The notes below the pieces were generated by a model. That model worked only from the letters and a program-made list of their open reading frames with translations. It made no database searches and was not told the DNA's origin. From Kalaharituber pfeilii (lineage: Eukaryota; Ascomycota; Pezizomycetes; Pezizales; Pezizaceae): a stretch of 64,000 bases of DNA. How positions within the stretch are numbered: position 1 is the first letter of the stretch; each line of letters begins with the position of its first letter. The translations under genes were made by a program, and so were the position numbers. This document shows positions 1 through 64,000 of this stretch, one piece after another. The stretch lies in the NCBI GenBank assembly GCA_015179045.1, contig WHUZ01000008.1:1054001-1118000 (forward strand), in the 5' to 3' direction.

Positions 1-574
1 GGTAATATTTATCTATGAATAATCCTGGAGACAATTTAAAATCACTCATCGCAAATACATAAACCATCGTACTTTGCTTCATCCAATGTCTCCGGGTGTC
101 ATATATATGCCTTGCATACCCTGTTGCTGGATCTCGCGATCTCATGCCCAGACCTATTTTCGTACAGTGGGTCATATACGATATCTCTATCCGCGGCAGC
201 AATCCAAAGAAATATATCCTATCTCAATTAGTTGTATATGATACATGGCATCTATCTACTTCCCATACATTACTTCCAGATATATAGGTTCTTAATACCT
301 GGGTATACCGCGGTTCGAGACTGTGTACATGGATGATTTCAATTGTCGTATATGGCATGCGGCAAGTTGCGAGCACGTGCCAAACGTTCGCCCTTGTACA
401 AACTACTAGTAAGTATGTATCTACCGGCATAACGAGAAACCTTTTGACTAATAAAGTGAGTTTAACTCTCTTCTTGGTAGTGGAAATTCATTTACAGCAC
501 ATTCAGCTACTCATTCTTAGAGTTTACTTGGAACTCTATCATCTGATACAGCTTCATCTATCACTGTTTTGTTC
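1..574. other. No gene recognised
   Basis: Moderately AT-rich sequence. The short ORFs present (longest 116 codons) are unlike any family I know. Nothing else is supported here. Confidence 0.4.
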
Positions 575-603
575 ATGGTGCCATAGTCTGGTTAATGGAA
601 CCA
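575..603 (+). repeat. Micro-insert 1 (TAGTCTGGTTA) with 9-bp duplication
   Basis: An 11-bp insert (584-594, TAGTCTGGTTA) lies between ATGGTGCCA (575-583) and ATGGAACCA (595-603), which match at 7 of 9 positions. It is identical in sequence to the insert at 40452-40462. Confidence 0.6.
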
Positions 604-746
604 AAAGCGTTCTGCTCGGGATCTTGGCCAGTTTGGTATTTGGATGTATCCCAACCAGCCTAGATGTATCCGATGATTTATAGCATTAACGTTCCTTGAG
701 CACGTGGTGCTGACATCTACTTCCTTTTTTGTCGTCACTTCTAATT

Positions 747-774
747 ATTCCGGCCTAGTCTGGTTATTCCGGCC
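747..774 (+). repeat. Micro-insert 2 with perfect 9-bp duplication
   Basis: A 10-bp insert TAGTCTGGTT (756-765) is flanked by two identical copies of ATTCCGGCC (747-755 and 766-774). Both the sequence and the 9-bp duplication match the other micro-inserts of the window. Confidence 0.75.
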
Positions 775-915
775 ACGTTCGAGAGTACTGAAATCTGATT
801 GGATCACTTGTAATCCAACACTGCTTTTTTTTTTCTTTTTTTTTCTTCTTTTACCCTGGGAATATTATCGCCATCAGGGTCGTGTTCACATCTCGCCTGA
901 CCCTCTGAGTAATTC

Positions 916-945
916 CCTTGCATCGGTTTGAGACTACCCTGCATC
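916..945 (+). repeat. Micro-insert 3 (right-end type) with 9-bp duplication
   Basis: A 12-bp insert GGTTTGAGACTA (925-936) lies between CCTTGCATC (916-924) and CCCTGCATC (937-945), 8 of 9 identical. The insert ends in GAGACTA like the longer copies. Confidence 0.65.
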
Positions 946-3534
946 AAAAAGCGTAGCCTCGTGCCCTGCTTGGAGCGTGTGATTTGGTGAGAGCTGACAG
1001 GCGTCACACAGCTGCAAACCCCCCCATGCACCGTACCATTTTTGGCTCGAGAACTAACTATTTACCTAACCTACCTACATGTATATTAGCGAGCCCGCAA
1101 GCTCAAGCAAGTACTTTGATATCGCATAGCTTGTGGATGCAGGTACTCAGATGTATGTAGGGGGAATCCATTGCAGGTTACACATGCCGTGTGGTGGCGG
1201 CGGCGGCAAAATGTGTGAGAACCAACAGTTTGAGATTCCGAGTACTAGTACAAAGCTACCTTTCAAATCGCGGCTGGACATAACACGCGACGCAACGTTT
1301 AGCCTGGTCCGGCTGCTTCAATGTCCAGTTAAACTGAGCACGTATCAGATCACCATTGTTCAGTTCTATGATGGTCCATTATTTCAGGCTCGCTGCGTGA
1401 GGGTAAAGTTAACGTGTCAACACCACGTGACGCCAGGCTCCAAACTGCATAACTTACAAGTATGTACGTGCTTATCCACATGTACTTACAAGTCACAACG
1501 CCACAAGGACAACTGGTCACTGTATAAGAGATGAATACAGTAAATACATCTTATTGACTGACTATGTAAGAATCAACTTTAGCGGGTGGACACTGGGGCG
1601 GCAGTCTGGGCAACCCTAACCATAGAATTGTTGCTAAAGTGTCCAAAAGCTTGTTTTCTTGACCGTTAGCAGTGGTCGTGCGCATGCCCAATTGCAGCAC
1701 ATCTTGAGCTATGTTGGGTGACCCATTTGGAGTCCGGTATTGTTGCATGGTCTTGTGCCAACGAATCAGGACTGCAGTGCCCCCAAATTTTGAAAACGTC
1801 ATAGGTTCGCATAGACCCCATGGCCATGGATTAGCAATTATTTGACCATGGAAAAGAGCCTCTTCGAGGATCGTTGACCAGACTTACGAGACTAAAACCC
1901 AGACGATAAACCTGCATCCTGAATGTTCGCACAACCCATATATCGCCGCAGGGCCACTTACCTCAGCGCGACAAAGCAAGAAAGCCCGTTGTAATCTTGC
2001 TGCTACACTTGACTCGACTCTGTGAAGCCCGAGCTTGTATTATGTCTGGGACGCAACTAGATCCATAGAAAACTTGATTGGTTATGTTAACTTATCAGGT
2101 TCCTGAATATATCGGGTAAACGTATTTGAGCAACAGAAGAGGATGGAACTCGTAATTTCGCAATGCGTGGCTGAATTTACTCGTCATATCGAGATAAATT
2201 GAGCTTCAACTTGGCTATGCACCTTAAGTAATCCTGATGTCACTGGCTTGCTCGATTCGCAGTCTCGTAGTCCTCAATTGACAATTTGTCCCTGCATTGA
2301 TAGTCGTATACACGAAAGTCAAATGCATAAATAGATCCAAGTGGTCCATCCATGCTCAATATAGCCTCGTCCCCAGGCTCAATACCCCGTTCGTGAATCC
2401 CCAAACGTATCCTAGAGAACTATCAATCCACTACCCGAAACCAGTAGGAATCCTCGCATAACCCGCAGCCTACGCAGAGTTTATGGGCAACCTTCAAGCA
2501 TAACGCTGTTTTATTCCGAAAGTTGCCCAATATTCTCCTGAGCCACAGTAACAATGCATAGCCAAAGTGATAGCACAATCTTCCGATATGTAGAAGTCTG
2601 ATTATAAAAATTGGAAAAATCCTTTAGAAAATGTAGAACCAGTGTGTCCATAGAGAAATCCAATTTGCTCAAGTCCACCCTTGTCGTCCCTAATACTGAA
2701 TTGTCATATTCATAATCGAATACGTATCTGCCTATCAGATGAATGCAGTTGGGTAAATTGTCCCCAGCCCGCTCAGCAAAATGTTTCGTACAAGGTTTCA
2801 AGGATTATAAATAAATGGAGTGCCTTTACGAGTTTCATAATATGTCCATCGGGTACTGTCGGTAGATCATGCTCCCGGTTTCTTTTCTCTGAAACCTGCC
2901 GTGGTGCGCCCTGCATTCGAAACTGCACCTGCATTAGAGATTAGTCCACGTTTGGACAGATTAGTCCACGTTTGGACGTAGTTCTCGTAACTAGGTGCGG
3001 AACGTGTTGATCAATTCAGCAACCTACCCAATCTTGGTATGCATGTAGCCGCAACAGACTGGTAGCTCAGTTTTTCTGCAATGACCGGGGCTTACATGAT
3101 ACGATATCCTTGTACCATGAGATCTCAGACCTCGAAGTAATGTAAAAAAGGGAGATGAACTTACAACTACCGGAACTACGATTTCTCGATCAAGCAGATC
3201 TTTGGCACTGCTCTAGGCGGCTGCAGGTGCATCGTACTTATCGAAGTCACAAGGCTTTGGAGTGGTATCGAGTAGCAAGAAGAGGCATTTTACCTGGCCT
3301 CGTAGCTCACAACAGGTCTGCCATTGGCTTCATCAACCTGTCGGTGCCCCTGTATACAAAAGACAAATATAATATTGTAGATGGCCGCCTGGCAGCATCC
3401 GTAGAATAGCCACTGCTAACATTAGTCTCTTGTAGAACAAAGAAGAGAGGTCTCCAACCTTGACCGAACTATATCTCAATTAAAGGTGTAGCCCCTCAGG
3501 TAGCATCACCCATCTTATATGAAGAGTGCAAGAC
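946..3534. other. Intergenic stretch, no gene recognised
   Basis: Only short ORFs without recognisable domains. Possible decayed micro-inserts occur near 1880-1895 and 2260-2275, but their flanks match at only 6 of 9 positions. A short tandem duplication lies at 2939-2977. Confidence 0.4.
2939..2977 (+). repeat. Tandem duplication, 20-bp period
   Basis: GATTAGTCCACGTTTGGAC occurs twice (2939-2957 and 2959-2977), separated by one base. There are only two units, with no coding context. Confidence 0.8.
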
Positions 3535-3548
3535 GAGATGATGTTCCC

Positions 3549-3608
3549 TTTTCCCTCATAGGGTCGTAGCCTGTATGCGGGGTTACGTGAACTAAAAAAA
3601 AAAAAAAA
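3549..3608 (+). mobile_element. Micro-retroelement, A' type, with TSD
   Basis: Contains the A' tail (GTAGCCTGTATGCGGGG, then TTACGTGA) followed by about 15 A. It is flanked by GAGATGATGTTCCC (3535-3548) and GAGATGTTGTTCCC (3609-3622), 13 of 14 identical, as expected for target-primed reverse transcription. Confidence 0.8.
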
Positions 3609-3622
3609 GAGATGTTGTTCCC

Positions 3623-4036
3623 GCCCTGCGCCTTTAGTTTAGTACTATATCTAGTTGAAATTTCGCATTTCACTTGCTCTAGCAAGCTACGGTACAGCTT
3701 GCTTCAGGTGACATTTCATCAAATAAGCCAAGTAGCGTGGGGAGGTTGGGAGTCAAGGTAAGAGCATTGAGAGATGACAGAAATGAAAATACATGATCTT
3801 CGATGGGGACCGTACCCTACATGCAACTTTTGCTCACACGCCAAGAGAGGGCTTTGATTTCTGCTTGGCAAAGGTAGATCATGTACTCTACATGCACATG
3901 TTTGGTCAGTTTCAAACAACTGTATTGTTGGTATGCTATTGTCTTTCCTGGTTACGAGACTATGTCTTGTGCAATATTTCTGGAAAACAAATCTGCATAT
4001 CAAATACCCATTCAAGTGCAACCAATCCTACCGGAA
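3623..4036. other. No gene recognised; partial micro-insert at 3946-3962
   Basis: CTGGTTACGAGACTA is present at 3948-3962, and the flanks share only TGTCTT (3940-3945 and 3963-3968). The core sequence matches the other micro-inserts but the duplication is weak. Surrounding ORFs are not recognisable. Confidence 0.45.
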
Positions 4037-4049
4037 CACCATGTGGTCT

Positions 4050-4109
4050 TTTTTTTTTTTTTTTTTTTTTTTCACGTGACCCCGCATGCAGCTGTTCGCC
4101 AAGGCAGGG
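4050..4109 (-). mobile_element. Micro-retroelement, A type, with 13-bp TSD
   Basis: Poly(T) followed by the reverse complement of the A core (CACGTGACCCCGCATGCAG, GTTCGCCAAGGCAGGG). CACCATGTGGTCT is repeated exactly at 4037-4049 and 4110-4122. The body is about 38 nt. Confidence 0.88.
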
Positions 4110-4382
4110 CACCATGTGGTCTACATCTGGACGTACTGAACATGCTGGAGACCGCACATCGCCCTGATCTCCCTAGGCGCAGTCGCAATGTATCTGCGTG
4201 ATGTGTACATCTCGTGAAATTCTAATGCTGTAGCTAATTGATTTACGCATACGGACTTCAAAATTGAACTTCACGCTAACGTAAACATGATGCTGAAATA
4301 TCCGTAAAGAAGATATGCCTGTTATCACCATTTACTGTAGTAGCTAATCTGAACAGGTTAGTGGAACGGGAAATCCTCCTCT

Positions 4383-4646
4383 TAAGCTCTATCAACAGTA
4401 GACATGAATATGAGGAAAACCAGCATCTCGGCCAAGGGGTCCCTCTCGCCCTCCTTCGCCTTCGGTGGGTTTCTCACCGCGTCTGCCCTCCTTGGCCATT
4501 TCCGTCTCCTTACTCCGCGTTCATTCCAGATGTATCCGCCGTCTCTTCGGTCTCCTCGCACCACCTGCACTCTGAGCTCTCTTCCTTGCCTATCTTGTGT
4601 CTCCAGATGCCCCGCCATGGCGAAGAGCTGCATGCGGGGTCACGTG

Positions 4647-4680
<34 letters not shown>

Positions 4681-4740
4681 TCTCCAGACTCTGATGCCCT
4701 TACCTCCCAGGAGTCCCGCTAGCGTGGTGTCGATTAAGGT
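4383..4740 (-). mobile_element. LINE 3' coding remnant (minus), split by a micro-retroelement
   Basis: The minus strand has a run rich in R, G and E that aligns by eye with the C-terminal end of the local LINE ORF2 (compare the DPLAE ending near 4440 with the ends at 35035 and 61930). Sequence on the far side of the insertion (4689-4735) continues the same LINE and resembles 49860-49890. No intact frame, no tail and no TSD were found, so this is an old fragment. Confidence 0.55.
4608..4679 (+). mobile_element. Micro-retroelement, A type, nested in LINE remnant
   Basis: A core (CCCCGCCATGGCGA, then GCTGCATGCGGGGTCACGTG) followed by about 30 A. GTCTCCAGA is repeated at 4599-4607 and 4680-4688. 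The LINE remnant continues on both sides, so this insertion is younger than the LINE. Confidence 0.8.
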
Positions 4741-4762
4741 ATGTATGAACTATTAATATTTA

Positions 4763-5542
4763 CAGTCATACCTCTCATATGGATCCCGTTATACTGGATA
4801 ACCTGTCATATTGGATGAGCTTCGCGAGCCCAGGTTTGGGCCGGTGTAGATTATTGGATATTTTCATTTTTTGATGGATAGCATTTTTGCAGGCCCATTT
4901 CCTGGATTTACATAGTAATTGGATTTGTCACATTGGACAGCGGAGATACTAGCAAGAATCATGATTTTTAACCGACTGTTAGTGACTGTTAGACCACTTT
5001 CTTGAGGACCCTTTAGAAGATGTCTCCGATATCTTAGACATTATTAACGTTGACATTACTTGCTTACAAGGCAGTTTCAGAACTGAAGACTTCAGATACT
5101 ACCAATGTTGAGGCCACCGAGTTTGTGAGTTCAGCTGAAGCTCACAGCTGGAGACTTAGCTGATCAAGGTCACGATGACTCACAAGTGTATGAACCAGTC
5201 TCATACCTTGTGGCCAGCAATGCATTCTCTGTGATCAATCACTTCCTTAAAAAGCTCCTGGGACTTCAGTGCCAGAGGATGAAGAAGCTGCACTTGCACT
5301 TAGCACCTTTAACTGTGCTTACCTTTGTTGAGCTTGAAGTGCCCTTTGAAATAGACATCTATTACTTCTTTATCTCGCTCCTGTATATAGTTTATTATTC
5401 ATGTACATATCAACCATCGGTCTGATTGCATGTATATAGTACAACGGTTCACCACTCCGCTCCAACCCGTCTAAGCGGATAACCTGTCTTATTGGATAAC
5501 ACCCGCCAGTCCCGGCGTTATCCAACATGACAGGTTTGACTG
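4763..5542. mobile_element. Decayed pogo/Fot1-like DNA transposon, TA target site
   Basis: TA dinucleotides (4761-4762, 5543-5544) bracket a 780-bp unit with inverted ends. The left end begins CAGTCATACC; the reverse complement of the right end begins CAGTCAAACCTGTCATGTTG. Both ends carry TGGATAAC-like subterminal motifs. The interior (about 4980-5440) is AT-rich with broken frames and could be the 3' part of a transposase gene. TIRs and a TA duplication are typical of Tc1/mariner-pogo elements; the pogo assignment is from end sequence and is tentative. Confidence 0.65.
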
Positions 5543-5609
5543 TAGTATTTAATATTACGAATTACATGTGTTTCATATTCAGGTCAGCTTAAGCTTTGGT
5601 CTGAGTGCC

Positions 5610-5667
5610 CTTTTTTTTCTTTTTTTTATCACGTAACCCCGCATACAGCTGTTCGCCATGGCAGTGC
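5610..5667 (-). mobile_element. Micro-retroelement, A type, with 12-bp TSD
   Basis: T-rich tail, then the reverse complement of the A core (CACGTAACCCCGCATACAG, TTCGCCATGGCAG). Flanks are GGTCTGAGTGCC (5598-5609) and GGTTTGAGTGCC (5668-5679), 11 of 12 identical. Confidence 0.82.
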
Positions 5668-5679
5668 GGTTTGAGTGCC

Positions 5680-8600
5680 TTAGCTGCACACTTGCGATAC
5701 TCCTCAACTTGCACAAGCTGTACTAGGCCAGGATATTCAACCCTAGTTTCTAACACATGGAGCCACTGAGAAATGATCCGAAGAGCGACTTTGGGGGTTC
5801 CGTAGTCATAGTAACTTCGAAGGCTGGCTACTCTAGGTTGACGGAAAATCTGAATTTCGAGTAACCTTTGAATACAATTGATAGTATCAATACAGGCACA
5901 AGACTATGCCAATGTAAGCCTGTATACCAGAAGTCATAAGGTTATATATCGACAATGCTGACCAGAGTAGACCATGGTGCCCCTGCTTGTAGCCTCGAGT
6001 TATTGTATACCTTTATATCTTTACTTTTTATATCATAAATGCTATATATTTTTCAGTTCGTATACGGCCCTGCTGGACTATGGCCAGGCTAGGATGACGT
6101 GTATGAAAGGAAACCTATATACTATAAAGCTCCAACACAACCTTTCCATCTTTAACGGCCCTCTCCATAGGGTTTCCATCACCGTCTCCACGAACACTTG
6201 AACTCTGTCCACCACCCCACACTCTGGTTAGAAGTCTCCGAGTTGAAATTGCCCGAGTGTTGAGTTGATTTGTGCGTTAGCCAGTATGAGAATATCTCTT
6301 GGTGTCATCTGAAGAAGCAGTCGTTGCCGCCCCAATCACAAATATAGGGTTCAGTCTGCAAAACACAAGACTACGAATTCTACACGAAAAAATCCGATTG
6401 GAACTTCAGTCTCTAAAGATGAAGGAGAATGGCTATGGGGCGCCACCATCGTACTCGGTCTATAGGGCGTCCTCAAACGCTCGCCCGATCATTCTGTAAA
6501 CAAATACAGACCACAAACTGATCAGGGGTTCTGAAATCGAAAACTTAGACGCATATGCATGTCCATCTGAATCTAGATTCATTATTTTACCAGGTAATCT
6601 TGAATAGGAGTAGATTAATTAAAGTTAAAAGTTAAATACTTGATATATATGCATGAATCCGTGAACCGTGAAAGTGTATGTAGGCTTAAGCTACGAGACT
6701 AGGCTTGATTTAAATGTATTGTACATAGATTTAATACTAAGCAGTAGTACATACTCTACATTAGTCTTAGTCTGGTTGAATTAGCCTGGTTTGGGCTCAG
6801 ATGGATTAAGTATCTCACTAGTCTGGCGGTGCTGAACACTAAATAGAGTATCAGTAGGTACTAATACTTCGTAGTTGCCAGTGCACACTTCGCAGCAGCT
6901 TGCAGCCAAACTAAAAGCTTAATGTGGCTAAGCACAACATAATTCCAGGTACTCCTACGAATGGTAGAACTCTTTGAGGCCATTTTTGATATCAATAACA
7001 CCCATGTAGCAACCATTTCATCATTGCCTACAAGTTCGGTACTCCTGTTTGTACATGCGTGCTTTCCTTAAACAGTAGCCTGGTTGCTGAAGAGCACACT
7101 TGAGGATTTACACTCAACATTGGCACTGTACCTGCATAGACAAGCTATTACAGGAGAATTTTTTTAGTAATCTTTCTCCTAATCAGGGCAGTTGCACTAA
7201 ACCAGGTACACCAGGTACAATCTCGTAACCTTCGCAAGTTACAAGTCGTTGGTACTTTTGTGTATGTTGTCGCTAGCCGGCAAATATTGAATGGTGCTAT
7301 TTGGAGGAAATAACTCGCTCAGGATGTACGTACTAATACATACATGGAAAGGCAATCAGGTACTTCTCTAAGTACTGACCTACCAGATCAACTCTAAGTC
7401 CTTGACATGACTCCGAATGATTAGCATTCAGGGCAGCCAAATGATTGGTCGCTAAGAAATTACCTCTACGCCTTTTGCCCGCGGCCTCCGGTTTGACTAC
7501 TACAGTTCAACATGTTGAGATTATCTGTCATGTACAAGGCGTATCTCTAGTGTCCATCTGTTCCCGTTTGTTTTCCTGTGAATACCCTAGGATGTTAACT
7601 TCTTGAATAGAAGTCTCATGCCCATATAATAGTTTGGGTCAATGATGTTGATACCATATAGAAATATATACGTGACTAGAGTAAGTAGACTACTAGCTAT
7701 ATTCACTCCATTGAGAATCGCCATTCGGGCTGAAAATCACAATCGGATGTGATCATGGGGCAGACGATTACCTAAAGTGAAGTACTAGATAGTATCATTA
7801 CGGTGATCACAAGTAAATACACAAGCAAACTGTACTCCTGAGCCATAATCATGATTCATATAATAGGAGCTTTATACTAGTGTTCGTTTAGATGCGTGGT
7901 ATTACGAGAATCTCGCACAAAATGTTGGTATGGGTTGACGAACTCTGAGGCTCGGTCCACCTGTGCAATAAGATTTAGCAATTTGCAGTTCTACACGTTC
8001 ATGATGCCTTCTTCCTACCCTAGCAAAAGAAGGGTGACTAACTTCTTAGCCAATTATCTAGTTACGGCACTAGTCACTCTCAAGCTATTCAACGGTACTG
8101 GCATTCTAGGGTGTGGCATGGACGAAATGCAAGAGGATGTTTACAATATGCATTCCAAAGAAGCTATAGCTTTCACAAACAAGTATTCAATTACTGTACA
8201 AGCCTACTGCACCGATACTGTTCTATCTACTAAAGATTAGGGACCAATCGTCTCAATTGCAACGAAATATCCCACGATTATATGAATAGGCGCTGAAATA
8301 TTTGCAGAATAAGGCGAGCAGTGGACTTAGCAAGGCTCTCAATATACACAATGGTTGCACTCACGCTGCATATAGGAGGCTGGCAATGGCTTCATGCGTT
8401 TACTACTGGGTGAATCTACGCACGCCACTCAATTAATGTGAGCACAGAAATTCAATACAACGCATTTAGTTACTTGACAATAAATGTATATATACACATT
8501 GCTAGGACCGTGGGACTCTCCTGGAGTTGGATACTAGTATGTACTCACTTAATTATAATCTTAAACATGATCGACGCTGGACAAATTGCAGACTGGAGGG

Positions 8601-9743
8601 TACGTAAGGTAAATACAATCTAGCTTTCTGATCTGACCATGGCTTTTGACAAACTCCTCAATCCTGCTATTCCCTTGACCTCGATTTCAGGCTAATCTAC
8701 GTATAGAAGCAGTCAAAAGCTTGCTAAAAGCCAGCTGTATATAGAGTTTCTTATGAAGCCTCGGGTCGGCAGTAGAAAGAGGTCCCTCCAGTGCCTTCAT
8801 GGCACGCTTTATAGAACCGTCTTGGACTTACCACTAATTAGGCATAATTCTACCACTAATTGAGGCACTACTTTCCAAAAGGGTTGAAAGGCCTAGTTAA
8901 TTCGAATTGCACAAAATTAAATGCTTACCGACTGATATGCTAATGGAATGTGGTTTTATAAATATACCTCCAAGCGTGCACACTGCTGAATGCAAAATTA
9001 TCTTGCGTCTTTCCTCATACAGGTGCCAGCGCTTATTATTACTGTGGGACTTACGGACTCGGTCCCTTTGTGATACACCTCCCTATATACTTGGTGTCCA
9101 CACCACCATTTGAAGTACATATATTCCCGCAGCCAGATCAAAAAACTGAAACACATACGAACTACAAAAGTATGTATTCTCAATTTCCGATTGGCGTTGC
9201 TGTTGATAATGAACGCTTTTAGACTGCTGCACATGTTGTGAATTGCAATTGAACCGTGCTGCTGTATGGGGGTGCACGTCCTGCTACCTGAGAGATACCA
9301 CAGAGTTGCATTCTCATGCTAGGATTCTCGCGAAACTGCTCAGACCTTCAGATTTTGAGGTTCTGTATAACATAAAACTACGATGTCTAATCTTCGGCAC
9401 AGACAAATACGCACAGGAAAAACAACATCAGGGATTCAAGATATGCAAGTCCCAACTTCCCGCAATGAGTATGTATTCCTACCCCTCTCTTTTCGAATCG
9501 ACCTCCGACCCAAAACAAGCAGGTTCATAGCCCAGGGGTTTGCTTGGAGGCTGAATCGGCAACTTCCTATCAGGTGTTGTGGGTGAATATCAATATTACT
9601 CCATGATGCGCAAATCTTCAACAAATTTGTTACCGCTGTCACTCATGTCTCCAAATTCTATTGCGGTCATGCATTTCGTACATCTGGGATCAATGAAGTG
9701 AGCTGACAATATCCTTAATTGTTCCTACCGAAGTCATAGGACC
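5680..9743. other. Gene-poor stretch with short unassigned ORFs
   Basis: Nothing here has a recognisable domain. The longest ORFs are 7896-8240 (plus, 114 codons) and 9243-9530 (plus, 95 codons); neither has compelling coding character. A micro-insert lies at 6681-6708. Codon bias and frame continuity look like non-coding or decayed DNA. Confidence 0.4.
6681..6708 (+). repeat. Micro-insert 4 with 9-bp duplication
   Basis: GCTACGAGAC (6690-6699) lies between TAGGCTTAA (6681-6689) and TAGGCTTGA (6700-6708), 8 of 9 identical. The insert resembles the right part of the longer copies (TTACGAGACTA). Confidence 0.55.
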
Positions 9744-11124
9744 ATGGTTGTATCGCAGCAAACATCCGGGCAGGAACCAGAATCACTAGCAAGACAGCAA
9801 ACGGCAAGTGCCGCTTCAGGAAACTTACAGCAAGAGGAATGGGCCCATCCAATTCAGGGACCGACTGCAAATCAAACCAACTTCTCTCATAATCCTTTTT
9901 ACCGTAGTCAGCAGTTCGATACAACCGCACGTACCCAGCTCACCTCTCTATATGAGTGCGCCGAGGGTCACTCAAGTGGATGCAATGAAATCGATCCAGT
10001 GCTTGAGTTTCTGCAGCCATCCTTTCCCAGGAGCAGCGCGCCCCAGGAAGAAACTGATCATGATACATCTGATCACCGTAACTCTGGATCTCATGACGAA
10101 CATGTAGGTTCTGAAATATCGACCCTATTGCATGGTGCCGAAAATACGAACGCGATAAACCTTCTCGAGGACCATTTTTCGAATGAAGAGCGATTGAAAG
10201 TACATCTGGAGTATGAGATGGATAAACTGGAAAACATGGTTTTGGAGGCCGAAAGGAGAGATGATCAGCAAAGGCTCTGGAGTTACGAATGCAGTGACAA
10301 CTGTACCAGAGATATATCCAGGCTGACTAATGACGAGTATGCAGTGGCTGTGAGTTCCCAAATGGTTGATGCTTGCCAGGTTCCTGAGCTGATGAGAGTT
10401 CCGAGTTTCAAACCTAGCGAGTTCGGGCTCAGTCAGCTGCTCGTTTACAATTAAGTCAGGTAGGAGTTAGCCTATACAGGGCAGTCCAATCACATACACA
10501 AGCGATGCCTTCGCCAGAATTTCCCAGGCATCAATACACACTACCACAGAGTTCGCTAGAGCCTCGCTGGGTGAGTGAGAAAACTCTTTACCAACCCGTC
10601 AATTTCAGAAACGATATGATTCCATTATATCATTGCCTCCAACATCAAGATCCAACTTATGACGATAGATTATATACATTCTGGTTGAGTTTTGAGGCTA
10701 ACACTGCATGATCATGAACAAGTTGCATACACAAGAAAAGGCAAATACGATATACCAACCAGCTCCAAATCAACTACAGAATCATGTAAACATAGGGGCC
10801 GCTGTTGCAACTCACAATGTCGTTGAAAGGGGAAACGGACAACCAATGGGGCAGCTCTACCAGCAAGGATCTCTTGGCTCGAGTGTACCAATCCAACCGC
10901 TCCCGATTAGATGGACGATGGGGAGTCATACGAGATCAGCTGGTAACACAGCAGGACGTCAAAGTCGCACACAGCTAGCAAGGCCTATACCTGTCCATTT
11001 TATTCCAACTAGTAACACTGGACAGCCTCAAGGACAACAAAACGCATGCCCGCAAAATCACATCACAGGGCAGGGTAGCAGTGACCCTTCCAACGATTCT
11101 CCTGCGCAAACCCGTTTCTACTGA
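9744..11124 (+). CDS. Hypothetical low-complexity Q/S/N-rich protein, possibly split into 2-3 exons
   Basis: I do not recognise this protein. A 236-codon frame (9744-10454) is Q-, S-, E- and H-rich. Around residues 140-180 is a more ordered acidic/basic stretch (ERLKVHLEYEMDKLENM) that could be helical. Two further frames follow closely on the same strand, 10505-10711 and 10708-11124 (Q/N/P/G-rich), with similar composition. A plausible 38-nt intron with GTGAGT and TTTCAG ends lies at 10571-10608, but no splice that joins the first frame to the rest is convincing. It could be one gene with introns or three unrelated frames. No signal peptide or membrane segment is seen. RNA evidence would decide. 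Confidence 0.4.
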
Positions 11125-11589
11125 TTCTTCGAAATGCAGTGACAAACATGAGGAAGACCAGTATACCATCTTCATCTTAGTCTGTCTTTGTGTGTTATGA
11201 TTTACATTGCCAGTGTGGTATACCTTAATCTACATTTGACACTGTTCTCTAGATTTGTTGTATCTTGATTTAGTTACTTTGACATCTTCGATGTTCCGAC
11301 TTCTGTGTGTTGCTTATCTGCTGTCTAGTCATTTGTTTGAGTATTTTAACGAATATCGGCTTTTTATCTAATTTCGGTCCCAATCTTTCGTATTACCTGT
11401 AATATACTGTACCAATTACATTGAATTTTTTTATGTCCTTGTATTCGTCCTTTAAGAGTTCAAGTACTTCTCAGTTCTCTTAGACGATATGGGCACAAAA
11501 TTGCCTTTTTTGCCCACAAGCAGGACTAGGTATTAAGGTATACGGTCAAAATTCAATGTGCTTCCCTGCCATAAGCTTGGCGGAGTTAA

Positions 11590-11646
<57 letters not shown>

Positions 11647-12051
11647 GTGTAAGCCTCGAAACTGGATGCAATTTGAGATAAAAGCAAGGTACATGATCAG
11701 GACGGACCTTGTCAGTCTCCCACCACTAATGCCCGGTCTCACAGAATGCAGCCGTCATCTAAGGGCAGATTCGAACGCTTTTGGGCCAACGACCAACTAG
11801 TACAAACCTTGGGAAGCCGACCGTTCTGGGCGCCAGTAGATACACATTTATAGTTACCTAGCATTTCTACATAGCTTGTTAATTCTCTGATAAAGGGTAA
11901 GTCATTGTGAGGATATAATAAGCTAATTCATGAAAGATCTATGAGCCCGTAAGAATTGGGCTCGACTGGGGCCGATAGCTCCAGACAGACCCTGCAAATT
12001 CACGGCCTAGGCCTATGGCCATTATAGACTCCCAGCAGTTTGGTGGAAATT
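11125..12051. other. Unassigned, with a 50-nt poly(A) tract
   Basis: A run of about 50 A begins at 11591. It is preceded by CCCTGCCATAAGCTTGG, which resembles a diverged A' core, so this may be an old retroelement tail. No clean duplication was found. No gene is recognised. Confidence 0.4.
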
Positions 12052-12064
12052 ATCTCAGCATCGC

Positions 12065-12126
12065 TGCCCTGCCATGGCGAACAGCTACAAGCGGGGTCAT
12101 GTGATATAAAAAAAAAAAAAAAAAAA
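12065..12126 (+). mobile_element. Micro-retroelement, A type, with 13-bp TSD
   Basis: Body TGCCCTGCCATGGCGAACAG followed by CTACAAGCGGGGTCATG and TGATATA, then poly(A). ATCTCAGCATCGC is repeated exactly at 12052-12064 and 12127-12139. The whole non-A part is about 44 nt. Confidence 0.92.
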
Positions 12127-12221
12127 ATCTCAGCATCGCCACAATGGTGTTCATCATCCAGACTTATCTAAGTGCTTAGCCTCTTACCTGTCACAACTCC
12201 TCATCGGAAAGCTCAGGGTAT

Positions 12222-12261
12222 CGCCATAGCCCACAGGGCAGCATGCGATTAATGATACTAT

Positions 12262-12291
<30 letters not shown>
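12222..12291 (+). mobile_element. Micro-retroelement, B type, with TSD
   Basis: Starts at CGCCATAGCCCACAGGGC, runs through GCATGCGATTAATGATA and ends in poly(A). Flanks are GCTCAGGGTAT (12211-12221) and GCTCAGAGTAT (12292-12302), 10 of 11 identical. The body is the B hairpin plus a short AT-rich stretch. Confidence 0.85.
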
Positions 12292-12293
<2 letters not shown>

Positions 12294-12302
12294 TCAGAGT
12301 AT

Positions 12303-13753
12303 AGGTGTATCTAACCCTGGTTTGTATGTTAGTGCAATTGCAAATTCACGAGAAAAGCTAGCCACGAGATTTACTAAAAGGGCTATATAGTAAAAAGACT
12401 ATATATCGTTAGATGTCAGAATATCACGGTAGTGTCATTCCTTGTACCTCCGTAACCCTAGATATTTGTCGACTTTGTAGTACAAGATTAGTCTAAACTT
12501 CAGCCTATTTGTTTCAAAATAGCACTTCTTGTTGAGGAGCCGCAAACGCAGTCATTTAAGATCAATTGACTGAGACATGTATCAGGCTACAGGATCTCCA
12601 TAATGGTGTGGGGCCTTATCATGACATGGGTACTGTAGGATACATGAAATAGTTACTAGAACATCTTATTGTACACATCGTGATGTACTGAGTGTAAATT
12701 AGGCCCGATAAAAGTATCAGTTAGTAGAATTACTTTGATCTCAGCATGGTGCTTATGGCCGAGACCAGACCACGAAATATGCACTTTTTTACTATTTCTC
12801 AGAGCAGGAATGGTATATAACGCTGTTGGTGTGTTCAAGTACTTACCATGATAGTAGACACAGCGCTAAAGCTCACAGCCGCATTGGCACATCAGCCTTC
12901 TAATGTATCCATAAGGAACTTACTGGCCATGTTACGAGTCACGGACAGTCTCGGAATTACGACACGCACTTGAATTCATGCCAGCCCGGCCCCATTAGTG
13001 GACACGCGTCCATACTCCTAAGGCCCTATCACTGAATGCGCAGAGAAGAGTTTGTTGTGCTTAATTAATTGTATACGATTTCTCAATCTTCTAGTGTCAA
13101 CTCATGATAATCTGCTGATGATAAATGTGAGTACCTGATGTCCTGCCTCAGCCGGGTATGTATTGGCTGTGTGAATCCATGTGGTAAACATGCACCTGGC
13201 TTGGAATTTGGAATTTTGATTCTCCTCTTGGTTAGCGGCGATGGAGGGCTTGGTAGCGGAACAATCGGCACCAGTATCCAAGCCACTTGGCTGACGATGC
13301 TAAGAATACCAAGCCGGGCGCTACTGCACGCCCTGCTGGGAATAGCCAACGAGAGCGACCGGGGAACGTTCACGCGAGACAGTTCTGATGGGCTCTGTGA
13401 ATATGCGTATCAGTTAGCGGTTTGTGTACAGGGGGTTTAGTAGATATTCAAGGATGGGGAGCTCCGTTCTTTTTTAATTCAGCCTTTCCAAACAGATGTA
13501 ACGCGAAGCTTGATCCCCCTCAGAAACGCGGGAGTTGGATATATGTACGCAGGTAGGGGTTGCATGCCTAGAGCACCAAGCTGCTTACGAATTGGCGGAA
13601 TTTTGGGCAGCATCAACTTCCGCTTTTTTTCGTCGCAATTCTGTGGCTGTGCTTTTGCGCGGAACTTTTTTTTGGTATGGTGATGTAACAAAACTTCCGA
13701 ATTGAGAAGAGAGGTATGGTTTGTCCGGCGGAGTTTCAGACTGGGAGTCTTTT

Positions 13754-13792
<39 letters not shown>

Positions 13793-14400
13793 TTTTGCTT
13801 TCAATACCCCTCGAGAGGCCTCTTGCACGTATTGTCCGAGTGCTAAGTGCGTATGCCCGCACATCACCTCGCCATGGGACTAATCATCTTACATACTCCG
13901 GGGACTTTTTTTTAAAAGTGACCGGCGGGCAGGGAGGTCGGTGGGGACAGAATGCTCTGCGAGTGCAATGCCTCAATCTGCTGGCGATCCACAAGTCCCT
14001 TTGTCGAGCCATTGTTTCATACGATGCTCTGCATTGGGCTTGCTTATTGCGATACTCTGGGCGATGGTTGGCCACGATGGTGGACATGAGGGCGCCATGT
14101 GGGAGCAGTTCCGTGTTGCCGTGCCGCTGTGTGCCATACGCAGCACGCACGGGGAGGCCATCCAGCCCCGGTACGGCAGGGAATGGCCCCCGACTGCTCA
14201 GCCGCAAGGCTTGTTAAAGGCTTGTTTTCTGCAGCTCACCACGTTTGCGGCTTAGCGCTCGCAGCACCCTGTCAGTCAGCCCTAGTTGCTGCCGGCCCCA
14301 CAGAAAAAGAAATCCTGTACGATAGGTACCGACATCAATTCAACTATGGACAGCACTGGCACTCTCATTCTGTGCGCGAGGAACACTAACGCCCTTCAAA
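12303..14400. other. Unassigned stretch with an ATTT microsatellite
   Basis: ORFs at 13083-13373 (minus) and 13138-13440 (plus) overlap on opposite strands; neither is recognisable. From about 13880 the sequence is GC-rich, with several overlapping open frames typical of high GC rather than of genes. No supported gene. Confidence 0.35.
13750..13797 (+). repeat. (ATTT)n microsatellite, about 11 units
   Basis: An uninterrupted TTTA/ATTT tetranucleotide run of about 48 bp lies within unassigned sequence. Confidence 0.9.
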
Positions 14401-14442
14401 GCAATATCCTAGTCTCGTAACCAGACGCTGACAGCAATATCC
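14401..14442 (-). repeat. Micro-insert 5, extended form, with perfect duplication
   Basis: GCAATATCC occurs at 14401-14409 and 14434-14442 (10 bp if the preceding A is counted). Between them is TAGTCTCGTAACCAGACGCT followed by GACA. This is the reverse complement of the 15-bp right-end type, extended by GCGTC-side sequence, and so shows more of the parent element's end. Confidence 0.8.
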
Positions 14443-14871
14443 CTCTGCATAGCATACCCCCCCTCCCTCCCTCCCGCCCCCACACCCCCCCCCACCAATG
14501 CTGCCACGCAAGCGAAGCAGCTGGTCAGTGTCAGCGTTCGTCCGTCTATATATCGTGCACATCTCCCCACTCCCCCCCCCCCCCACCCCGCTCCCGTTCT
14601 ATAGAGTTTCTGGACAAGCCCAAAAATCTCCGAACTTTGCATCGATACAAGAGCGTGTTCATAGGGCCCTCTCTGCTCACAGCATAACGCGTATTTGTTC
14701 TGCCAGGTCTCGCCTTGACCTGAGTGCCGCTCTAAACCATGTCGTACCCCCATCCGAGTGCAGGTCACAATCCACAACTCTCTGAGGACCAAGGGCCCCT
14801 CTTAACACATACCATCACCGGTGCCTCTGACGTTATTTCTCAGGCAATTGATAGAGATTTTCAGCGTCGAT
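14443..14871. other. C-rich stretch upstream of membrane-protein gene
   Basis: Contains several C runs (14457-14500 and 14570-14590) and presumably the promoter of the downstream gene. No TATA box was assigned with confidence. Confidence 0.35.
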
Positions 14872-17441
14872 ATGGCCGCTCCTGTAGGTTCGGCGTTTCT
14901 GACGGGTGAAGAAGCTAAAGCTAACTACAATATGCCCAAGCCCACCCCCCGCAATGGTCCGCACAAACAGAATCTCAAGACCTCCAGACACGGTACAACC
15001 CCTTACAATCCTCGGACCGAACTCATTTGGCCAGGAAGCATTCATCTAAACACCAACTTTTTCACTTGCTGGAGAAGGTGGTCGTGAGGTTAATATGGAG
15101 TATTCTATTATCGGCAGCTATGATTGGGTGTTTTAAATATTTTGAGAAGGTCAAAGTTTTAAACGATCTAGAGAAGAATGTCTTCAACGTGCTGAGCACG
15201 ATGATATACTTAACTATGGGGCTGAATTTGGCGGTGGGTGAACATTCTCTCCTGCTTCATTGTTGGGAAGCTATTAGAACTTGTGTCCACATCTTTATTC
15301 GAGAAGATTCATTCTGTCGTGGGGTGGAATTAACTAATGTTGCTTCATCAGAGCGCCTTTAAAGGGATGGCTACCATGCTGCGGTGGAAACTTCTGGCTC
15401 GAAAACCGCACAATTTGAAGGAGGTTCCTGCACCCCCTCCCCCCTTCCAGCGATCGAATATAGTTGCTGACTGTGATTTTTTTTTAGATTGATCTGATTC
15501 TCGGTATTAGCTCTCTAATTAAAGTTGGCAGACTTGGTTTCAACGCTCTCGGCTTCGGGAAGCCATTCGTTTTCATCAGCTGCCTTCTCTGGATCCTTCT
15601 CAACTGTGTTGCAAGAGTGTCTGTTGCGTTTACCGGATTGACTTATTCATATGATAGCGCAAATGCAACTGGAACAGAACTCGGCGTAGTCCTCGTGTCT
15701 GAGAAATCAAGATTCTGGCCACTTGGAAGGTTTCAAGAAGAGCCACCGGAGACGGGTGCAGAATTTCAAACTGCACATTTCTTTGGAGAGTGTACGTATC
15801 CGTCCCTAGTGCATGTGTTCGGGCGAGCTGCCATGGATTCGACAACATACTAACGAAAAATAAAACCTTAAAGACTCCGCAATGATGGCCGATAATATGG
15901 CTGATAACCCGCATGATCAGCAGATGTTGAGATACGACAAAAGCACCAAATCATGGGTATATGAAGTATGTCAACTTCCACAACTCTGTAAACATGACAA
16001 TTCTGACTGGTGTCCGAAGTTCCGCGAATGGAATCCAAAGCATCCTGCTTACATGGCTGTCACCAACCGTACTATCAAAGTGACGGCAACATGCAATGCA
16101 TATGATATCGTAAAAGGACAAAATGGATTAGAACCCAATATAATTTATTACAATTCCACAGATGGAGAGAACTGGGTAATTAGCGAAGTCAGTGTAAGTA
16201 TATGATACTGTCTGGATGTTTTGTGCACTGAATTAATCATGTGGCTCTACAGGTCCGAGGCCCAGGGGCAACGTGAGTTTTCCGTTTTCCTTGACACTAA
16301 TCGCTTAATATTCTAACTCACTACATTTGTAGCGTTTGGGCAAATCCAAGAGCAGACATTAATCCAGAGCCGCAATGGACATGTGCACTCGGAAATCGCT
16401 GCGCTATTGTGGCTGGATTTCAATTCATCGACACGGAAAGGAAGGAGGAGGTGAATGGCACACTATTTCAATGTGCAGTGCTCGTCGGGGAGGTTGAAAA
16501 TGCCAGAGTGCCTGAACATGAAATTGATGACAGGGTTGCATTCATTGCTGCGGGAGCAATTGGCCTCAATGGTTTTTCAGATGATCCCCAGGATTGGCTG
16601 TATCAAAGATATTTCCGTGGGTATGGGAAGCTGTTTTGTGTCCTAAGATGGGCCTATACTGATTTCAGCACCAATGTAGCACGAGATTCGGACAACGATT
16701 TGACGGGGATCCCGATCAAATGGCAATGCTAGTGTCAAGGTTCAGTGTCGGTGTGATCGCAACCATGGATATGGATAACCCCAAAATTGAGGCTGTCGGA
16801 ATGAAGCCGTGGGTCGGTGTGCTCTTCAAGGTCGATTGGGCACTTCTGGTAAGCACTCCATCGTCCAGATACCTCTGTCATTTTTTCTTTTTCTTCTATT
16901 CGTTTATTGTTTCTACGCGCAGCTTACACTAACTCAACTGTATTACAGCTTACAATTCTGGGAAGTATCTGTGGAATACAGCTCGTTCTTGGCTTGACCG
17001 CCGTGTTTGTTTCCAATACCGTCATCGTCAAGGATGATTCTTACCTATCCACCGCCCGCTTACTAAGGCGTATGTTTGCTCTGTCCCGTCATGCCTTATC
17101 AGCTTATCGCGACTGTGTAATTGTGTGAAAGCTGCTAACATCTGTAACTTCCAGCCCTCGTTGAGCGCCTCGGCCCCTCGGGGTGTGCTCTCACTGGCAA
17201 AGAAATCGCCACTACCCTGCGAACCACCATGGTCTATGGTGTGCGTGTAGACAAGTCGCGCAGCCGCCATCATCTGGATATAGGAGAGGACATTATCCCC
17301 GGGCAAAAGTTCCCCAATGGCTGGTATGATGGAGATGTCGAGGGGATGGTACCATATACGGACGAGCCGACACCGGAAGAGGAGAAGAGGCGGTTGTTGG
17401 CTAGGATTGAAGAGGAGGAAGACTTGTTGCATTTGGCTTAG
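14872..17441 (+). CDS. Fungal multispan membrane protein of unknown function, about 8-9 exons
   Basis: Proposed introns, all GT-AG: 15234-15351, 15424-15487, 15792-15873, 16194-16252, 16273-16332, 16849-16948 and 17070-17154. These join frames that read through well. Hydrophobic segments include one around 15080-15130 (VVVRLIWSILLSAAMIGCF), one around 15180-15233 (MIYLTMGLNLA), one around 15560-15640 (PFVFISCLLWILLNCV) and one around 16950-17020 (LTILGSICGIQLVLGLTAVF). The C-terminus has LVERLGPSG and FPNGWYDG, which I recall from large families of uncharacterised fungal transmembrane proteins. The domain between helices (about 15874-16720) is likely extracellular, with NRT and NST sequons. 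Two problems remain. The first frame (ATG 14872) and the frame opening at 15027 do not join cleanly. A frame change is also needed near 16690-16720, just before DPDQMAMLVSRFSVG. The segment 16621-16668 could be a further 48-nt intron. The function is unknown. Confidence 0.75.
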
Positions 17442-18960
17442 TGACTTTTCATTGCTCCTGTGATGACCGTTGTTTCTTTCTTGAGTTGGGTGCAAAGTTC
17501 TGATTATGTGCAGCAAAAGTATGGAAATTCTTGTTCTAGAACTTGAGATAACGGTGTTAATTACGTTTTTTTGTTTTTTCTTGGCTATTTAAAAGATACC
17601 CGCCAATATCCTTTTGTTATCCAAAAATATACAAATAGCACAAAAGGCGACCAGACTAGTCATATTCCATATTGGGGGTACATCTTGGAATCGGCTTCGT
17701 CCCCAAATGCGGTATGGCCGCCGCATTTTCTTAGGACGCTGAGAGCCGGGGATCCTCTGATCTCCCGCAAGCAATCCATCCATTTCCTAGAACGGTCACT
17801 TCCAACAAGTTGAGCAGAGGCACAAAATGAGCGAAGAGAAAAATCTACACCACCAATCATGATCAGTAAAAACGATGCAGTCGATCGCATACTGAGCTTG
17901 AGCAAAAGAGTAAAGTGCGAACCATTATCAGTGGGAGGATGGTGCTTCGACGATTAAGGAAATTCAAGTTCTCAAAAGCTCATGATCACAATTACCTCAT
18001 CGCTTTCCGGAGGTCTCCCGTTACCTTCCCCAATGCTCATGGTAAAGTCCGTGATGGTTTATCGGATCACGTGGTTGCACGCAATGTTACACCACCGTCC
18101 ACGACTGTCTCCAGGAAATGTATTCATAGAATGAGGGTAGCGTTAGCATGAGCATAGGTTTTAAGTAGCCCATCACCAAGCTGCGATTCTGCGATTTGGC
18201 ACAAATGAATATCAAAAACCCACCGTATTCAATCTTCGCTGAATGCTGTGGATAAGGTTATAATCTTAATTGATTGAACTCGCCCTCTGATTAACTTTGC
18301 CTGGCGTGCTCCATCATGCAGTCAGCGCCGCCTTCAGCACTCCAGCCGCTGTTAACTCTACATTACTCCTTCCACGGAGCGACATGCAACATCCCATACA
18401 GGCTCTGGACAGCAATCATGATTCACAAAATTCAGAAAAAACCCCTTTTATCTTCTGTTACCCTTTTCGTTTTTAGTCCTTCATACGCTGAACCCCTCCC
18501 TATATAACGCGTGCCCACCGTTTTTATCGTATCCCCTCCTGCCCAACAAATGACCGAAATTTCCCGATATTCATCTCTTCTATCGATCTCAAGCTTTCTT
18601 CTCATGGCCTCTGTCCTCCCATCCACTCCCACGTTACGCTCGCTTTTTCACTTTCGTGATTCTGCAATTATTGCATCTTCCGCCGCGGTAGTGTAAGGTA
18701 TCCCTAGGCAGCCAGCTCTCCCAAAGCCTGCCCCGCCTCTTTTCCTTATAGATTACTCATCGTCCTCAAGCATTTCCCAACATTTCACCAGTACGATTTT
18801 CCGACATAAAAGAACACAAACTTTGTAATTATCATTCCCGCAGTCGCTCATCACTTCTGTACTACATATCATTTTTTTGATCTCCTTTCCGTTGGACCAA
18901 ATTGTAAAACCGGTTATCGCTACTGGCCGTTTGCTGGTACAATCAAAACTCAATCATGCA
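17442..18960. other. Intergenic, no gene recognised
   Basis: Short ORFs on both strands without domains. C- and T-rich stretches near 18430-18700 could be promoter or leader sequence, but no adjoining gene is evident. Confidence 0.35.
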
Positions 18961-19005
18961 AAAATCCTGTCTTGCAGCAACTCAAGACTGACTTGTCCAC
19001 TGAAG

Positions 19006-19092
19006 GGGGGAGGGAGAGGGGGGAGGGAGAGGGGGGAGGGAGAGGGGGGAGGGAGAGGGGGGAGGGAGAGGGGGGAGGGAGAGAGGGGGGGT
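19006..19092 (+). repeat. G-rich minisatellite, about 13-bp period
   Basis: About six copies of a GGGGGGAGGGAGA unit in tandem. The translated frames over it (R/G/E-rich on plus, P/S/L-rich on minus) are repeat artefacts. The G runs could form quadruplexes; that is an inference. Confidence 0.9.
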
Positions 19093-19749
19093 GGAGGCGA
19101 TGGAACAGTTTTCTCGCGAGCACGACTTCCTTTATTTTTCCCAAAACACAGTAAATTAGTTATTAAAATCAATACAACCAAAAATTCCACACATAGAAAT
19201 AGAAAAAAGGAAGTAACCTCCATCCAAGCTTTTCCTAACTAACGAAGACAGTCATAGAAATGTTAAAGAGGGGGAGGGGGAAAAGGATGAGGAAAAAAGG
19301 AAGTAAAAAAAAAAAAAAAAGAGCAGTAATCCTGAGGTCCTCACTTTCCAGATAATCCTTCGCATAGCCAAAATAAATCTCCCTTATATCCTACCCGAAT
19401 CGACCCAGAAGAATGACCGCATATATATTCCCCATTATTCATGGCACCATAAAGGACCGTGATGATTTCGTTAAGTTCAGTTAGCTAAAGATAGACAAAG
19501 ACCTGTAATTCCAGATTCCGAAAGCCATGATTCCAACTCGTGCCTACAAAGCCAGAAATGTGATACGTCCAATAAGCCTAGAGGGAGGAGAAAATGAAAA
19601 AAAAAAAATAAAAATAAAAAAAAATGAAATGAAAATGAAAATAATTAGCAGAAAAAATTAGTCTAAATGTTGAGATGTCTACGCGCAATGGCAGTTAAGC
19701 CTAGCACATAGAAACAACCAACAACCGCGGACATTGAGAATTGATTGAT
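19093..19749. other. A-rich intergenic, probable 3' flank of the minus-strand gene
   Basis: Several A-rich tracts (19300-19320, 19590-19650). It lies immediately downstream of the minus-strand GPI-protein gene, so its 3' UTR and terminator are expected here. No element was defined. Confidence 0.35.
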
Positions 19750-20439
19750 TTACAAGGCCAAGAATGCCAAAACACCAACCACGGCACCGAGCAATGCAGA
19801 ATTGTATCCAAATTTGCCAGCCATGTTGTCGGTAGATGTCGGGCTAATAGGGCCGGTGATAGTGACGTTCCCGGTTGGGGTCAGAATCGGTGGTTGAGAG
19901 ACTGAGGAACCATTGCCTGATGGTTGAGGAATAATCGTGCTGCTGACAGGTGGTTGAGGTCTAGGAGTGGAAGTTACCATTGATGGAGATGGTTGTGGTG
20001 GAACCACAGTGGGGCCCACAGTAGGGGTCTCCGATGATGGTGGTGGTGCTGATGGTGATGGTGGTAGTACCACAGTGGGGCCTATAGTGGGGGTCTCCGA
20101 TGGCGGTTGAGAGGGGCCAACCGTATCGGATGGTGGTGGTGGTGGAGGATGTGGTGGTGGTGGTGATGGTGGAGGTGGTGGTGGTGATGGTGGGGGGGGT
20201 GGTGGTGGCGGTGGTGGAATCACACTGGGAGCCTCTGTCGTTGTTGGTTGAGGCAAATTTGATGTCAAGTCCTCGCACGATGTGCTATCCGGAGGAGGAT
20301 AAGAAGGACTGCCTGAAGATTCACATGGGACAGTCACGATTTCAGTAACTGTCACCACCTCAGTTGTCCCATCTCCATGAGGGTGAGCGAGTGCGAAATT
20401 CGCCGCCAAAAGAGCGAACAAGATTATGTTGCGAACCAT
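19750..20439 (-). CDS. GPI-anchored proline-rich cell-surface protein
   Basis: A 229-residue single-exon frame. Residues 1-18 form a secretion signal (MVRNIILFALLAANFALA). A short N-terminal part follows, with TEVVTVTEIVTVPC, a motif style common in fungal wall proteins. Residues about 72-105 are a polyproline block broken by S and H. Residues about 110-170 contain repeats of the form PSETPTIGPTVV. The C-terminus has small residues (TDNMAGKFG) followed by a hydrophobic tail (SALLGAVVGVLAFLAL), the arrangement of a GPI attachment signal. There are NGSS and NVT sequons. This suggests a wall- or membrane-attached surface protein; no enzymatic domain is seen. The opposite-strand G/V-rich frame at 20100-20348 is its shadow. 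Confidence 0.85.
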   Translation of the reverse strand: MVRNIILFALLAANFALAHPHGDGTTEVVTVTEIVTVPCESSGSPSYPPPDSTSCEDLTSNLPQPTTTEAPSVIPPPPPPPPPPSPPPPPPSPPPPHPPPPPPSDTVGPSQPPSETPTIGPTVVLPPSPSAPPPSSETPTVGPTVVPPQPSPSMVTSTPRPQPPVSSTIIPQPSGNGSSVSQPPILTPTGNVTITGPISPTSTDNMAGKFGYNSALLGAVVGVLAFLAL

Positions 20440-20558
20440 TCTGAACAGTAGGTCCGGGCTGAAGCTGCAGTAACGAGTTGTGGGAAGGGGACGTATTCCG
20501 AACGAGGGTTTACCACTGAACGATCGAAAAGAATGGACCTGTGCACCGAACGATGGAG

Positions 20559-20562
<4 letters not shown>

Positions 20563-20600
<38 letters not shown>
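20563..20600 (+). repeat. (GCT)n trinucleotide repeat, about 11 units
   Basis: Nearly pure CTG/GCT run, with one GGT interruption just downstream. It would encode polyalanine in one frame, but no gene is supported. Confidence 0.9.
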
Positions 20601-21150
20601 CTGTGTGTGAGGGTGAAGCTCAGGAGGGCAGCATCCTTATGTATTCAGCGAATGCACCCTCCTTCCAGGCTGTCTCAGAATGCCCTCCGAGCACTGGAGC
20701 TGAAATCACACAGTTGATTTTTAGGTTCCTGTCCTTCTGTGGGAAGTGGCTCCATAGATCAGCGAGTGGGTTACGTACGACGCTTGCGGTGCGCTGCAGG
20801 ATAAGTGTCGGGGGGTCACCACCAATTGCAACCGTACGCTATCATGGCCTCTCAGAGGAAGCTGCCGCGCCGGCCACTCAAGCAGGGAAGACGCACACTC
20901 GAGGGCTTGCTTGGGCTTGCTTGTGCTAGCGGGCTAGAGAGACAGCAGAAGATCGCCATCTTCGAGCAAGCGAGGTGCCCTGGGGGGGGGGGAGCATCCT
21001 ATCGAGGCGGAACATGCGTGGCTGCGTTCAGGCGCAGATAGGTTCTCCGGAGCTGGCAAACGGGGGCTCGGCGGGCTGGTGGCAGAGCCTGCTGCTGCTG
21101 CTGGCAGCTGCTGGGCGGGCTGCGGGCGACTGGCTCCGGGCGCTGCAGCG

Positions 21151-21196
21151 ATACGGTGCGGTGCGGTGCGGTGCGGTGCGGTGCGGTGTGGTGCGT
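21151..21196 (+). repeat. (GGTGC)n pentanucleotide repeat, about 8 units
   Basis: GGTGC units in tandem, with one T variant near the end. The A/G/R-rich frames over it are repeat artefacts. Confidence 0.9.
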
Positions 21197-22254
21197 GCGC
21201 GGGGGATGGGCAGCGGCGGGGTGCGGCGAGGCGGGGGAGATGGAGCCAGGCGGGCGAGCGCGGCTGGCTTGGCGCCGGCCAGAGTGACGCTTGGCAGCAG
21301 CAACGTCACAGCGGCCGCCCATACTCGAGCCGCCCCCTCCAATTGGCGCCCCGCAGCAAACGGCGCTGCAGCCAACGTGCGCACACTGGACCTCGTATAG
21401 TGCAAAACGCGGTACCGAAACAAGCCCTCGCACTGATAGGTGACGAAAGCAGTGGCTGGCATCCCGCCGCCCCAGGAGCTGCTGGGACGACAACCACACA
21501 AGAGCTGGTGTTTGCGGCTGGGCAGTCTCCAGCTGATTGGGCGCGGCATGCCGCAGCGCTCGAACGCGCTCACAACTAGCACACTACCTGGGCAGCCCCG
21601 AGCGAAGTGTGTTGGGCTTCGGAACTAGCACGTGCGGAGAAGAAGCCAATACGGAACTAGGAGCATGAGACGGAAAGCAGGCAGGGAATAGCACGCAAGC
21701 TTTCCCATCCAGTCAAAAGCAGAAGCAGCAGATCAGCTCGATCAGCAAGGAAAACAAAGGTATGTATCGCCCCCCCCAGCCCTTCCTCCCTCAGCCGTCC
21801 AAACCGGATGCTCGCCCCACCTGAACTGCAGTAACAAATGATAGGGAAAGAAAAAGAAAGAATCCTTGATCGGATTGGTCAGTCTATGACAACATTGTGA
21901 TTCAATTGTTGGGCTTTTTGCGTGCTCATAAAACAAAAGTTGGCTGCTAGACAATATTGGAGAGTACTGTACGACCTCGGCCACCCTTCGGTTATCTTTC
22001 AAGTAAAGCAAGCCCCAGTACAGTAATTTCCGTAGCTCGCTTGTAAATGTAGATGCATGCCATATGTGTAATCATCACTAATGGAAGCTGTAATCCTGAG
22101 GGGTCGAGCCAGAATAAACCTTAACTATATTTTGCATGTAGGCCCAGTACCGCTCATCAGCTATCCCTCGACCACCATCTGGTGCCCACTGAAATCACGC
22201 TCAGGTGACTGGATTGCACCTTTGCATAAATTCTGAAACGAATTTGCGGTTGCG

Positions 22255-22503
22255 TTGTACTTACCTACTACAGAAAACTGGTGCCATGTAAGTAAGGATC
22301 TGCCCATCTATCCCATCGGGCCTACGATGGATGCATATCCTCGATTTGTGAATTTTGTCAATAAAATTGCCACTGAGGATATTGCAATAGAGTATGTATA
22401 TGCGGCCGAGCAGCCAGTACCCTGGTTCACCAATGCCGTTGAATCACTAGATTCCGCTCTCACATACCTCTACAAAGTACTGTCCACGTTATCAGGATAT
22501 TAG
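22255..22503 (+). CDS. Short hypothetical ORF (82 codons)
   Basis: Unrecognised. Composition is ordinary (MYLPTTENWCHVSKDLPIYP at the start) with no signal peptide or helix. It could be an exon of a decayed gene or chance. Kept only because its amino-acid composition is more balanced than that of neighbouring frames. Confidence 0.2.
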   Translation: MYLPTTENWCHVSKDLPIYPIGPTMDAYPRFVNFVNKIATEDIAIEYVYAAEQPVPWFTNAVESLDSALTYLYKVLSTLSGY

Positions 22504-24541
22504 CATCGGCTGCTTCAATTGGGTATCTAGAATTGGTATAAGATACGAGGTAAGTCGCCCAGCAGAAAGCAGATTCGTCATTTGTGTCTATCAAAGCTTA
22601 ATGGAGAACGAGCTGTGCGACTGCGAGGTCTCACATGGTCAACCAGTCAGCCGCCTACGATGTCAACAAAAACTGTGAAAAATAGTGGTCTACCCAACGC
22701 AGTAGCTTGGCTTTCAATCAGCAGGGCTATTTTTAAGAATATATGTACCTGCGACTTGCAACTCCATTGACTGGGTGGCAAGAAAAGCCGCCGGCTCAAT
22801 GTTCTCGTTCCCAAACCTAATGTCGGATGTGCTGCTCTGCAATTATCTTGGCTTAAATATTGGTGCATAGGCGGTACTAATCTTCCGGTACCTACACCAG
22901 CACTGCTCATCCGAGCCACTGCCGATTGTCCTTTCAATTTGCGTGCGACAGATCCGTCCTTAGATTACGTTTTTGCGATGCTTCTTCGGTATCAACAAGA
23001 CTACTTGTAAGACACCAAAGGGAGAAAGACTATGCACACTTAAATTTTCCGATTTTCCCCACAAGATTAACTTGATCCTGAGTCGAGGGGCCAACATCCA
23101 GACCACTTAGAAAACTGGTACCTGGGTCCGAAGCAAAGCTGCGCTAGGTTCACTCAAACTTCTTTGGTTTGCCAAATATAGCTTGCTGTGTACAATATCT
23201 AAAGTACTCCATGATAGGATATATCAATTTAGCCCTTACGTATGCCCTGTGAAAGGATCCGCGCTCGGGTTTATCGAGGTGCCTTTCTCTGCGGGAGCTA
23301 TTGGTGTATTCCTTACCTGGTGATTTCTGCTCTCTGCAGGACCGTGCCCCGGGCGAATGGTTTGTTTTGAAATGGTTCCGAATTTCGAGATCCTCCACAA
23401 AAGCATGCGAATTGATTCTCAGCCCGTACGAGAACACAAACTACAAGTACTCAAGTATTCGCTTAGGCTCGTGCCTACTATGTAGGCGAAAGAACAATCT
23501 TCTTGCTCTTGTACCCCCCGATCTTAGACGTATGGGGGCTCGCGTATTAGTTCAAGCTTTGCGGAGACTAGTTCAAGTTTTCAGATTAGGCTTGGCTGTC
23601 TCAAAATCGTCTCTAGATCCCCATTCTAGCGTCCAACGGTTTGTCTACATGTATATCTCAACCAGCATTTGTCTACGCAATCGAGTATGAGGGTGCTTAG
23701 AGGTCGAGCTCGAGCCTTGAGCGCACTGCATGTGCAAAGTATAAGAATATACGAGTGTATGCTGAGCTACAATACTATGATGATACATACAGATACAGGC
23801 AGCTGCATCAGGATTACGTGGCGATAAAATCAAATCACGGCCACGTGTCTATCATTCTTGCTACATTTCTTATTCCAGATAGGTATAACGGTGTTACGGC
23901 CAGTCTGTATGTGTGACTGTTAACAACGGACATGATATACCTTCCCATATATATATATAACTGGCTGCCGCAATGACGCTTCACTAAGCTCAACCCAATG
24001 GGGGCAGGAAATTCTAGATTGGGAGCTCGTACTTGCTAGCATTCTACTGGAGGCACTTGCTCTCCGTCGCCAGTTACGTACTTTAACGTTTACTCTTCCA
24101 TTCTGCTCGAACTATAAAGGCCTTCCGCAGATCTCATTTTGTGAGAATGTGTGCATGTGTGTTCGTAATTTTATTCTCATTCCGGCTGTTTCATTTTTCT
24201 ACTTTGGTCGCACTGCAGGATACAATTCCTTCGCTTTTTTGCTTTTCTTAGCTTTACTTCGGAAACGTTCTGGATTTGGAAGCGTTGAGTACTACAACCT
24301 ACAGTATTGCGTTGCTTTCGACGAGCACGTGAAGGTGTGCCAAGACCGGCTGGCGATGGATTGATATCCGCAGCACGTGACTTTTTGCTGACAGCAACGT
24401 TCCTGCTGCCCATGGCTGTGTACCAGTACAGGCGCTTTAATTCCAATTGCAATATAGTACCCCAAGGTAAGAGATTGCCGAGCTCTGGCTGTGTCCACAG
24501 CAGTCCCTTGTATACAGTATGGCTTTGGAAGCCCCATTCTC
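22504..24541. other. No gene recognised; one micro-insert
   Basis: Short frames only. A micro-insert lies at 23550-23579. The AT dinucleotide run near 23950 is short. Confidence 0.35.
23550..23579 (+). repeat. Micro-insert 6 with 9-bp duplication
   Basis: TTGCGGAGACTA (23559-23570) is flanked by GTTCAAGCT (23550-23558) and GTTCAAGTT (23571-23579), 8 of 9 identical. The insert ends in GAGACTA, like the right-end type. Confidence 0.6.
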
Positions 24542-24554
24542 AATTAAATCGAGC

Positions 24555-24655
24555 AAGCCTGCCTCCGGGCTTTGAGGGTCTAGACCCAGGGGCCCTGCCA
24601 TGGCGAACAGCTACAAGCGGGGTCATGTGATATAAAAAAAAAAAAAAAAAAAAAA
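24555..24655 (+). mobile_element. Micro-retroelement, long A form (about 76 nt), with 13-bp TSD
   Basis: Starts AAGCCTGCCTCCGGGCTTTG, continues AGGGTCTAGACCCAGGGG, then carries the A core ending GGGGTCATGTGATATA and poly(A). AATTAAATCGAGC is repeated exactly at 24542-24554 and 24656-24668. The same long form occurs at 34514-34604 and 55322-55433, so it is a defined unit rather than a random truncation. Confidence 0.92.
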
Positions 24656-24668
24656 AATTAAATCGAGC

Positions 24669-25401
24669 TTTGCTAGGACTCCATGTTATCAAGTTCGAGT
24701 CGAGTGTGAGTGTGGTGTGATAGCACATATAAGTGCCTATATAACTCAGACATACAGCACTTACAATGATGCAGATCACCATGATGTACTATTAGCTCGA
24801 TTTTTCTAGGTGAGGTTGGTAGAAAATTCAGTACTCTTGAACCCGCGGACCTCTGTTCGCAAATAACTAAGTTTGATGTCCAACAGGCCTGATGTTAACC
24901 TTTGGGGCCCACATCTACTCGTGTATAAATCGATGTTTAGAAATCTCACCCAGCTGCCCGAGGCCTTTCAACGTATGTGGGGTCCTCTTTCCCAGCCAGA
25001 GCCACGAGACGACACAAGACTGGAAATATCTAGTGAGAGGGGTTACGCAATTGCTACCCAAGCTATATAATCTCGTTGCCTGGCCGACTAACTACTGGAA
25101 TAGGCATGGTAAGTAAGCACAGTCCAACTAATGATGGAAGATGCAATAAGCCATCAGAAGTTGCAATCCTCGGATGGTCTCAGCAGTTGATAGATATTTG
25201 CAACTAGCAAGCTGGGGAAGCTCGACAGAGATTGTATAGATGAAATCATTGTGGGGGCGCCTGGGTGTGTTAGAAACCTTATGGGTGCGCGGCCCTAGGG
25301 TGAAAGGATTAAGGGTTGGCCAGTTGATGCGACTTGCGTGTCCTCTCATTCATTGAACGATAGTATACTATCGTGCATGTGTAATTGCAACCCTGCTCAC
25401 T
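24669..25401. other. No gene recognised
   Basis: Short frames only, with no domain or repeat that I can identify. Confidence 0.35.
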
Positions 25402-25413
25402 AGCTGATACCTT

Positions 25414-25678
25414 TTTTTTCTTTTTTATCAAAAATCACCACTCGTATACCGGCCTGGGTGCTACGGTGAGATAGTTACACAGGAGATAAGGGAAAATTAA
25501 AGATAAATAGGGAAACAAAGAACAGACAACGAGGTAAACGAGAACGCTTCCCAGAGTCAGGCCTCATCTATTCCGCCCATCTTATCAGTTCCACCAGCGG
25601 GTCCTCTCCGTCTTCCTTCCCGGGCCTGATTGCGTCCCGCCCCCATGGCCAGCTTCTCCTTCACACACTGCATCTTGT

Positions 25679-25717
<39 letters not shown>

Positions 25718-26126
25718 ATATCATTACTCGCGTGCCGCCCTTTGGGCTATGGCGAGGTAAGGTACATAGGAAAATGATAATGGAATGATGAGATAAGATA
25801 ATATGGAAAAGTAGATGCCTAAGTTCGGGGAAAATGCCGGACTGAAAGGTAGCTCTCTACTCACCCATGAGTTCCACCAGAGGATCCCCTTCCCTTCCCT
25901 TGCTGCCGGCGGCTCGCGTTCGCCTCCAGTCCGCCTGGCCACCTCCTTCTCCACACCTGGCACCTTAGCCATATGTGTGAAGTCGTTTCCTCCTCGTCCC
26001 CATCTTGTCCAGGTGTGTTCCATCGTCTCCTCCTCCGTCTCGCACCATCGGCATTCAGGGCTGTCTGCTTTGCTGATTTTGTGTCTCCAGGCCCCCAAAC
26101 TTTTCTTCCCGTCAATGCTCCTAAAG
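25414..26126 (-). mobile_element. 5'-truncated LINE (B tail), host of a second LINE
   Basis: Flanked by AGCTGATACCTT (25402-25413) and AGCTGATAACTT (26127-26138), 11 of 12 identical. On the minus strand it encodes the C-terminal part of ORF2, with a zinc-knuckle-like segment (CRWCETEEETMEHTWT) near 26030, and ends in a degenerate B tail near 25420-25470. It is interrupted at 25684-26000 by another copy; the segments on either side are continuous once that is removed. Confidence 0.8.
25684..26000 (-). mobile_element. Truncated LINE (B tail) nested inside the LINE above
   Basis: Poly(T), then ATATCATTACTCGCGTGCCG and the rest of the B tail, then minus-strand coding for the ORF2 C-terminus (GDEEETTSHIWLRCQVW). 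The target duplication is CATCTTGTTCAGG (25671-25683) and CATCTTGTCCAGG (26001-26013), 12 of 13 identical. Both copies belong to the same family and begin within the same motif, which makes the join look at first like a single longer ORF. Confidence 0.82.
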
Positions 26127-26138
26127 AGCTGATAACTT

Positions 26139-28184
26139 TACATATATACACTGGCATTATTCCACAATCCCATTCAGCCTCTAGATCAATTGTTGCTCGC
26201 AACAACTGTTTTTAAGCATACACTTATAAGTCCAAAGCTGCTAAGTACCCGTTCCAGTTTTTCTTAACCCTCATCCAACGATTCCGCGCATTCTTTTGCT
26301 CTATCTAAAGGTCTAATGCAAAAACGTGGAACGTTTTAGGGCTTAGTCTCATATGAAGGCTCCAATCTGCACAACGGACAGCTAACAATAAATATTATTA
26401 CCCTAACCGGAGGGTTGCTTTATAGGAAAGCCGAGATATGGAAGCTTTTAACCATAATTTCATCCAGTTGACACTATGTAGGGCTGTAACTACTGAGCTC
26501 GTGGTCCGTGTTCACAAGTATGGAGAAATCGTCGCAATTCCGTTGCCCGGCGCGCGCGTTGCAATGAAGCTTATGAGAAACCAGCAGCCTTGACTCCGTT
26601 CAAACTTTTGCGCACAAGTTGTGTAGCTTCTCCATGAATACTGAAATAGCCGAACCAAATCTAAGCCGTTTGCGAAACATGTCTGAGGCGACGAGACTGA
26701 ACCGGGGTGAGTTAGTTGGCCTTAGCATATATAGGAACTATTTAAGCCCTACTATCCCTTGGAGTTGCGAGACATACATCCGAGCTGACTACCCCCCTCC
26801 CTTTGCTCCACTTTGGAGTACCCTTCATAAAGTCACTAGAAAATCAATAAATTAGAAGAAATTACAGAAAAATAATAGACCGTATGAATGGGCGTCAAAA
26901 ATCCTCATTCTTGTTCACAATTCAAAAGGAGCATTTTTGGTTGAGTCGCTGTGTTTTCACAGGGGGTCATCTGGTATGCACGTGTTGCAACCCCAAGGGA
27001 TATCATACCGTTGACCCGTCAGCCGCTGCTACGGGACGATCACGAGGCTACCCGCCCGCTAGCATAAATCAGAATTTAGCCGATATCTCTTGCCAGCCAT
27101 TCCCCTGGCCATCCTGGCGATTTGCCATGTGTTTTCCTGATCGTAACCTCAACGGAGTTATTTGCGCAGCTTACTACCCGAATGGTATCTCATTGGCTCT
27201 CATCTCACGACTCAAGGCTATATTGGGGTACAAGGAAGGTTATGTCTCCTTGAGAGATTGGGATATATTGTATAAAGCAGAGAATAAATCTGCTCATGGG
27301 AACATGAAGAAGGGATAGCACTCATGCTTAGTTAATTAGATAGATCACTTGATCTTCGAGGCTGCAGCATTGGTATGATCCTGAATCTCCTGTCGGGAAC
27401 GCCAATCCGCATCGTGACAGTAGGCACTTTCATAGACGTAATCTCGCACTTTTTCCACTCTCACTGGAACTGGTGTCTTCACGGCCAAGCCGGCAATGGC
27501 TGATTCGCCTCCTATTTTCGACCCGTAGATGGTACATGCACGTGGCTCATCAACCACAAATTAAGTGTTCTCCACGACAGTGGATGACTTCCCGTCGCCC
27601 AGATTCCCATTCCCAGACGCTTATCAGCGCTCCATCTCCCAGAAAATTTTCAACCCCCCCTTTAGATTTTAGAATCTCGACGCAGTCCCCCCCCCCCTCT
27701 GCCACATTCCTAGATTCTCAGAACACGCTCCCAGATATCGAACTAGTAAAAAATACGTTAGACAATGAGAAAAAATGCGTCAAACCACAACACCAAAAGT
27801 TATTGCATATAGATTTAAACTCTATTTTCTCTATTATACATCAAGTGCTTTATTATTCACGCCTTTTTAATACTATTTGGTCTACAAAAAAACAACAACA
27901 ATGAAAGCAGTTTTATTTAGTTCAAGCATTGTAGATACTAGGAGAAGACTCTAAGGAGAATCAGCAAGAGTATGAATAGCTAGTGACAGCTAAATAGCTG
28001 TACATGCGCTGATAATGTACATGCTGGCGATATAGTAATGCAGAGAGTGGTGATGCTGTAGCCATCTTGGTTAGAAATTGCTGACAAATATTTTGAGAGT
28101 TTAGACGGGGAATTGGGGTCAAGCCCAGAATTTGGACTGGGCGTCTGGGAATGGCGACCGGAAGTCATCCAGTAGAGAGCTTTG
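26139..28184. other. Unassigned, one short hypothetical ORF
   Basis: The frame 26884-27318 (plus, 144 codons, Cys-containing) is the longest; I do not recognise it and would not call it a gene without transcript evidence. 27570-27905 is C- and AT-rich with no domain. Confidence 0.3.
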
Positions 28185-28850
28185 GCAACATCCCCGTAAA
28201 TTTTCCCTGTATTGTATTAGTCATCTTAGCATGAATTCTGAGATTTGGCACACACTCCCCGTTCATATCCCCGTTAATATCCCCGTACCATTTACTGCAA
28301 CAAATCCATCTGCCATTAACTATGCACATGCACCTACAGCATTTTGCAGCTGCACAGGCAGCAGTTGCAGCCTGTAATACTCGTTTTTCAAGTACTTCCT
28401 GCACTTACAGTGGCTTATCTACAAGAAATCGGCAAAGAAAATGATTTGGAGTTGCTGAAGCAGGTTTAGCTTACAGACTTCTTTTTTTCTAGTTTTTCTG
28501 AGCTTGATAAACTTATTTGAGAGGTAGCAGATGCTGAAGGGGTTGCTCTTGGATGTCTTGGAGGCACAACTATTGTGTGCATAAAGGTTACGGGAAAAAC
28601 AGTGCTGCTGGTGTCTATGAAAGCCGATCAACATAGGGCAGTTTTTATGATAGGTATTGAGTCTGTGCAGAGTCTGAAGGCAATCCAATTTGATTAAGTT
28701 GTTGCAGGTATTGCTCAAAGATGTGCAGTTTTCCCTGTAATCGCGGGGATTTTTTCAAAGTTCTCCGAGTTCCATGTAAACAAAGCTACAGTAGTCATGG
28801 CAACAGTGTGGCACAGCATTTAAGGTGAAAATTACGGGGGAGCTTGCTTG
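28185..28850. mobile_element. Possible decayed element with CCCCGTAA termini
   Basis: Left CATCCCCGTAAATTTTCCC and, reading the right end in reverse complement, CTCCCCCGTAATTTTCACC form imperfect inverted ends. ATCCCCGTT/ATCCCCGTA repeats follow near 28255-28290, and GCGGGGATT lies near the right end. This layout resembles a non-autonomous DNA element with subterminal repeats. Target duplication and class are unclear. Confidence 0.3.
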
Positions 28851-30272
28851 GCTCTTGGCGTCGAGTTTCAAGCCGTAACCTCAGTTCGGTAAGTATCTCG
28901 GAAATGTGGAAGTTCTCACCTCAAGGGACCTCTCAAGTTATATTGAATATCTGCCGTCTATATGTGTAGTCAAGTTCATTTCTTAAGAAACCTCCATTAA
29001 TACGAGCCCATGAAGCAAGGAAATGTGATTTTGGGGGCTTCCTTCTTGAGGAAACCTGGGATGCGCCTGATTTGGATTATGTCCCCGAGGCCGAATTTAT
29101 AGCTACAGCTCCATGGTTGAGCGTATGACGGAACTGTTATAGGATTATCCACTGATGGCATACGAAAAAAAAAATTCGACTTGTGGGGCCGTCGAGCAAG
29201 CGGTTTACTCATTTTATCTGAATGAACCGAGCGAATGCCAATACTCCTGGAGGTGGCCATCTATACCCTTGTTACTCATGGAATGCCTGTTTGATTGCTT
29301 ATAGAATAGGGTCAGAGCAATCTGGGGTGACGCCAAACGCAGATCAAAGCGGAGAAGGAATATTCGGCCTGATAATCCCTGTCGTACTTACTGTATTCTA
29401 AACGTCGACCTCACCGGCCGCGAAGCTTAACGGGCACAGTTGCACCCGTAAAGAAGGGTATACGCCTAATAACAACGCCTTGAGTACCATGATAGCATAA
29501 CCATGCCAGTGAAGCTCTCACTTTAGCAGTAGGTTATCTTGGCTTTGCCTATGGCTCTGTATTCAGCTCCTGCTGTCGACTGTTGAATGTTGACGGCATA
29601 CTGGTCTTCAATATCACCGTCAACAGTAGCCACTGTCACTGCGCTGCCATCGCATTGCTTGCGTCTTTTCATCTCAAAAGAGACCTTACCATGATAGAGT
29701 GCTTCAAACCTACTTTAGGGATATCTTGGGATGCAGCCGGACGGTACCGCTTTCCCCGTATCCCTGCTTGCAACGTCTTCGCAGGCATCGCATGATTGAG
29801 CCTGTGATGCTCCATTCAGTAAGGGTACGTGCCGCTTACAACAAGCAATTCCTACACTAGAATTCAAGTCGTAATGAAAGAAAGGGTGACATGGGCTACG
29901 CGTACTCCCTTGTCAAAGCTCACTTTAACCGTAATATCATGTTTAGGACGGAATTCTAAGATCTTCAGATACATGTCCACTCTGCAAATTCACGACCGAA
30001 TCATAAAGCTTGCGTTTTATATCCAGTCGCTTCAAGCTTAATGAACTCTAGGATGAGGAAACTATGGTGCGCACTCATGAACGAGAACGGGGAGGCTTTG
30101 CTACATTCGGTGGCATTCATGGTGACAGTACCGGGGGCCTCCCTGACAGTACACATGAGTCGGCCAGTGAATTCGGCGCGAGGCCCTGCAGTATAGGCAC
30201 TTAGAATTTTGAACAGTTGAGGCTGCTTCAAAGCGATAGGATATAAAGTCTCGCTTTTCCTAAGGTCTCATG
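28851..30272. other. No gene recognised
   Basis: Short frames only. A plus-strand stretch near 29030-29130 (FLLEETWDAPDLDYVPEAEF) could be an exon fragment but stands alone. Confidence 0.3.
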
Positions 30273-30282
30273 GCACTGGTTT

Positions 30283-30360
30283 GCCCTGCCAATGCTGCCA
30301 TAGCGAGCAGCGATAAGCGGGGTTACGTGAATTTTTTTTAAAAAAAAAAAAAAAAAAGCA
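30283..30360 (+). mobile_element. Micro-retroelement, A variant, upstream of the dioxygenase relic
   Basis: Core GCCCTGCCAATGCTGCCATA then AAGCGGGGTTACGTGA, T/A-rich tail and poly(A). It carries a short internal duplication of GCTGCC. Flanks are GCACTGGTTT (30273-30282) and GCACTGGCTT (30361-30370), 9 of 10 identical. Confidence 0.75.
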
Positions 30361-30503
30361 GCACTGGCTTCTCCCCATAGCTGCTGTGGTACTGCGACGA
30401 TTATACCCTGCTGAACTTATCATGGTCCTGTACACATTTTTCACCACTCTTCTACTGCTTTCGTCTGCTCCCTTCTGTGGTGCTCTGTCACAAAGAGAAT
30501 ACC

Positions 30504-30878
30504 ACACGGTGTAGCCCTACGGAAGGATTTGGGCAACGTGCGACGATGGCTGAAAGAAGACAACAGAGACCTGAAGGTGGTCGGGATCCATTGGCTCCGA
30601 AGGAAGGACATACTCGTCGGAGAGGGAAAGAAGACCAGCTCCGTCGTAGTTTACTTGGAGGGGGCGCAGGACATTGACAAGGTGCAACTTGGAGGGAGAT
30701 GGCTCAAGACGAGCCAGTACGATGCTGAGAGAGGAAGGAGATGAGACAGACTGCTGGCCGTTCCCCCGCAACACCGTTAGAACCGCGGGCCCCATGTATT
30801 TAGTGTTATTTAGTTCCCTTTTTTCTCAAATAAACCCTCGCCATAGCCCACAGGGCGGTATGCGAGTATTGATATAAA
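30504..30878 (+). mobile_element. Truncated ORF1-only LINE derivative, B tail, in dioxygenase exon
   Basis: AAAGAGAATACC is repeated exactly (30492-30503 and 30879-30890). Inside is the last part of the ORF1 RRM-like domain (KDLGNVRRWLKEDNRDLK, TSSVVVYLEGA, ending near 30744). A short 3' UTR follows with a CCCGC...GCGGG hairpin (30762-30790), then the B tail (CGCCATAGCCCACAGGGCGG) and a short poly(A). It is the same family as 31738-33082 and 52418-53037. Confidence 0.85.
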
Positions 30879-31024
30879 AAAGAGAATACCGAGCAGATTG
30901 TCCGCCACCAGTTCAACGAGATCCACTCCAGGGAAGCATTGCAGAAATGCAAGAGGCATTTGGTCACCACACTTCACGCTCGCCGCCTACCCAAGCGGGA
31001 AGAATTTGTGTTGTCATACGTTAT

Positions 31025-31077
31025 TTTTTTATTTATTTCACGTGACCCCGCATGCAGCTGTTCGCCATGGCAGGGCC
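31025..31077 (-). mobile_element. Micro-retroelement, A type, in dioxygenase exon
   Basis: GTCATACGTTAT is repeated exactly (31013-31024 and 31078-31089). Between them is a T-rich tail and the reverse complement of the A core. Removing it restores the host frame as LSYVIKRGIKRR. Confidence 0.9.
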
Positions 31078-31145
31078 GTCATACGTTATAAAGAGAGGCA
31101 TCAAGAGAAGAAACCCTTTGCCCTACACTAAGCGAGACCAGGCTC

Positions 31146-31217
31146 CCTGCCATAGGCTGGTAGCTTGTATGCGGGGTTACGTGACCAAAAAGTCCAAGAA
31201 AAAAAAAAAAAAAAAGG
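31146..31217 (+). mobile_element. Micro-retroelement, A' type, in dioxygenase exon
   Basis: CCCTGCCATAGGCTGGTAGC then TTGTATGCGGGGTTACG and an A-rich tail with a GTCC interruption. Flanks GCGAGACCAGCT-like (31132-31145) and GCGACCAGCT (31218-31227) match imperfectly. The host reads KRDQLVSAERF across the site. Confidence 0.72.
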
Positions 31218-31578
31218 GCGACCAGCTGGTCTCTGCTGAGCGTTTTTATGCTGACTTAGCATGTTCAGGTGTTCTTGCACCTGAGATACATCAATTGGAC
31301 CTTATTACATTGAGTACCGTTAGAAAGGACAATGGGGAAGGCCAGCCTGGAGTTGAATTGTTGCTCGATCTTCAGTTCATTGATGCAAGCCCCTCTACTC
31401 GTGTTGAACATCTGAGCCAGCAAGGGAGACATAGCCGACTGATCACAGAATCCTACTTCGTATATACGTTAACACTTGTCAACCGTTTCCTAATTTATGG
31501 GTTGACGTTTGGCAGGCTAATGCTACTTGCATCTACGGGGGCGTCGCTCCAGAGAGGACAGTTGTAAATACATTGTGA

Positions 31579-31580
<2 letters not shown>

Positions 31581-31614
<34 letters not shown>

Positions 31615-31710
31615 TCATTTAATCGCTTGCCGCCCTAAGGGCTATGGCGATGTTGTGCTAGTTACATACGAGAGAGTTAGAAAAATATCTCCCCTCCTTG
31701 CTCCCCCCTC
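31581..31710 (-). mobile_element. Truncated LINE 3' end (B tail), 130 bp, with 13-bp TSD
   Basis: ATACATTGTGATC is repeated exactly (31568-31580 and 31711-31723). The insert is poly(T), the reversed B tail (CTTGCCGCCCTAAGGGCTAT) and about 50 bp of LINE 3' UTR. Confidence 0.9.
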
Positions 31711-31737
31711 ATACATTGTGATCGATTCATGAGGATT

Positions 31738-33082
31738 TTTTTTTTTTTTTTTTTTTTTATATCAATAATCGCGTGCCGCCCTATGGGCTATGGCGATGGT
31801 GTGCTATATAAGAAAATAAAAAAGAGTTAGAAGCGCCGACAGCGAATCTCCCGCCTAAGAACCCCAATCCTCGCCTCCCCTACCGTTTCTAACTACATGT
31901 GATGCCCGCGGACTCTTCAATAGCGCGGGTGGAGCCCGAAATGACCCCTTACACCTTCCCCCTCTCAGGCTCATAGCGGACCGCGGTCAGCCATCTCCCG
32001 CTCAGTCTGACCTTACCCCCTTCCCTTTCCTTCCCCAAGAATACCACCACCGAACTCGTTGTCTTTCCCTCCTCCAACAAAATTGACTTCTTCCTCAACC
32101 AGCGAATCCCGTCTATCCTCCCCAGATCCCGGTTCGCTGCCTCCAGCCAGGCCTTAACCTTTCCCAAATCCTTCCGCAGGGCAATCCCGTGCACCACGAT
32201 GCCGTGTCTACCTCTTGTCTTCGCATCGGTGGAGGGCGTCTTGCCTGCCTTCCGTGTGGCCGGAGGCGGTGGTGGCGGTGTTGGTGTTGGTGTTGGTGGA
32301 GGTGGTGTTGGTGGTGGTGGTGGTGGTGCCGGCGATGGCGTCGGTGGTGCCGGTGCTGGTGCTGCCGGCTTCGGTGCTGGACCTGGTGCCGGTGCTGGTG
32401 CTGCCGGCTTCGGTGATGGTTCACCGAGCCGGGGGGCCTTTCTCTTCCTCGTCCGAGTAGAGATTGGCGGAGATGCCTCCCGCTTCGTCCGCTCCCCCGA
32501 GCTGGGTGGCGGTGGAGGTGGTGGTGGCGGTGGTGGTGGTGGTGGCGGTGATGGTGGTGATGGCGGTGGTGTCTCCACCCACGTGATGGGGCTGAACCCC
32601 AGTTGTGGCCCCAATACCTGTGGAGGTGGCGGCGGCGGTGGCGGTGGTGGCCGCCCGAACCTCTCGCCTTGCCATACCGGCTTCACTGCGTCTGCGTCCC
32701 CGTCTGCGGACATAAACTGCCTGCTCTCAGGGTCTGTGCACACGAAGTACATGAAAGCACCTCTCTCCAACTTGTGGTTCCTTTCCAAGTACCCCGCGAC
32801 ACCGATCTCGATGTCTCTGTACATCAATGTCATTGTCTTGGCGCGACAGGGGTGAGGCGACAGGGGTGAGGTGATGTGCTGGCAACGGCGGTGGTGAGCT
32901 GAGGATTCCTCAGAATTTCGCCCCTCGGGGGAAATTTGCAGTGTCGGGTTTTTGGGAATAAAAATCGGATCAAAAGACTCAGCTTGCTGAGAGCTTTCGA
33001 TCTATGTGGTTTTCGCTCGGGGGGACGTTGTGGTTGTGGAGTCGCTTCCAAACGCTCGTCCTGTGGTGGTTGTTGTCCCCGG
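31738..33082 (-). mobile_element. ORF1-only LINE derivative (HAL1-like), apparently full length
   Basis: A 1345-bp unit on the minus strand, bounded by TTCATGAGGATT (31726-31737 and 33083-33094). In order: about 250 bp of 5' leader; one 294-codon ORF (31949-32833); a short 3' UTR with a CCCGCG...CGCGGG hairpin (31914-31930); the B tail; and poly(A). It has no reverse transcriptase, endonuclease or RNase H. It shares its B terminus with the RNase H-encoding LINEs of the window and so was presumably mobilised by their machinery. Its two relatives here are truncated. Confidence 0.88.
31949..32833 (-). CDS. LINE ORF1-like protein, proline-rich, RRM-like C-terminus
   Basis: 294 residues. The N-terminal 60 or so form a small folded-looking segment (MTLMYRDIEIGVAGYLERNH). 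A long proline-rich linker follows (residues about 65-200, with polyproline and PAPAP/PTPTP repeats and basic patches such as TRKRKAPR). The C-terminal 80 or so residues (HGIALRKDLGKVKAWLEAAN, then IRWLRKKSILLEEGKTTSS, then VRLSGRWLTAVRYEPERG) resemble the RRM-like nucleic-acid-binding domain of fungal LINE ORF1 proteins. In autonomous LINEs this domain is usually followed by CCHC zinc knuckles. Here the protein stops directly after RYEPERGKV, so the knuckles and all of ORF2 are missing. The opposite-strand glycine-rich frame at 32199-32855 is a shadow. Confidence 0.75.
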   Translation of the reverse strand: MTLMYRDIEIGVAGYLERNHKLERGAFMYFVCTDPESRQFMSADGDADAVKPVWQGERFGRPPPPPPPPPPQVLGPQLGFSPITWVETPPPSPPSPPPPPPPPPPPPPPPSSGERTKREASPPISTRTRKRKAPRLGEPSPKPAAPAPAPGPAPKPAAPAPAPPTPSPAPPPPPPTPPPPTPTPTPPPPPPATRKAGKTPSTDAKTRGRHGIVVHGIALRKDLGKVKAWLEAANRDLGRIDGIRWLRKKSILLEEGKTTSSVVVFLGKEREGGKVRLSGRWLTAVRYEPERGKV

Positions 33083-33757
33083 TTCATGAGGATTATTGAT
33101 TCCGGTACTGAAAGTGTACTGTACGTATACAGGGCCAAACACAACTTCGTGGTCTGCAGCCCACTGATGCGAACGGCATCATGCAGATGATTACTATATT
33201 CCCTGGGTGGTATCAAGTAAATTCGTCAGATTCAAATTTTCTATGACAGCCTAGTTCAAGTAACTTGGCAATAAGGAATATTACTGATAGTAGTAATAGG
33301 GACGTGCTGGTCATGCCCATATCCTAGCACACAAGGGCGGTAGAATTGATAGCACTGGAAAGGATCAATCTGGTGGGACTGGTAAGTGATATCTACTCTT
33401 TCCAATGACACTGTTCGCATGCTGATCAAGAACACTAAACGAGTAACTTGAATCTAGTCCCACACATTGGTCAATTATTCTTCAATCAGATCCTCATCTC
33501 TCAAGTGGAGCGATTAGCACCATACAATACTAATAGAATGCAGCTTCTTCCCAATAACCAGGACTGGACCTTTATGCAACAGAACTCTGCAGCAGAGGCT
33601 CTAGGGTCGGGGGCCGCGGAGCTACTCATAGTCTCAGACTACAGAAGATCGCAGAGGGAAAGCCGACACCGGGCGGGCCAGCCAATGCGGTCAGGAGGGC
33701 CTGGGAATGCAGAATAGCGAGAGGGGGGCTGGACGTGGCCGTGATGTGGGTCAAAGG

Positions 33758-34609
33758 CAATCAGCGCAGTCAAGACAGCAGGAAATACTGGAAAAGCGAG
33801 GACTGCGGACCTAGCCCGTGTGGTAGAGCTCGTGGCAGAAAGGCGGCGGAGGTTGAGGGATGCCGGGGCTGTGAGGCTTTCAGTCAAGGCCCATGTGGGG
33901 ATAGAGGGCAACGAGATGGCAGATGAGAGGGTCAAAGAGGGGGCCAGGTGCATGAGGTATGATGGCAGGCCACTGAGGGTGGACTGCGCCAGGAGTTAGT
34001 TCGAAAGAGAAAGGAGGAGAGGGAGCGAGCTGGGTTTGGGAAGGGCAAGTTTCTGAAGTGGGGCAGAAGAGCACTTGCAAATTACACCTGGCTGCGGACT
34101 GGGAAGGGCGGAGCCATGTAGAGGAGGGAGATTAGTGGTGAGGAGGCGCAATGCACCTGTGGAGAGGCGTGGAGTGCTGAGCACATGGTATTCAGGTGTT
34201 CTAGACTGCAGCGGCCCCAGAGGAAGAACAAAGATGGGGTGCAAGCCACCTGGCAATCCTGGGAGGACTTAGAGGAGGAAGGGTGGAAGCTGGAGGGGGC
34301 GGAGGGCGACCCGGTCGAGTATTGGTTTGCCTGCCTCGATCTGGGGTAGCCGGGGATGGAGGGTACTGGGTGCTCGAGGTGTGTACGTACAGTTTGTAGT
34401 TAGTTGTTTCTAACCTGACCCGGGTATACGGGCCCCTGCCATAGGCTGGTAGCCTGTATGCGAGGTTACGTGACTCAAAAAAAAAAAAAAAAAAAAAAGA
34501 AAAAAAAGTGGGGTTTTTTTTTTTTTGGCACGTGACCTCGCATGCAGCTGTTCGCCATGGCAGGGCCCCTGGGTCTAAACCCTCAAAGCCCGGAGGCAGG
34601 CTTGAAAAA
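33758..34609 (+). mobile_element. Inner truncated LINE (A' tail) nested in the LINE above
   Basis: ATGTGGGTCAAAGG is repeated exactly (33744-33757 and 34610-34623). It encodes the RNase H end of a different LINE (KARTADLARVVELVAERRRR, VKAHVGIEGNEMAD), closely similar to 55150-55320. It ends with CCTGCCATAGGCTGGTAGCC, TGTATGCGAGGTTACGTGAC and poly(A) at about 34477-34507. The end of this interval holds a further insertion (34514-34604). Confidence 0.85.
34514..34604 (-). mobile_element. Long-form A micro-retroelement at the 3' junction of the inner LINE
   Basis: Poly(T), the reversed A core, then the extra 5' part (CCCCTGGGTCTAAACCCTC ... GGAGGCAGGCTT). Flanks AAAAAAAGTGGGG (34501-34513) and AAAAAATGTGGG (34605-34616) look like a duplicated LINE-tail/target junction, so this is a third nesting level. 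Confidence 0.75.
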
Positions 34610-35247
34610 ATGTGGGTCAAAGGGCACCAGGGTATAAAGGGCAATGAGGAGATAGACAAGGCAGCCAGGGTTGGCACATTCATGCAGTACCAGGACGAAA
34701 TGGTTACAGAAGCGGGCATGCGCCAGCATGCAAAGGCACAGCGAGCAGAAGAAAGGAACAGGCTGAGGCTGAACTATAGGCCCCTTCAAAGGCTGGGCCA
34801 TGGAGTACGAACATTGGCCGGCCTCATGGGCGGCAAAGGCCTGCGAGCTACCGGCTAGGCAAGGTGGACGGATCAGATTGCAGGTGGTGCGGGGACGAGG
34901 AGGAGATGACGACACACATTTGGGACAGGTGCCGGGTATGGAAAAGAAGATGGCTAGGCGGGCTGGAGGCGCTACTCCGCTCACCAGAGCTAGGCGAACG
35001 AGAAGGGGACCCGTTGGCGGAATTGATGAAGTGGATGGAACGCTAAGGATGATACTTTCCTACTCTATTCAATTTTATTTCGTTCTCCTCGTCACTTTCT
35101 TATCATTTATCTCTTATGTACCTAATATCGCCATAGCCCACAGGGCGCCACGCGATTACTGATATATATAAAAAAAAAAAAAAAAAACAGAACTCTGGAT
35201 ATAATGGTGCGTTATGCGGTTCAACGCGTATAATCATGGTTAGCTAA

Positions 35248-36935
35248 CAGTTGCGGTGATATCATGAAAACTGAGCTGTTTGGAAACACACTTGCTGATG
35301 GCGTCTTAGCCTCAATTTCCATTGGTATAAGTCTCAACTACCACAACCCAGGCACTGGTGGACCAGGGCTTCCAAACCCTACCGCTAGGTAAGCCCTCGA
35401 GTTTTGGGGCTTGACAAGTAGGATGAGGCAGGTTGTGGACGGGCAGTGGCTACTTGTGAACGCTGGTAACTGTAAGCGTTGAGCCTTTCAGCGGGATTAA
35501 GTGACAGAGATGACGGCGCTAATCAGTAAAAGTTCATTGTGGGGCTAGGATGTAGGGAGACTATGATCATCAATAAGTACACGGTACCATACCGCAAGAT
35601 ACGTTGCCTGGAGCCTGCTTTCCTCAATGCGATATCAATAACAAGCATTTATTTTGAAATTTTGAAATTGAAGAACGTCAGCAAGCCTATATTCATTTGG
35701 CGTTCCTCTTGTACTGGCGGCCTTTGTAGGCATGAGGCTGCGGACATACGAAGTGTGTACATATGTGTACGCATGCACATGCAAGGCCCTTCAAGTGCTA
35801 AAGCACTACTGTGAGAATCAATATACCAATAAGGGGAGAATGTGGAGCAGTAGTAGAGAGTGTTCCTGCTTCCATTGCTATGAAGTCCGGGTAGCAGATG
35901 CAATGATAAGAGGTCCAGTGCCGGTTATGTGCTTACATAATAGAACCTAGACAAGGTACTACTTAACTTGATAGTCTCATACTAGTAAGTAACGTACATA
36001 GATTTAGTGAGTTTGTGCACGTACGGGCACACTTCTTATGTAGTAATCCATAAATTATGCTGAGATTGCAACAGGGCTAGCTCGAGACTACAAGTAGCTA
36101 AACCATGCCAATGAGTACTTAGACTAGAAATATCCGATCATATAGAAGCTATGAAAATGCAGATATCCGCCCTAGTAATTTCATGTTCACAAGTTCACTA
36201 TACAATAAAATATTCGACCTCAAGGCAACTTGAGGTGCTAACGTACGGTCCAAATCCGGCGGATATGAGGAGTCTCGTATCCAGATAGTGTACCCTCATA
36301 TTCGAACGAACATGAAAATGATATCTACTGTAACCGGATTCCCTTTTGCCGAACCCCTTAGAAAGCAGTCCCAAAAAATTCTAAAGTTGCAAATATGACA
36401 AGACAACGTAGTTTCTATTTTATAGCCTTAGAGAGTCTCCACACATGCTTTAACACTGCATTATAGTCAAGTATTCTTGTGCATATGCATAAGCGAAGGT
36501 GTATGCTTCAAAGTGACAGTGCCATTCCCTACATAATAACCTGAGCACTACTAAACGTCCTATAAATTTTGGAAATAGGCTGCAGAGTATACATTGATAT
36601 CAATAAGATCTCAGGGTAGAATCATTCACACATGGTGACTCAAAGTATGTCCAGCATAGGATTTTGTGTACACCCAAATAGGTCATCACTTAAATGCTAC
36701 AAATGAGCCGAGAAAATGCGCGGAAGATAATTTAACATATTCTCCCATACTCTGGCTTTAATTTGAGCCCAATTGAGGGTCATTTGCATTCATAGTAATT
36801 TTTTATTGTCGTATCCGGATTGTGCGCAATATCCCGGTTGAGCGCATGTAAGTAAGAAGTACAGTAACCTCTTAAAGTACTACTCAGTTCCTGTTTTACT
36901 GAGTTTCAACTAGTCTGGCTTGGTATTGCAACATG
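35248..36935. other. No gene recognised
   Basis: AT-rich after about 35950, with few frames. Nothing resembles a gene. TAGTCTGGCTTGG at 36911-36923 is a possible decayed micro-insert, with flanks matching at 6 of 9. Confidence 0.35.
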
Positions 36936-37478
36936 GAGAAAACGTTTAATATTACCCTGCAGCAAAAGCAAAAACCTTCGAAATACCCATGTCATTAAAG
37001 TAGTAACAATATCGCCTTGGCATGGTTTTCTAAGAACAGCGATATATCAGCAAGCGCGTTTGGCACTGAGATACGGGCACGTTGCCTATATATATGCAAT
37101 ACTGCCACTTGGTGGGCATATGCCCCTAGCTATTTGGCTCATTCCTACTATTCAGCTTATTGCTGTTCAACTCCAGATTCACTGCTGCAGGTACTACTAA
37201 CTGCTCCAGCTGTTACCACTCCTACTCGTGCTCACTACTCTCGCTGCTTTGTCTCAGGATTCCGCTCAACTGCTCACCACTAACTGAGTAGCATTATGTC
37301 GAACACATTAAAAAAAGAGGTATATTGCCAGTATCTTAGAACCTGACGCACCTGCTGAACTTGCATATACCGCTGCTCTTAGAAAACCATGCCAAGTTAG
37401 TATTTTTACTATTTTAATGATATGATGGGTATTTCAAAGGTTTTTGCTTTTGCTGCAGGGTATATTAAAGGTTTTCTC
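36936..37478. mobile_element. Non-autonomous DNA element with about 65-bp terminal inverted repeats
   Basis: The left end (GAGAAAACGTTTAATATTAC, CCTGCAGCAAAAGCAAAAAC, CTTCGAAATACCCATG) and the reverse complement of the right end (GAGAAAACCTTTAATATACC, CTGCAGCAAAAGCAAAAACC, TTTGAAATACCCAT) match over about 65 bp with few differences. The 540-bp interior has only an 88-codon frame (37017-37283) with no domain. No clear target duplication was found, so the superfamily is undetermined. Confidence 0.7.
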
Positions 37479-37978
37479 TGTCGCAATTACTTGAGTTAAA
37501 CCTTGTCCATCTGCAGCTGCCTTCACAGACCTTAACATCCACAATCACCAGTACTTGTATAAACAGCATCAATGCTATATTTCTCGCGGCCTGAAGTTTA
37601 AGCATTCGAGCAGTTACTGCTCCACATACGCGACTTGGTTACTCCAGTACCTTCTATAGTGGATCATAAGGGATGTCCTTGATGAACCAAACGGGGGACG
37701 GCCCCCTTCCGCCCGGGCTCTCCTCATAAATGAAGGAAGATCTGATCTAACTTGAATACACACTATGTCCTAGTATAAATTTACACTATCTCGCCGAAAG
37801 TAATTCTAGATACTCTAGTCAATGAGAGAAAGGATAGCTACCTCAGGATTTAGCCTGAACGGCTTTTTGGGTCCCTTATAGAAAGTGGTTTCATATAATT
37901 CGTAGCTGTAGTTTCTTATGATCAAATTTCTACGGTGCTTAACTAGAAGTATGCATATCTATACTCAACTCACGCCTC
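37479..37978. other. No gene recognised
   Basis: Short frames only, and no repeat structure seen. Confidence 0.35.
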
Positions 37979-38046
37979 TTTTTTTTTTTTTTTTGCCTCT
38001 CTTAATATCACGTAACTTCCCTTGAAGCTACTCGCCATGGCAGGGC
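37979..38046 (-). mobile_element. Micro-retroelement, diverged A type
   Basis: Poly(T), then the reversed A core with substitutions (CACGTAACTTCCCTTGAAGC, TACTCGCCATGGCAGGG). No convincing duplication, so probably older than its neighbour at 38194. Confidence 0.6.
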
Positions 38047-38193
38047 GTATGAAGCGTAGATAGTAACCAAGGAGTACACGACTCAGATAAACTACAACAG
38101 AGCATCGTTTAAACCCTATGTACAAGTACTTGAAATTATGTCTTTTTGTATAAGAAAGCCCTCGAAGCAATTCCCACTGCGAGGCCCAGGTTC

Positions 38194-38231
38194 GCCCTGC
38201 CATGGCGAACAGCTGCAAGCGGGGTCACGTG

Positions 38232-38259
<28 letters not shown>
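38194..38259 (+). mobile_element. Micro-retroelement, A type, with 12-bp TSD
   Basis: AGGCCCAGGTTC is repeated exactly (38182-38193 and 38260-38271). The body is GCCCTGCCATGGCGAACAGC then TGCAAGCGGGGTCACGTG and about 30 A. This is a consensus-like copy. Confidence 0.93.
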
Positions 38260-38263
<4 letters not shown>

Positions 38264-38271
38264 CCAGGTTC

Positions 38272-39819
38272 AGTATGAGACTAATGTGTAGTAGTAACGT
38301 GAAGGCTTTAGAACTTACAGCCAGTCCCGTGCATCGGAATTCTTTTCAATCCCTTCTCTCATCTCGCAAATCACTAGCCCAAGCAGGAACAATTCTAAAG
38401 GCTAAAGTTTGATTAAATGTCAGTATAGAGTATATCCTATGTCTCAATGGATAGTAAGTTGCAGTTTTTGAAAAGAGGATTATGACAACCAGCGCTTTAT
38501 ATTCCATCACTTTTAATATCTCGACTTCCACTCGATTGATTCATGGCAGTCGACGATGGAATGAGCAAAATTTATCACCTAGTTGTCTCAAACCGACGAT
38601 AGCGGGGCATCGGACAGGCCTCAGGGTGCAGTTGAAGCGCATTGCGTGGAAGCGAACTAGTACTTTGCACCAAGCGGTAAATAGGTGCCCTCTGGCAAAG
38701 ATAGTGGCACCGGCTGGTAATCCAGCCTAGCATTTGGGCTTTGGAGAGCTCTTTGCTGTATGTCCAAGTAAGCCTTGTACTACCGTTGCGCTCGAGACAT
38801 GGAATACTATGCTATTGAGAGTCGGCATGTGCCGTTATACAATTGAACTGTTAAGGAACTGTGCTTAGCATGCGAAAGGGGGCCCAGCGTGCCAGATGTT
38901 TCTGGTGCCTCGATGGATCCTGCGCTTTAGATTAACTGCTTGTGGCCACCGGAAGGCACCTCCTATCATATCTCAGGAATGACCAATGTATCATTGTCCT
39001 ACCTCTTGAACATGGTTTCTGGTCCCGTGTCTCTCTTGCTCGTCTCAGGTTTGGTGGGACAATGAGAGCAACGCCGGATCCCGGAATCTATGGTTCTATC
39101 CACAATGTACATGTAGCACAATCGCTCGAGGCTATCAATGGTAGCGTTTGACATAACGGAGGCTAAGGTCAATTGATTTACCTAATTCTGTTTCAGTACT
39201 TGGTTCAGTATTTTACGATACACTGGCATGAACGTGGTGACATTGAAAGCGACAGTTTTGCTGTCCCTATGATGCCCGCCGTTGACTGAATATCATTACT
39301 CGTACACTGAGAGCCATGTATATGGCACGGGATCTAGAAAACAAGGCTACAGAATCAAAAGACAGGCTCGGCGAAATGCTTTACTGTGCTCATCCTAAGC
39401 ATCTGCATGGCCCAACATATGGTCAGTTCTACAAGGAAGGCCGAGCAAGTAGTACATCTATCATACATACACGCTGCAGGTCGATTTGAGCTGTTCTCGA
39501 TGCGGCTATCTCTCAATCTAGCAACCCATCTAAGAGAGGAGCTCGTAAGGGATTTGCCACACCATCATAGCAACAAGTCCCTAGCCAATTGCGAGCTTCT
39601 ATTGTTAATCTCCGATCTGCATTTACAATTCTATCGTTACTAGCTTATATGATTACATCCCCTCAGTTTCATGTGGCGACGTAACTGAGAGGAGCCTTGG
39701 GAGCTGGGTAGACAACTTGATATCATAGGCCTATCCAGTTGCTATCAGATGCCTCCTGTCGCTGCGCCGCAAGATGCATGCATGTTTCAAATGGGAAAGC
39801 ATAGCTCGTGGCAAACCTG
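38272..39819. other. No gene recognised
   Basis: Short frames without domains on both strands. Confidence 0.35.
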
Positions 39820-39852
39820 AGTCTGGGGCTGGTTACGAGACTAAGTCTGGGG
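39820..39852 (+). repeat. Micro-insert 7 with perfect 9-bp duplication
   Basis: CTGGTTACGAGACTA (39829-39843) lies between identical copies of AGTCTGGGG (39820-39828 and 39844-39852). The insert is identical to the one at 45687-45701. Confidence 0.85.
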
Positions 39853-40442
39853 TAAACCTAATAAACCCTCGCTCCCAGAGCACGGCTATCAGATTACTGA
39901 CATTTCATCCATTGCAAGACACGGCCCCGCTGCCGGCTCTTGCATTCAACAACGCCGGAATCATCGATGATGCACTAGTCACATTAAAGTAGGTTTCTAG
40001 GCGGTTTGCAGGGCTTTGAAATGAGTACTAATGCGTGCTAGCATAGAGGGGCAAAGTATTTCTGTGGTTACATCGCTGTCCAGATAACGCACATGATTTC
40101 AATTGGATATATATCTTGGAGCAAGCTGTTCCTGGTAGATGGGAAGGTGGGCGGAGAACTCGGTCCAGTTGAGATCGATCGGGTTTTGATCTACACTGCA
40201 CCATGAACATCGGCCAATTTTGTGTGCAAACTCTATAAGGATAGATGGGACAAGGGATTGAGATTTGAACCTGTAATTGCGACGAACTTTTCCTGAATGT
40301 GGTCAGAGAGGAGCACATTTAGGATGATTAAGGAAAATCGGTGAAATCCATGAGACCGCCACTCAACCCTACGATGCTGAATACCTGCTGAATTTACGGC
40401 TAACACACGTGCGAATGCCTGATCGACGTTCCTTGCTTAATG
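39853..40442. other. No gene recognised
   Basis: Short frames only. Confidence 0.3.
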
Positions 40443-40471
40443 TGGTAGAGTTAGTCTGGTTATGGTAGAGT
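40443..40471 (+). repeat. Micro-insert 8 with perfect 9-bp duplication
   Basis: TAGTCTGGTTA (40452-40462) lies between identical TGGTAGAGT copies (40443-40451 and 40463-40471). It is the left-end type. Confidence 0.85.
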
Positions 40472-40492
40472 GTGCAAAAGAAGCCATGTGTA

Positions 40493-40605
40493 CGCTCGCT
40501 GGTTCGGAAAGTATTGGAACGCTGCATAACATATTTGCACTATTCCAAAAGGCGAATAGCCCACACAAATTTATGCAGAGTTCCAATACTTTCCGAACCA
40601 GCGAG
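40493..40605. mobile_element. 113-bp Tc1/mariner-type MITE
   Basis: TA (40491-40492 and 40606-40607) flanks inverted ends of about 26 bp that match almost perfectly (CTCGCTGGTTCGGAAAGTAT then TGGAAC, and its reverse complement at the right). The TA target and end sequence fit Tc1/mariner; there is no coding capacity. Confidence 0.85.
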
Positions 40606-42436
40606 TAAATGGCCCAGCATTCGTCAGCTAGCTTATAGGCTCGAGCTCCTGCACCAAGCAGCGCGGCATAGAGCATTCAGCTAGGCCCCAGTGACTACCG
40701 TTGGCCAAAAATGATTCGTTGCTGTAACGATATCTCCGGACTAATATGAGAATCCTGTTTAGCGTCCTTAGTCGTGTGAACCCCAGAATGGCAGCTATGA
40801 GTGTTACTGAGGCCCATACACCCTCTTGCTGCTGGCACACCTTCACCGCGGAGAAATTCCATGTCCACATGCACTTTTGTAATTCATATATCAACCCGTC
40901 GGGAACGCTGGGTGTGGGCGTTGATATGTCTACAAATAAACCTGCAAATTGACCACCCCTGGGCGGTTAGGCTAGTATCAGATCTAGTACTCGTTACCAG
41001 CATTAAGTGATGCAACTTCCGAAGCTGTGCGCAAGGTTATTCGTGGATATTTCCTTGCTCAATACTACATGATTCTTCTAGCTGACTTCTTTCTCCATAT
41101 TTTTCACGCATATTCACCTGTGGCTGCCACACCATTGCACAAACCTATGCACAGACAAGAGCGGTTCTAAAACACACATAATTCTTCTTCCACTAATCTA
41201 GTGCTAGCCTGACCGACCGTGGGATATCACCCTAGAAATTCAATTACAGCAGTAAGTACTCGCTTGTTCAATGGAACGGCTGACTAGCTGTGCGGCGCGC
41301 TGCGAAGTCAGCGCTGAGCTCTCAAATGGAAGAACAGGCGACATACTTTGTAGGCAATCGACAATCTAAGTGCTGGCGCCTATTCCTGCATAGCCCTATT
41401 TTCAGAAAAACTAAATCGGGCTTGGCTCAACAAGCCGTTGACTACATCACGTACTAGTACATGATATATTGGAACAAGTTTGTCTTTGGGGGCGAGTTAC
41501 CTATTGACGATCTATGCTAACTTCGAATGACTTACTTGGGTTGCATAGAGTACTTGATGTAAGCAATGGCTGTTATGTATGCAATAGAGAGTCTGAATCA
41601 GCGCGGTGATTGCCGCTTGCCGCCCGGAAGTGTGGCAACCAAAGCCTACTTGTTCGCGGGCGCCAGGGACGCAAAACTGGCATCCAAATATCATGCACCA
41701 TTGCAATTATGCAGACCATTAATATTTCTATCGGGCCAGTGGTATCGGTATCTGACACTTGGCAAGTGGAAATGCCGCCTTGCTGGTACCATCGTTACCC
41801 TCATATTTGATTTGGGACTTTATGATGTCCGATCAATCTCAACATCCTACAGTACCCTCGAATGTGAGGCTGCTGGGCTAAGGTATCCTAGTCCGGTCAT
41901 GGAGCTCGCCTGGACAGTAGAGAGCAACACTAAATAGAAGCAGCAAGCCCTTGGAAAGACTGAACTACTTGATCATACCTGTGCCATTCGTTTCTCATGT
42001 AGTATGATACCTCTCGGCTGCCAAGCTGATGCATCGAAAGGGGGGCCTAATGCATGGGCCTTCAGAGTCTTGCAGTTGACCATGAAACTTATCCTATCAG
42101 AGCAGCTGGTGGATTCCATCGGAACCCCAAAGTTCAGGGAAGGATGTCAAATCAAGTGCTGGGGATTTAGACGGGGAAAAGAAAAAGGAAAATCTGACCC
42201 TTGCTAGTGGGCAACGAATAGGCCGTCAAGGAGGTATCTCCGCCGAGCCAAGCGCCAATGACAATGGCGCACCAAACTGTGAGGGAGGGAGGGGCCGCGG
42301 TTGCTCAGAATTGGCCCCTGCAACGCCAGCGGGCGGAGTGACCAGCCCGACCGACGGAAAACGGACTGTGGGGCTGTGTGGCCACAATACCATCGAATTT
42401 GCAGATGCAGCCAGAGGCGCTGTGAGGGACCTTGCC
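40606..42436. other. Unassigned, with one 123-codon ORF
   Basis: 41566-41937 (plus) is the longest frame. It has balanced composition but no recognised domain and is overlapped by frames on the other strand. No gene is called. Confidence 0.3.
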
Positions 42437-42450
42437 GGCGGCGCCTACTT

Positions 42451-42510
42451 TTTTTTTTTATTATTTTATTTCACGTGACCCCGCTTGCAGCTGTTCGCCA
42501 TGGCAGGGCT
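42451..42510 (-). mobile_element. Micro-retroelement, A type, in the regulator's promoter region
   Basis: GGCGGCGCCTACTT is repeated exactly (42437-42450 and 42511-42524). Between them is a T-rich tail and the reversed A core (CACGTGACCCCGCTTGCAG). It lies about 260 bp upstream of the regulator's start codon. Confidence 0.93.
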
Positions 42511-42767
42511 GGCGGCGCCTACTTAAAGCTCTGGGAATATCTGGGGAGTGTCAATTGCTCGAGAAGCTGCCAGAATCGCTTTCAAGCTTGCCAGCGTCCA
42601 TCTGACAAACTCTTTTGAGTTCTGGTTTGTTCACTTTCTTTGTCCAGGCGCCCCCGCTGCTGCAAGCGCTAGTATCCGACCGCGGTTCTGCTCTGGACTT
42701 CTGCTTTCATAGCTGCGCCTTTCAAGCCGGCGGGAATCTTTCAAGTTGGTGAGCGCGAGCGCACTAA

Positions 42768-45180
42768 GTGAGTTTGCTGGATCAGCAAGCTGTTGAGGCT
42801 CCGCCAGGAATCATGCGGCCCATTCTGCCAAAACAGCAAGCCCGCGCGTCCTCGGAGTCCAGCGACCACCACAGCTCGTCCGCGATGTCCGCACCACGGC
42901 CCAAACGGGCTGTTGTTTCGAACGCCTGCGTGCCCTGCCGCAAGCGAAGATCTAAGGTCCGTTCCTCTGCCTCCGTCCCGTCCGCTTTCGCGCCTTCAAT
43001 GCCGTAGGCCACAGGGAAAACTCGAAGCCGCTCGGCGTCACGTGCGCGCCTCGCCGCGACACCCCACACCGTCGTGCGCAGAGCTCGAGCTGCCCCTCTC
43101 ACCCGCCCGATTATCCTCCCTTGACTTTGTAATTACCCTTTTTTCGCCTGCTGACGTCGCTAACCGCCTTCGCTTACTTCTGATTGGTCTCTGACAGTGT
43201 AACGGGCAACATCCCTGCGCAAAATGCACAAGTCTTGAGCGTGCATCCGAATGCCAATTCGATGCGGAGAACGATCACCGACGCAAGGGTGCATTGCGCC
43301 GCGAGAACGAGGAATTGAAACGCAAAAACCTCCATCTTGATGCAATCTTCCGAACCATTGCCTCCTCCAAAGACGATGGGCAGCTCGAAAGTATTGTCAA
43401 ACGCATGCGCACAGGGGAAAGATTTGAAGACATTGCCAATAGCATCCGTGCAACGGTGGGCCATCTTGAATCGCACCCCGAAAGGCTCAGTCACTCTTCG
43501 AGCAATGATGACGCAGAACAAGACAGTGACCCTATTGAGTCTGTCAGCCAGCTGGGTGCGCTTGTGCGCCCGTCGTTCTGGACCAACGTCACCAAAGACG
43601 ACAATTTTATCATGGAGCTTATTGACCTCTACTTCACCTGGCATCATCACCTTTTCCACTTTTTCTCAGAGCACCGCTTCCGTGCTGATTTTGCTGCCGG
43701 TCGTCTGTCCAATTGCTCGTCTCTGTTGGTCAATGCAATCCTCGCTACAGGGTGTAACTACTCCGATCGGCCAGAGGCCCGAAAAGATCCCAATGATAAG
43801 GACTCCATCGGAGAGCACTTCTCTGAGGAAGCCAAGCGTATCTTCGACAAAGGTGGGAAGAGAACTATCACTACTATTCAGGCCCTTCCAGTCATGGCTG
43901 TCAGGGAGGCTGGCATGGGGCGGGACTTGATGGGAAGATGGTATTTTACTTTGGCTTACCGCCTGGTTCGCGACCCTTCTTACAACGAACTCCTGATCCC
44001 TGCTCAGCTACAGAAGAATGAGATCGATGAAGAAGCTTGGAGGATCACATTCTGGGGTTGCTATCAGCTTGAAACGTAGGCCCCACAAAGCAGCGCCATT
44101 TATCATGCTTCTGATTCAAACTAACTTGGCATTGGATAGTATGTGGAGCTTCGGCCTAAGAAGGCCATCTGAGGAAAATAAGGAAGCTGAAAGAATGTTA
44201 AAGCCAATTCCAACCGCGGAAACAGAGAACCACCCCTGGGTCCCATTTACCGGAAAAGTACCGAAACATGCACTGCTACCTCGACGCCCATCCTTCATGT
44301 ACACTATCATCGATGAGCTTACCTCCCTTTGCCAAATCACCCAAGAGATCACGCATTGGCTTTATGGAAGGAAGCCGTTCAAAGCTGGAACACTTCTGGA
44401 TTTCCATGCAAGATTGAGGGCATGGCGTGACCAACTGCCCGAGCCTATCAAAGAGGTTAGGGATGATTCAATCCCTGGTATTTTCTTCTTGCAGTATGTT
44501 GAACATGACCCTTTTACCCATTTCGAAAGAAAAAATAAATAAAATAGAATTGATGGATTGGTAGTGAATTCCACCGTGTTATCGTACTAGCTCTATTCCG
44601 ACCATTCGTGGACCTGCCCTTTGAGCCTAGTAGAAATTTTCTCTCACCACGCGAGCTCGCCGGAATTGCGTCTCGCGAACTTATGCAACTTCTCCGAAAG
44701 CATGGCAAAGCATATGGATTCCGCCATGCGAACAATATGATGTTCACGTTCCTGATTCCCTTGTGCAATGCAAGGCAGCTTGAGTTCCCGCTTCCAGACG
44801 CGATAAGCGACTACATGTTTGGTTTAAAGGCGTTGAAAGAAATGGGCCGTGGATGGCCATTCGCAAAGATCGCACTGCTCAGCATGGTTGAGATTAAAGA
44901 TTTACCGGAGGAAAAGAAAAAGCCAGACAAAGAGGTTGATAGTATACTCGAGAGTTTCCAAGGTCTGAGCATCGAAAAGAAGACCGAGATGACCCAAAAC
45001 AGTGACTACTACGTCAAGATAGTTGAAAATAATCCTGCTGGATTAGCACCTGGTTTCGAGTATCATTGGAGACATGAGTGGGCGAGATATGTTTCTGGGC
45101 TGGTGGAAGAAAATGAACCACACTGGAAGACTCGGTTAAGCATTGTAAAGAAACCTAGTGTGGAGAGTTTGCTCAACTAA
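42768..45180 (+). CDS. Zn2Cys6 fungal-specific transcription factor
   Basis: Four exons (42768-42956, 43198-44075, 44140-44493, 44565-45180) give a 678-residue protein with correct phase at each join. Residues about 53-84 form the binuclear zinc cluster (CVPCRKRRSK joined across the first intron to CNGQHPCAKCTSLERASEC), with Cys spacing typical of the class. A short basic/acidic heptad-like stretch follows (RRENEELKRKNLHLDAIF), a probable dimerisation coil. The middle contains the fungal-specific transcription factor domain (LIDLYFTWHHHLFHFF, LVNAILATGCNYSD, GRWYFTLAYRLVRD, WRITFWGCYQLET). Intron 3 is placed to give FFLHEFHRVIVLALFRPFVD, which fits the xlnR-like family. It should act as a nuclear DNA-binding activator; the target is unknown. 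A later ATG at 42813 is an alternative start. Confidence 0.9.
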
Positions 45181-46984
45181 GGAGATGCCGTCATGTTTAT
45201 ATTTGTGTTTTAAAATCTTTAATGTTTTCTTTTATTACTCTTCTGGTATGGAATTTGACGAAGATTTGACGAGATTTGACGAGATTCCGAGTTTTTTTTT
45301 TTTTCCTTTTTCGTTCTTTTTTTCAGGGAGGGGGGCCTACTAGAAAAATTTATGCTCAAATATTGATTAATGAATACTCTAAACATTGTATGGGATATTA
45401 GTGGCCTGTTGATTTTCACTCCTGATTTTATGTAACTGCTTGTGACTCTTATGGAATCATTCTGCTTTGGTAACGTAACGTTCGGCCTGTTAATTCTAAT
45501 GAGCGCCCAAGAATGTAGGTTTGTGGGTGTCCACAGAGCCTGGGCACCGGAACAGGTTCAGGCAGAAACTCTCTCCACGGCTATCATCAACACTCCCTCC
45601 AATCACGGCAGCTACCAAATCCGGTTCCCTCATCACGACGCATCACAATTGAAAGACAATCTTGATCACTCTTGGCGGATCGTTCCCTGGTTACGAGACT
45701 AGATCGTTCCTTCAAAAGTGTAAAGTTGGCATTATGATTTTCACTCCGCTCCCAGTCCATTCACTCCTTGCGCTTTGTATTCCCGACCCTATCCAAGGGC
45801 GTACAACGTAGCTTCAATTTTTTTCATTTTGCCAGCGTCTTCGTCCATCGCTACTGATGGAATAATCCACGTGCGATAGTCGACTGCAGCTTAACCAACA
45901 AAAAGCAAACTCGCCTACCGGAGAAGCGTGCTGTATGCATGCTCTTAAGGTAGGTTGGGTTTTTTTTATTTTACTTTTATTTATATCATATTTTTTTATA
46001 TTCTAACACCAGTTAAATTAGGAAAGTTTGGTGCGTAGATGTGAGTACATATGATTCGAACTAGTATATGGTCGGGTCCTTATTGGCCGTTGAGAGCCAG
46101 AATCATCTCCTCTTTCGTGCTGATTGGTTGGTGAGGTTGGAAGCCTCCATACTGCTCTTTCTATGGTCCTGCTCTTATCCCACCAGATCAGCGCTATGCT
46201 ATCGTCAAAATTCTGAAACTTGAAGCAATCAGCAAGAACTGACCGGGGTCATTTCAGAGTACCTAGTGCATAGCGCTCTTGCCTCTCCTGCATGGAAGCA
46301 CCTTTTTGGGATTCCCCACTTCTCCACCTGCATTTTTCACAGAGTTCAAACTTTGGCAAAGGTATCACTTTTACATAAGTGCCGTTATGCCTGCATCCTC
46401 CAATGCACATTTCTCTTCCTTCCTCTCTCCAGCAGACTGGAACAGTTCAACAAATGTGGCGTCAAAAGTGGAGTGCTGTGTATCATCCATCTACTGAGAC
46501 AAAGTCAGGTCTGCATGAGCAAGAGGGAGCTAAATAGACACGGCACCGGGAGTTGCTCATCCTACAAATCTTCCTGCGCAGGATATCTTGGGATAGCTTG
46601 CTCAAGCTGTGCAGAGTACTCGAGTACAATCGGCTTGTAGCAAATTCACACTGCGCCCCCACAGTCATGAGCAAAGACCGCCACATTTGCCAAGATGCGT
46701 GCGCTGCCAGGCAACCTTGGCCCGAGGCTAGCCTTCATCTCTGCTTGCATTAAGACATCCCTGTTGTGTAAGTGCAACATCATCGCTCTCTAACATGGTA
46801 ATAATAGGAAGACACAAAACGGCTGGCGCTTTGGATCAACACGAGAGTTTTTGCCAAGTCGTCGCTCGCTCAAAACTTGGTGCAATAAGAAATGACGATA
46901 CCCTGATGAAATTCTTTGCTAGAAAGCTTGATGCATTCGAATCGCTAAGTTTTATATAGGGTGTATAGACCAGAAAATGGTTGA
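45181..46984. other. Intergenic between regulator and dehydrogenase
   Basis: Contains the regulator's 3' flank, a micro-insert (45678-45710), T-rich tracts near 45290 and 45960, and short unassigned frames (46266-46640 and others). The dehydrogenase promoter should be in its right end. Confidence 0.4.
45678..45710 (+). repeat. Micro-insert 9 with perfect 9-bp duplication
   Basis: CTGGTTACGAGACTA (45687-45701) lies between identical GATCGTTCC copies (45678-45686 and 45702-45710). It has the same insert as 39829-39843 at an unrelated target. Confidence 0.88.
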
Positions 46985-48765
46985 ATGAATAAAGTCGTTG
47001 GCTCGATATTGAATTTCGTTCTCGATAGCGAAGAGCCGAGTTTTTCGACACCTCAACGAAGTGAGCCTCAAAAAGGAGCTACCCCAAACAACATGAACAC
47101 AGCAGCAAATATCACGGAGCGCGTCCTACGCCCTGGGCAGGAAGGAGCATCCGCTCCCGCGCAAGGTCCAGATGTCACAACTGATATTTCAAATCCTGCG
47201 CGGGATACCTCTAAATATGCAGACCCAAGTGGAGAAACCATGAAAGCTGTAGTATGGCAAGGTGCCAACAAGGTTGAGTTAGGTAAGTAAAGACCCAAAC
47301 GGTGGCTTGGCAATGAGAAATGTTGCTAACAATTTTGAAATAGTGGAAACCAATAAACCGAAGATTGTGGATGGTGGGGACGTGATCCTAAAAGTGACAG
47401 GGAGCTCAATTTGCGGCTCAGATCTTCATTTGTATCATGGGTCCATCATCCAGCTGCAAAAGGGAGACATCCTGGGGCATGAATTTTGTGGAAAGGTTGA
47501 GAGTGTTGGAGCCGACGTACGAGATCTCCAGCCCGGAGACAGGGTCGTTGCAAGCTTTCATATCGCATGTGGAAGATGCAGATATTGTCAGGAAGGTTTG
47601 ACAACGATGTGTGACAAGACCAGCGGAAGTGAGGTCCAAAATACACTCCATGGCTCCAGGCTTGCAGGTTCGTATTCATTAACAGTCTAAATTCATTGTG
47701 TCAGTAACTGAGGAAGTTAGGGACTTTTGGCTATTCCCATCTGATGGGTGGTTTTGCTGGTGGTCAGGCGGAGTATGTGAGGGTTCCCTATGCCGATATG
47801 AACTTGCTGAAGCTGCCACAAGATGTTCCTGATGAGAAAGGTACCAAACCTCAATGGAGCCTCCGATCCACTGAGACTTTTACAACTTACACGAGTGTTG
47901 CAGGCTTATACCTATCCGATGTTCTTGGCACCGCTTATCATTGTGTTAAGGACACTGGCATCAACAAGGGGAACACAGTAGCAATCTGGGGAATGGGGCC
48001 AATTGGCCTCTTTGTAGCAGTTTTTGCTTTCAAGGCGGGTGCAAGCCGGGTAATCGCTGTTGACAATAACTGGCGCCTTGCATATGCGAAATCGAAGATC
48101 CCCAATTTGGAGATTTTAGATTATTCGACGGTGCCGGCAAAGAAAGGAGTCAGTGGAGCCATTAACGAGCTCGTGCCTGGTGGCGTAGATGTCGCTCTTG
48201 AATGTGCTGCTGGAGAATATCCCAAAGGGTGGCTTCATGCTGCGGAGATGGCGCTGGGGCTTGAAACTGATACCTCTGAAATTCTCAACGAAATGATTCT
48301 GTCAGTGAGGAAATTTGGAAGATGTGGAATTACAGGCGTATATGCTGGCTGTGAGTATCTTGATTTTACTAATTTGTCTTATCGGTACTAATGAAGCTAT
48401 TCATGATAGTCACTAATCATTTCAACATCGGCGCGCTCATGGAGAGGGGAGTACGCCTTATTGGCAATGGTCAAGCTCCTATACAGAAATGTAAGCAGAA
48501 AGCTCATTACATCAACCTGCCCACCGAAGCTCGCAGCACTAACGATTATCTGAAACTAGATTGGAAGGACCTTTTGAAGATGATTCAGAACAATGAGATT
48601 GATCCTCTGATGACGCTCACTCATAGAATTTCCCTTGAGGACGTACCAACTGCCTATACGAAGTATGACAAGAAACTGGAGGGAATTGTGAAGGTGTTTG
48701 TGGAAACGAAATTCTCTGATCCTCCCAGTGCTGGAGCTCCTCGCTTGGCTCAATTGGCGCAGTGA
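46985..48765 (+). CDS. Zinc-dependent alcohol dehydrogenase (formaldehyde-dehydrogenase-like, MDR family)
   Basis: Six exons (46985-47282, 47344-47667, 47721-47840, 47904-48350, 48410-48490, 48560-48765) give a 491-residue protein in one frame. The catalytic-zinc region reads GSSICGSDLHLYHG and GHEFCGKVESVGADV. The structural-zinc motif is CGRCRYCQEGLTTMCD. The dinucleotide-binding motif is WGMGPIGLFVAVFAFKAGA, followed by AVDNNWRLAYAK. The C-terminal part has GQAPIQKYWKDLLKMIQ across the last intron. The N-terminal extension of about 85 residues before MKAVVWQG is unusual for the family and not obviously a targeting peptide; a later ATG at 47092 or 47240 could be the real start. The enzyme class oxidises alcohols or hydroxymethyl adducts with NAD(P); the substrate is not predictable. 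It lies downstream of, and on the same strand as, the Zn2Cys6 regulator. Confidence 0.9.
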
Positions 48766-49491
48766 GAGGTGTCAATATTGTTAGCTGAATGAAATTGGAT
48801 TGACAGGCTTTTGCTACGTGTACTGAAAATGTTTTTGCTACAGTACTACCTTCAGTACGTGATTTTGTCGTGTACTTAGTTTTTTTTACTTGTACCGAGT
48901 CATTAGTCTGGAATTGAGTTACTTGAAACCAGTTATGTGCTTCATCTACAACGTTGAAGGGGCGAAAGGACTATCAGATATCCTCTCACGTAGCTCATGC
49001 CTTTGACCTATTCGGCCGCTACTAGCTTAAGGACTGCCAAGCCCATATAAGTGACGGGCTACAATATTGTTACTTGCCTGTACTATATGGAGACTCCATT
49101 CCATGGCAATTCAACAGAACTTGAGAATTCGTGTATAGGGATTTAAGAAATGTTAGAAAGTGAGAGAGAAGGAAGGGGGTTCGTGAGCACCTCGAGCCTG
49201 ATGTCACGTGGTGTTAGTAAGCCCGTCCAAGTCGAGACTAGCATACAAGTTAGACTCGAATAAAGTACTGTCGCTGCTTGGCGCAAATATGGTACTTCCT
49301 GTTCGATACACCGTATCAACTCAATAGTAACAATGCTGTTTCATGGCCGAGCGTAGTCTGGTTCGGCCGAGCGCGCAGTCCGCCAGTCCCCTAAAATACT
49401 GTCTTATTTGAGAAACTACACTAAGAATACGCTTTACACGACCTATCCAACCACATATAACGGCCGGGCACGAGAACAATAACGGTCCAAC
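48766..49491. other. Intergenic with one micro-insert
   Basis: Downstream of the dehydrogenase. No gene; a micro-insert lies at 49345-49373. Confidence 0.35.
49345..49373 (+). repeat. Micro-insert 10 with perfect 9-bp duplication
   Basis: TAGTCTGGTTC (49354-49364) lies between identical GGCCGAGCG copies (49345-49353 and 49365-49373). Confidence 0.85.
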
Positions 49492-49500
49492 CAGTACATG

Positions 49501-50622
49501 CCTTTTTTTTTAAAAAAAAATTAATAATATCAGTACTCGCATGCCGCCCTATGGGCTATGGCGAGAAATTACAAAGGAAATAATGAAATAGAGATAAAGA
49601 CATTGTGAAGATCGGAAAGTAGGTAACACCTAGCCAAGTTATCTCTCCACCAACCTCGGTAAGTCCAACACGGGGTCCCCTTACCCCCATGGCCGGAGGC
49701 CTGTATATCGCCTCCAACACCCCTGGCCATCCTCCACGCCTCGGACCTGTCCCATATGTGTGTCGCTGTTTCCTCCTGCTCTCTGCACCATCTGCACCAT
49801 CTGCATTCCACGCTATCCGCCTGGCCCACCCTGTGCCTCCAGGCTCTCACACCTTTCCTTCCTAGTAGGCCCGCCAGTGTTGGCACCATGCCTCCCAATC
49901 TCTGCAATGACCTGTAGCTCAGGCCTAGTCTATTCCTCTCCTGAGCCCGTTGTGCCTTTGTCGTCATGCGCACGCCTGCCTCCGTGACTGTTTCTGTCTG
50001 GTAGAGTAGGAAGGCTCCTACCTTCGCTGCCTTGTCTGTCTCATTTCCCTTGATGCCCTTGTGTCCTTTCACCCACATTACCGCTATGTCCAGTCCTCCT
50101 CGGGCCACCCTGCCCTCCCAGACTCCCCTGCATATCTCGCTGGAACCATCTGGGGTTGGCCTCCCCTTTGCAATCTTCTTTAGCTTGTCAATCGCTGATT
50201 GCGAGTCTGATATGACTAGGATCTCCTCATCCCCTTTATTGAGAGCTCTGGATATGGCTATCAGGTCAGTGTCATTAACTGTGGGCCCTGTACCTAAGTA
50301 AGCCGGCTCCCTCCTGCCACCCCACCGAATGCCTGCCCCCATCCTCCCCTGGGCCTGCTGCTGTCTGTGTATACTGATTTCCAGCCTTCATCCTCTGCCT
50401 CCGTGATCTTCTCTTCCCACACCTCTTTCCTCGCTGCTGGTGTTAGTGAGGTGAGGTGAGGTGAGTACTGCCAGTGCAATTGGCTCCTTCCATCCCAGAC
50501 TGCCCCTCAGGTAGGTGTGGTTCTCCTCTTCCTCCAGTAGTCTTCCCTCTCTGAATCTCAGAGCCCGGCCCTCTACTCTAGTCCTTTCCCCTTCTATGAA
50601 TATTACGTGCTTTGTTTGCCAA
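49501..50622 (-). mobile_element. 5'-truncated LINE (B tail) with RNase H domain
   Basis: On the minus strand it encodes the ORF2 C-terminus in two frames: WKSVYTDSS (about 50365, the first RNase H aspartate region), ILVISDSQSAIDKLKKIAKG (about 50210), DIAVMWVKGHKGIKGNETDK (about 50070), then a Cys/His segment VECRWCR...THIWDR (about 49770-49810). A frameshift near 50340 separates the first from the rest. It ends in the B tail (CTCGCATGCCGCCCTATGGG, 49535-49560). A weak duplication CAGTACATG / CAGTACGTG (49492-49500, 50623-50631) may mark the limits. Confidence 0.75.
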
Positions 50623-50758
50623 CAGTACGTGACCATTGTACCTCCTTCTCGTGTGTAATATACTCTCCATTCTCATTGTTGCTTCCCTCTAAAGTGTCTA
50701 TTACCTCACTAAACGGAAAAAATCACATTATTGTCTTATTAGTGGGCCACTGATATCG

Positions 50759-50818
50759 CCCTGCCATGGCGAACAGCTGCAAGCGGGGTTATGTGACACA
50801 AAAAAAAAGAAAAAAAGA
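50759..50818 (+). mobile_element. Micro-retroelement, A type, with 13-bp TSD
   Basis: Flanks are GCCACTGATATCG (50746-50758) and GCCACTGCTATCG (50819-50831), 12 of 13 identical. The body is CCCTGCCATGGCGAACAGCT then GCAAGCGGGGTTATGTGA, with an A-rich tail. Confidence 0.9.
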
Positions 50819-50831
50819 GCCACTGCTATCG

Positions 50832-52192
50832 GCATAATTTACCATTATTGTTTCCTGTCTTATGCGCGAATTCTGTCCTATTGTAGAATAATTTCTTTGG
50901 CTAAGTACCTTACCTTTGCATACAACTGGAATATGCATACCAGCCTCGATATTGTATTAAATATTGAACAAAGTAGGTAGCTGGTATCGATCTATTTCCC
51001 AAATAGGATATCTTTGGCTGCCAACCCCTATTGCATTTCTACCAAGCATTTTATTCTAGACCAAAACCGGTACATAGCAAGGATTAAAGCCAACATCTGC
51101 GTCTCAGTGCGTGGTCTTTCTGTTTTCTGTAGTCCTACATACGATGTTGACAGACACCGAACTCTCTAGGGCCCACTTACCGGATACTTACTAGTTAGCA
51201 CCAGTGAAAACCTTTGCCCGTTGGCATGCGCAACTGCGCATGCACATGGTTATGATGACGGGTTTTGCTCCAACTTTTTGTCTGTTACACAAGGCATCGA
51301 GTGGCCCTGCAGAGTCAGTGGAGTACATTTCCAATATGCATAAAATCTGAAAAACTGTGAAACACCAAGGCATCTTTCTTCCCGGGATCTGCGTGGCGAA
51401 ATAATTTTGGTCATAATAGTGGCATCAGGGGAACCGTAAACTGGGGACGTCGTATTGGAAATGAATAATGAATAACTAGCTTGGTACCAAGGCGTTTCTG
51501 CTGTGAAGAAGAAACCGTGCAATCAGAGTAAAGAAACTGTAGGTATCAATAGAAGAAGATGGAGGCCTCCCTCACCTCTAGATCTGGTCTCTAGATAACT
51601 GCAATCATCTCAATCACCCGTTCCACTGGTCTACAGGTCAATCCCTAAAGCAGAGCACCCAGGGAAAACGATCTTCACAGCGACTACATCCACTCGCCTT
51701 CATTTTCATTTTCATTTTCCAATGAATCCGGCCACATACCATAGGATCTATTTACAGAATCATTGGTAAAATGAATTCACGGAATTGGCCGCAGAGCGGT
51801 TGCTTCCAGCAACCCATGAGAGGCAAAGAGGGGGCAACGCAGTCAGGGGCGGCCATTCCTACGCAGGCAATAACAGAACCAGACAACAATTTTAGTGGGC
51901 GACTTTGCAGCCTAGTCAAATACTGTAGTTGCTAATCCTGCCGCAAAAAATATCCTCATTTTGTGTTCTGTGGCAAAACTAGGCTGATAACAGCCCTATT
52001 GATATCTTCCAGAATTCTTTGTCAGTGGGAAATAGAAGATCTGGCTGTCGACAAGTCTGTCCTTTCAAGAAATTCTTATAACACTGCTTGCAGCGACTCG
52101 CCACCGCAGCGTTGTCTCTGGTTACAACGACGCACGCTCTAACTTTTAAGCAGAAGGTGTATTAACCTCATGACTAGAAGACCCCTTCAATG
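50832..52192. other. No gene recognised
   Basis: Short frames; three CATTTT repeats near 51700. Nothing else identified. Confidence 0.35.
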
Positions 52193-52201
52193 TTGTGGGA
52201 C

Positions 52202-52262
52202 GCCCTGCCATGGCGAACAGCTGCAAGCAGGGTTATGTGACAAAAAAAAAAAAAAAAAAAAA
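52202..52262 (+). mobile_element. Micro-retroelement, A type, with 9-bp TSD
   Basis: TTGTGGGAC is repeated exactly (52193-52201 and 52263-52271). The body is GCCCTGCCATGGCGAACAGC then TGCAAGCAGGGTTATGTGAC and poly(A). Confidence 0.9.
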
Positions 52263-52417
52263 TTGTGGGACTCCAAAACCAGAGTACGCACAAGACCGGT
52301 AAGGCAGGCCACTGCCTCCAAGCTACTATATGAATGCCGGAGAATAGATGCTCACAAGAACTCTTCTTATTGACGGGAATCTTGATGCTCAGAATGTCCA
52401 AGTTATTGAAAACGGGA

Positions 52418-53037
52418 TTTTTTTTTTTTTTTTTTTTTTATATCAATACTCGCTTGCCGCCCGACGGGCTATGGCGAGGGTCTTTATTAAAAGAAAGAAA
52501 AACCACTTCCTAACTACCCCAACAAACAAACACATCTCCGCTAAATACATGTGTTACCCGCGGTGACTCTCAGTGGTGCGGGTCTCCCAGAGTGCCAGTA
52601 CCTACTTCCGTCCCCTACCCCACTCGTACTGGTCCACTCTCAGCCATCGTCCCCCAAGCCTCACTTTCTCCACCTTGATCGTCTTCTCCAGGTAAAGCAC
52701 CACCGAACTGGTCTTCTTCCCCTCTTCAACCAGTCTTGCCTTTGACCTCAACCAGCGGATCCCTGTTGTCTTGCCTATCTTGTTGCCCGACTCCAGCCAC
52801 TTTCTCACCTTTCCCAGATCCTTCCTTAAGGCGATTCCATGTACGACGATGCCCTGTGCGGGAGTAGAGGCATCGGGAGTGGCGGATTTCTTCGTGGTGG
52901 GCTTTTTTGGGGCGCTGGGGAGTTTGGTGGGGCCCGGGGAGGGACCGGGGTTCTGTGTGTCTTTCCCCTTTAAGTGACTCTCGAATGCTTCCTCTTGGCT
53001 CGGAAGCTTCTGTCTCTTGGGTGTGGTGGGGGGGGGG
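52418..53037 (-). mobile_element. 5'-truncated ORF1-only LINE derivative, B tail
   Basis: TATTGAAAACGGGA is repeated exactly (52404-52417 and 53038-53051). The minus strand encodes the end of the linker and the RRM-like domain (GIVVHGIALRKDLGKV, WLESGNKIGKTTGIRWLRSK, TSSVVLYLEK, VRLGGRWLRVDQYEWGRGRK), stopping at about 52602. The 3' UTR carries a CCCGCGGTG...GTGCGGG hairpin (52557-52584), then the B tail and poly(A). The ORF is open towards the truncated 5' end. Confidence 0.88.
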
Positions 53038-53199
53038 TATTGAAAACGGGAGTTGTTTGTTGAGTCTTTCCAAAAAAATTGGTATGGTATTAACTCTGCG
53101 ATGCTCAGGCCGAGGAGTTGTGTGGAAATTTAGTCCGCTGATTGCAGCGGGCAGAGATGAAGGGGGTGCTTCAGACCGGTTTGGAGAAATCTGATGCGA

Positions 53200-53232
53200 T
53201 ACAACAGCTAGTCTGGTTGACTACACAACAGC
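53200..53232 (+). repeat. Micro-insert 11 with 9-bp duplication
   Basis: TAGTCTGGTTGACTA (53209-53223) lies between TACAACAGC (53200-53208) and CACAACAGC (53224-53232), 8 of 9 identical. The insert has TAGTC...GACTA ends. Confidence 0.75.
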
Positions 53233-53235
53233 CAC

Positions 53236-53266
53236 TCCATAGCTACTAACCAGACTATCCAGCTAC
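53236..53266 (-). repeat. Micro-insert 12, opposite orientation, next to micro-insert 11
   Basis: TAACCAGACTA (53247-53257) is the exact reverse complement of TAGTCTGGTTA. Flanks TCCATAGCTAC (53236-53246) and TCCAGCTAC (53258-53266) match if two bases are gapped. Confidence 0.6.
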
Positions 53267-53861
53267 ATTGCCTTCTGTTTTCTACAACCGGTTAATTCGA
53301 CACATTAAAGATGTAGCATGGAAGGGGAGTCTTAAGTAGCCGGACAGTAGAAATTTATCTCCATTGCCACAGTCCATCGGGTACAATCTTAAACGTCCCC
53401 AATTTATGTTGCATCTCCATGGTCCTCAGCCAATAATATTCCACTAAAGTAGCTTCATCCTCTCCTCCCTCCCTCCTCTGCTTAATCTACTTTCTTGAAT
53501 ACTTCCTCCTCAGTCCCCGTGACTACATCCCCTTCCCAACCTCTTTCGCCACCGTGGCCGGTCTCTAGCTGGGACCCCATAACATCCACGTACCCCATCA
53601 TGTCCCTCCTTGAAGTTGCGCAATAGCTCTCCATAGTTTTCTTTCGTAATTGTCCATGGATGAGTGCGCCGATGGAGATGCAGCGGAAGTGGTATTGGGA
53701 ATGCCAGGATGCAAAATTTTGTGGAGGTACTAGGCTATATGCTAGGGAGAGAGGCAGGGGAGGCACAGGTGGCAAGGTTGGTATTGTTCGGCTAGAGATT
53801 GGAAGTTGGTTGAGATAGCTTACTGTCACTGTAGATGATACAATAGGGGTTTCACACTTCA

Positions 53862-53893
53862 CGTTTGCACGGTCTCGAGACTGAGGTTTGCAT
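53862..53893. repeat. Possible micro-insert, palindromic form
   Basis: GGTCTCGAGACTGA (53871-53884) lies between CGTTTGCAC (53862-53870) and GGTTTGCAT (53885-53893), 7 of 9 identical. The insert reads as two ends (GTCTCG and CGAGAC) joined. Confidence 0.45.
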
Positions 53894-54423
53894 ATGTAAT
53901 CGATTAATTTGGACAGGAAAAGTCAAAGATGTGAATATATATTCACCATGTGTGGAAGTTCAACGTAATAAAGGATCCCAAGAGGAGTCCTGCGATCGAT
54001 AGCCAAACAAACAAGCACAGAAACTCACTAAAATCTGGATGGGTTCAGCCAGTCACTGTTCTTGTGCCTAGAAACGGGTTCCACCTCTAAGATAGTCCAT
54101 TTCTTGTTGCTTGAGGTATACCCAGGTGGAGGGAAAGCTATTGCACGTTGGTGCTTGACCTTCGACAGGGCAGCTCTTGCTGGCCCTTCTTACAGTGTGG
54201 GGAAGCTGAAAAGTAGCATGTTTGTTCTGTAATTAGGAAAGCAAGCAATCTTTTCGGCACTCCTGCAATACTGCACTTCGCACCCACGGTTCGCATTCGC
54301 TATTCAGCATGTGAGTACAAGCCTTGTGTGTGTATTCCGCCAGTTCTCAACCTCCTAGTCACTCTGAGGATAGGAGACACTATCGCTCTCCTCTTACAAC
54401 AGTATAGTCAATCCTGCGTGCCT

Positions 54424-55316
54424 GGGCATGAGCCCTCTCCCATGGCGCAAGGCGTATACTGGCATAGTAAGGGCGGTAGCTCTTTGGGGTTCCGAGATCG
54501 GCTGGAGGGGCCAGAGGAAATGGAGAGAGGAGCTTGAGAGGCTCCAGTATCAGGCCCTTCGTAAGTGTACAGGGGCGGTTCAGGGAGTGGCGAGGGAGAA
54601 TCGCAGGTGTCGAAAATGTGACCACAATCCTGGATCAGAGTCAGGCGAGGTATGCATTAAAGTCAATAAGGGACCCTACAGGAGTAGGGGACCTATGGAC
54701 TGAGAGCTTCAGAGGGATTGAGGTTGCAGACCCCGACAGGGAAGGGGAGAAGGGGAGAGACTGGAGAGACTTTAGCCTAGGCCATACCACAGAGAAGAAT
54801 GACGGGTTTGAGTGAGCAGCCGGAAAGATCGCCAGCACACTCGAGGTCGATGAGGACGAGGAAGTGTCCTGGGGACGAGAGGTACAACCACCTGCAGCAG
54901 AAATTGAGGTCATCGACCTCAAACTGGGCAAGGAGGATTCTCGAGCCAAGTGGGAGGAGGCTATCAGCAAGGCCAAGGGCGATCAGTAGCCATTTTCACA
55001 GATGGCAGTCACTGTGAGGAAGGGGGAGTTGGAGGTGGATGGGTAGGCACAAAAGCCACTGTATGCGATGACGAGGTCTTAGGCATGAGGGGCGCCCTTG
55101 AAGCTGTCAATAGCAGGGCGAAGATGCTGCTGCTTGCAGACTCTCAGGCAGCCATCAGCGCAGTCAAGAGAGCAGGAAAAACTGGCAAGGCGAGGACTGC
55201 GGACCTGGCGCGCATGGTAGAGCTTGTGGCAGAAAGGCGGCGGAGGCTGAGAGATGCTGGGGCTGTGAAACTGGCATGGGTGAAGGCTCACGTAGAAATT
55301 GAGGGCAATGAGAGGG

Positions 55317-55354
<38 letters not shown>

Positions 55355-56026
55355 TTTCACGTGACCCCGCATGCAGCTGTTCGCCAAGGCAGGGCCCCTG
55401 GGTCTAGACCCTCAAAGCCCGGAGGCAGGCTTGTGAGAGGGCAGATGAGAAGGCGAAAGAAGGAGCTGCCTGCTTGAGGTATGATGGACAAGCTACAAAA
55501 GGTGGTCTGCATCAAGAGAGTTAGTCAGGAAGAGGAAGGAGGAGAGGGGACGAGCTGGTTTTGGTAGTCTCATCTGGTTTTGGAAGAGGAAAATTTGTGA
55601 GGCGGTGCAGAAGGGCCCTCACCAACTACACCTGGCTGCGGACCGGGAAAGGTGGAGCCATGTGGAGGAGGAAAACCAGTGGTGAGGAGGTGCGATGCAG
55701 CTGCGGGGAGGCTTGGAGTGCAGAACATGTGGTATTCAAGTGCAGCGAGCTGGAACGGCTCAAGAGAAAGAGGAGAATGGTGAAATGGTCACCTGGCGGT
55801 GCTGGGAGGACTTAGAGGAGAAGGGGTGGAGGGGGACGCAGGAGGGAGGAGGGGCTAGCCGTAGGACCGGAGGGTACATTAGATGCCCAATGTATGTATA
55901 TAGCGAGTGGGTGTAGATAGGTAGTTGCTTGACCTGACCCGGGTATATGGGTCCCTGCCATAGGCTGGTAGCCTGTATGCGGGGTTACGGGACTCGAAAA
56001 AAAAAAAAAAGAAAAAAAAAAAAAAA
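54424..56026 (+). mobile_element. 5'-truncated LINE (A' tail), RT-thumb to RNase H, with exact 11-bp TSD
   Basis: CCTGCGTGCCT is repeated exactly (54413-54423 and 56027-56037). The plus strand encodes the end of the reverse-transcriptase region (GIVRAVALWGSEIGWRGQRK, about 54460-54520), then RNase H motifs IFTDGSHCEEGG (about 54990), LLLADSQAAISAVKRAGK (about 55130) and VKLAWVKAHVEIEGNERAD (about 55265-55320). After a nested element it continues with NYTWLRTGKGG and a Cys/His segment CSCGEAWSAEHVVFKC (about 55695). It ends CCTGCCATAGGCTGGTAGCC, TGTATGCGGGGTTACGGGAC and poly(A). Frame changes show it is dead. The TDGS, DSQ and GNExAD residues identify the RNase H. Confidence 0.9.
55322..55433 (-). 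mobile_element. Long-form A micro-retroelement inside the LINE RNase H region
   Basis: TGAGAGGGCAGAT is repeated exactly (55309-55321 and 55434-55446) within the LINE codons for GNERAD. The insert is about 30 T, the reversed A core and the extra 5' part ending AAGCCCGGAGGCAGGCTT. Confidence 0.93.
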
Positions 56027-56052
56027 CCTGCGTGCCTTCCATCTATTGTCTA

Positions 56053-56542
56053 CAGTAGACTCTCGATATAAGAATGTCATCGGGGTATATTCTTATGTCA
56101 ACTATATTCTTATATAGAACTAAGTACAGGAAAGGCTCTCAGAGATACAGGAAAGGTGCAGAATATAAAAAGGGTGTAAAATAGGTTCGAGGAAGTACAG
56201 GAAACAGAGAAGATGTCTACACGTAAAGAGAATAGGGTCCGCAAAAGTGCTAAGACGATGGCCTGGGCTAGAGAAATCCGTAACTTTTCTTTGCCTATTT
56301 TTTTTTACTCTTCTCAGCTGTTTTTAGCGCGTTCAATGCAACGCTGCTCTTTGTATGGGTACATACTTCTTATCGATAAGCTTACTCTTATAGGCCTAGT
56401 GCAGCAGGTGAGTTACCAACTCCTTGCGTTAAGCCCTTTGCTCAATATAAGAATATATTGACTAAGCAGAAAACTGAAGAATATTCCGTATATCAATACT
56501 GTATATTCTTATGTCGGACATGCTAGTCTCGAGAGTCTACTG
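56053..56542. mobile_element. 490-bp pogo-like non-autonomous element, TA target site
   Basis: TA at 56051-56052 and 56543-56544. The left end begins CAGTAGACTCTCGATATAAG and the reverse complement of the right end begins CAGTAGACTCTCGAGAC. Repeated TATATTCTTATGTC motifs occur near both ends. The interior frame (56213-56461) begins with a basic stretch (STRKENRVRKSAKTMAWARE) that might be the relic of a DNA-binding N-terminus. Confidence 0.75.
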
Positions 56543-57038
56543 TAACTTGCTATGATATCATGATGTTCTATCTATAGATATCCCTCAGCCACCTCTACCT
56601 TGCCTCATTTAGAGGTCCATTCGGTGGCTCCGCTCTTAGAAGTCCATTCGGTGGCTTTGCTCCTACAGGTCCGTCCGGTGCTTACACTGTGCTATGACCA
56701 TGCCGTCAGATCCTTGCGTTACACAACCATGTTTCATTGCCAGACTGTAACTATCAGTTGATCAGGCCGAATTGTCACTAGCAGCTTTAACAGGTCAATA
56801 TGGGTTGATATCCCCTTCCCTGGCAGTGATGGCCTGTATCCGATTTATGTAATACGAAAAATCTACACCACCCATATTAAACCACCTGTGGGTTAGTCGG
56901 CGAGCAGATTTGGACCGCGAGATTCTGCTTTCCTTTTTAGAAATTGCGCACTCCTTTAAATAACATCTTACCTAAGTTTTGTTCCCTTCAAAAAGCATTA
57001 AAGAAAACTTGTTCTTTGACCACACCTAATTATAAAGC
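56543..57038. other. Unassigned, with a 27-bp tandem repeat
   Basis: No gene recognised apart from the repeat listed separately. Confidence 0.35.
56611..56691 (+). repeat. 27-bp tandem repeat, three units
   Basis: Units at 56611-56637, 56638-56664 and 56665-56691 share the core GGTCCATTCGGTGGCT. The period is a multiple of three; in frame it reads RGPFGGSAL, RSPFGGFAP, TGPSGAYTV, so it may be a relic of coding sequence. Confidence 0.75.
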
Positions 57039-57049
57039 TTAGTAAGATG

Positions 57050-57307
57050 TTTTTTTTGTTTTTTTTTGTTTTTTTTTTAATTTCATTAATCGCTTGCCGC
57101 CCTATGGGCTATGGCGATGTTTAAGTACATGATGGCTATGATAAGGAAATAAATAGGTAAGTGAAATAACGTGACTTGACTATTCTTCCCCGGCCCACTC
57201 CAATATCTCTGCCAGATTCGTGTCTTTCTCTATCTGTCTTATTCCCTCCGCCCCTTTAGTGATCTTTCTGTTCCACCCCGCGCAGCTACTCCTTATGTGT
57301 TCCCAGT
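57050..57307 (-). mobile_element. 258-bp truncated LINE 3' end (B tail) with exact 11-bp TSD
   Basis: TTAGTAAGATG is repeated exactly (57039-57049 and 57308-57318). It holds a T-rich tail, the reversed B tail (CTTGCCGCCCTATGGGCTAT), a 3' UTR and the last codons of ORF2 on the minus strand (ending ILEWAGEE), comparable to the other LINE ends. Confidence 0.92.
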
Positions 57308-57318
57308 TTAGTAAGATG

Positions 57319-57580
57319 AGAGCAGTAGTACTGAGAGCACTGAAGTGGATCAGTGCAGCAAATGCGCTTAGTAGTCCATACGAGCTTTACAGCGCACAAG
57401 GGCTTGGTGAATATACCATGGTACCGGCCGAATTTGATGTTGACAGCTAAGATTTAAAAGTGAACGCGCCGATGATGAAAGTTTCTCCGCATTGTTCCAT
57501 GAAGATCTTGATTCCACATAGCCTCCTGCAGTAGCTTGCCACTGCAGCCTACATCTATCTCTACAGCTTAGTCAACCTAC
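57319..57580. other. Unassigned, possible host-gene remnant
   Basis: The minus-strand frame at 57662-57824 just downstream (EYKVFTVYTNLATSFALLAG) looks like part of a membrane protein. This segment may belong to the same decayed gene, but I cannot name it. Confidence 0.25.
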
Positions 57581-57588
57581 AGGGCCCT

Positions 57589-57653
57589 TTTTTTTTTTTT
57601 TTTTTTTTTTAATATCATTACTCGCATGCCGCCCTATGGGCTATGGCGAGTAG
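57589..57653 (-). mobile_element. Micro-retroelement, B type, short TSD
   Basis: Poly(T), AATATCATTACTCGCATGCC, then GCCCTATGGGCTATGGCGAG. AGGGCCCT flanks at 57581-57588 and 57654-57661. The body ends at the base of the B hairpin. Confidence 0.82.
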
Positions 57654-57661
57654 AGGGCCCT

Positions 57662-57824
57662 GTGAGTTAACCGAGTGATTCTGGAAGGCTTCGCGGAGGG
57701 GTTGGCTATATACCGCAGCGAATCCTGCCAGTAGCGCAAAGGAAGTAGCTAAGTTAGTATATACAGTGAAGACCTTGTATTCCATGAATGGCGCGAGCCG
57801 GTTGGCAATGACGGCGAGAGGCAT
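57662..57824 (-). pseudogene. Possible membrane-protein fragment
   Basis: Minus-strand MPLAVIANRLAPFMEYKVFT followed by VYTNLATSFALLAGFAAVYS and QPLREAFQNHSVNS, a hydrophobic helix plus a polar segment with a coherent coding look. It is broken by stops upstream and by the B-type insertion immediately downstream. I do not recognise the family with confidence. Confidence 0.3.
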
Positions 57825-58201
57825 GCTACAGTAGGTTCCTTAGAGGGCGATTGGAGGAGTCTCCAATTTGTTGATGCCATATCTAAACGAAGTCAGCAGG
57901 TTGGATATTTAGGCAAATGCTAAAAAGGCATACACATTTCAGTACGAAGGCGACGTTCTATTTAGCAGCTTCGATGGGTATTCCTCCACCAGCATGTCCA
58001 TGGTGCAGCATAAGTCGGCAAGATGACAAGTGAGTCAATCTTTGAACGTTTGACGTCCCGGGTCCTATTCAAATGGTGAAGCGTTTCTTTCACCCGAACT
58101 GTTCACTTCATAACCATTGGACTCATTTTGCAGTTTGAGACCCAATCATCAAGGGAAATTTAAAGAAAATCGAAACGAGAGTTTAGCCTGAAGATTTCCG
58201 C
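57825..58201. other. No gene recognised
   Basis: May contain upstream exons of the fragment at 57662-57824 (minus), but no frame is continuous. Confidence 0.25.
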
Positions 58202-58210
58202 ATTCATGTT

Positions 58211-58268
58211 ATTTCGCCGTAGCCCTCTGGGCGGCATGCGAGTAATGATATTAAAAAAAGAAAAAAAA
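58211..58268 (+). mobile_element. Micro-retroelement, B type, with 9-bp TSD
   Basis: ATTCATGTT is repeated exactly (58202-58210 and 58269-58277). The body is TTCGCCGTAGCCCTCTGGGC then GGCATGCGAGTAATGATATT, with an A-rich tail. Confidence 0.9.
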
Positions 58269-58326
58269 ATTCATGTTTCGATTTCAGAAAAGGTGAGTTG
58301 ATGCAATATCATACACTTCAAGAATA

Positions 58327-58357
58327 GGTAGGATAGTCTTGTAACCAGGGTAGGATA
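58327..58357 (-). repeat. Micro-insert 13 with perfect 9-bp duplication
   Basis: GTCTTGTAACCAG (58336-58348) lies between identical GGTAGGATA copies (58327-58335 and 58349-58357). With the TA shared with the duplication, it equals TAGTCTTGTAACCAG, one base different from the reverse complement of the 15-bp type. Confidence 0.8.
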
Positions 58358-58737
58358 AGAGATTTGGAGCAGGATGAAGGTGCTTTCTCTGGAGTCAAAA
58401 TGACATACTTCCCAGTAGGCACAGGCGATGTAGGATCACCGAGGCCGACAGGTAGAACACCCGGCCCAAGCCCAGGAGAATGGCTAGGACCGGCCGCTAG
58501 CTGCAAGTAAGAGAAATAGCTCAGCTGGGAAGCAAAAAAGAATTAGGTGGTTTTTCTTCTTGGTATTCTTCACCTGAAGTTAACGATATATAGAAGAGGA
58601 AAATGGAAGCTAAAACTGGCTGACCTTACTTTATCTCCAAAGGATTTGGGGATGCCAGAAAGTCTAGTTAAAAAAAAAAAAAAAAAAAAAAATCAGTACT
58701 CGCATGCCGCACTATGGGCTATGGCGAGGTGTAGTTA

Positions 58738-58740
<3 letters not shown>

Positions 58741-58772
<32 letters not shown>

Positions 58773-58807
58773 ATAACCCCGCTTGTAGCACTAAGCCATG
58801 GCAGGGT
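58741..58807 (-). mobile_element. Micro-retroelement, A type, with exact 14-bp TSD
   Basis: AGGTGTAGTTACAT is repeated exactly (58727-58740 and 58808-58821) inside the LINE 3' UTR. Poly(T) then the reversed A core (CACATAACCCCGCTTGTAGC, ACTAAGCCATGGCAGGG). Confidence 0.93.
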
Positions 58808-58929
58808 AGGTGTAGTTACATGATAAGATAAACGGTTGTGTAGTCAAGGAAATAAAAATGAAAAGAATGATACAGGCTCCGTCTCCCCTAACGTCCCATC
58901 CACCCAAGGAGGTGATATGTCCGGTCCCT

Positions 58930-58994
58930 TTTTTTTTTTTTTTTTTTTAATTTCATTAATCGCGTGCCGCCCTTTGGGCTATGGCGATGTTTAA
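58930..58994 (-). mobile_element. Micro-retroelement, B type, with exact 13-bp TSD
   Basis: ATGTCCGGTCCCT is repeated exactly (58917-58929 and 58995-59007). Poly(T), AATTTCATTAATCGCGTGCC, GCCCTTTGGGCTATGGCGAT, then GTTTAA. It is nested in the LINE fragment above. Confidence 0.93.
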
Positions 58995-59040
58995 ATGTCC
59001 GGTCCCTGCTTCTTGTCCCTTCCGATCCAGACAGTCTAGT

Positions 59041-59786
59041 GGCAGACAGTAAGTGGCATACTACCGCGCTACAGCAGTCTGCTGCCCTTCATATGTACAT
59101 ATTAAAGGTCTATATACGTAAGGACTAGCCTCGTCCGGTAAGGCCGCCTGATGTCGCCCTGACTTCCAACGTCCCTAACGTAGGAATTCTGCGGGCAAAC
59201 TAATTACGAACAAAGTTCTACATGGAAATTGAACTCAGAACCTTGGGATATATGAACTGTCATCGCCCATCAGATCTGAACGCAAGAGCAGGTTGACCAA
59301 CATGCTCAGAGAAGTGTTATTTCTTGGAAATGGGCCTGAATACTTGTTCAGTTCCCTGACAGTCAGCTGGACAGACCTCCCGCGGGCGTACCATTACCAG
59401 CCCCCGAGTGGTATCCATAGCTCCATTTACAATCTTCACCTTTACCCACCGATTTCTGTCCCAATCACGCGCGCGTAGACTCAATAATACCAGTGGCATC
59501 AAATCCAATGTCTTTCGATGTAGGTTTCTAAACAACTGACATACTTAATATCATTGTGTGCGGAATCCTTAGCAATTGCACGATAACAGGAGATCTACCC
59601 TATAAAATGGGCCATAAGGAAGTATCTTATAGCCCAGGGAGCTGCGGCCTTCTCCACTATAGTCCTTATATGCTAGAGCCTCATATCAGCTGAAGGCAAT
59701 GGCATGTATAGAATTTCGATAAACTAGCAACAGGTTCTCTTCGCCGAACGTACTTACTACCCTGCTAGCCCCTCATAAGGTATAGC
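59041..59786. other. No gene recognised
   Basis: Short frames only. Confidence 0.35.
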
Positions 59787-59854
59787 TCCCGGCCATAGGC
59801 TCGTAGCCTGTATGCGGGGTTACTACGTGATCAAAAAAAGAAAAAGAAAAAAAA
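59787..59854 (+). mobile_element. Micro-retroelement, A' type, no clear TSD
   Basis: CCCGGCCATAGGCTCGTAGC then CTGTATGCGGGGTTACTACG, with an A-rich tail broken by G. No duplication was recognised in the flanks. Confidence 0.65.
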
Positions 59855-60206
59855 GCCATTAGCAGGTTTAGCCGGAGCGAGTGTTGGAGTCCCTTATTAG
59901 CAAAAGGCCTTTCTCAATTGGTAGTAGCCGATGACCCAGTTGCTGCGGTAATTTTGTGGGTTGTTGACCTAAGGGTGCATTTTGCTATTGAACGCTAGAA
60001 TTGGCCTCTGGAAAGGGTCGAAGGTTTAAGTCACAGAATTGGGGCATGGAGCCCATTGCCGTCTCGCGATGCTCAGAGCTTGCATTGTGCTGATGCAGTG
60101 GGATCCATACACACTGGACAATCTAGCTCGGAGGCTATTGAGACCATGCTAGAGACGAGAAGGAAGTGCCACTCTGAAGAACTTGGAGCTGGCAAACTAC
60201 TAGGTG

Positions 60207-60250
60207 TTTTGCCTGCCATAGGCTGGTAGCTGTATGCGGGGCTATGTGAT

Positions 60251-60297
<47 letters not shown>
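60207..60297 (+). mobile_element. Micro-retroelement, A' type, with 8-bp TSD
   Basis: ACTAGGTG is repeated (60199-60206 and 60298-60305). The body is CCTGCCATAGGCTGGTAGCT then GTATGCGGGGCTATGTGATC, followed by about 46 A, one of the longest tails here. Confidence 0.82.
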
Positions 60298-60300
<3 letters not shown>

Positions 60301-60589
60301 AGGTGAGTACGAACTCCTAGTAGGTGTACTTAAGTATACCTGAAGCAGAATTGAATCAATGTGACATTTATTACTCACGAGTCTAGGCATGTATAATATT
60401 AGTACTAGTCGGTGTAGGTCCGAGATGACTGTGTGCGTGCGTGTAGTTTGACTAAATCGTAACCAGACTCGCTTCTGGAGGTTAGCGTGTTTCACCGAAT
60501 TGGGCAGTCATTTCCGCAAAGGGATATACTTACATGCCGCACTAACGTTGCTGCCAAGCACTGTCTTCTTAGCTATCTCAAATCACTAT

Positions 60590-60652
60590 GCCAACTGCTA
60601 GTCTCGCTGGTACGACCGCTGACTACGTCTGGTTAAGAGACTACCAAACTGC
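60590..60652. repeat. 45-bp element with TAGTCT/AGACTA ends (longest micro-insert)
   Basis: The insert 60599-60643 starts TAGTCTCGCTGG and ends GTCTGGTTAAGAGACTA, i.e. it has inverted ends. Flanks are GCCAACTGC (60590-60598) and CCAAACTGC (60644-60652), matching with a one-base gap. It contains both end types seen separately elsewhere. Confidence 0.7.
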
Positions 60653-61920
60653 AGATGTGTGTGCACAAGAGCCGCTTGTTCGGTTTTGAACTCTGGAGGG
60701 ACTTCCCCGTTAACGCGCTAGTTGACTTTTCATTGTGCGAAACTATTGGTGAGAAGTAATCCTGGGAGCTATTTCTCTTGTCGTGGCCCATAGGGCCGTA
60801 TACGATATACTGTCTTTCACCACAAAGTGACGTGCACCACGTCCCGACGCACGTTTTACACCAGAGCTGAGCATGCGCGACAACATATATCTCAACCACC
60901 AGAATAGAATTTTGTATGCTCATTTCAGGAGAAATAATAAAGGGTTATTCTTTACCTTTAATACCTCGATTTGCACTGAAAAGACATTGTGGTCGATTAA
61001 TGGCACCATATATGGAATTCCCATACAAAGTGCACTGGAGGGTGGAATGCACTACTTTCTTCAACGCTCGTCATAATGGTTATAGAATTCTGGCTAAAGG
61101 GCCTCCCTAATAGGTCTCTTGATAATTAGTACTTTTAATTGGCTTAATGTTGTTTTTCATACCTCAAATTGCTACTTCCAGTAGTTTTCCTTTACAATTA
61201 GTGCATACAATTCCTATGAGAATATGTGAATAAATCCATCACTTTTTTGGAAATTTCCTTTTGTGCTTCTCACATCTTTGAATAAGGCAAAATATAGATA
61301 CTCAAGTGCCCTATTATTCTTTGCCGAATTTAATTCAAGTGTGATAAGTGGAATTCAATACTAGTGGTATTACTGCAAAAACTATATACCAAGCTGATGA
61401 AAATATACTTATGGTGCGAAATTCATGGAATCATAAGTCCCTTCAAAACATAAGTTCTGAAGAAACTAAGGCACAGAATATGATGATTATTCCTTCATTT
61501 AACCCTACACAAGCTGGATGCCAAATTCTATTCTGGTGGTTGAGATATATGTTGTCGCGCACGGTCGGTTTTGGCGTAAAACGTACGTCGGGACGTGGTG
61601 TACGTCGCGTTGTGGTGAATTACAGTATTTAAAAAAAAAAAAAAAAAGGGAACTAAGGAACTATTTACAGGTATCCTAAGTATGCAGTTCCTTCGCTGCT
61701 GTCTTTACCTCTAAGACCGGAGACTCGGCGAAATGTGGTTTGGCTTAGCATCCTGGTGTTGAAAGACTCCCACACTTAACTTCTCAACGTCTTCTTTTTG
61801 ACTAGCGCCAGAGGTTATGTAACTAAGTAGTTGCGAACCAGTCTCGAACTAGATTACTGTAACGCTGTGGTGAACACACCCAAATAACAGAAGGGAAAAG
61901 GAAACGGAAAAGAAAGAAAG
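60653..61920. other. AT-rich stretch, no gene; B-tail remnant at 60781-60810
   Basis: TCGTGGCCCATAGGGCCGTA at 60781 resembles a diverged B hairpin without tail. Between 60880 and 61620 short AT-rich frames occur (for example 61348-61632) that may be relics of a DNA transposon, but no motif is clear. A run of A at 61630-61646 has no recognisable element before it. Confidence 0.35.
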
Positions 61921-62012
61921 GGGCTCATCGCTCCGCCCACTCCAGCATCTCCACCAGGGGTCTCTCTCGCCTTCCTTCGCCTGCGGAGGATTTCTCACCG
62001 CGACGCTTTCGA
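61920..62012 (-). mobile_element. LINE ORF2 3' remnant (minus)
   Basis: The sequence ACTCCAGCATCTCCACCAGG and what follows matches the end of the local LINE ORF2 (compare 4430-4490), reading PLVEMLEWAE on the minus strand. It has no tail and no TSD. Confidence 0.5.
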
Positions 62013-62222
62013 ATGATCGGCAGCCTCCAGCTGCAGTACCGCCTCGTCATGTTGGTCCAGCATGAGAGCTGAAAAGCAACTTTTTTCCCTTTCCTTTACC
62101 ATGGTGCGCCTTGTACATTAAAGGCTTATAATATATAACAGTCATGACATTACAGCCGGTATACAGGAACCTTACAAACTTAGTCCAGTCTCGTCCACAG
62201 CTGAAATGACATAGAACTGGCT

Positions 62223-62471
62223 TTATGAACTTGCAATTTCTGAAAGTTCTGCTGCTGCTAGTTTCCCAGCCAACTCCCGATCTCTTAACTTCCTTTCCGT
62301 ATAATTCAACCGTTGTCTGACTTCCCTCCATATGTACTCCGGACCAGTCCTTTGAGATGCACGAGTCCAGGCAAGCTTGGAGAGCTCAGTTGACGTGGCT
62401 TTCGAGAATTCAAGCTCAAAGGATGCTCGCAGAAGTTCAAAGCAGTCATTTTTGTCCTGAAGGTCAGACAT
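62223..62471 (-). CDS. Short hypothetical protein (82 codons)
   Basis: Minus-strand frame starting MSDLQDKNDCFELLRASFEL, rich in K, E, R and L and probably alpha-helical, without signal or membrane segment. It looks more protein-like than its neighbours. I do not recognise it; it could be one exon of a larger or decayed gene. Confidence 0.3.
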   Translation of the reverse strand: MSDLQDKNDCFELLRASFELEFSKATSTELSKLAWTRASQRTGPEYIWREVRQRLNYTERKLRDRELAGKLAAAELSEIASS

Positions 62472-63860
62472 CTTGCCGTGTTATTTGGCTGGTTTGTGTG
62501 CAAATGTGGCAAACCTTTTAGTTTTCATATTCCGTGAATGCAGTCTTGGGATTAATCTTACCGCACTTTTGATTGAGGTCAACTAATGACAAGAGAGGTC
62601 TCATCAAATGCTTGTAGTCCAATCCGCCTGTCGGGCCAAAGGGTGATCCGAAAGCAAAGAATGATAATTAGCCAAAACGCAGCTTCTGGTGGGCACAGTT
62701 TGCATTCGCTGTTTTGCCAGACGGCTTCGACTGGGACGGCGTTTTCAAGTGCCCTTTATACCTTATGACAGTTCAGAGCGGCTAGTAGTTGTTAGCGGGA
62801 GAAAAGCATATTTACTGCCTCACTCCTGCACCGCGATTGGTGCAGAAGAGCACCTTCGCAAGTTTCTGAAATTTCAATCAAGTTAAAAACAGAGCAAGTT
62901 CACAGTAGCTTACGATACTGTATCAAAGATGGATAAGAGTGTCTCGTTCATGCATTCACAATATAAATCATTGGATGCATGCAGGCAAAAATGTTATCTG
63001 GGCATACTCTCATATCACATCAAACCGGTTCAGATTGAGGAAACTATTGTGGACGCAAGTCATAAAAAGTTTGTTCGATTCACTCGATTCGGAGCTCATT
63101 TATTCTTAGGAGGATAAGTTTCATGTTTATCAATACACCTTATTCGAGTCTGGGCACAAGAACACTTATTTCGGAATGTCGATTCCGATTCTCGATGCGC
63201 TGGAATACTAATATACTATGAGAGGGGAATATACTAGTGCACAATATGAGGACGGTCAGGACGACATCTCGCGAAGGAACGAGCTTACGCCAAACATCCT
63301 TTTCACCCGGTCCTCTCGCTATTCGGCTCTAATGGTTCTCATACAGGCCGTTCCTATCAAACATGGTCGATTCAGAGAATTCTCAACATCGTCATTATTG
63401 AGTGATCGATTGTTAATAAAAAGCACACAGGAATAAAGGAGAACAGTCTAAAAGAGCACCTCTAGCTGTCAGCCTATACCCGAAATACTATATAAAGGGT
63501 AAGCATATAGAAGAGGTAATGCTACTCTGTCTTCAATTTTTGAGATATTTCTATGTCCTACATATAGGGACATACCAACAGGCGCTTCTCGACTGTGTTT
63601 ACCGAGAAGCTGGAGCCTCCTTACCGTATGTGCAGTTAAGCGTTGAATCACCACAGATGCTCAAACGAGGAGGGAGTGAAGGATTTAAGTTTGATAACGG
63701 CATGAGAGAAAAAGAATAGAAATAGACGAACTCACATCACAACGTTGTTATATTGCCGCAGTGACATTGTGTCGAGGGATAACCCACATAACATAGTCAT
63801 ACATCCCATAAAGGTACGAATAGTAAATATAAGTAACAGCTTCCGCTCATCCAGAGCTGG
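62472..63860. other. No gene recognised
   Basis: Short frames only. Confidence 0.35.
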
Positions 63861-63867
63861 TCAATTC

Positions 63868-63915
63868 ATGGGTGACATGCGAGTGCTGATATAAGAAATA
63901 AATAAATAAAAATCT
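63868..63915 (+). mobile_element. Diverged B-type tail
   Basis: GGGTGACATGCGAGTGCTGA then TATAAGAAATAAATAAATAA resembles the 3' half of the B tail followed by an A-rich end. No duplication was found; an old copy. Confidence 0.45.
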
Positions 63916-64000
63916 AATAGCCGACACAGGTCCGCGCACTCCCTCTTGACCATACTGTACTTCACCATGCAGCAGGTATTTTGATACTCATTCGATGGCT

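Follow-up and report, generated by a model that had tools for sequence, protein, structure and literature searches.

The fruit-fly P element is reported to excise through a 17-nt staggered cut inside its inverted repeat, which leaves 17-nt 3′ tails (PMC2895639, PMC7776569, PMC10983969). The footprints described for it mostly hold either some sequence from each tail or a short piece common to the two (PMC2895639, Table 1), and one class, represented by three isolates, comes near to a single whole tail (PMC2895639). THAP domains have been reported as restricted to animals (PMC7776569). Footprints of Sleeping Beauty are described as identical to its 3′ overhangs (PMC7827188), and for a tested Mutator-like element (MULE), Muta1, the cuts appear to fall outside the repeats, and excision is mostly precise when duplications are present (PMC5225508).

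Here, we describe micro-inserts in the fungus Kalaharituber pfeilii that are probably excision footprints of MITE-like, non-autonomous cut-and-paste elements with a 9-bp target site duplication, formed through an inferred 15-nt staggered cut and end joining. This mechanism would resemble Tc1/mariner footprints in form and the 17-nt cut of the P element in length. With P elements and THAP9 the inserts share a long cut inside the repeat, here a putative one, and footprints of repeat sequence between two kept duplications; microhomology joining of tails, as reported for P (PMC2895639), is a further likeness. However, P elements have an 8-bp duplication, rather than 9 bp, and a different repeat sequence, and most scars here differ from the usual P footprints. 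In Tc1/mariner and Stowaway MITEs the footprint is likewise described as a staggered-cut tail between kept duplications (PMC7827188, PMC4561436), although the duplication there is TA and the tails are 2 to 3 nt, compared with 9 bp and a proposed 15 nt here. MULEs have 8- to 10-bp duplications and non-autonomous elements with varied cargo (PMC5225508), but their repeats are typically longer than 100 bp. The hAT elements Ac/Ds also leave footprints at excision sites, but these are described as consisting of flanking DNA in palindromic form rather than sequence from the element (PMC4561436). A non-exhaustive survey of the literature on fungal MITEs, footprints and 9-bp duplications found no described family with these ends, and the four end sequences appear in none of the papers covered.

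Micro-inserts within the 64-kb window

The window is a stretch of 64,000 nt from K. pfeilii (contig WHUZ01000008.1, 1,054,001 to 1,118,000, forward strand), and site positions are those of the window. The ends of two families of inverted-repeat elements are referred to throughout. Family A begins TAGTCTCGTAACCAG, continuing ACGCTGACTAAGC, and comprises short copies of 61 to 132 bp and two long copies; family B begins TAGTCTGGTTGCACC and is 51 to 52 bp long. The original prediction named 12 sites in the window, and the inserts and repeats given for them are all present. Seven sites have inserts of 10, 24, 15, 11, 15, 11, and 13 bp, each with flanking repeats matching at 9/9, and the five weaker sites have repeats matching at 7, 8, 8, 8, and 8 of 9. 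Of the two longer forms, that at 14410 is the 24-bp case among the seven, and that at 60599 is 45 bp long with repeats matching at 7/9. The features are as follows.

575..603, plus strand: footprint; insert TAGTCTGGTTA, 11 bp; repeats 7/9
747..774, plus strand: footprint; insert TAGTCTGGTT, 10 bp (11 with the following A); duplication ATTCCGGCC, 9/9
916..945, minus strand: footprint of another TAGTCTC-type end; insert TAGTCTCAAACC, 12 bp; repeats 8/9
3948..3962, minus strand: exact family-A 15-bp end remnant; no recognizable duplication (best 7/9, not above chance)
6681..6708, minus strand: probable old footprint; 10-bp insert; repeats 8/9
14401..14442, plus strand: family-A footprint; left-end 24 bp (23 bp of repeat plus A); duplication GCAATATCC, 9/9
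23550..23579, minus strand: footprint of another TAGTCTC-type end; insert TAGTCTCCGCAA, 12 bp; repeats 8/9
39820..39852, minus strand: family-A footprint; 15-bp end remnant (39829-39843) between duplications AGTCTGGGG, 9/9
40443..40471, plus strand: footprint; insert TAGTCTGGTTA, 11 bp; duplication TGGTAGAGT, 9/9
45678..45710, minus strand: family-A footprint; 15-bp end remnant (45687-45701) between duplications GATCGTTCC, 9/9
49345..49373, plus strand: footprint; insert TAGTCTGGTTC, 11 bp; duplication GGCCGAGCG, 9/9
53200..53232, plus strand: footprint; insert TAGTCTGGTTGACTA, 15 bp, left end plus final bases of right end; repeats 8/9
58327..58357, plus strand: family-A footprint; 13-bp insert GTCTTGTAACCAG, its terminal TA merged into duplication GGTAGGATA, 9/9
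60590..60652, plus strand: degenerate 45-bp family-A mini-element (the 60599 form); both ends present, the left at about 27 bp and the right at about 16 bp; flanking repeats 7/9

Within the window, TAGTCTGGTTA occurs in 4 copies (0.03 expected) and CTGGTTACGAGACTA in 7 copies at up to two mismatches, 4 of them exact (0.09 expected). TAGTCT lies between 9-bp repeats (at most one mismatch, 8 to 40 bp spacing) at nine sites, against a mean of 0.34 for 6-mers composed of three or more different letters. Five of these words scored above it and some equaled it, and those listed look like triplet-repeat words. A similar count over the window and a repeat-rich 200 kb of contig C1 gave 26 for TAGTC against a permutation mean of 11.5, with 4 of 59 other letter permutations scoring higher (up to 63), and did not single out the motif.

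Genome-wide counts and flanking repeats

The right-type 15-mer has 777 copies in the 78-Mb genome, while its reversed control has none. A 9-bp repeat (at least 8/9) was found within 40 bp at 23 of 34 sampled 15-mer places, compared with 0.46% of control 9-mers taken more than 150 bp from the site. The 19-mer has 48 copies against 0 for its control, and the 11-mer TAGTCTGGTT(A) occurs at 345 places against 31.

In family A, position 15 of the inverted repeat is the preferred end point of the remnants, whose number falls sharply beyond it. Exact 14-, 15-, 16-, and 28-mers of the repeat occur 881, 777, 430, and 74 times, the last being the number of genomic places with the 28-mer, and the next repeat base is missing in 347 of the 777 15-mer copies. 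Among the 34 sampled places, the second duplication begins exactly at 15 bp in 10 and at 14 bp in 3; none was found at registers 10 to 13, 16, 18, 20 to 23, or 26 to 29. The class of 10- to 11-bp inserts, TAGTCTGGTT(A), is flanked by repeats with at most two mismatches at only 12 of 20 sampled sites (chance, 7% per site). A 15-nt cut does not predict this class, which counts against the mechanism proposed below.

Full-length elements and their ends

Full elements beginning TAGTCTCGTAACCAGACG, which the original prediction had suggested looking for, do exist and carry perfect 9-bp duplications. Two are long, at 3,244 bp (C317:369236-372479) and 5,881 bp (C112:2209771-2215651). Perfect 9-bp duplications also surround 132-, 61-, and 103-bp family-A copies and one 51-bp family-B copy. 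Copies of 61, 78, 103, and 132 bp (A) and 51 to 52 bp (B) are MITE-like, with inverted repeats and duplications matching at 8/9 or 9/9. Perfect inverted repeats reach 21 bp in family B and 59 bp in the 132-bp family-A copy; the long elements were read for the first 30 bp of each end. A further candidate long element, C12:153478-156058, was ruled out because the 9-mers on its two sides differ.

Each insert corresponds to part of an end of such full elements, sitting between two kept duplications. The suggestions that the duplications mark real insertion events and that the inserts are excision footprints retaining both duplications are well supported. The idea that all inserts are subpieces of one 19-mer did not hold: they derive from at least two different terminal inverted repeats. 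For the 19-mer, the simpler reading is that it is probably a joining product of two ends rather than a parent sequence. Two 30-bp remnants (L004 and L007) lack the first 15 to 16 bp or so of one end but retain the sequence just beyond, as in the complementary outcome of a cut about 15 nt inside the repeat. At L006, a family-A footprint is nested within an older footprint of another end type. Family-B scars include one perfect 15-bp case on contig C1 and one 13-bp case in L017. The next eight family-B places on C1 gave one 16-bp scar (repeats 8/9 by eye) and no clear 15-bp scar; there is little support for the 15-bp length in this family.

Proposed excision mechanism

The favored 15-bp size points to an enzyme whose cuts on the two strands lie unusually far apart, like that of the fruit-fly P element. 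The transposase would nick one strand where element meets target and its partner 15 nt into the repeat, leaving the broken chromosome with two identical, non-complementary 15-nt tails. These would be 3′ tails if the transferred 3′ end sits at the tip, as in other DDE transposases. End joining could then keep one whole tail, giving a 14- to 15-bp footprint; anneal short complementary stretches of the tails, where AG at 14-15 and CT at 5-6 would give the 19-mer; or proceed after the tails are trimmed. The 19-mer, with its 48 copies, is thus among the products that could arise when two 15-nt tails anneal. Five other 2-nt annealings (products of 10 to 19 bp) were not seen with a duplication in the loci examined, of which 30 were chosen by the 15-mer that those products lack. 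When 63 candidate inserts were checked against the sequences compared, no convincing empty site was found; the candidates were listed mechanically, and chance and minisatellite cases are among them.

We infer the 15-nt cut from the scars, and no transposase was linked to the ends. None was found in those parts of the two long elements that were read. The duplication of the full elements, 9 bp, falls within the 8 to 10 bp of Mutator/MULE elements and differs from the 8 bp of the P superfamily and the TA of Tc1/mariner. hAT elements duplicate 8 bp of target, and the hAT domain (PF05699) has 29 matches in the genome, none inside either long element. The MULE domain (PF10551) likewise has none of its 71 listed matches inside them; a diverged autonomous copy may lie elsewhere. 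The P/THAP9 domain (PF21787) and the KDZ transposase domain had no matches in the genome, and the control genomes also gave none. A DDE_3 frame is present inside the 5,881-bp element. It was rejected as the partner: an exact 28-bp repeat lies within 20 kb of none of the 12 other copies compared, and the repeat is missing at three predicted right ends, which indels could have displaced. The source may, tentatively, be a cut-and-paste transposase of fungi that belongs to none of the superfamilies tested and has a 9-nt target stagger and a 15-nt internal stagger, whose breaks are sealed with one complete tail.

Alternative explanations

The original prediction suggested a Mutator-like transposase, and MULE excision with cuts at or near the tips and variable repair could leave remnants of 10 to 25 bp. 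MULEs typically make a duplication of 9 bp, their domains are common in this genome, and Muta1 is reported to have occasionally left as much as 13 bp of repeat when the constructs lacked donor duplications (PMC5225508). However, the listed domain matches all lie outside the long elements, variable repair does not predict the step between positions 15 and 16, and Muta1 is described as cutting, by inference, outside the repeat and excising precisely in about 90% of cases with 8- to 9-bp duplications (PMC5225508). This assignment is not supported, and we consider it unlikely. Slightly less likely still is that resident elements lost their interiors through replication slippage, microhomology joining or aborted gap repair, with no fixed transposase cut. 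Such deletions could account for the recurrent 25-mer TAGTCAGCGTCTGGTTACGAGACTA (L009 to L011), derivable from a family-A element by a TAGTC-TAGTC microhomology deletion, and for the 45-bp form at 60599, an internal deletion with both ends kept. Yet in the commonest sampled product one end is gone entirely, precisely up to the edge of the duplication, and exactly 15 bp of the other end remain; this recurs at target sequences that are unrelated.

That pieces of 10 to 45 bp insert by themselves, as the original prediction had also entertained, is very improbable because the commonest sampled insert carries a single end. Identical short sequences do recur between 9-bp duplications, and the 51- to 52-bp elements, which have both ends, are flanked by their own duplications, but the pieces are already explained by existing full elements, and no transposase is known to us to insert 15-bp DNA with a single end while duplicating its target. 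Chance or a tandem-repeat artifact is scarcely credible: repeat-rich parts of the genome show many 9-bp repeats around unrelated motifs, but the genome-wide counts (777 against 0) and flanking repeats (23/34 against 0.46%) contradict it. A separate idea, that footprints seed minisatellites, was rejected, as AGACTA occurs in 1 of 97 arrays (units of 14 to 45 bp) against a 6-mer mean of 0.93.

Significance

Work on excision footprints usually relies on laboratory assays that yield a handful at a time. One genome here seems to retain hundreds from a single family, outnumbering recognizably intact copies, and this makes cut position and repair outcome statistically readable. The scars also account for tiny insertions that would otherwise be overlooked or mistaken for a new mobile unit. 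If the 15-nt stagger is real, long staggered transposon excision would have a second natural example in addition to the P element, with several hundred scars in one genome. Animal P elements would then not be alone in cutting with a long stagger, and the scars would record the joining of long non-complementary tails in a filamentous fungus.

Inserts and duplications

The 9-bp duplications are real. All coordinates of the original prediction were re-read: in the seven cases called perfect, the flanking 9-mers are identical (9/9) around inserts of 10 to 24 bp, and in the five weaker cases they match at 7, 8, 8, 8, and 8 of 9 positions. The insert pieces occur within the window far more often than chance allows. 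Across the genome (78.0 Mb, 360 contigs) we find 777 copies of the right-type 15-mer CTGGTTACGAGACTA (0 for the reversed control), 345 of the 11-mer TAGTCTGGTTA (31 for its control), and 48 of the 19-mer originally proposed as the common source (0 for its control).

Duplications were scored at 34 exact 15-mer places, from the window, a repeat-rich 200 kb of contig C1, and 30 retrieved loci (L001, L012, and others); one element contributes both of its ends to this set. Of the 34, 23 have within 40 bp a 9-bp repeat that differs at no more than one base, and 16 of these are perfect; control 9-mers drawn >150 bp away give 0.46% and 0.02%, respectively. Among the remaining 11, three mark the termini of longer elements (two at L001, one at L012), where the repeat stands 78 or 103 bp away, and L018 (25 bp) has repeats with two mismatches. 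The other seven (window 3948, L013, L021, L025, L026, L028, and L029) show no outstanding repeat; at L013 and L026 the sequence runs on into the longer repeat.

Two same-orientation pairs, at G000:C2:713537 and 713561 (24 bp apart) and G000:C68:728557 and 728585 (28 bp apart), are spaced by the remnant length plus 9, as if the duplication-plus-scar unit had been doubled in tandem. L027 (238-381) holds a 17-bp minisatellite of 8.5 copies with AGACTA within its unit; a scar origin of minisatellites, tried on this case, finds no general support.

Parent elements

Family A starts with TAGTCTCGTAACCAGACGCTGACTAAGC and closes with the reverse complement of the same sequence. Its two long elements each agree at both ends over the first 30 bp. 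Intact short copies are few; the first 100 15-mer places listed include only 4 inward pairs within 150 bp. Family B, starting TAGTCTGGTTGCACC..., occurs at 163 places in the genome. Further ends sharing TAGTCTC also leave scars (window 916, window 23550, L008, and C1).

Inverted-repeat elements and their flanking duplications
C1: family A, short copy, 61 bp, duplication 9/9
L001: family A, short copy, 78 bp, duplication 8/9
L012: family A, short copy, 103 bp, duplication 9/9
C24:686759-686890: family A, short copy, 132 bp, duplication ATACCTCGC 9/9, 59-bp perfect inverted repeat
C317:369236-372479: family A, long element, 3,244 bp, duplication TGTAAAACC 9/9
C112:2209771-2215651: family A, long element, 5,881 bp, duplication CCTCTGGCC 9/9
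Family B copy, 51 bp, duplication CATGAGAGC 9/9, 21-bp perfect inverted repeat
Family B copy, 52 bp, duplication 8/9, 21-bp perfect inverted repeat

A 133-bp candidate element at window 26344-26476, with TAGTCT/CACTA-type ends and flanking repeats of 8/9, is perhaps of an older family.

At L006, one footprint is nested in another. The inner one is of family A and is flanked by its duplication GTATGAGAC; the outer one is a 13-bp scar left by a different TAGTCTC-type end, and its duplications agree at 8 of 9 positions. The outer scar predates the arrival and departure of the family-A element.

Transposase candidates

A search for full elements carrying a transposase had been proposed. The elements exist, as the long family-A copies with 9/9 duplications, and a transposase frame in the 5,881-bp element is probably a nested passenger. 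This frame is DDE_3 (Tc1/IS630-like; E 5.5e-10) and has 36 matches in the genome.

G000:C112:2212413-2212808 (L076): DDE_3 transposase gene, preceded by a minisatellite

The gene has 12 other copies elsewhere at 98-99% identity and has multiplied recently. We reject it as the family-A transposase because no exact family-A 28-mer lies within 20 kb of the 12 compared copies, and three predicted right ends lack it as well.

The Mutator-like transposase suggested earlier is not borne out: MULE domains, like hAT domains, have no match inside either long element. KDZ and P-type domains have none there either, nor in the control genomes. Apart from their ends, the two long elements were read over just 1,400 and 900 bases, and their remainder may therefore hold a transposase. 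L077 (G000:C317:370401-371300), in the 3,244-bp element, has a 142-aa frame without a Pfam match, then a minisatellite. A frame in a long element matches a protein from Kalaharituber, a desert truffle (order Pezizales), at 96% over 27 residues, and a Kalaharituber protein continues through a repeat similar to the L077 minisatellite. This match and the Fungal_trans domain of a window frame mark the genome as fungal and place it loosely within the ascomycetes.

The window itself has one frame with a Fungal_trans domain, two RNase H frames that are probably retroelement remnants, and a repeated stretch that looks like a short retroposon, with similar stretches on C1.

49569-50342 (-): RNase H frame (PF00075)
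54950-55477 (+): RNase H frame (PF00075)
~4599-4690 and 52193-52280: repeated stretch, core CCATGGCGAA(C/G)AGCTGCA(A/T)GC, GTGA-type end, long A run

Scar size

Exact genome-wide counts of the family-A repeat are 881 at 14 bp, 777 at 15, 430 at 16, and 74 at 28; the step to 15 loses 12% and the step to 16 loses 45%. The next repeat base is missing after 347 of the 777 15-mers. We estimate that ~350 to 460 family-A scars end at 15, a range raised for a chance T after the scar and lowered for elements, such as L001, whose base 16 differs. In the 15-mer sample, 10 places have the second duplication at 15 bp and 3 have it at 14. In these 14-bp inserts, the absent C doubles as the final base of the duplication on its side. 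Other registers are 17 (1), 19 (3), 24 (1), 25 (3), and 30 (2), with zero places at 10-13, 16, 18, 20-23, or 26-29. Two of the three 19-bp inserts are the 19-mer; one is 15 bp plus ATGC.

Proposed mechanism of scar formation

A 15-bp insert between complete duplications contains one element end and lacks the other. Internal deletion would produce this only with two precise breakpoints, whereas a staggered cut is a natural source. One strand would be cut at the target junction and the other 15 nt inside the inverted repeat, leaving tails that DDE chemistry suggests are 3' tails. If the broken chromosome were then sealed with a single tail retained, the result would be duplication-15-duplication in either orientation. 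The 19-mer could form when AG, the last two bases of one tail, anneals to CT, bases 5-6 of the other. Two such tails allow five other 2-nt annealings (products of 10-19 bp); none of these products was found with duplications in the 364 kb examined, a selection that disfavours them. At L004 and L007 the 30-bp remnants start around position 16-17 of an end. Trimming and re-attachment of the element side after such a cut would be expected to leave remnants of this form.

Other scars fit a 15-nt cut less readily. It does not account for the common 10-11-bp class, TAGTCTGGTT(A). Among 20 of the first 25 listed 11-mer places (four omitted as 19-mer parts, one more omitted), 8 have repeats with at most one mismatch (control 0.9%) and 12 with at most two (control 7%); at 9 of these 12 the insert is 10-12 bp. 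Its source may be a family-B end trimmed to its first ten bases, or else a secondary outcome of family-A excision. Family B weakly supports 15 bp, with one perfect 15-bp case (C1) and one 13-bp case (L017); among eight further family-B places one scar is 16 bp long, its repeats judged 8/9 by eye, and none is clearly of 15 bp. At L012, a 15-bp scar, TAGTCTCGGAGACTA, is made of pieces from both ends. A further point against the reading is that the examined DNA of this genome yielded no counterpart site, either empty or filled.

Sleeping Beauty is described as leaving footprints that equal its 3-nt overhangs (PMC7827188), and Stowaway-like scars are described as duplications with a little element sequence retained (PMC4561436). 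Compared with these, only the tail length, an inferred 15 nt, is strange here. The P element, with its 17-nt tail, is the known long-tail case near this length (PMC7776569, PMC10983969, PMC2895639). In Table 1 of PMC2895639, however, most P-element scars retain portions of the two tails or a short piece common to both, unlike most scars here; one class there (3 isolates) approaches a single whole tail.

The family end sequences were not found in the literature searched, and non-exhaustive searches on fungal MITEs with footprints or 9-bp duplications returned no such family. MITEs and their footprints are of an already known kind; none of the families tested matches a 15-bp scar of one tail that is flanked by a 9-bp duplication and recurs in such number.
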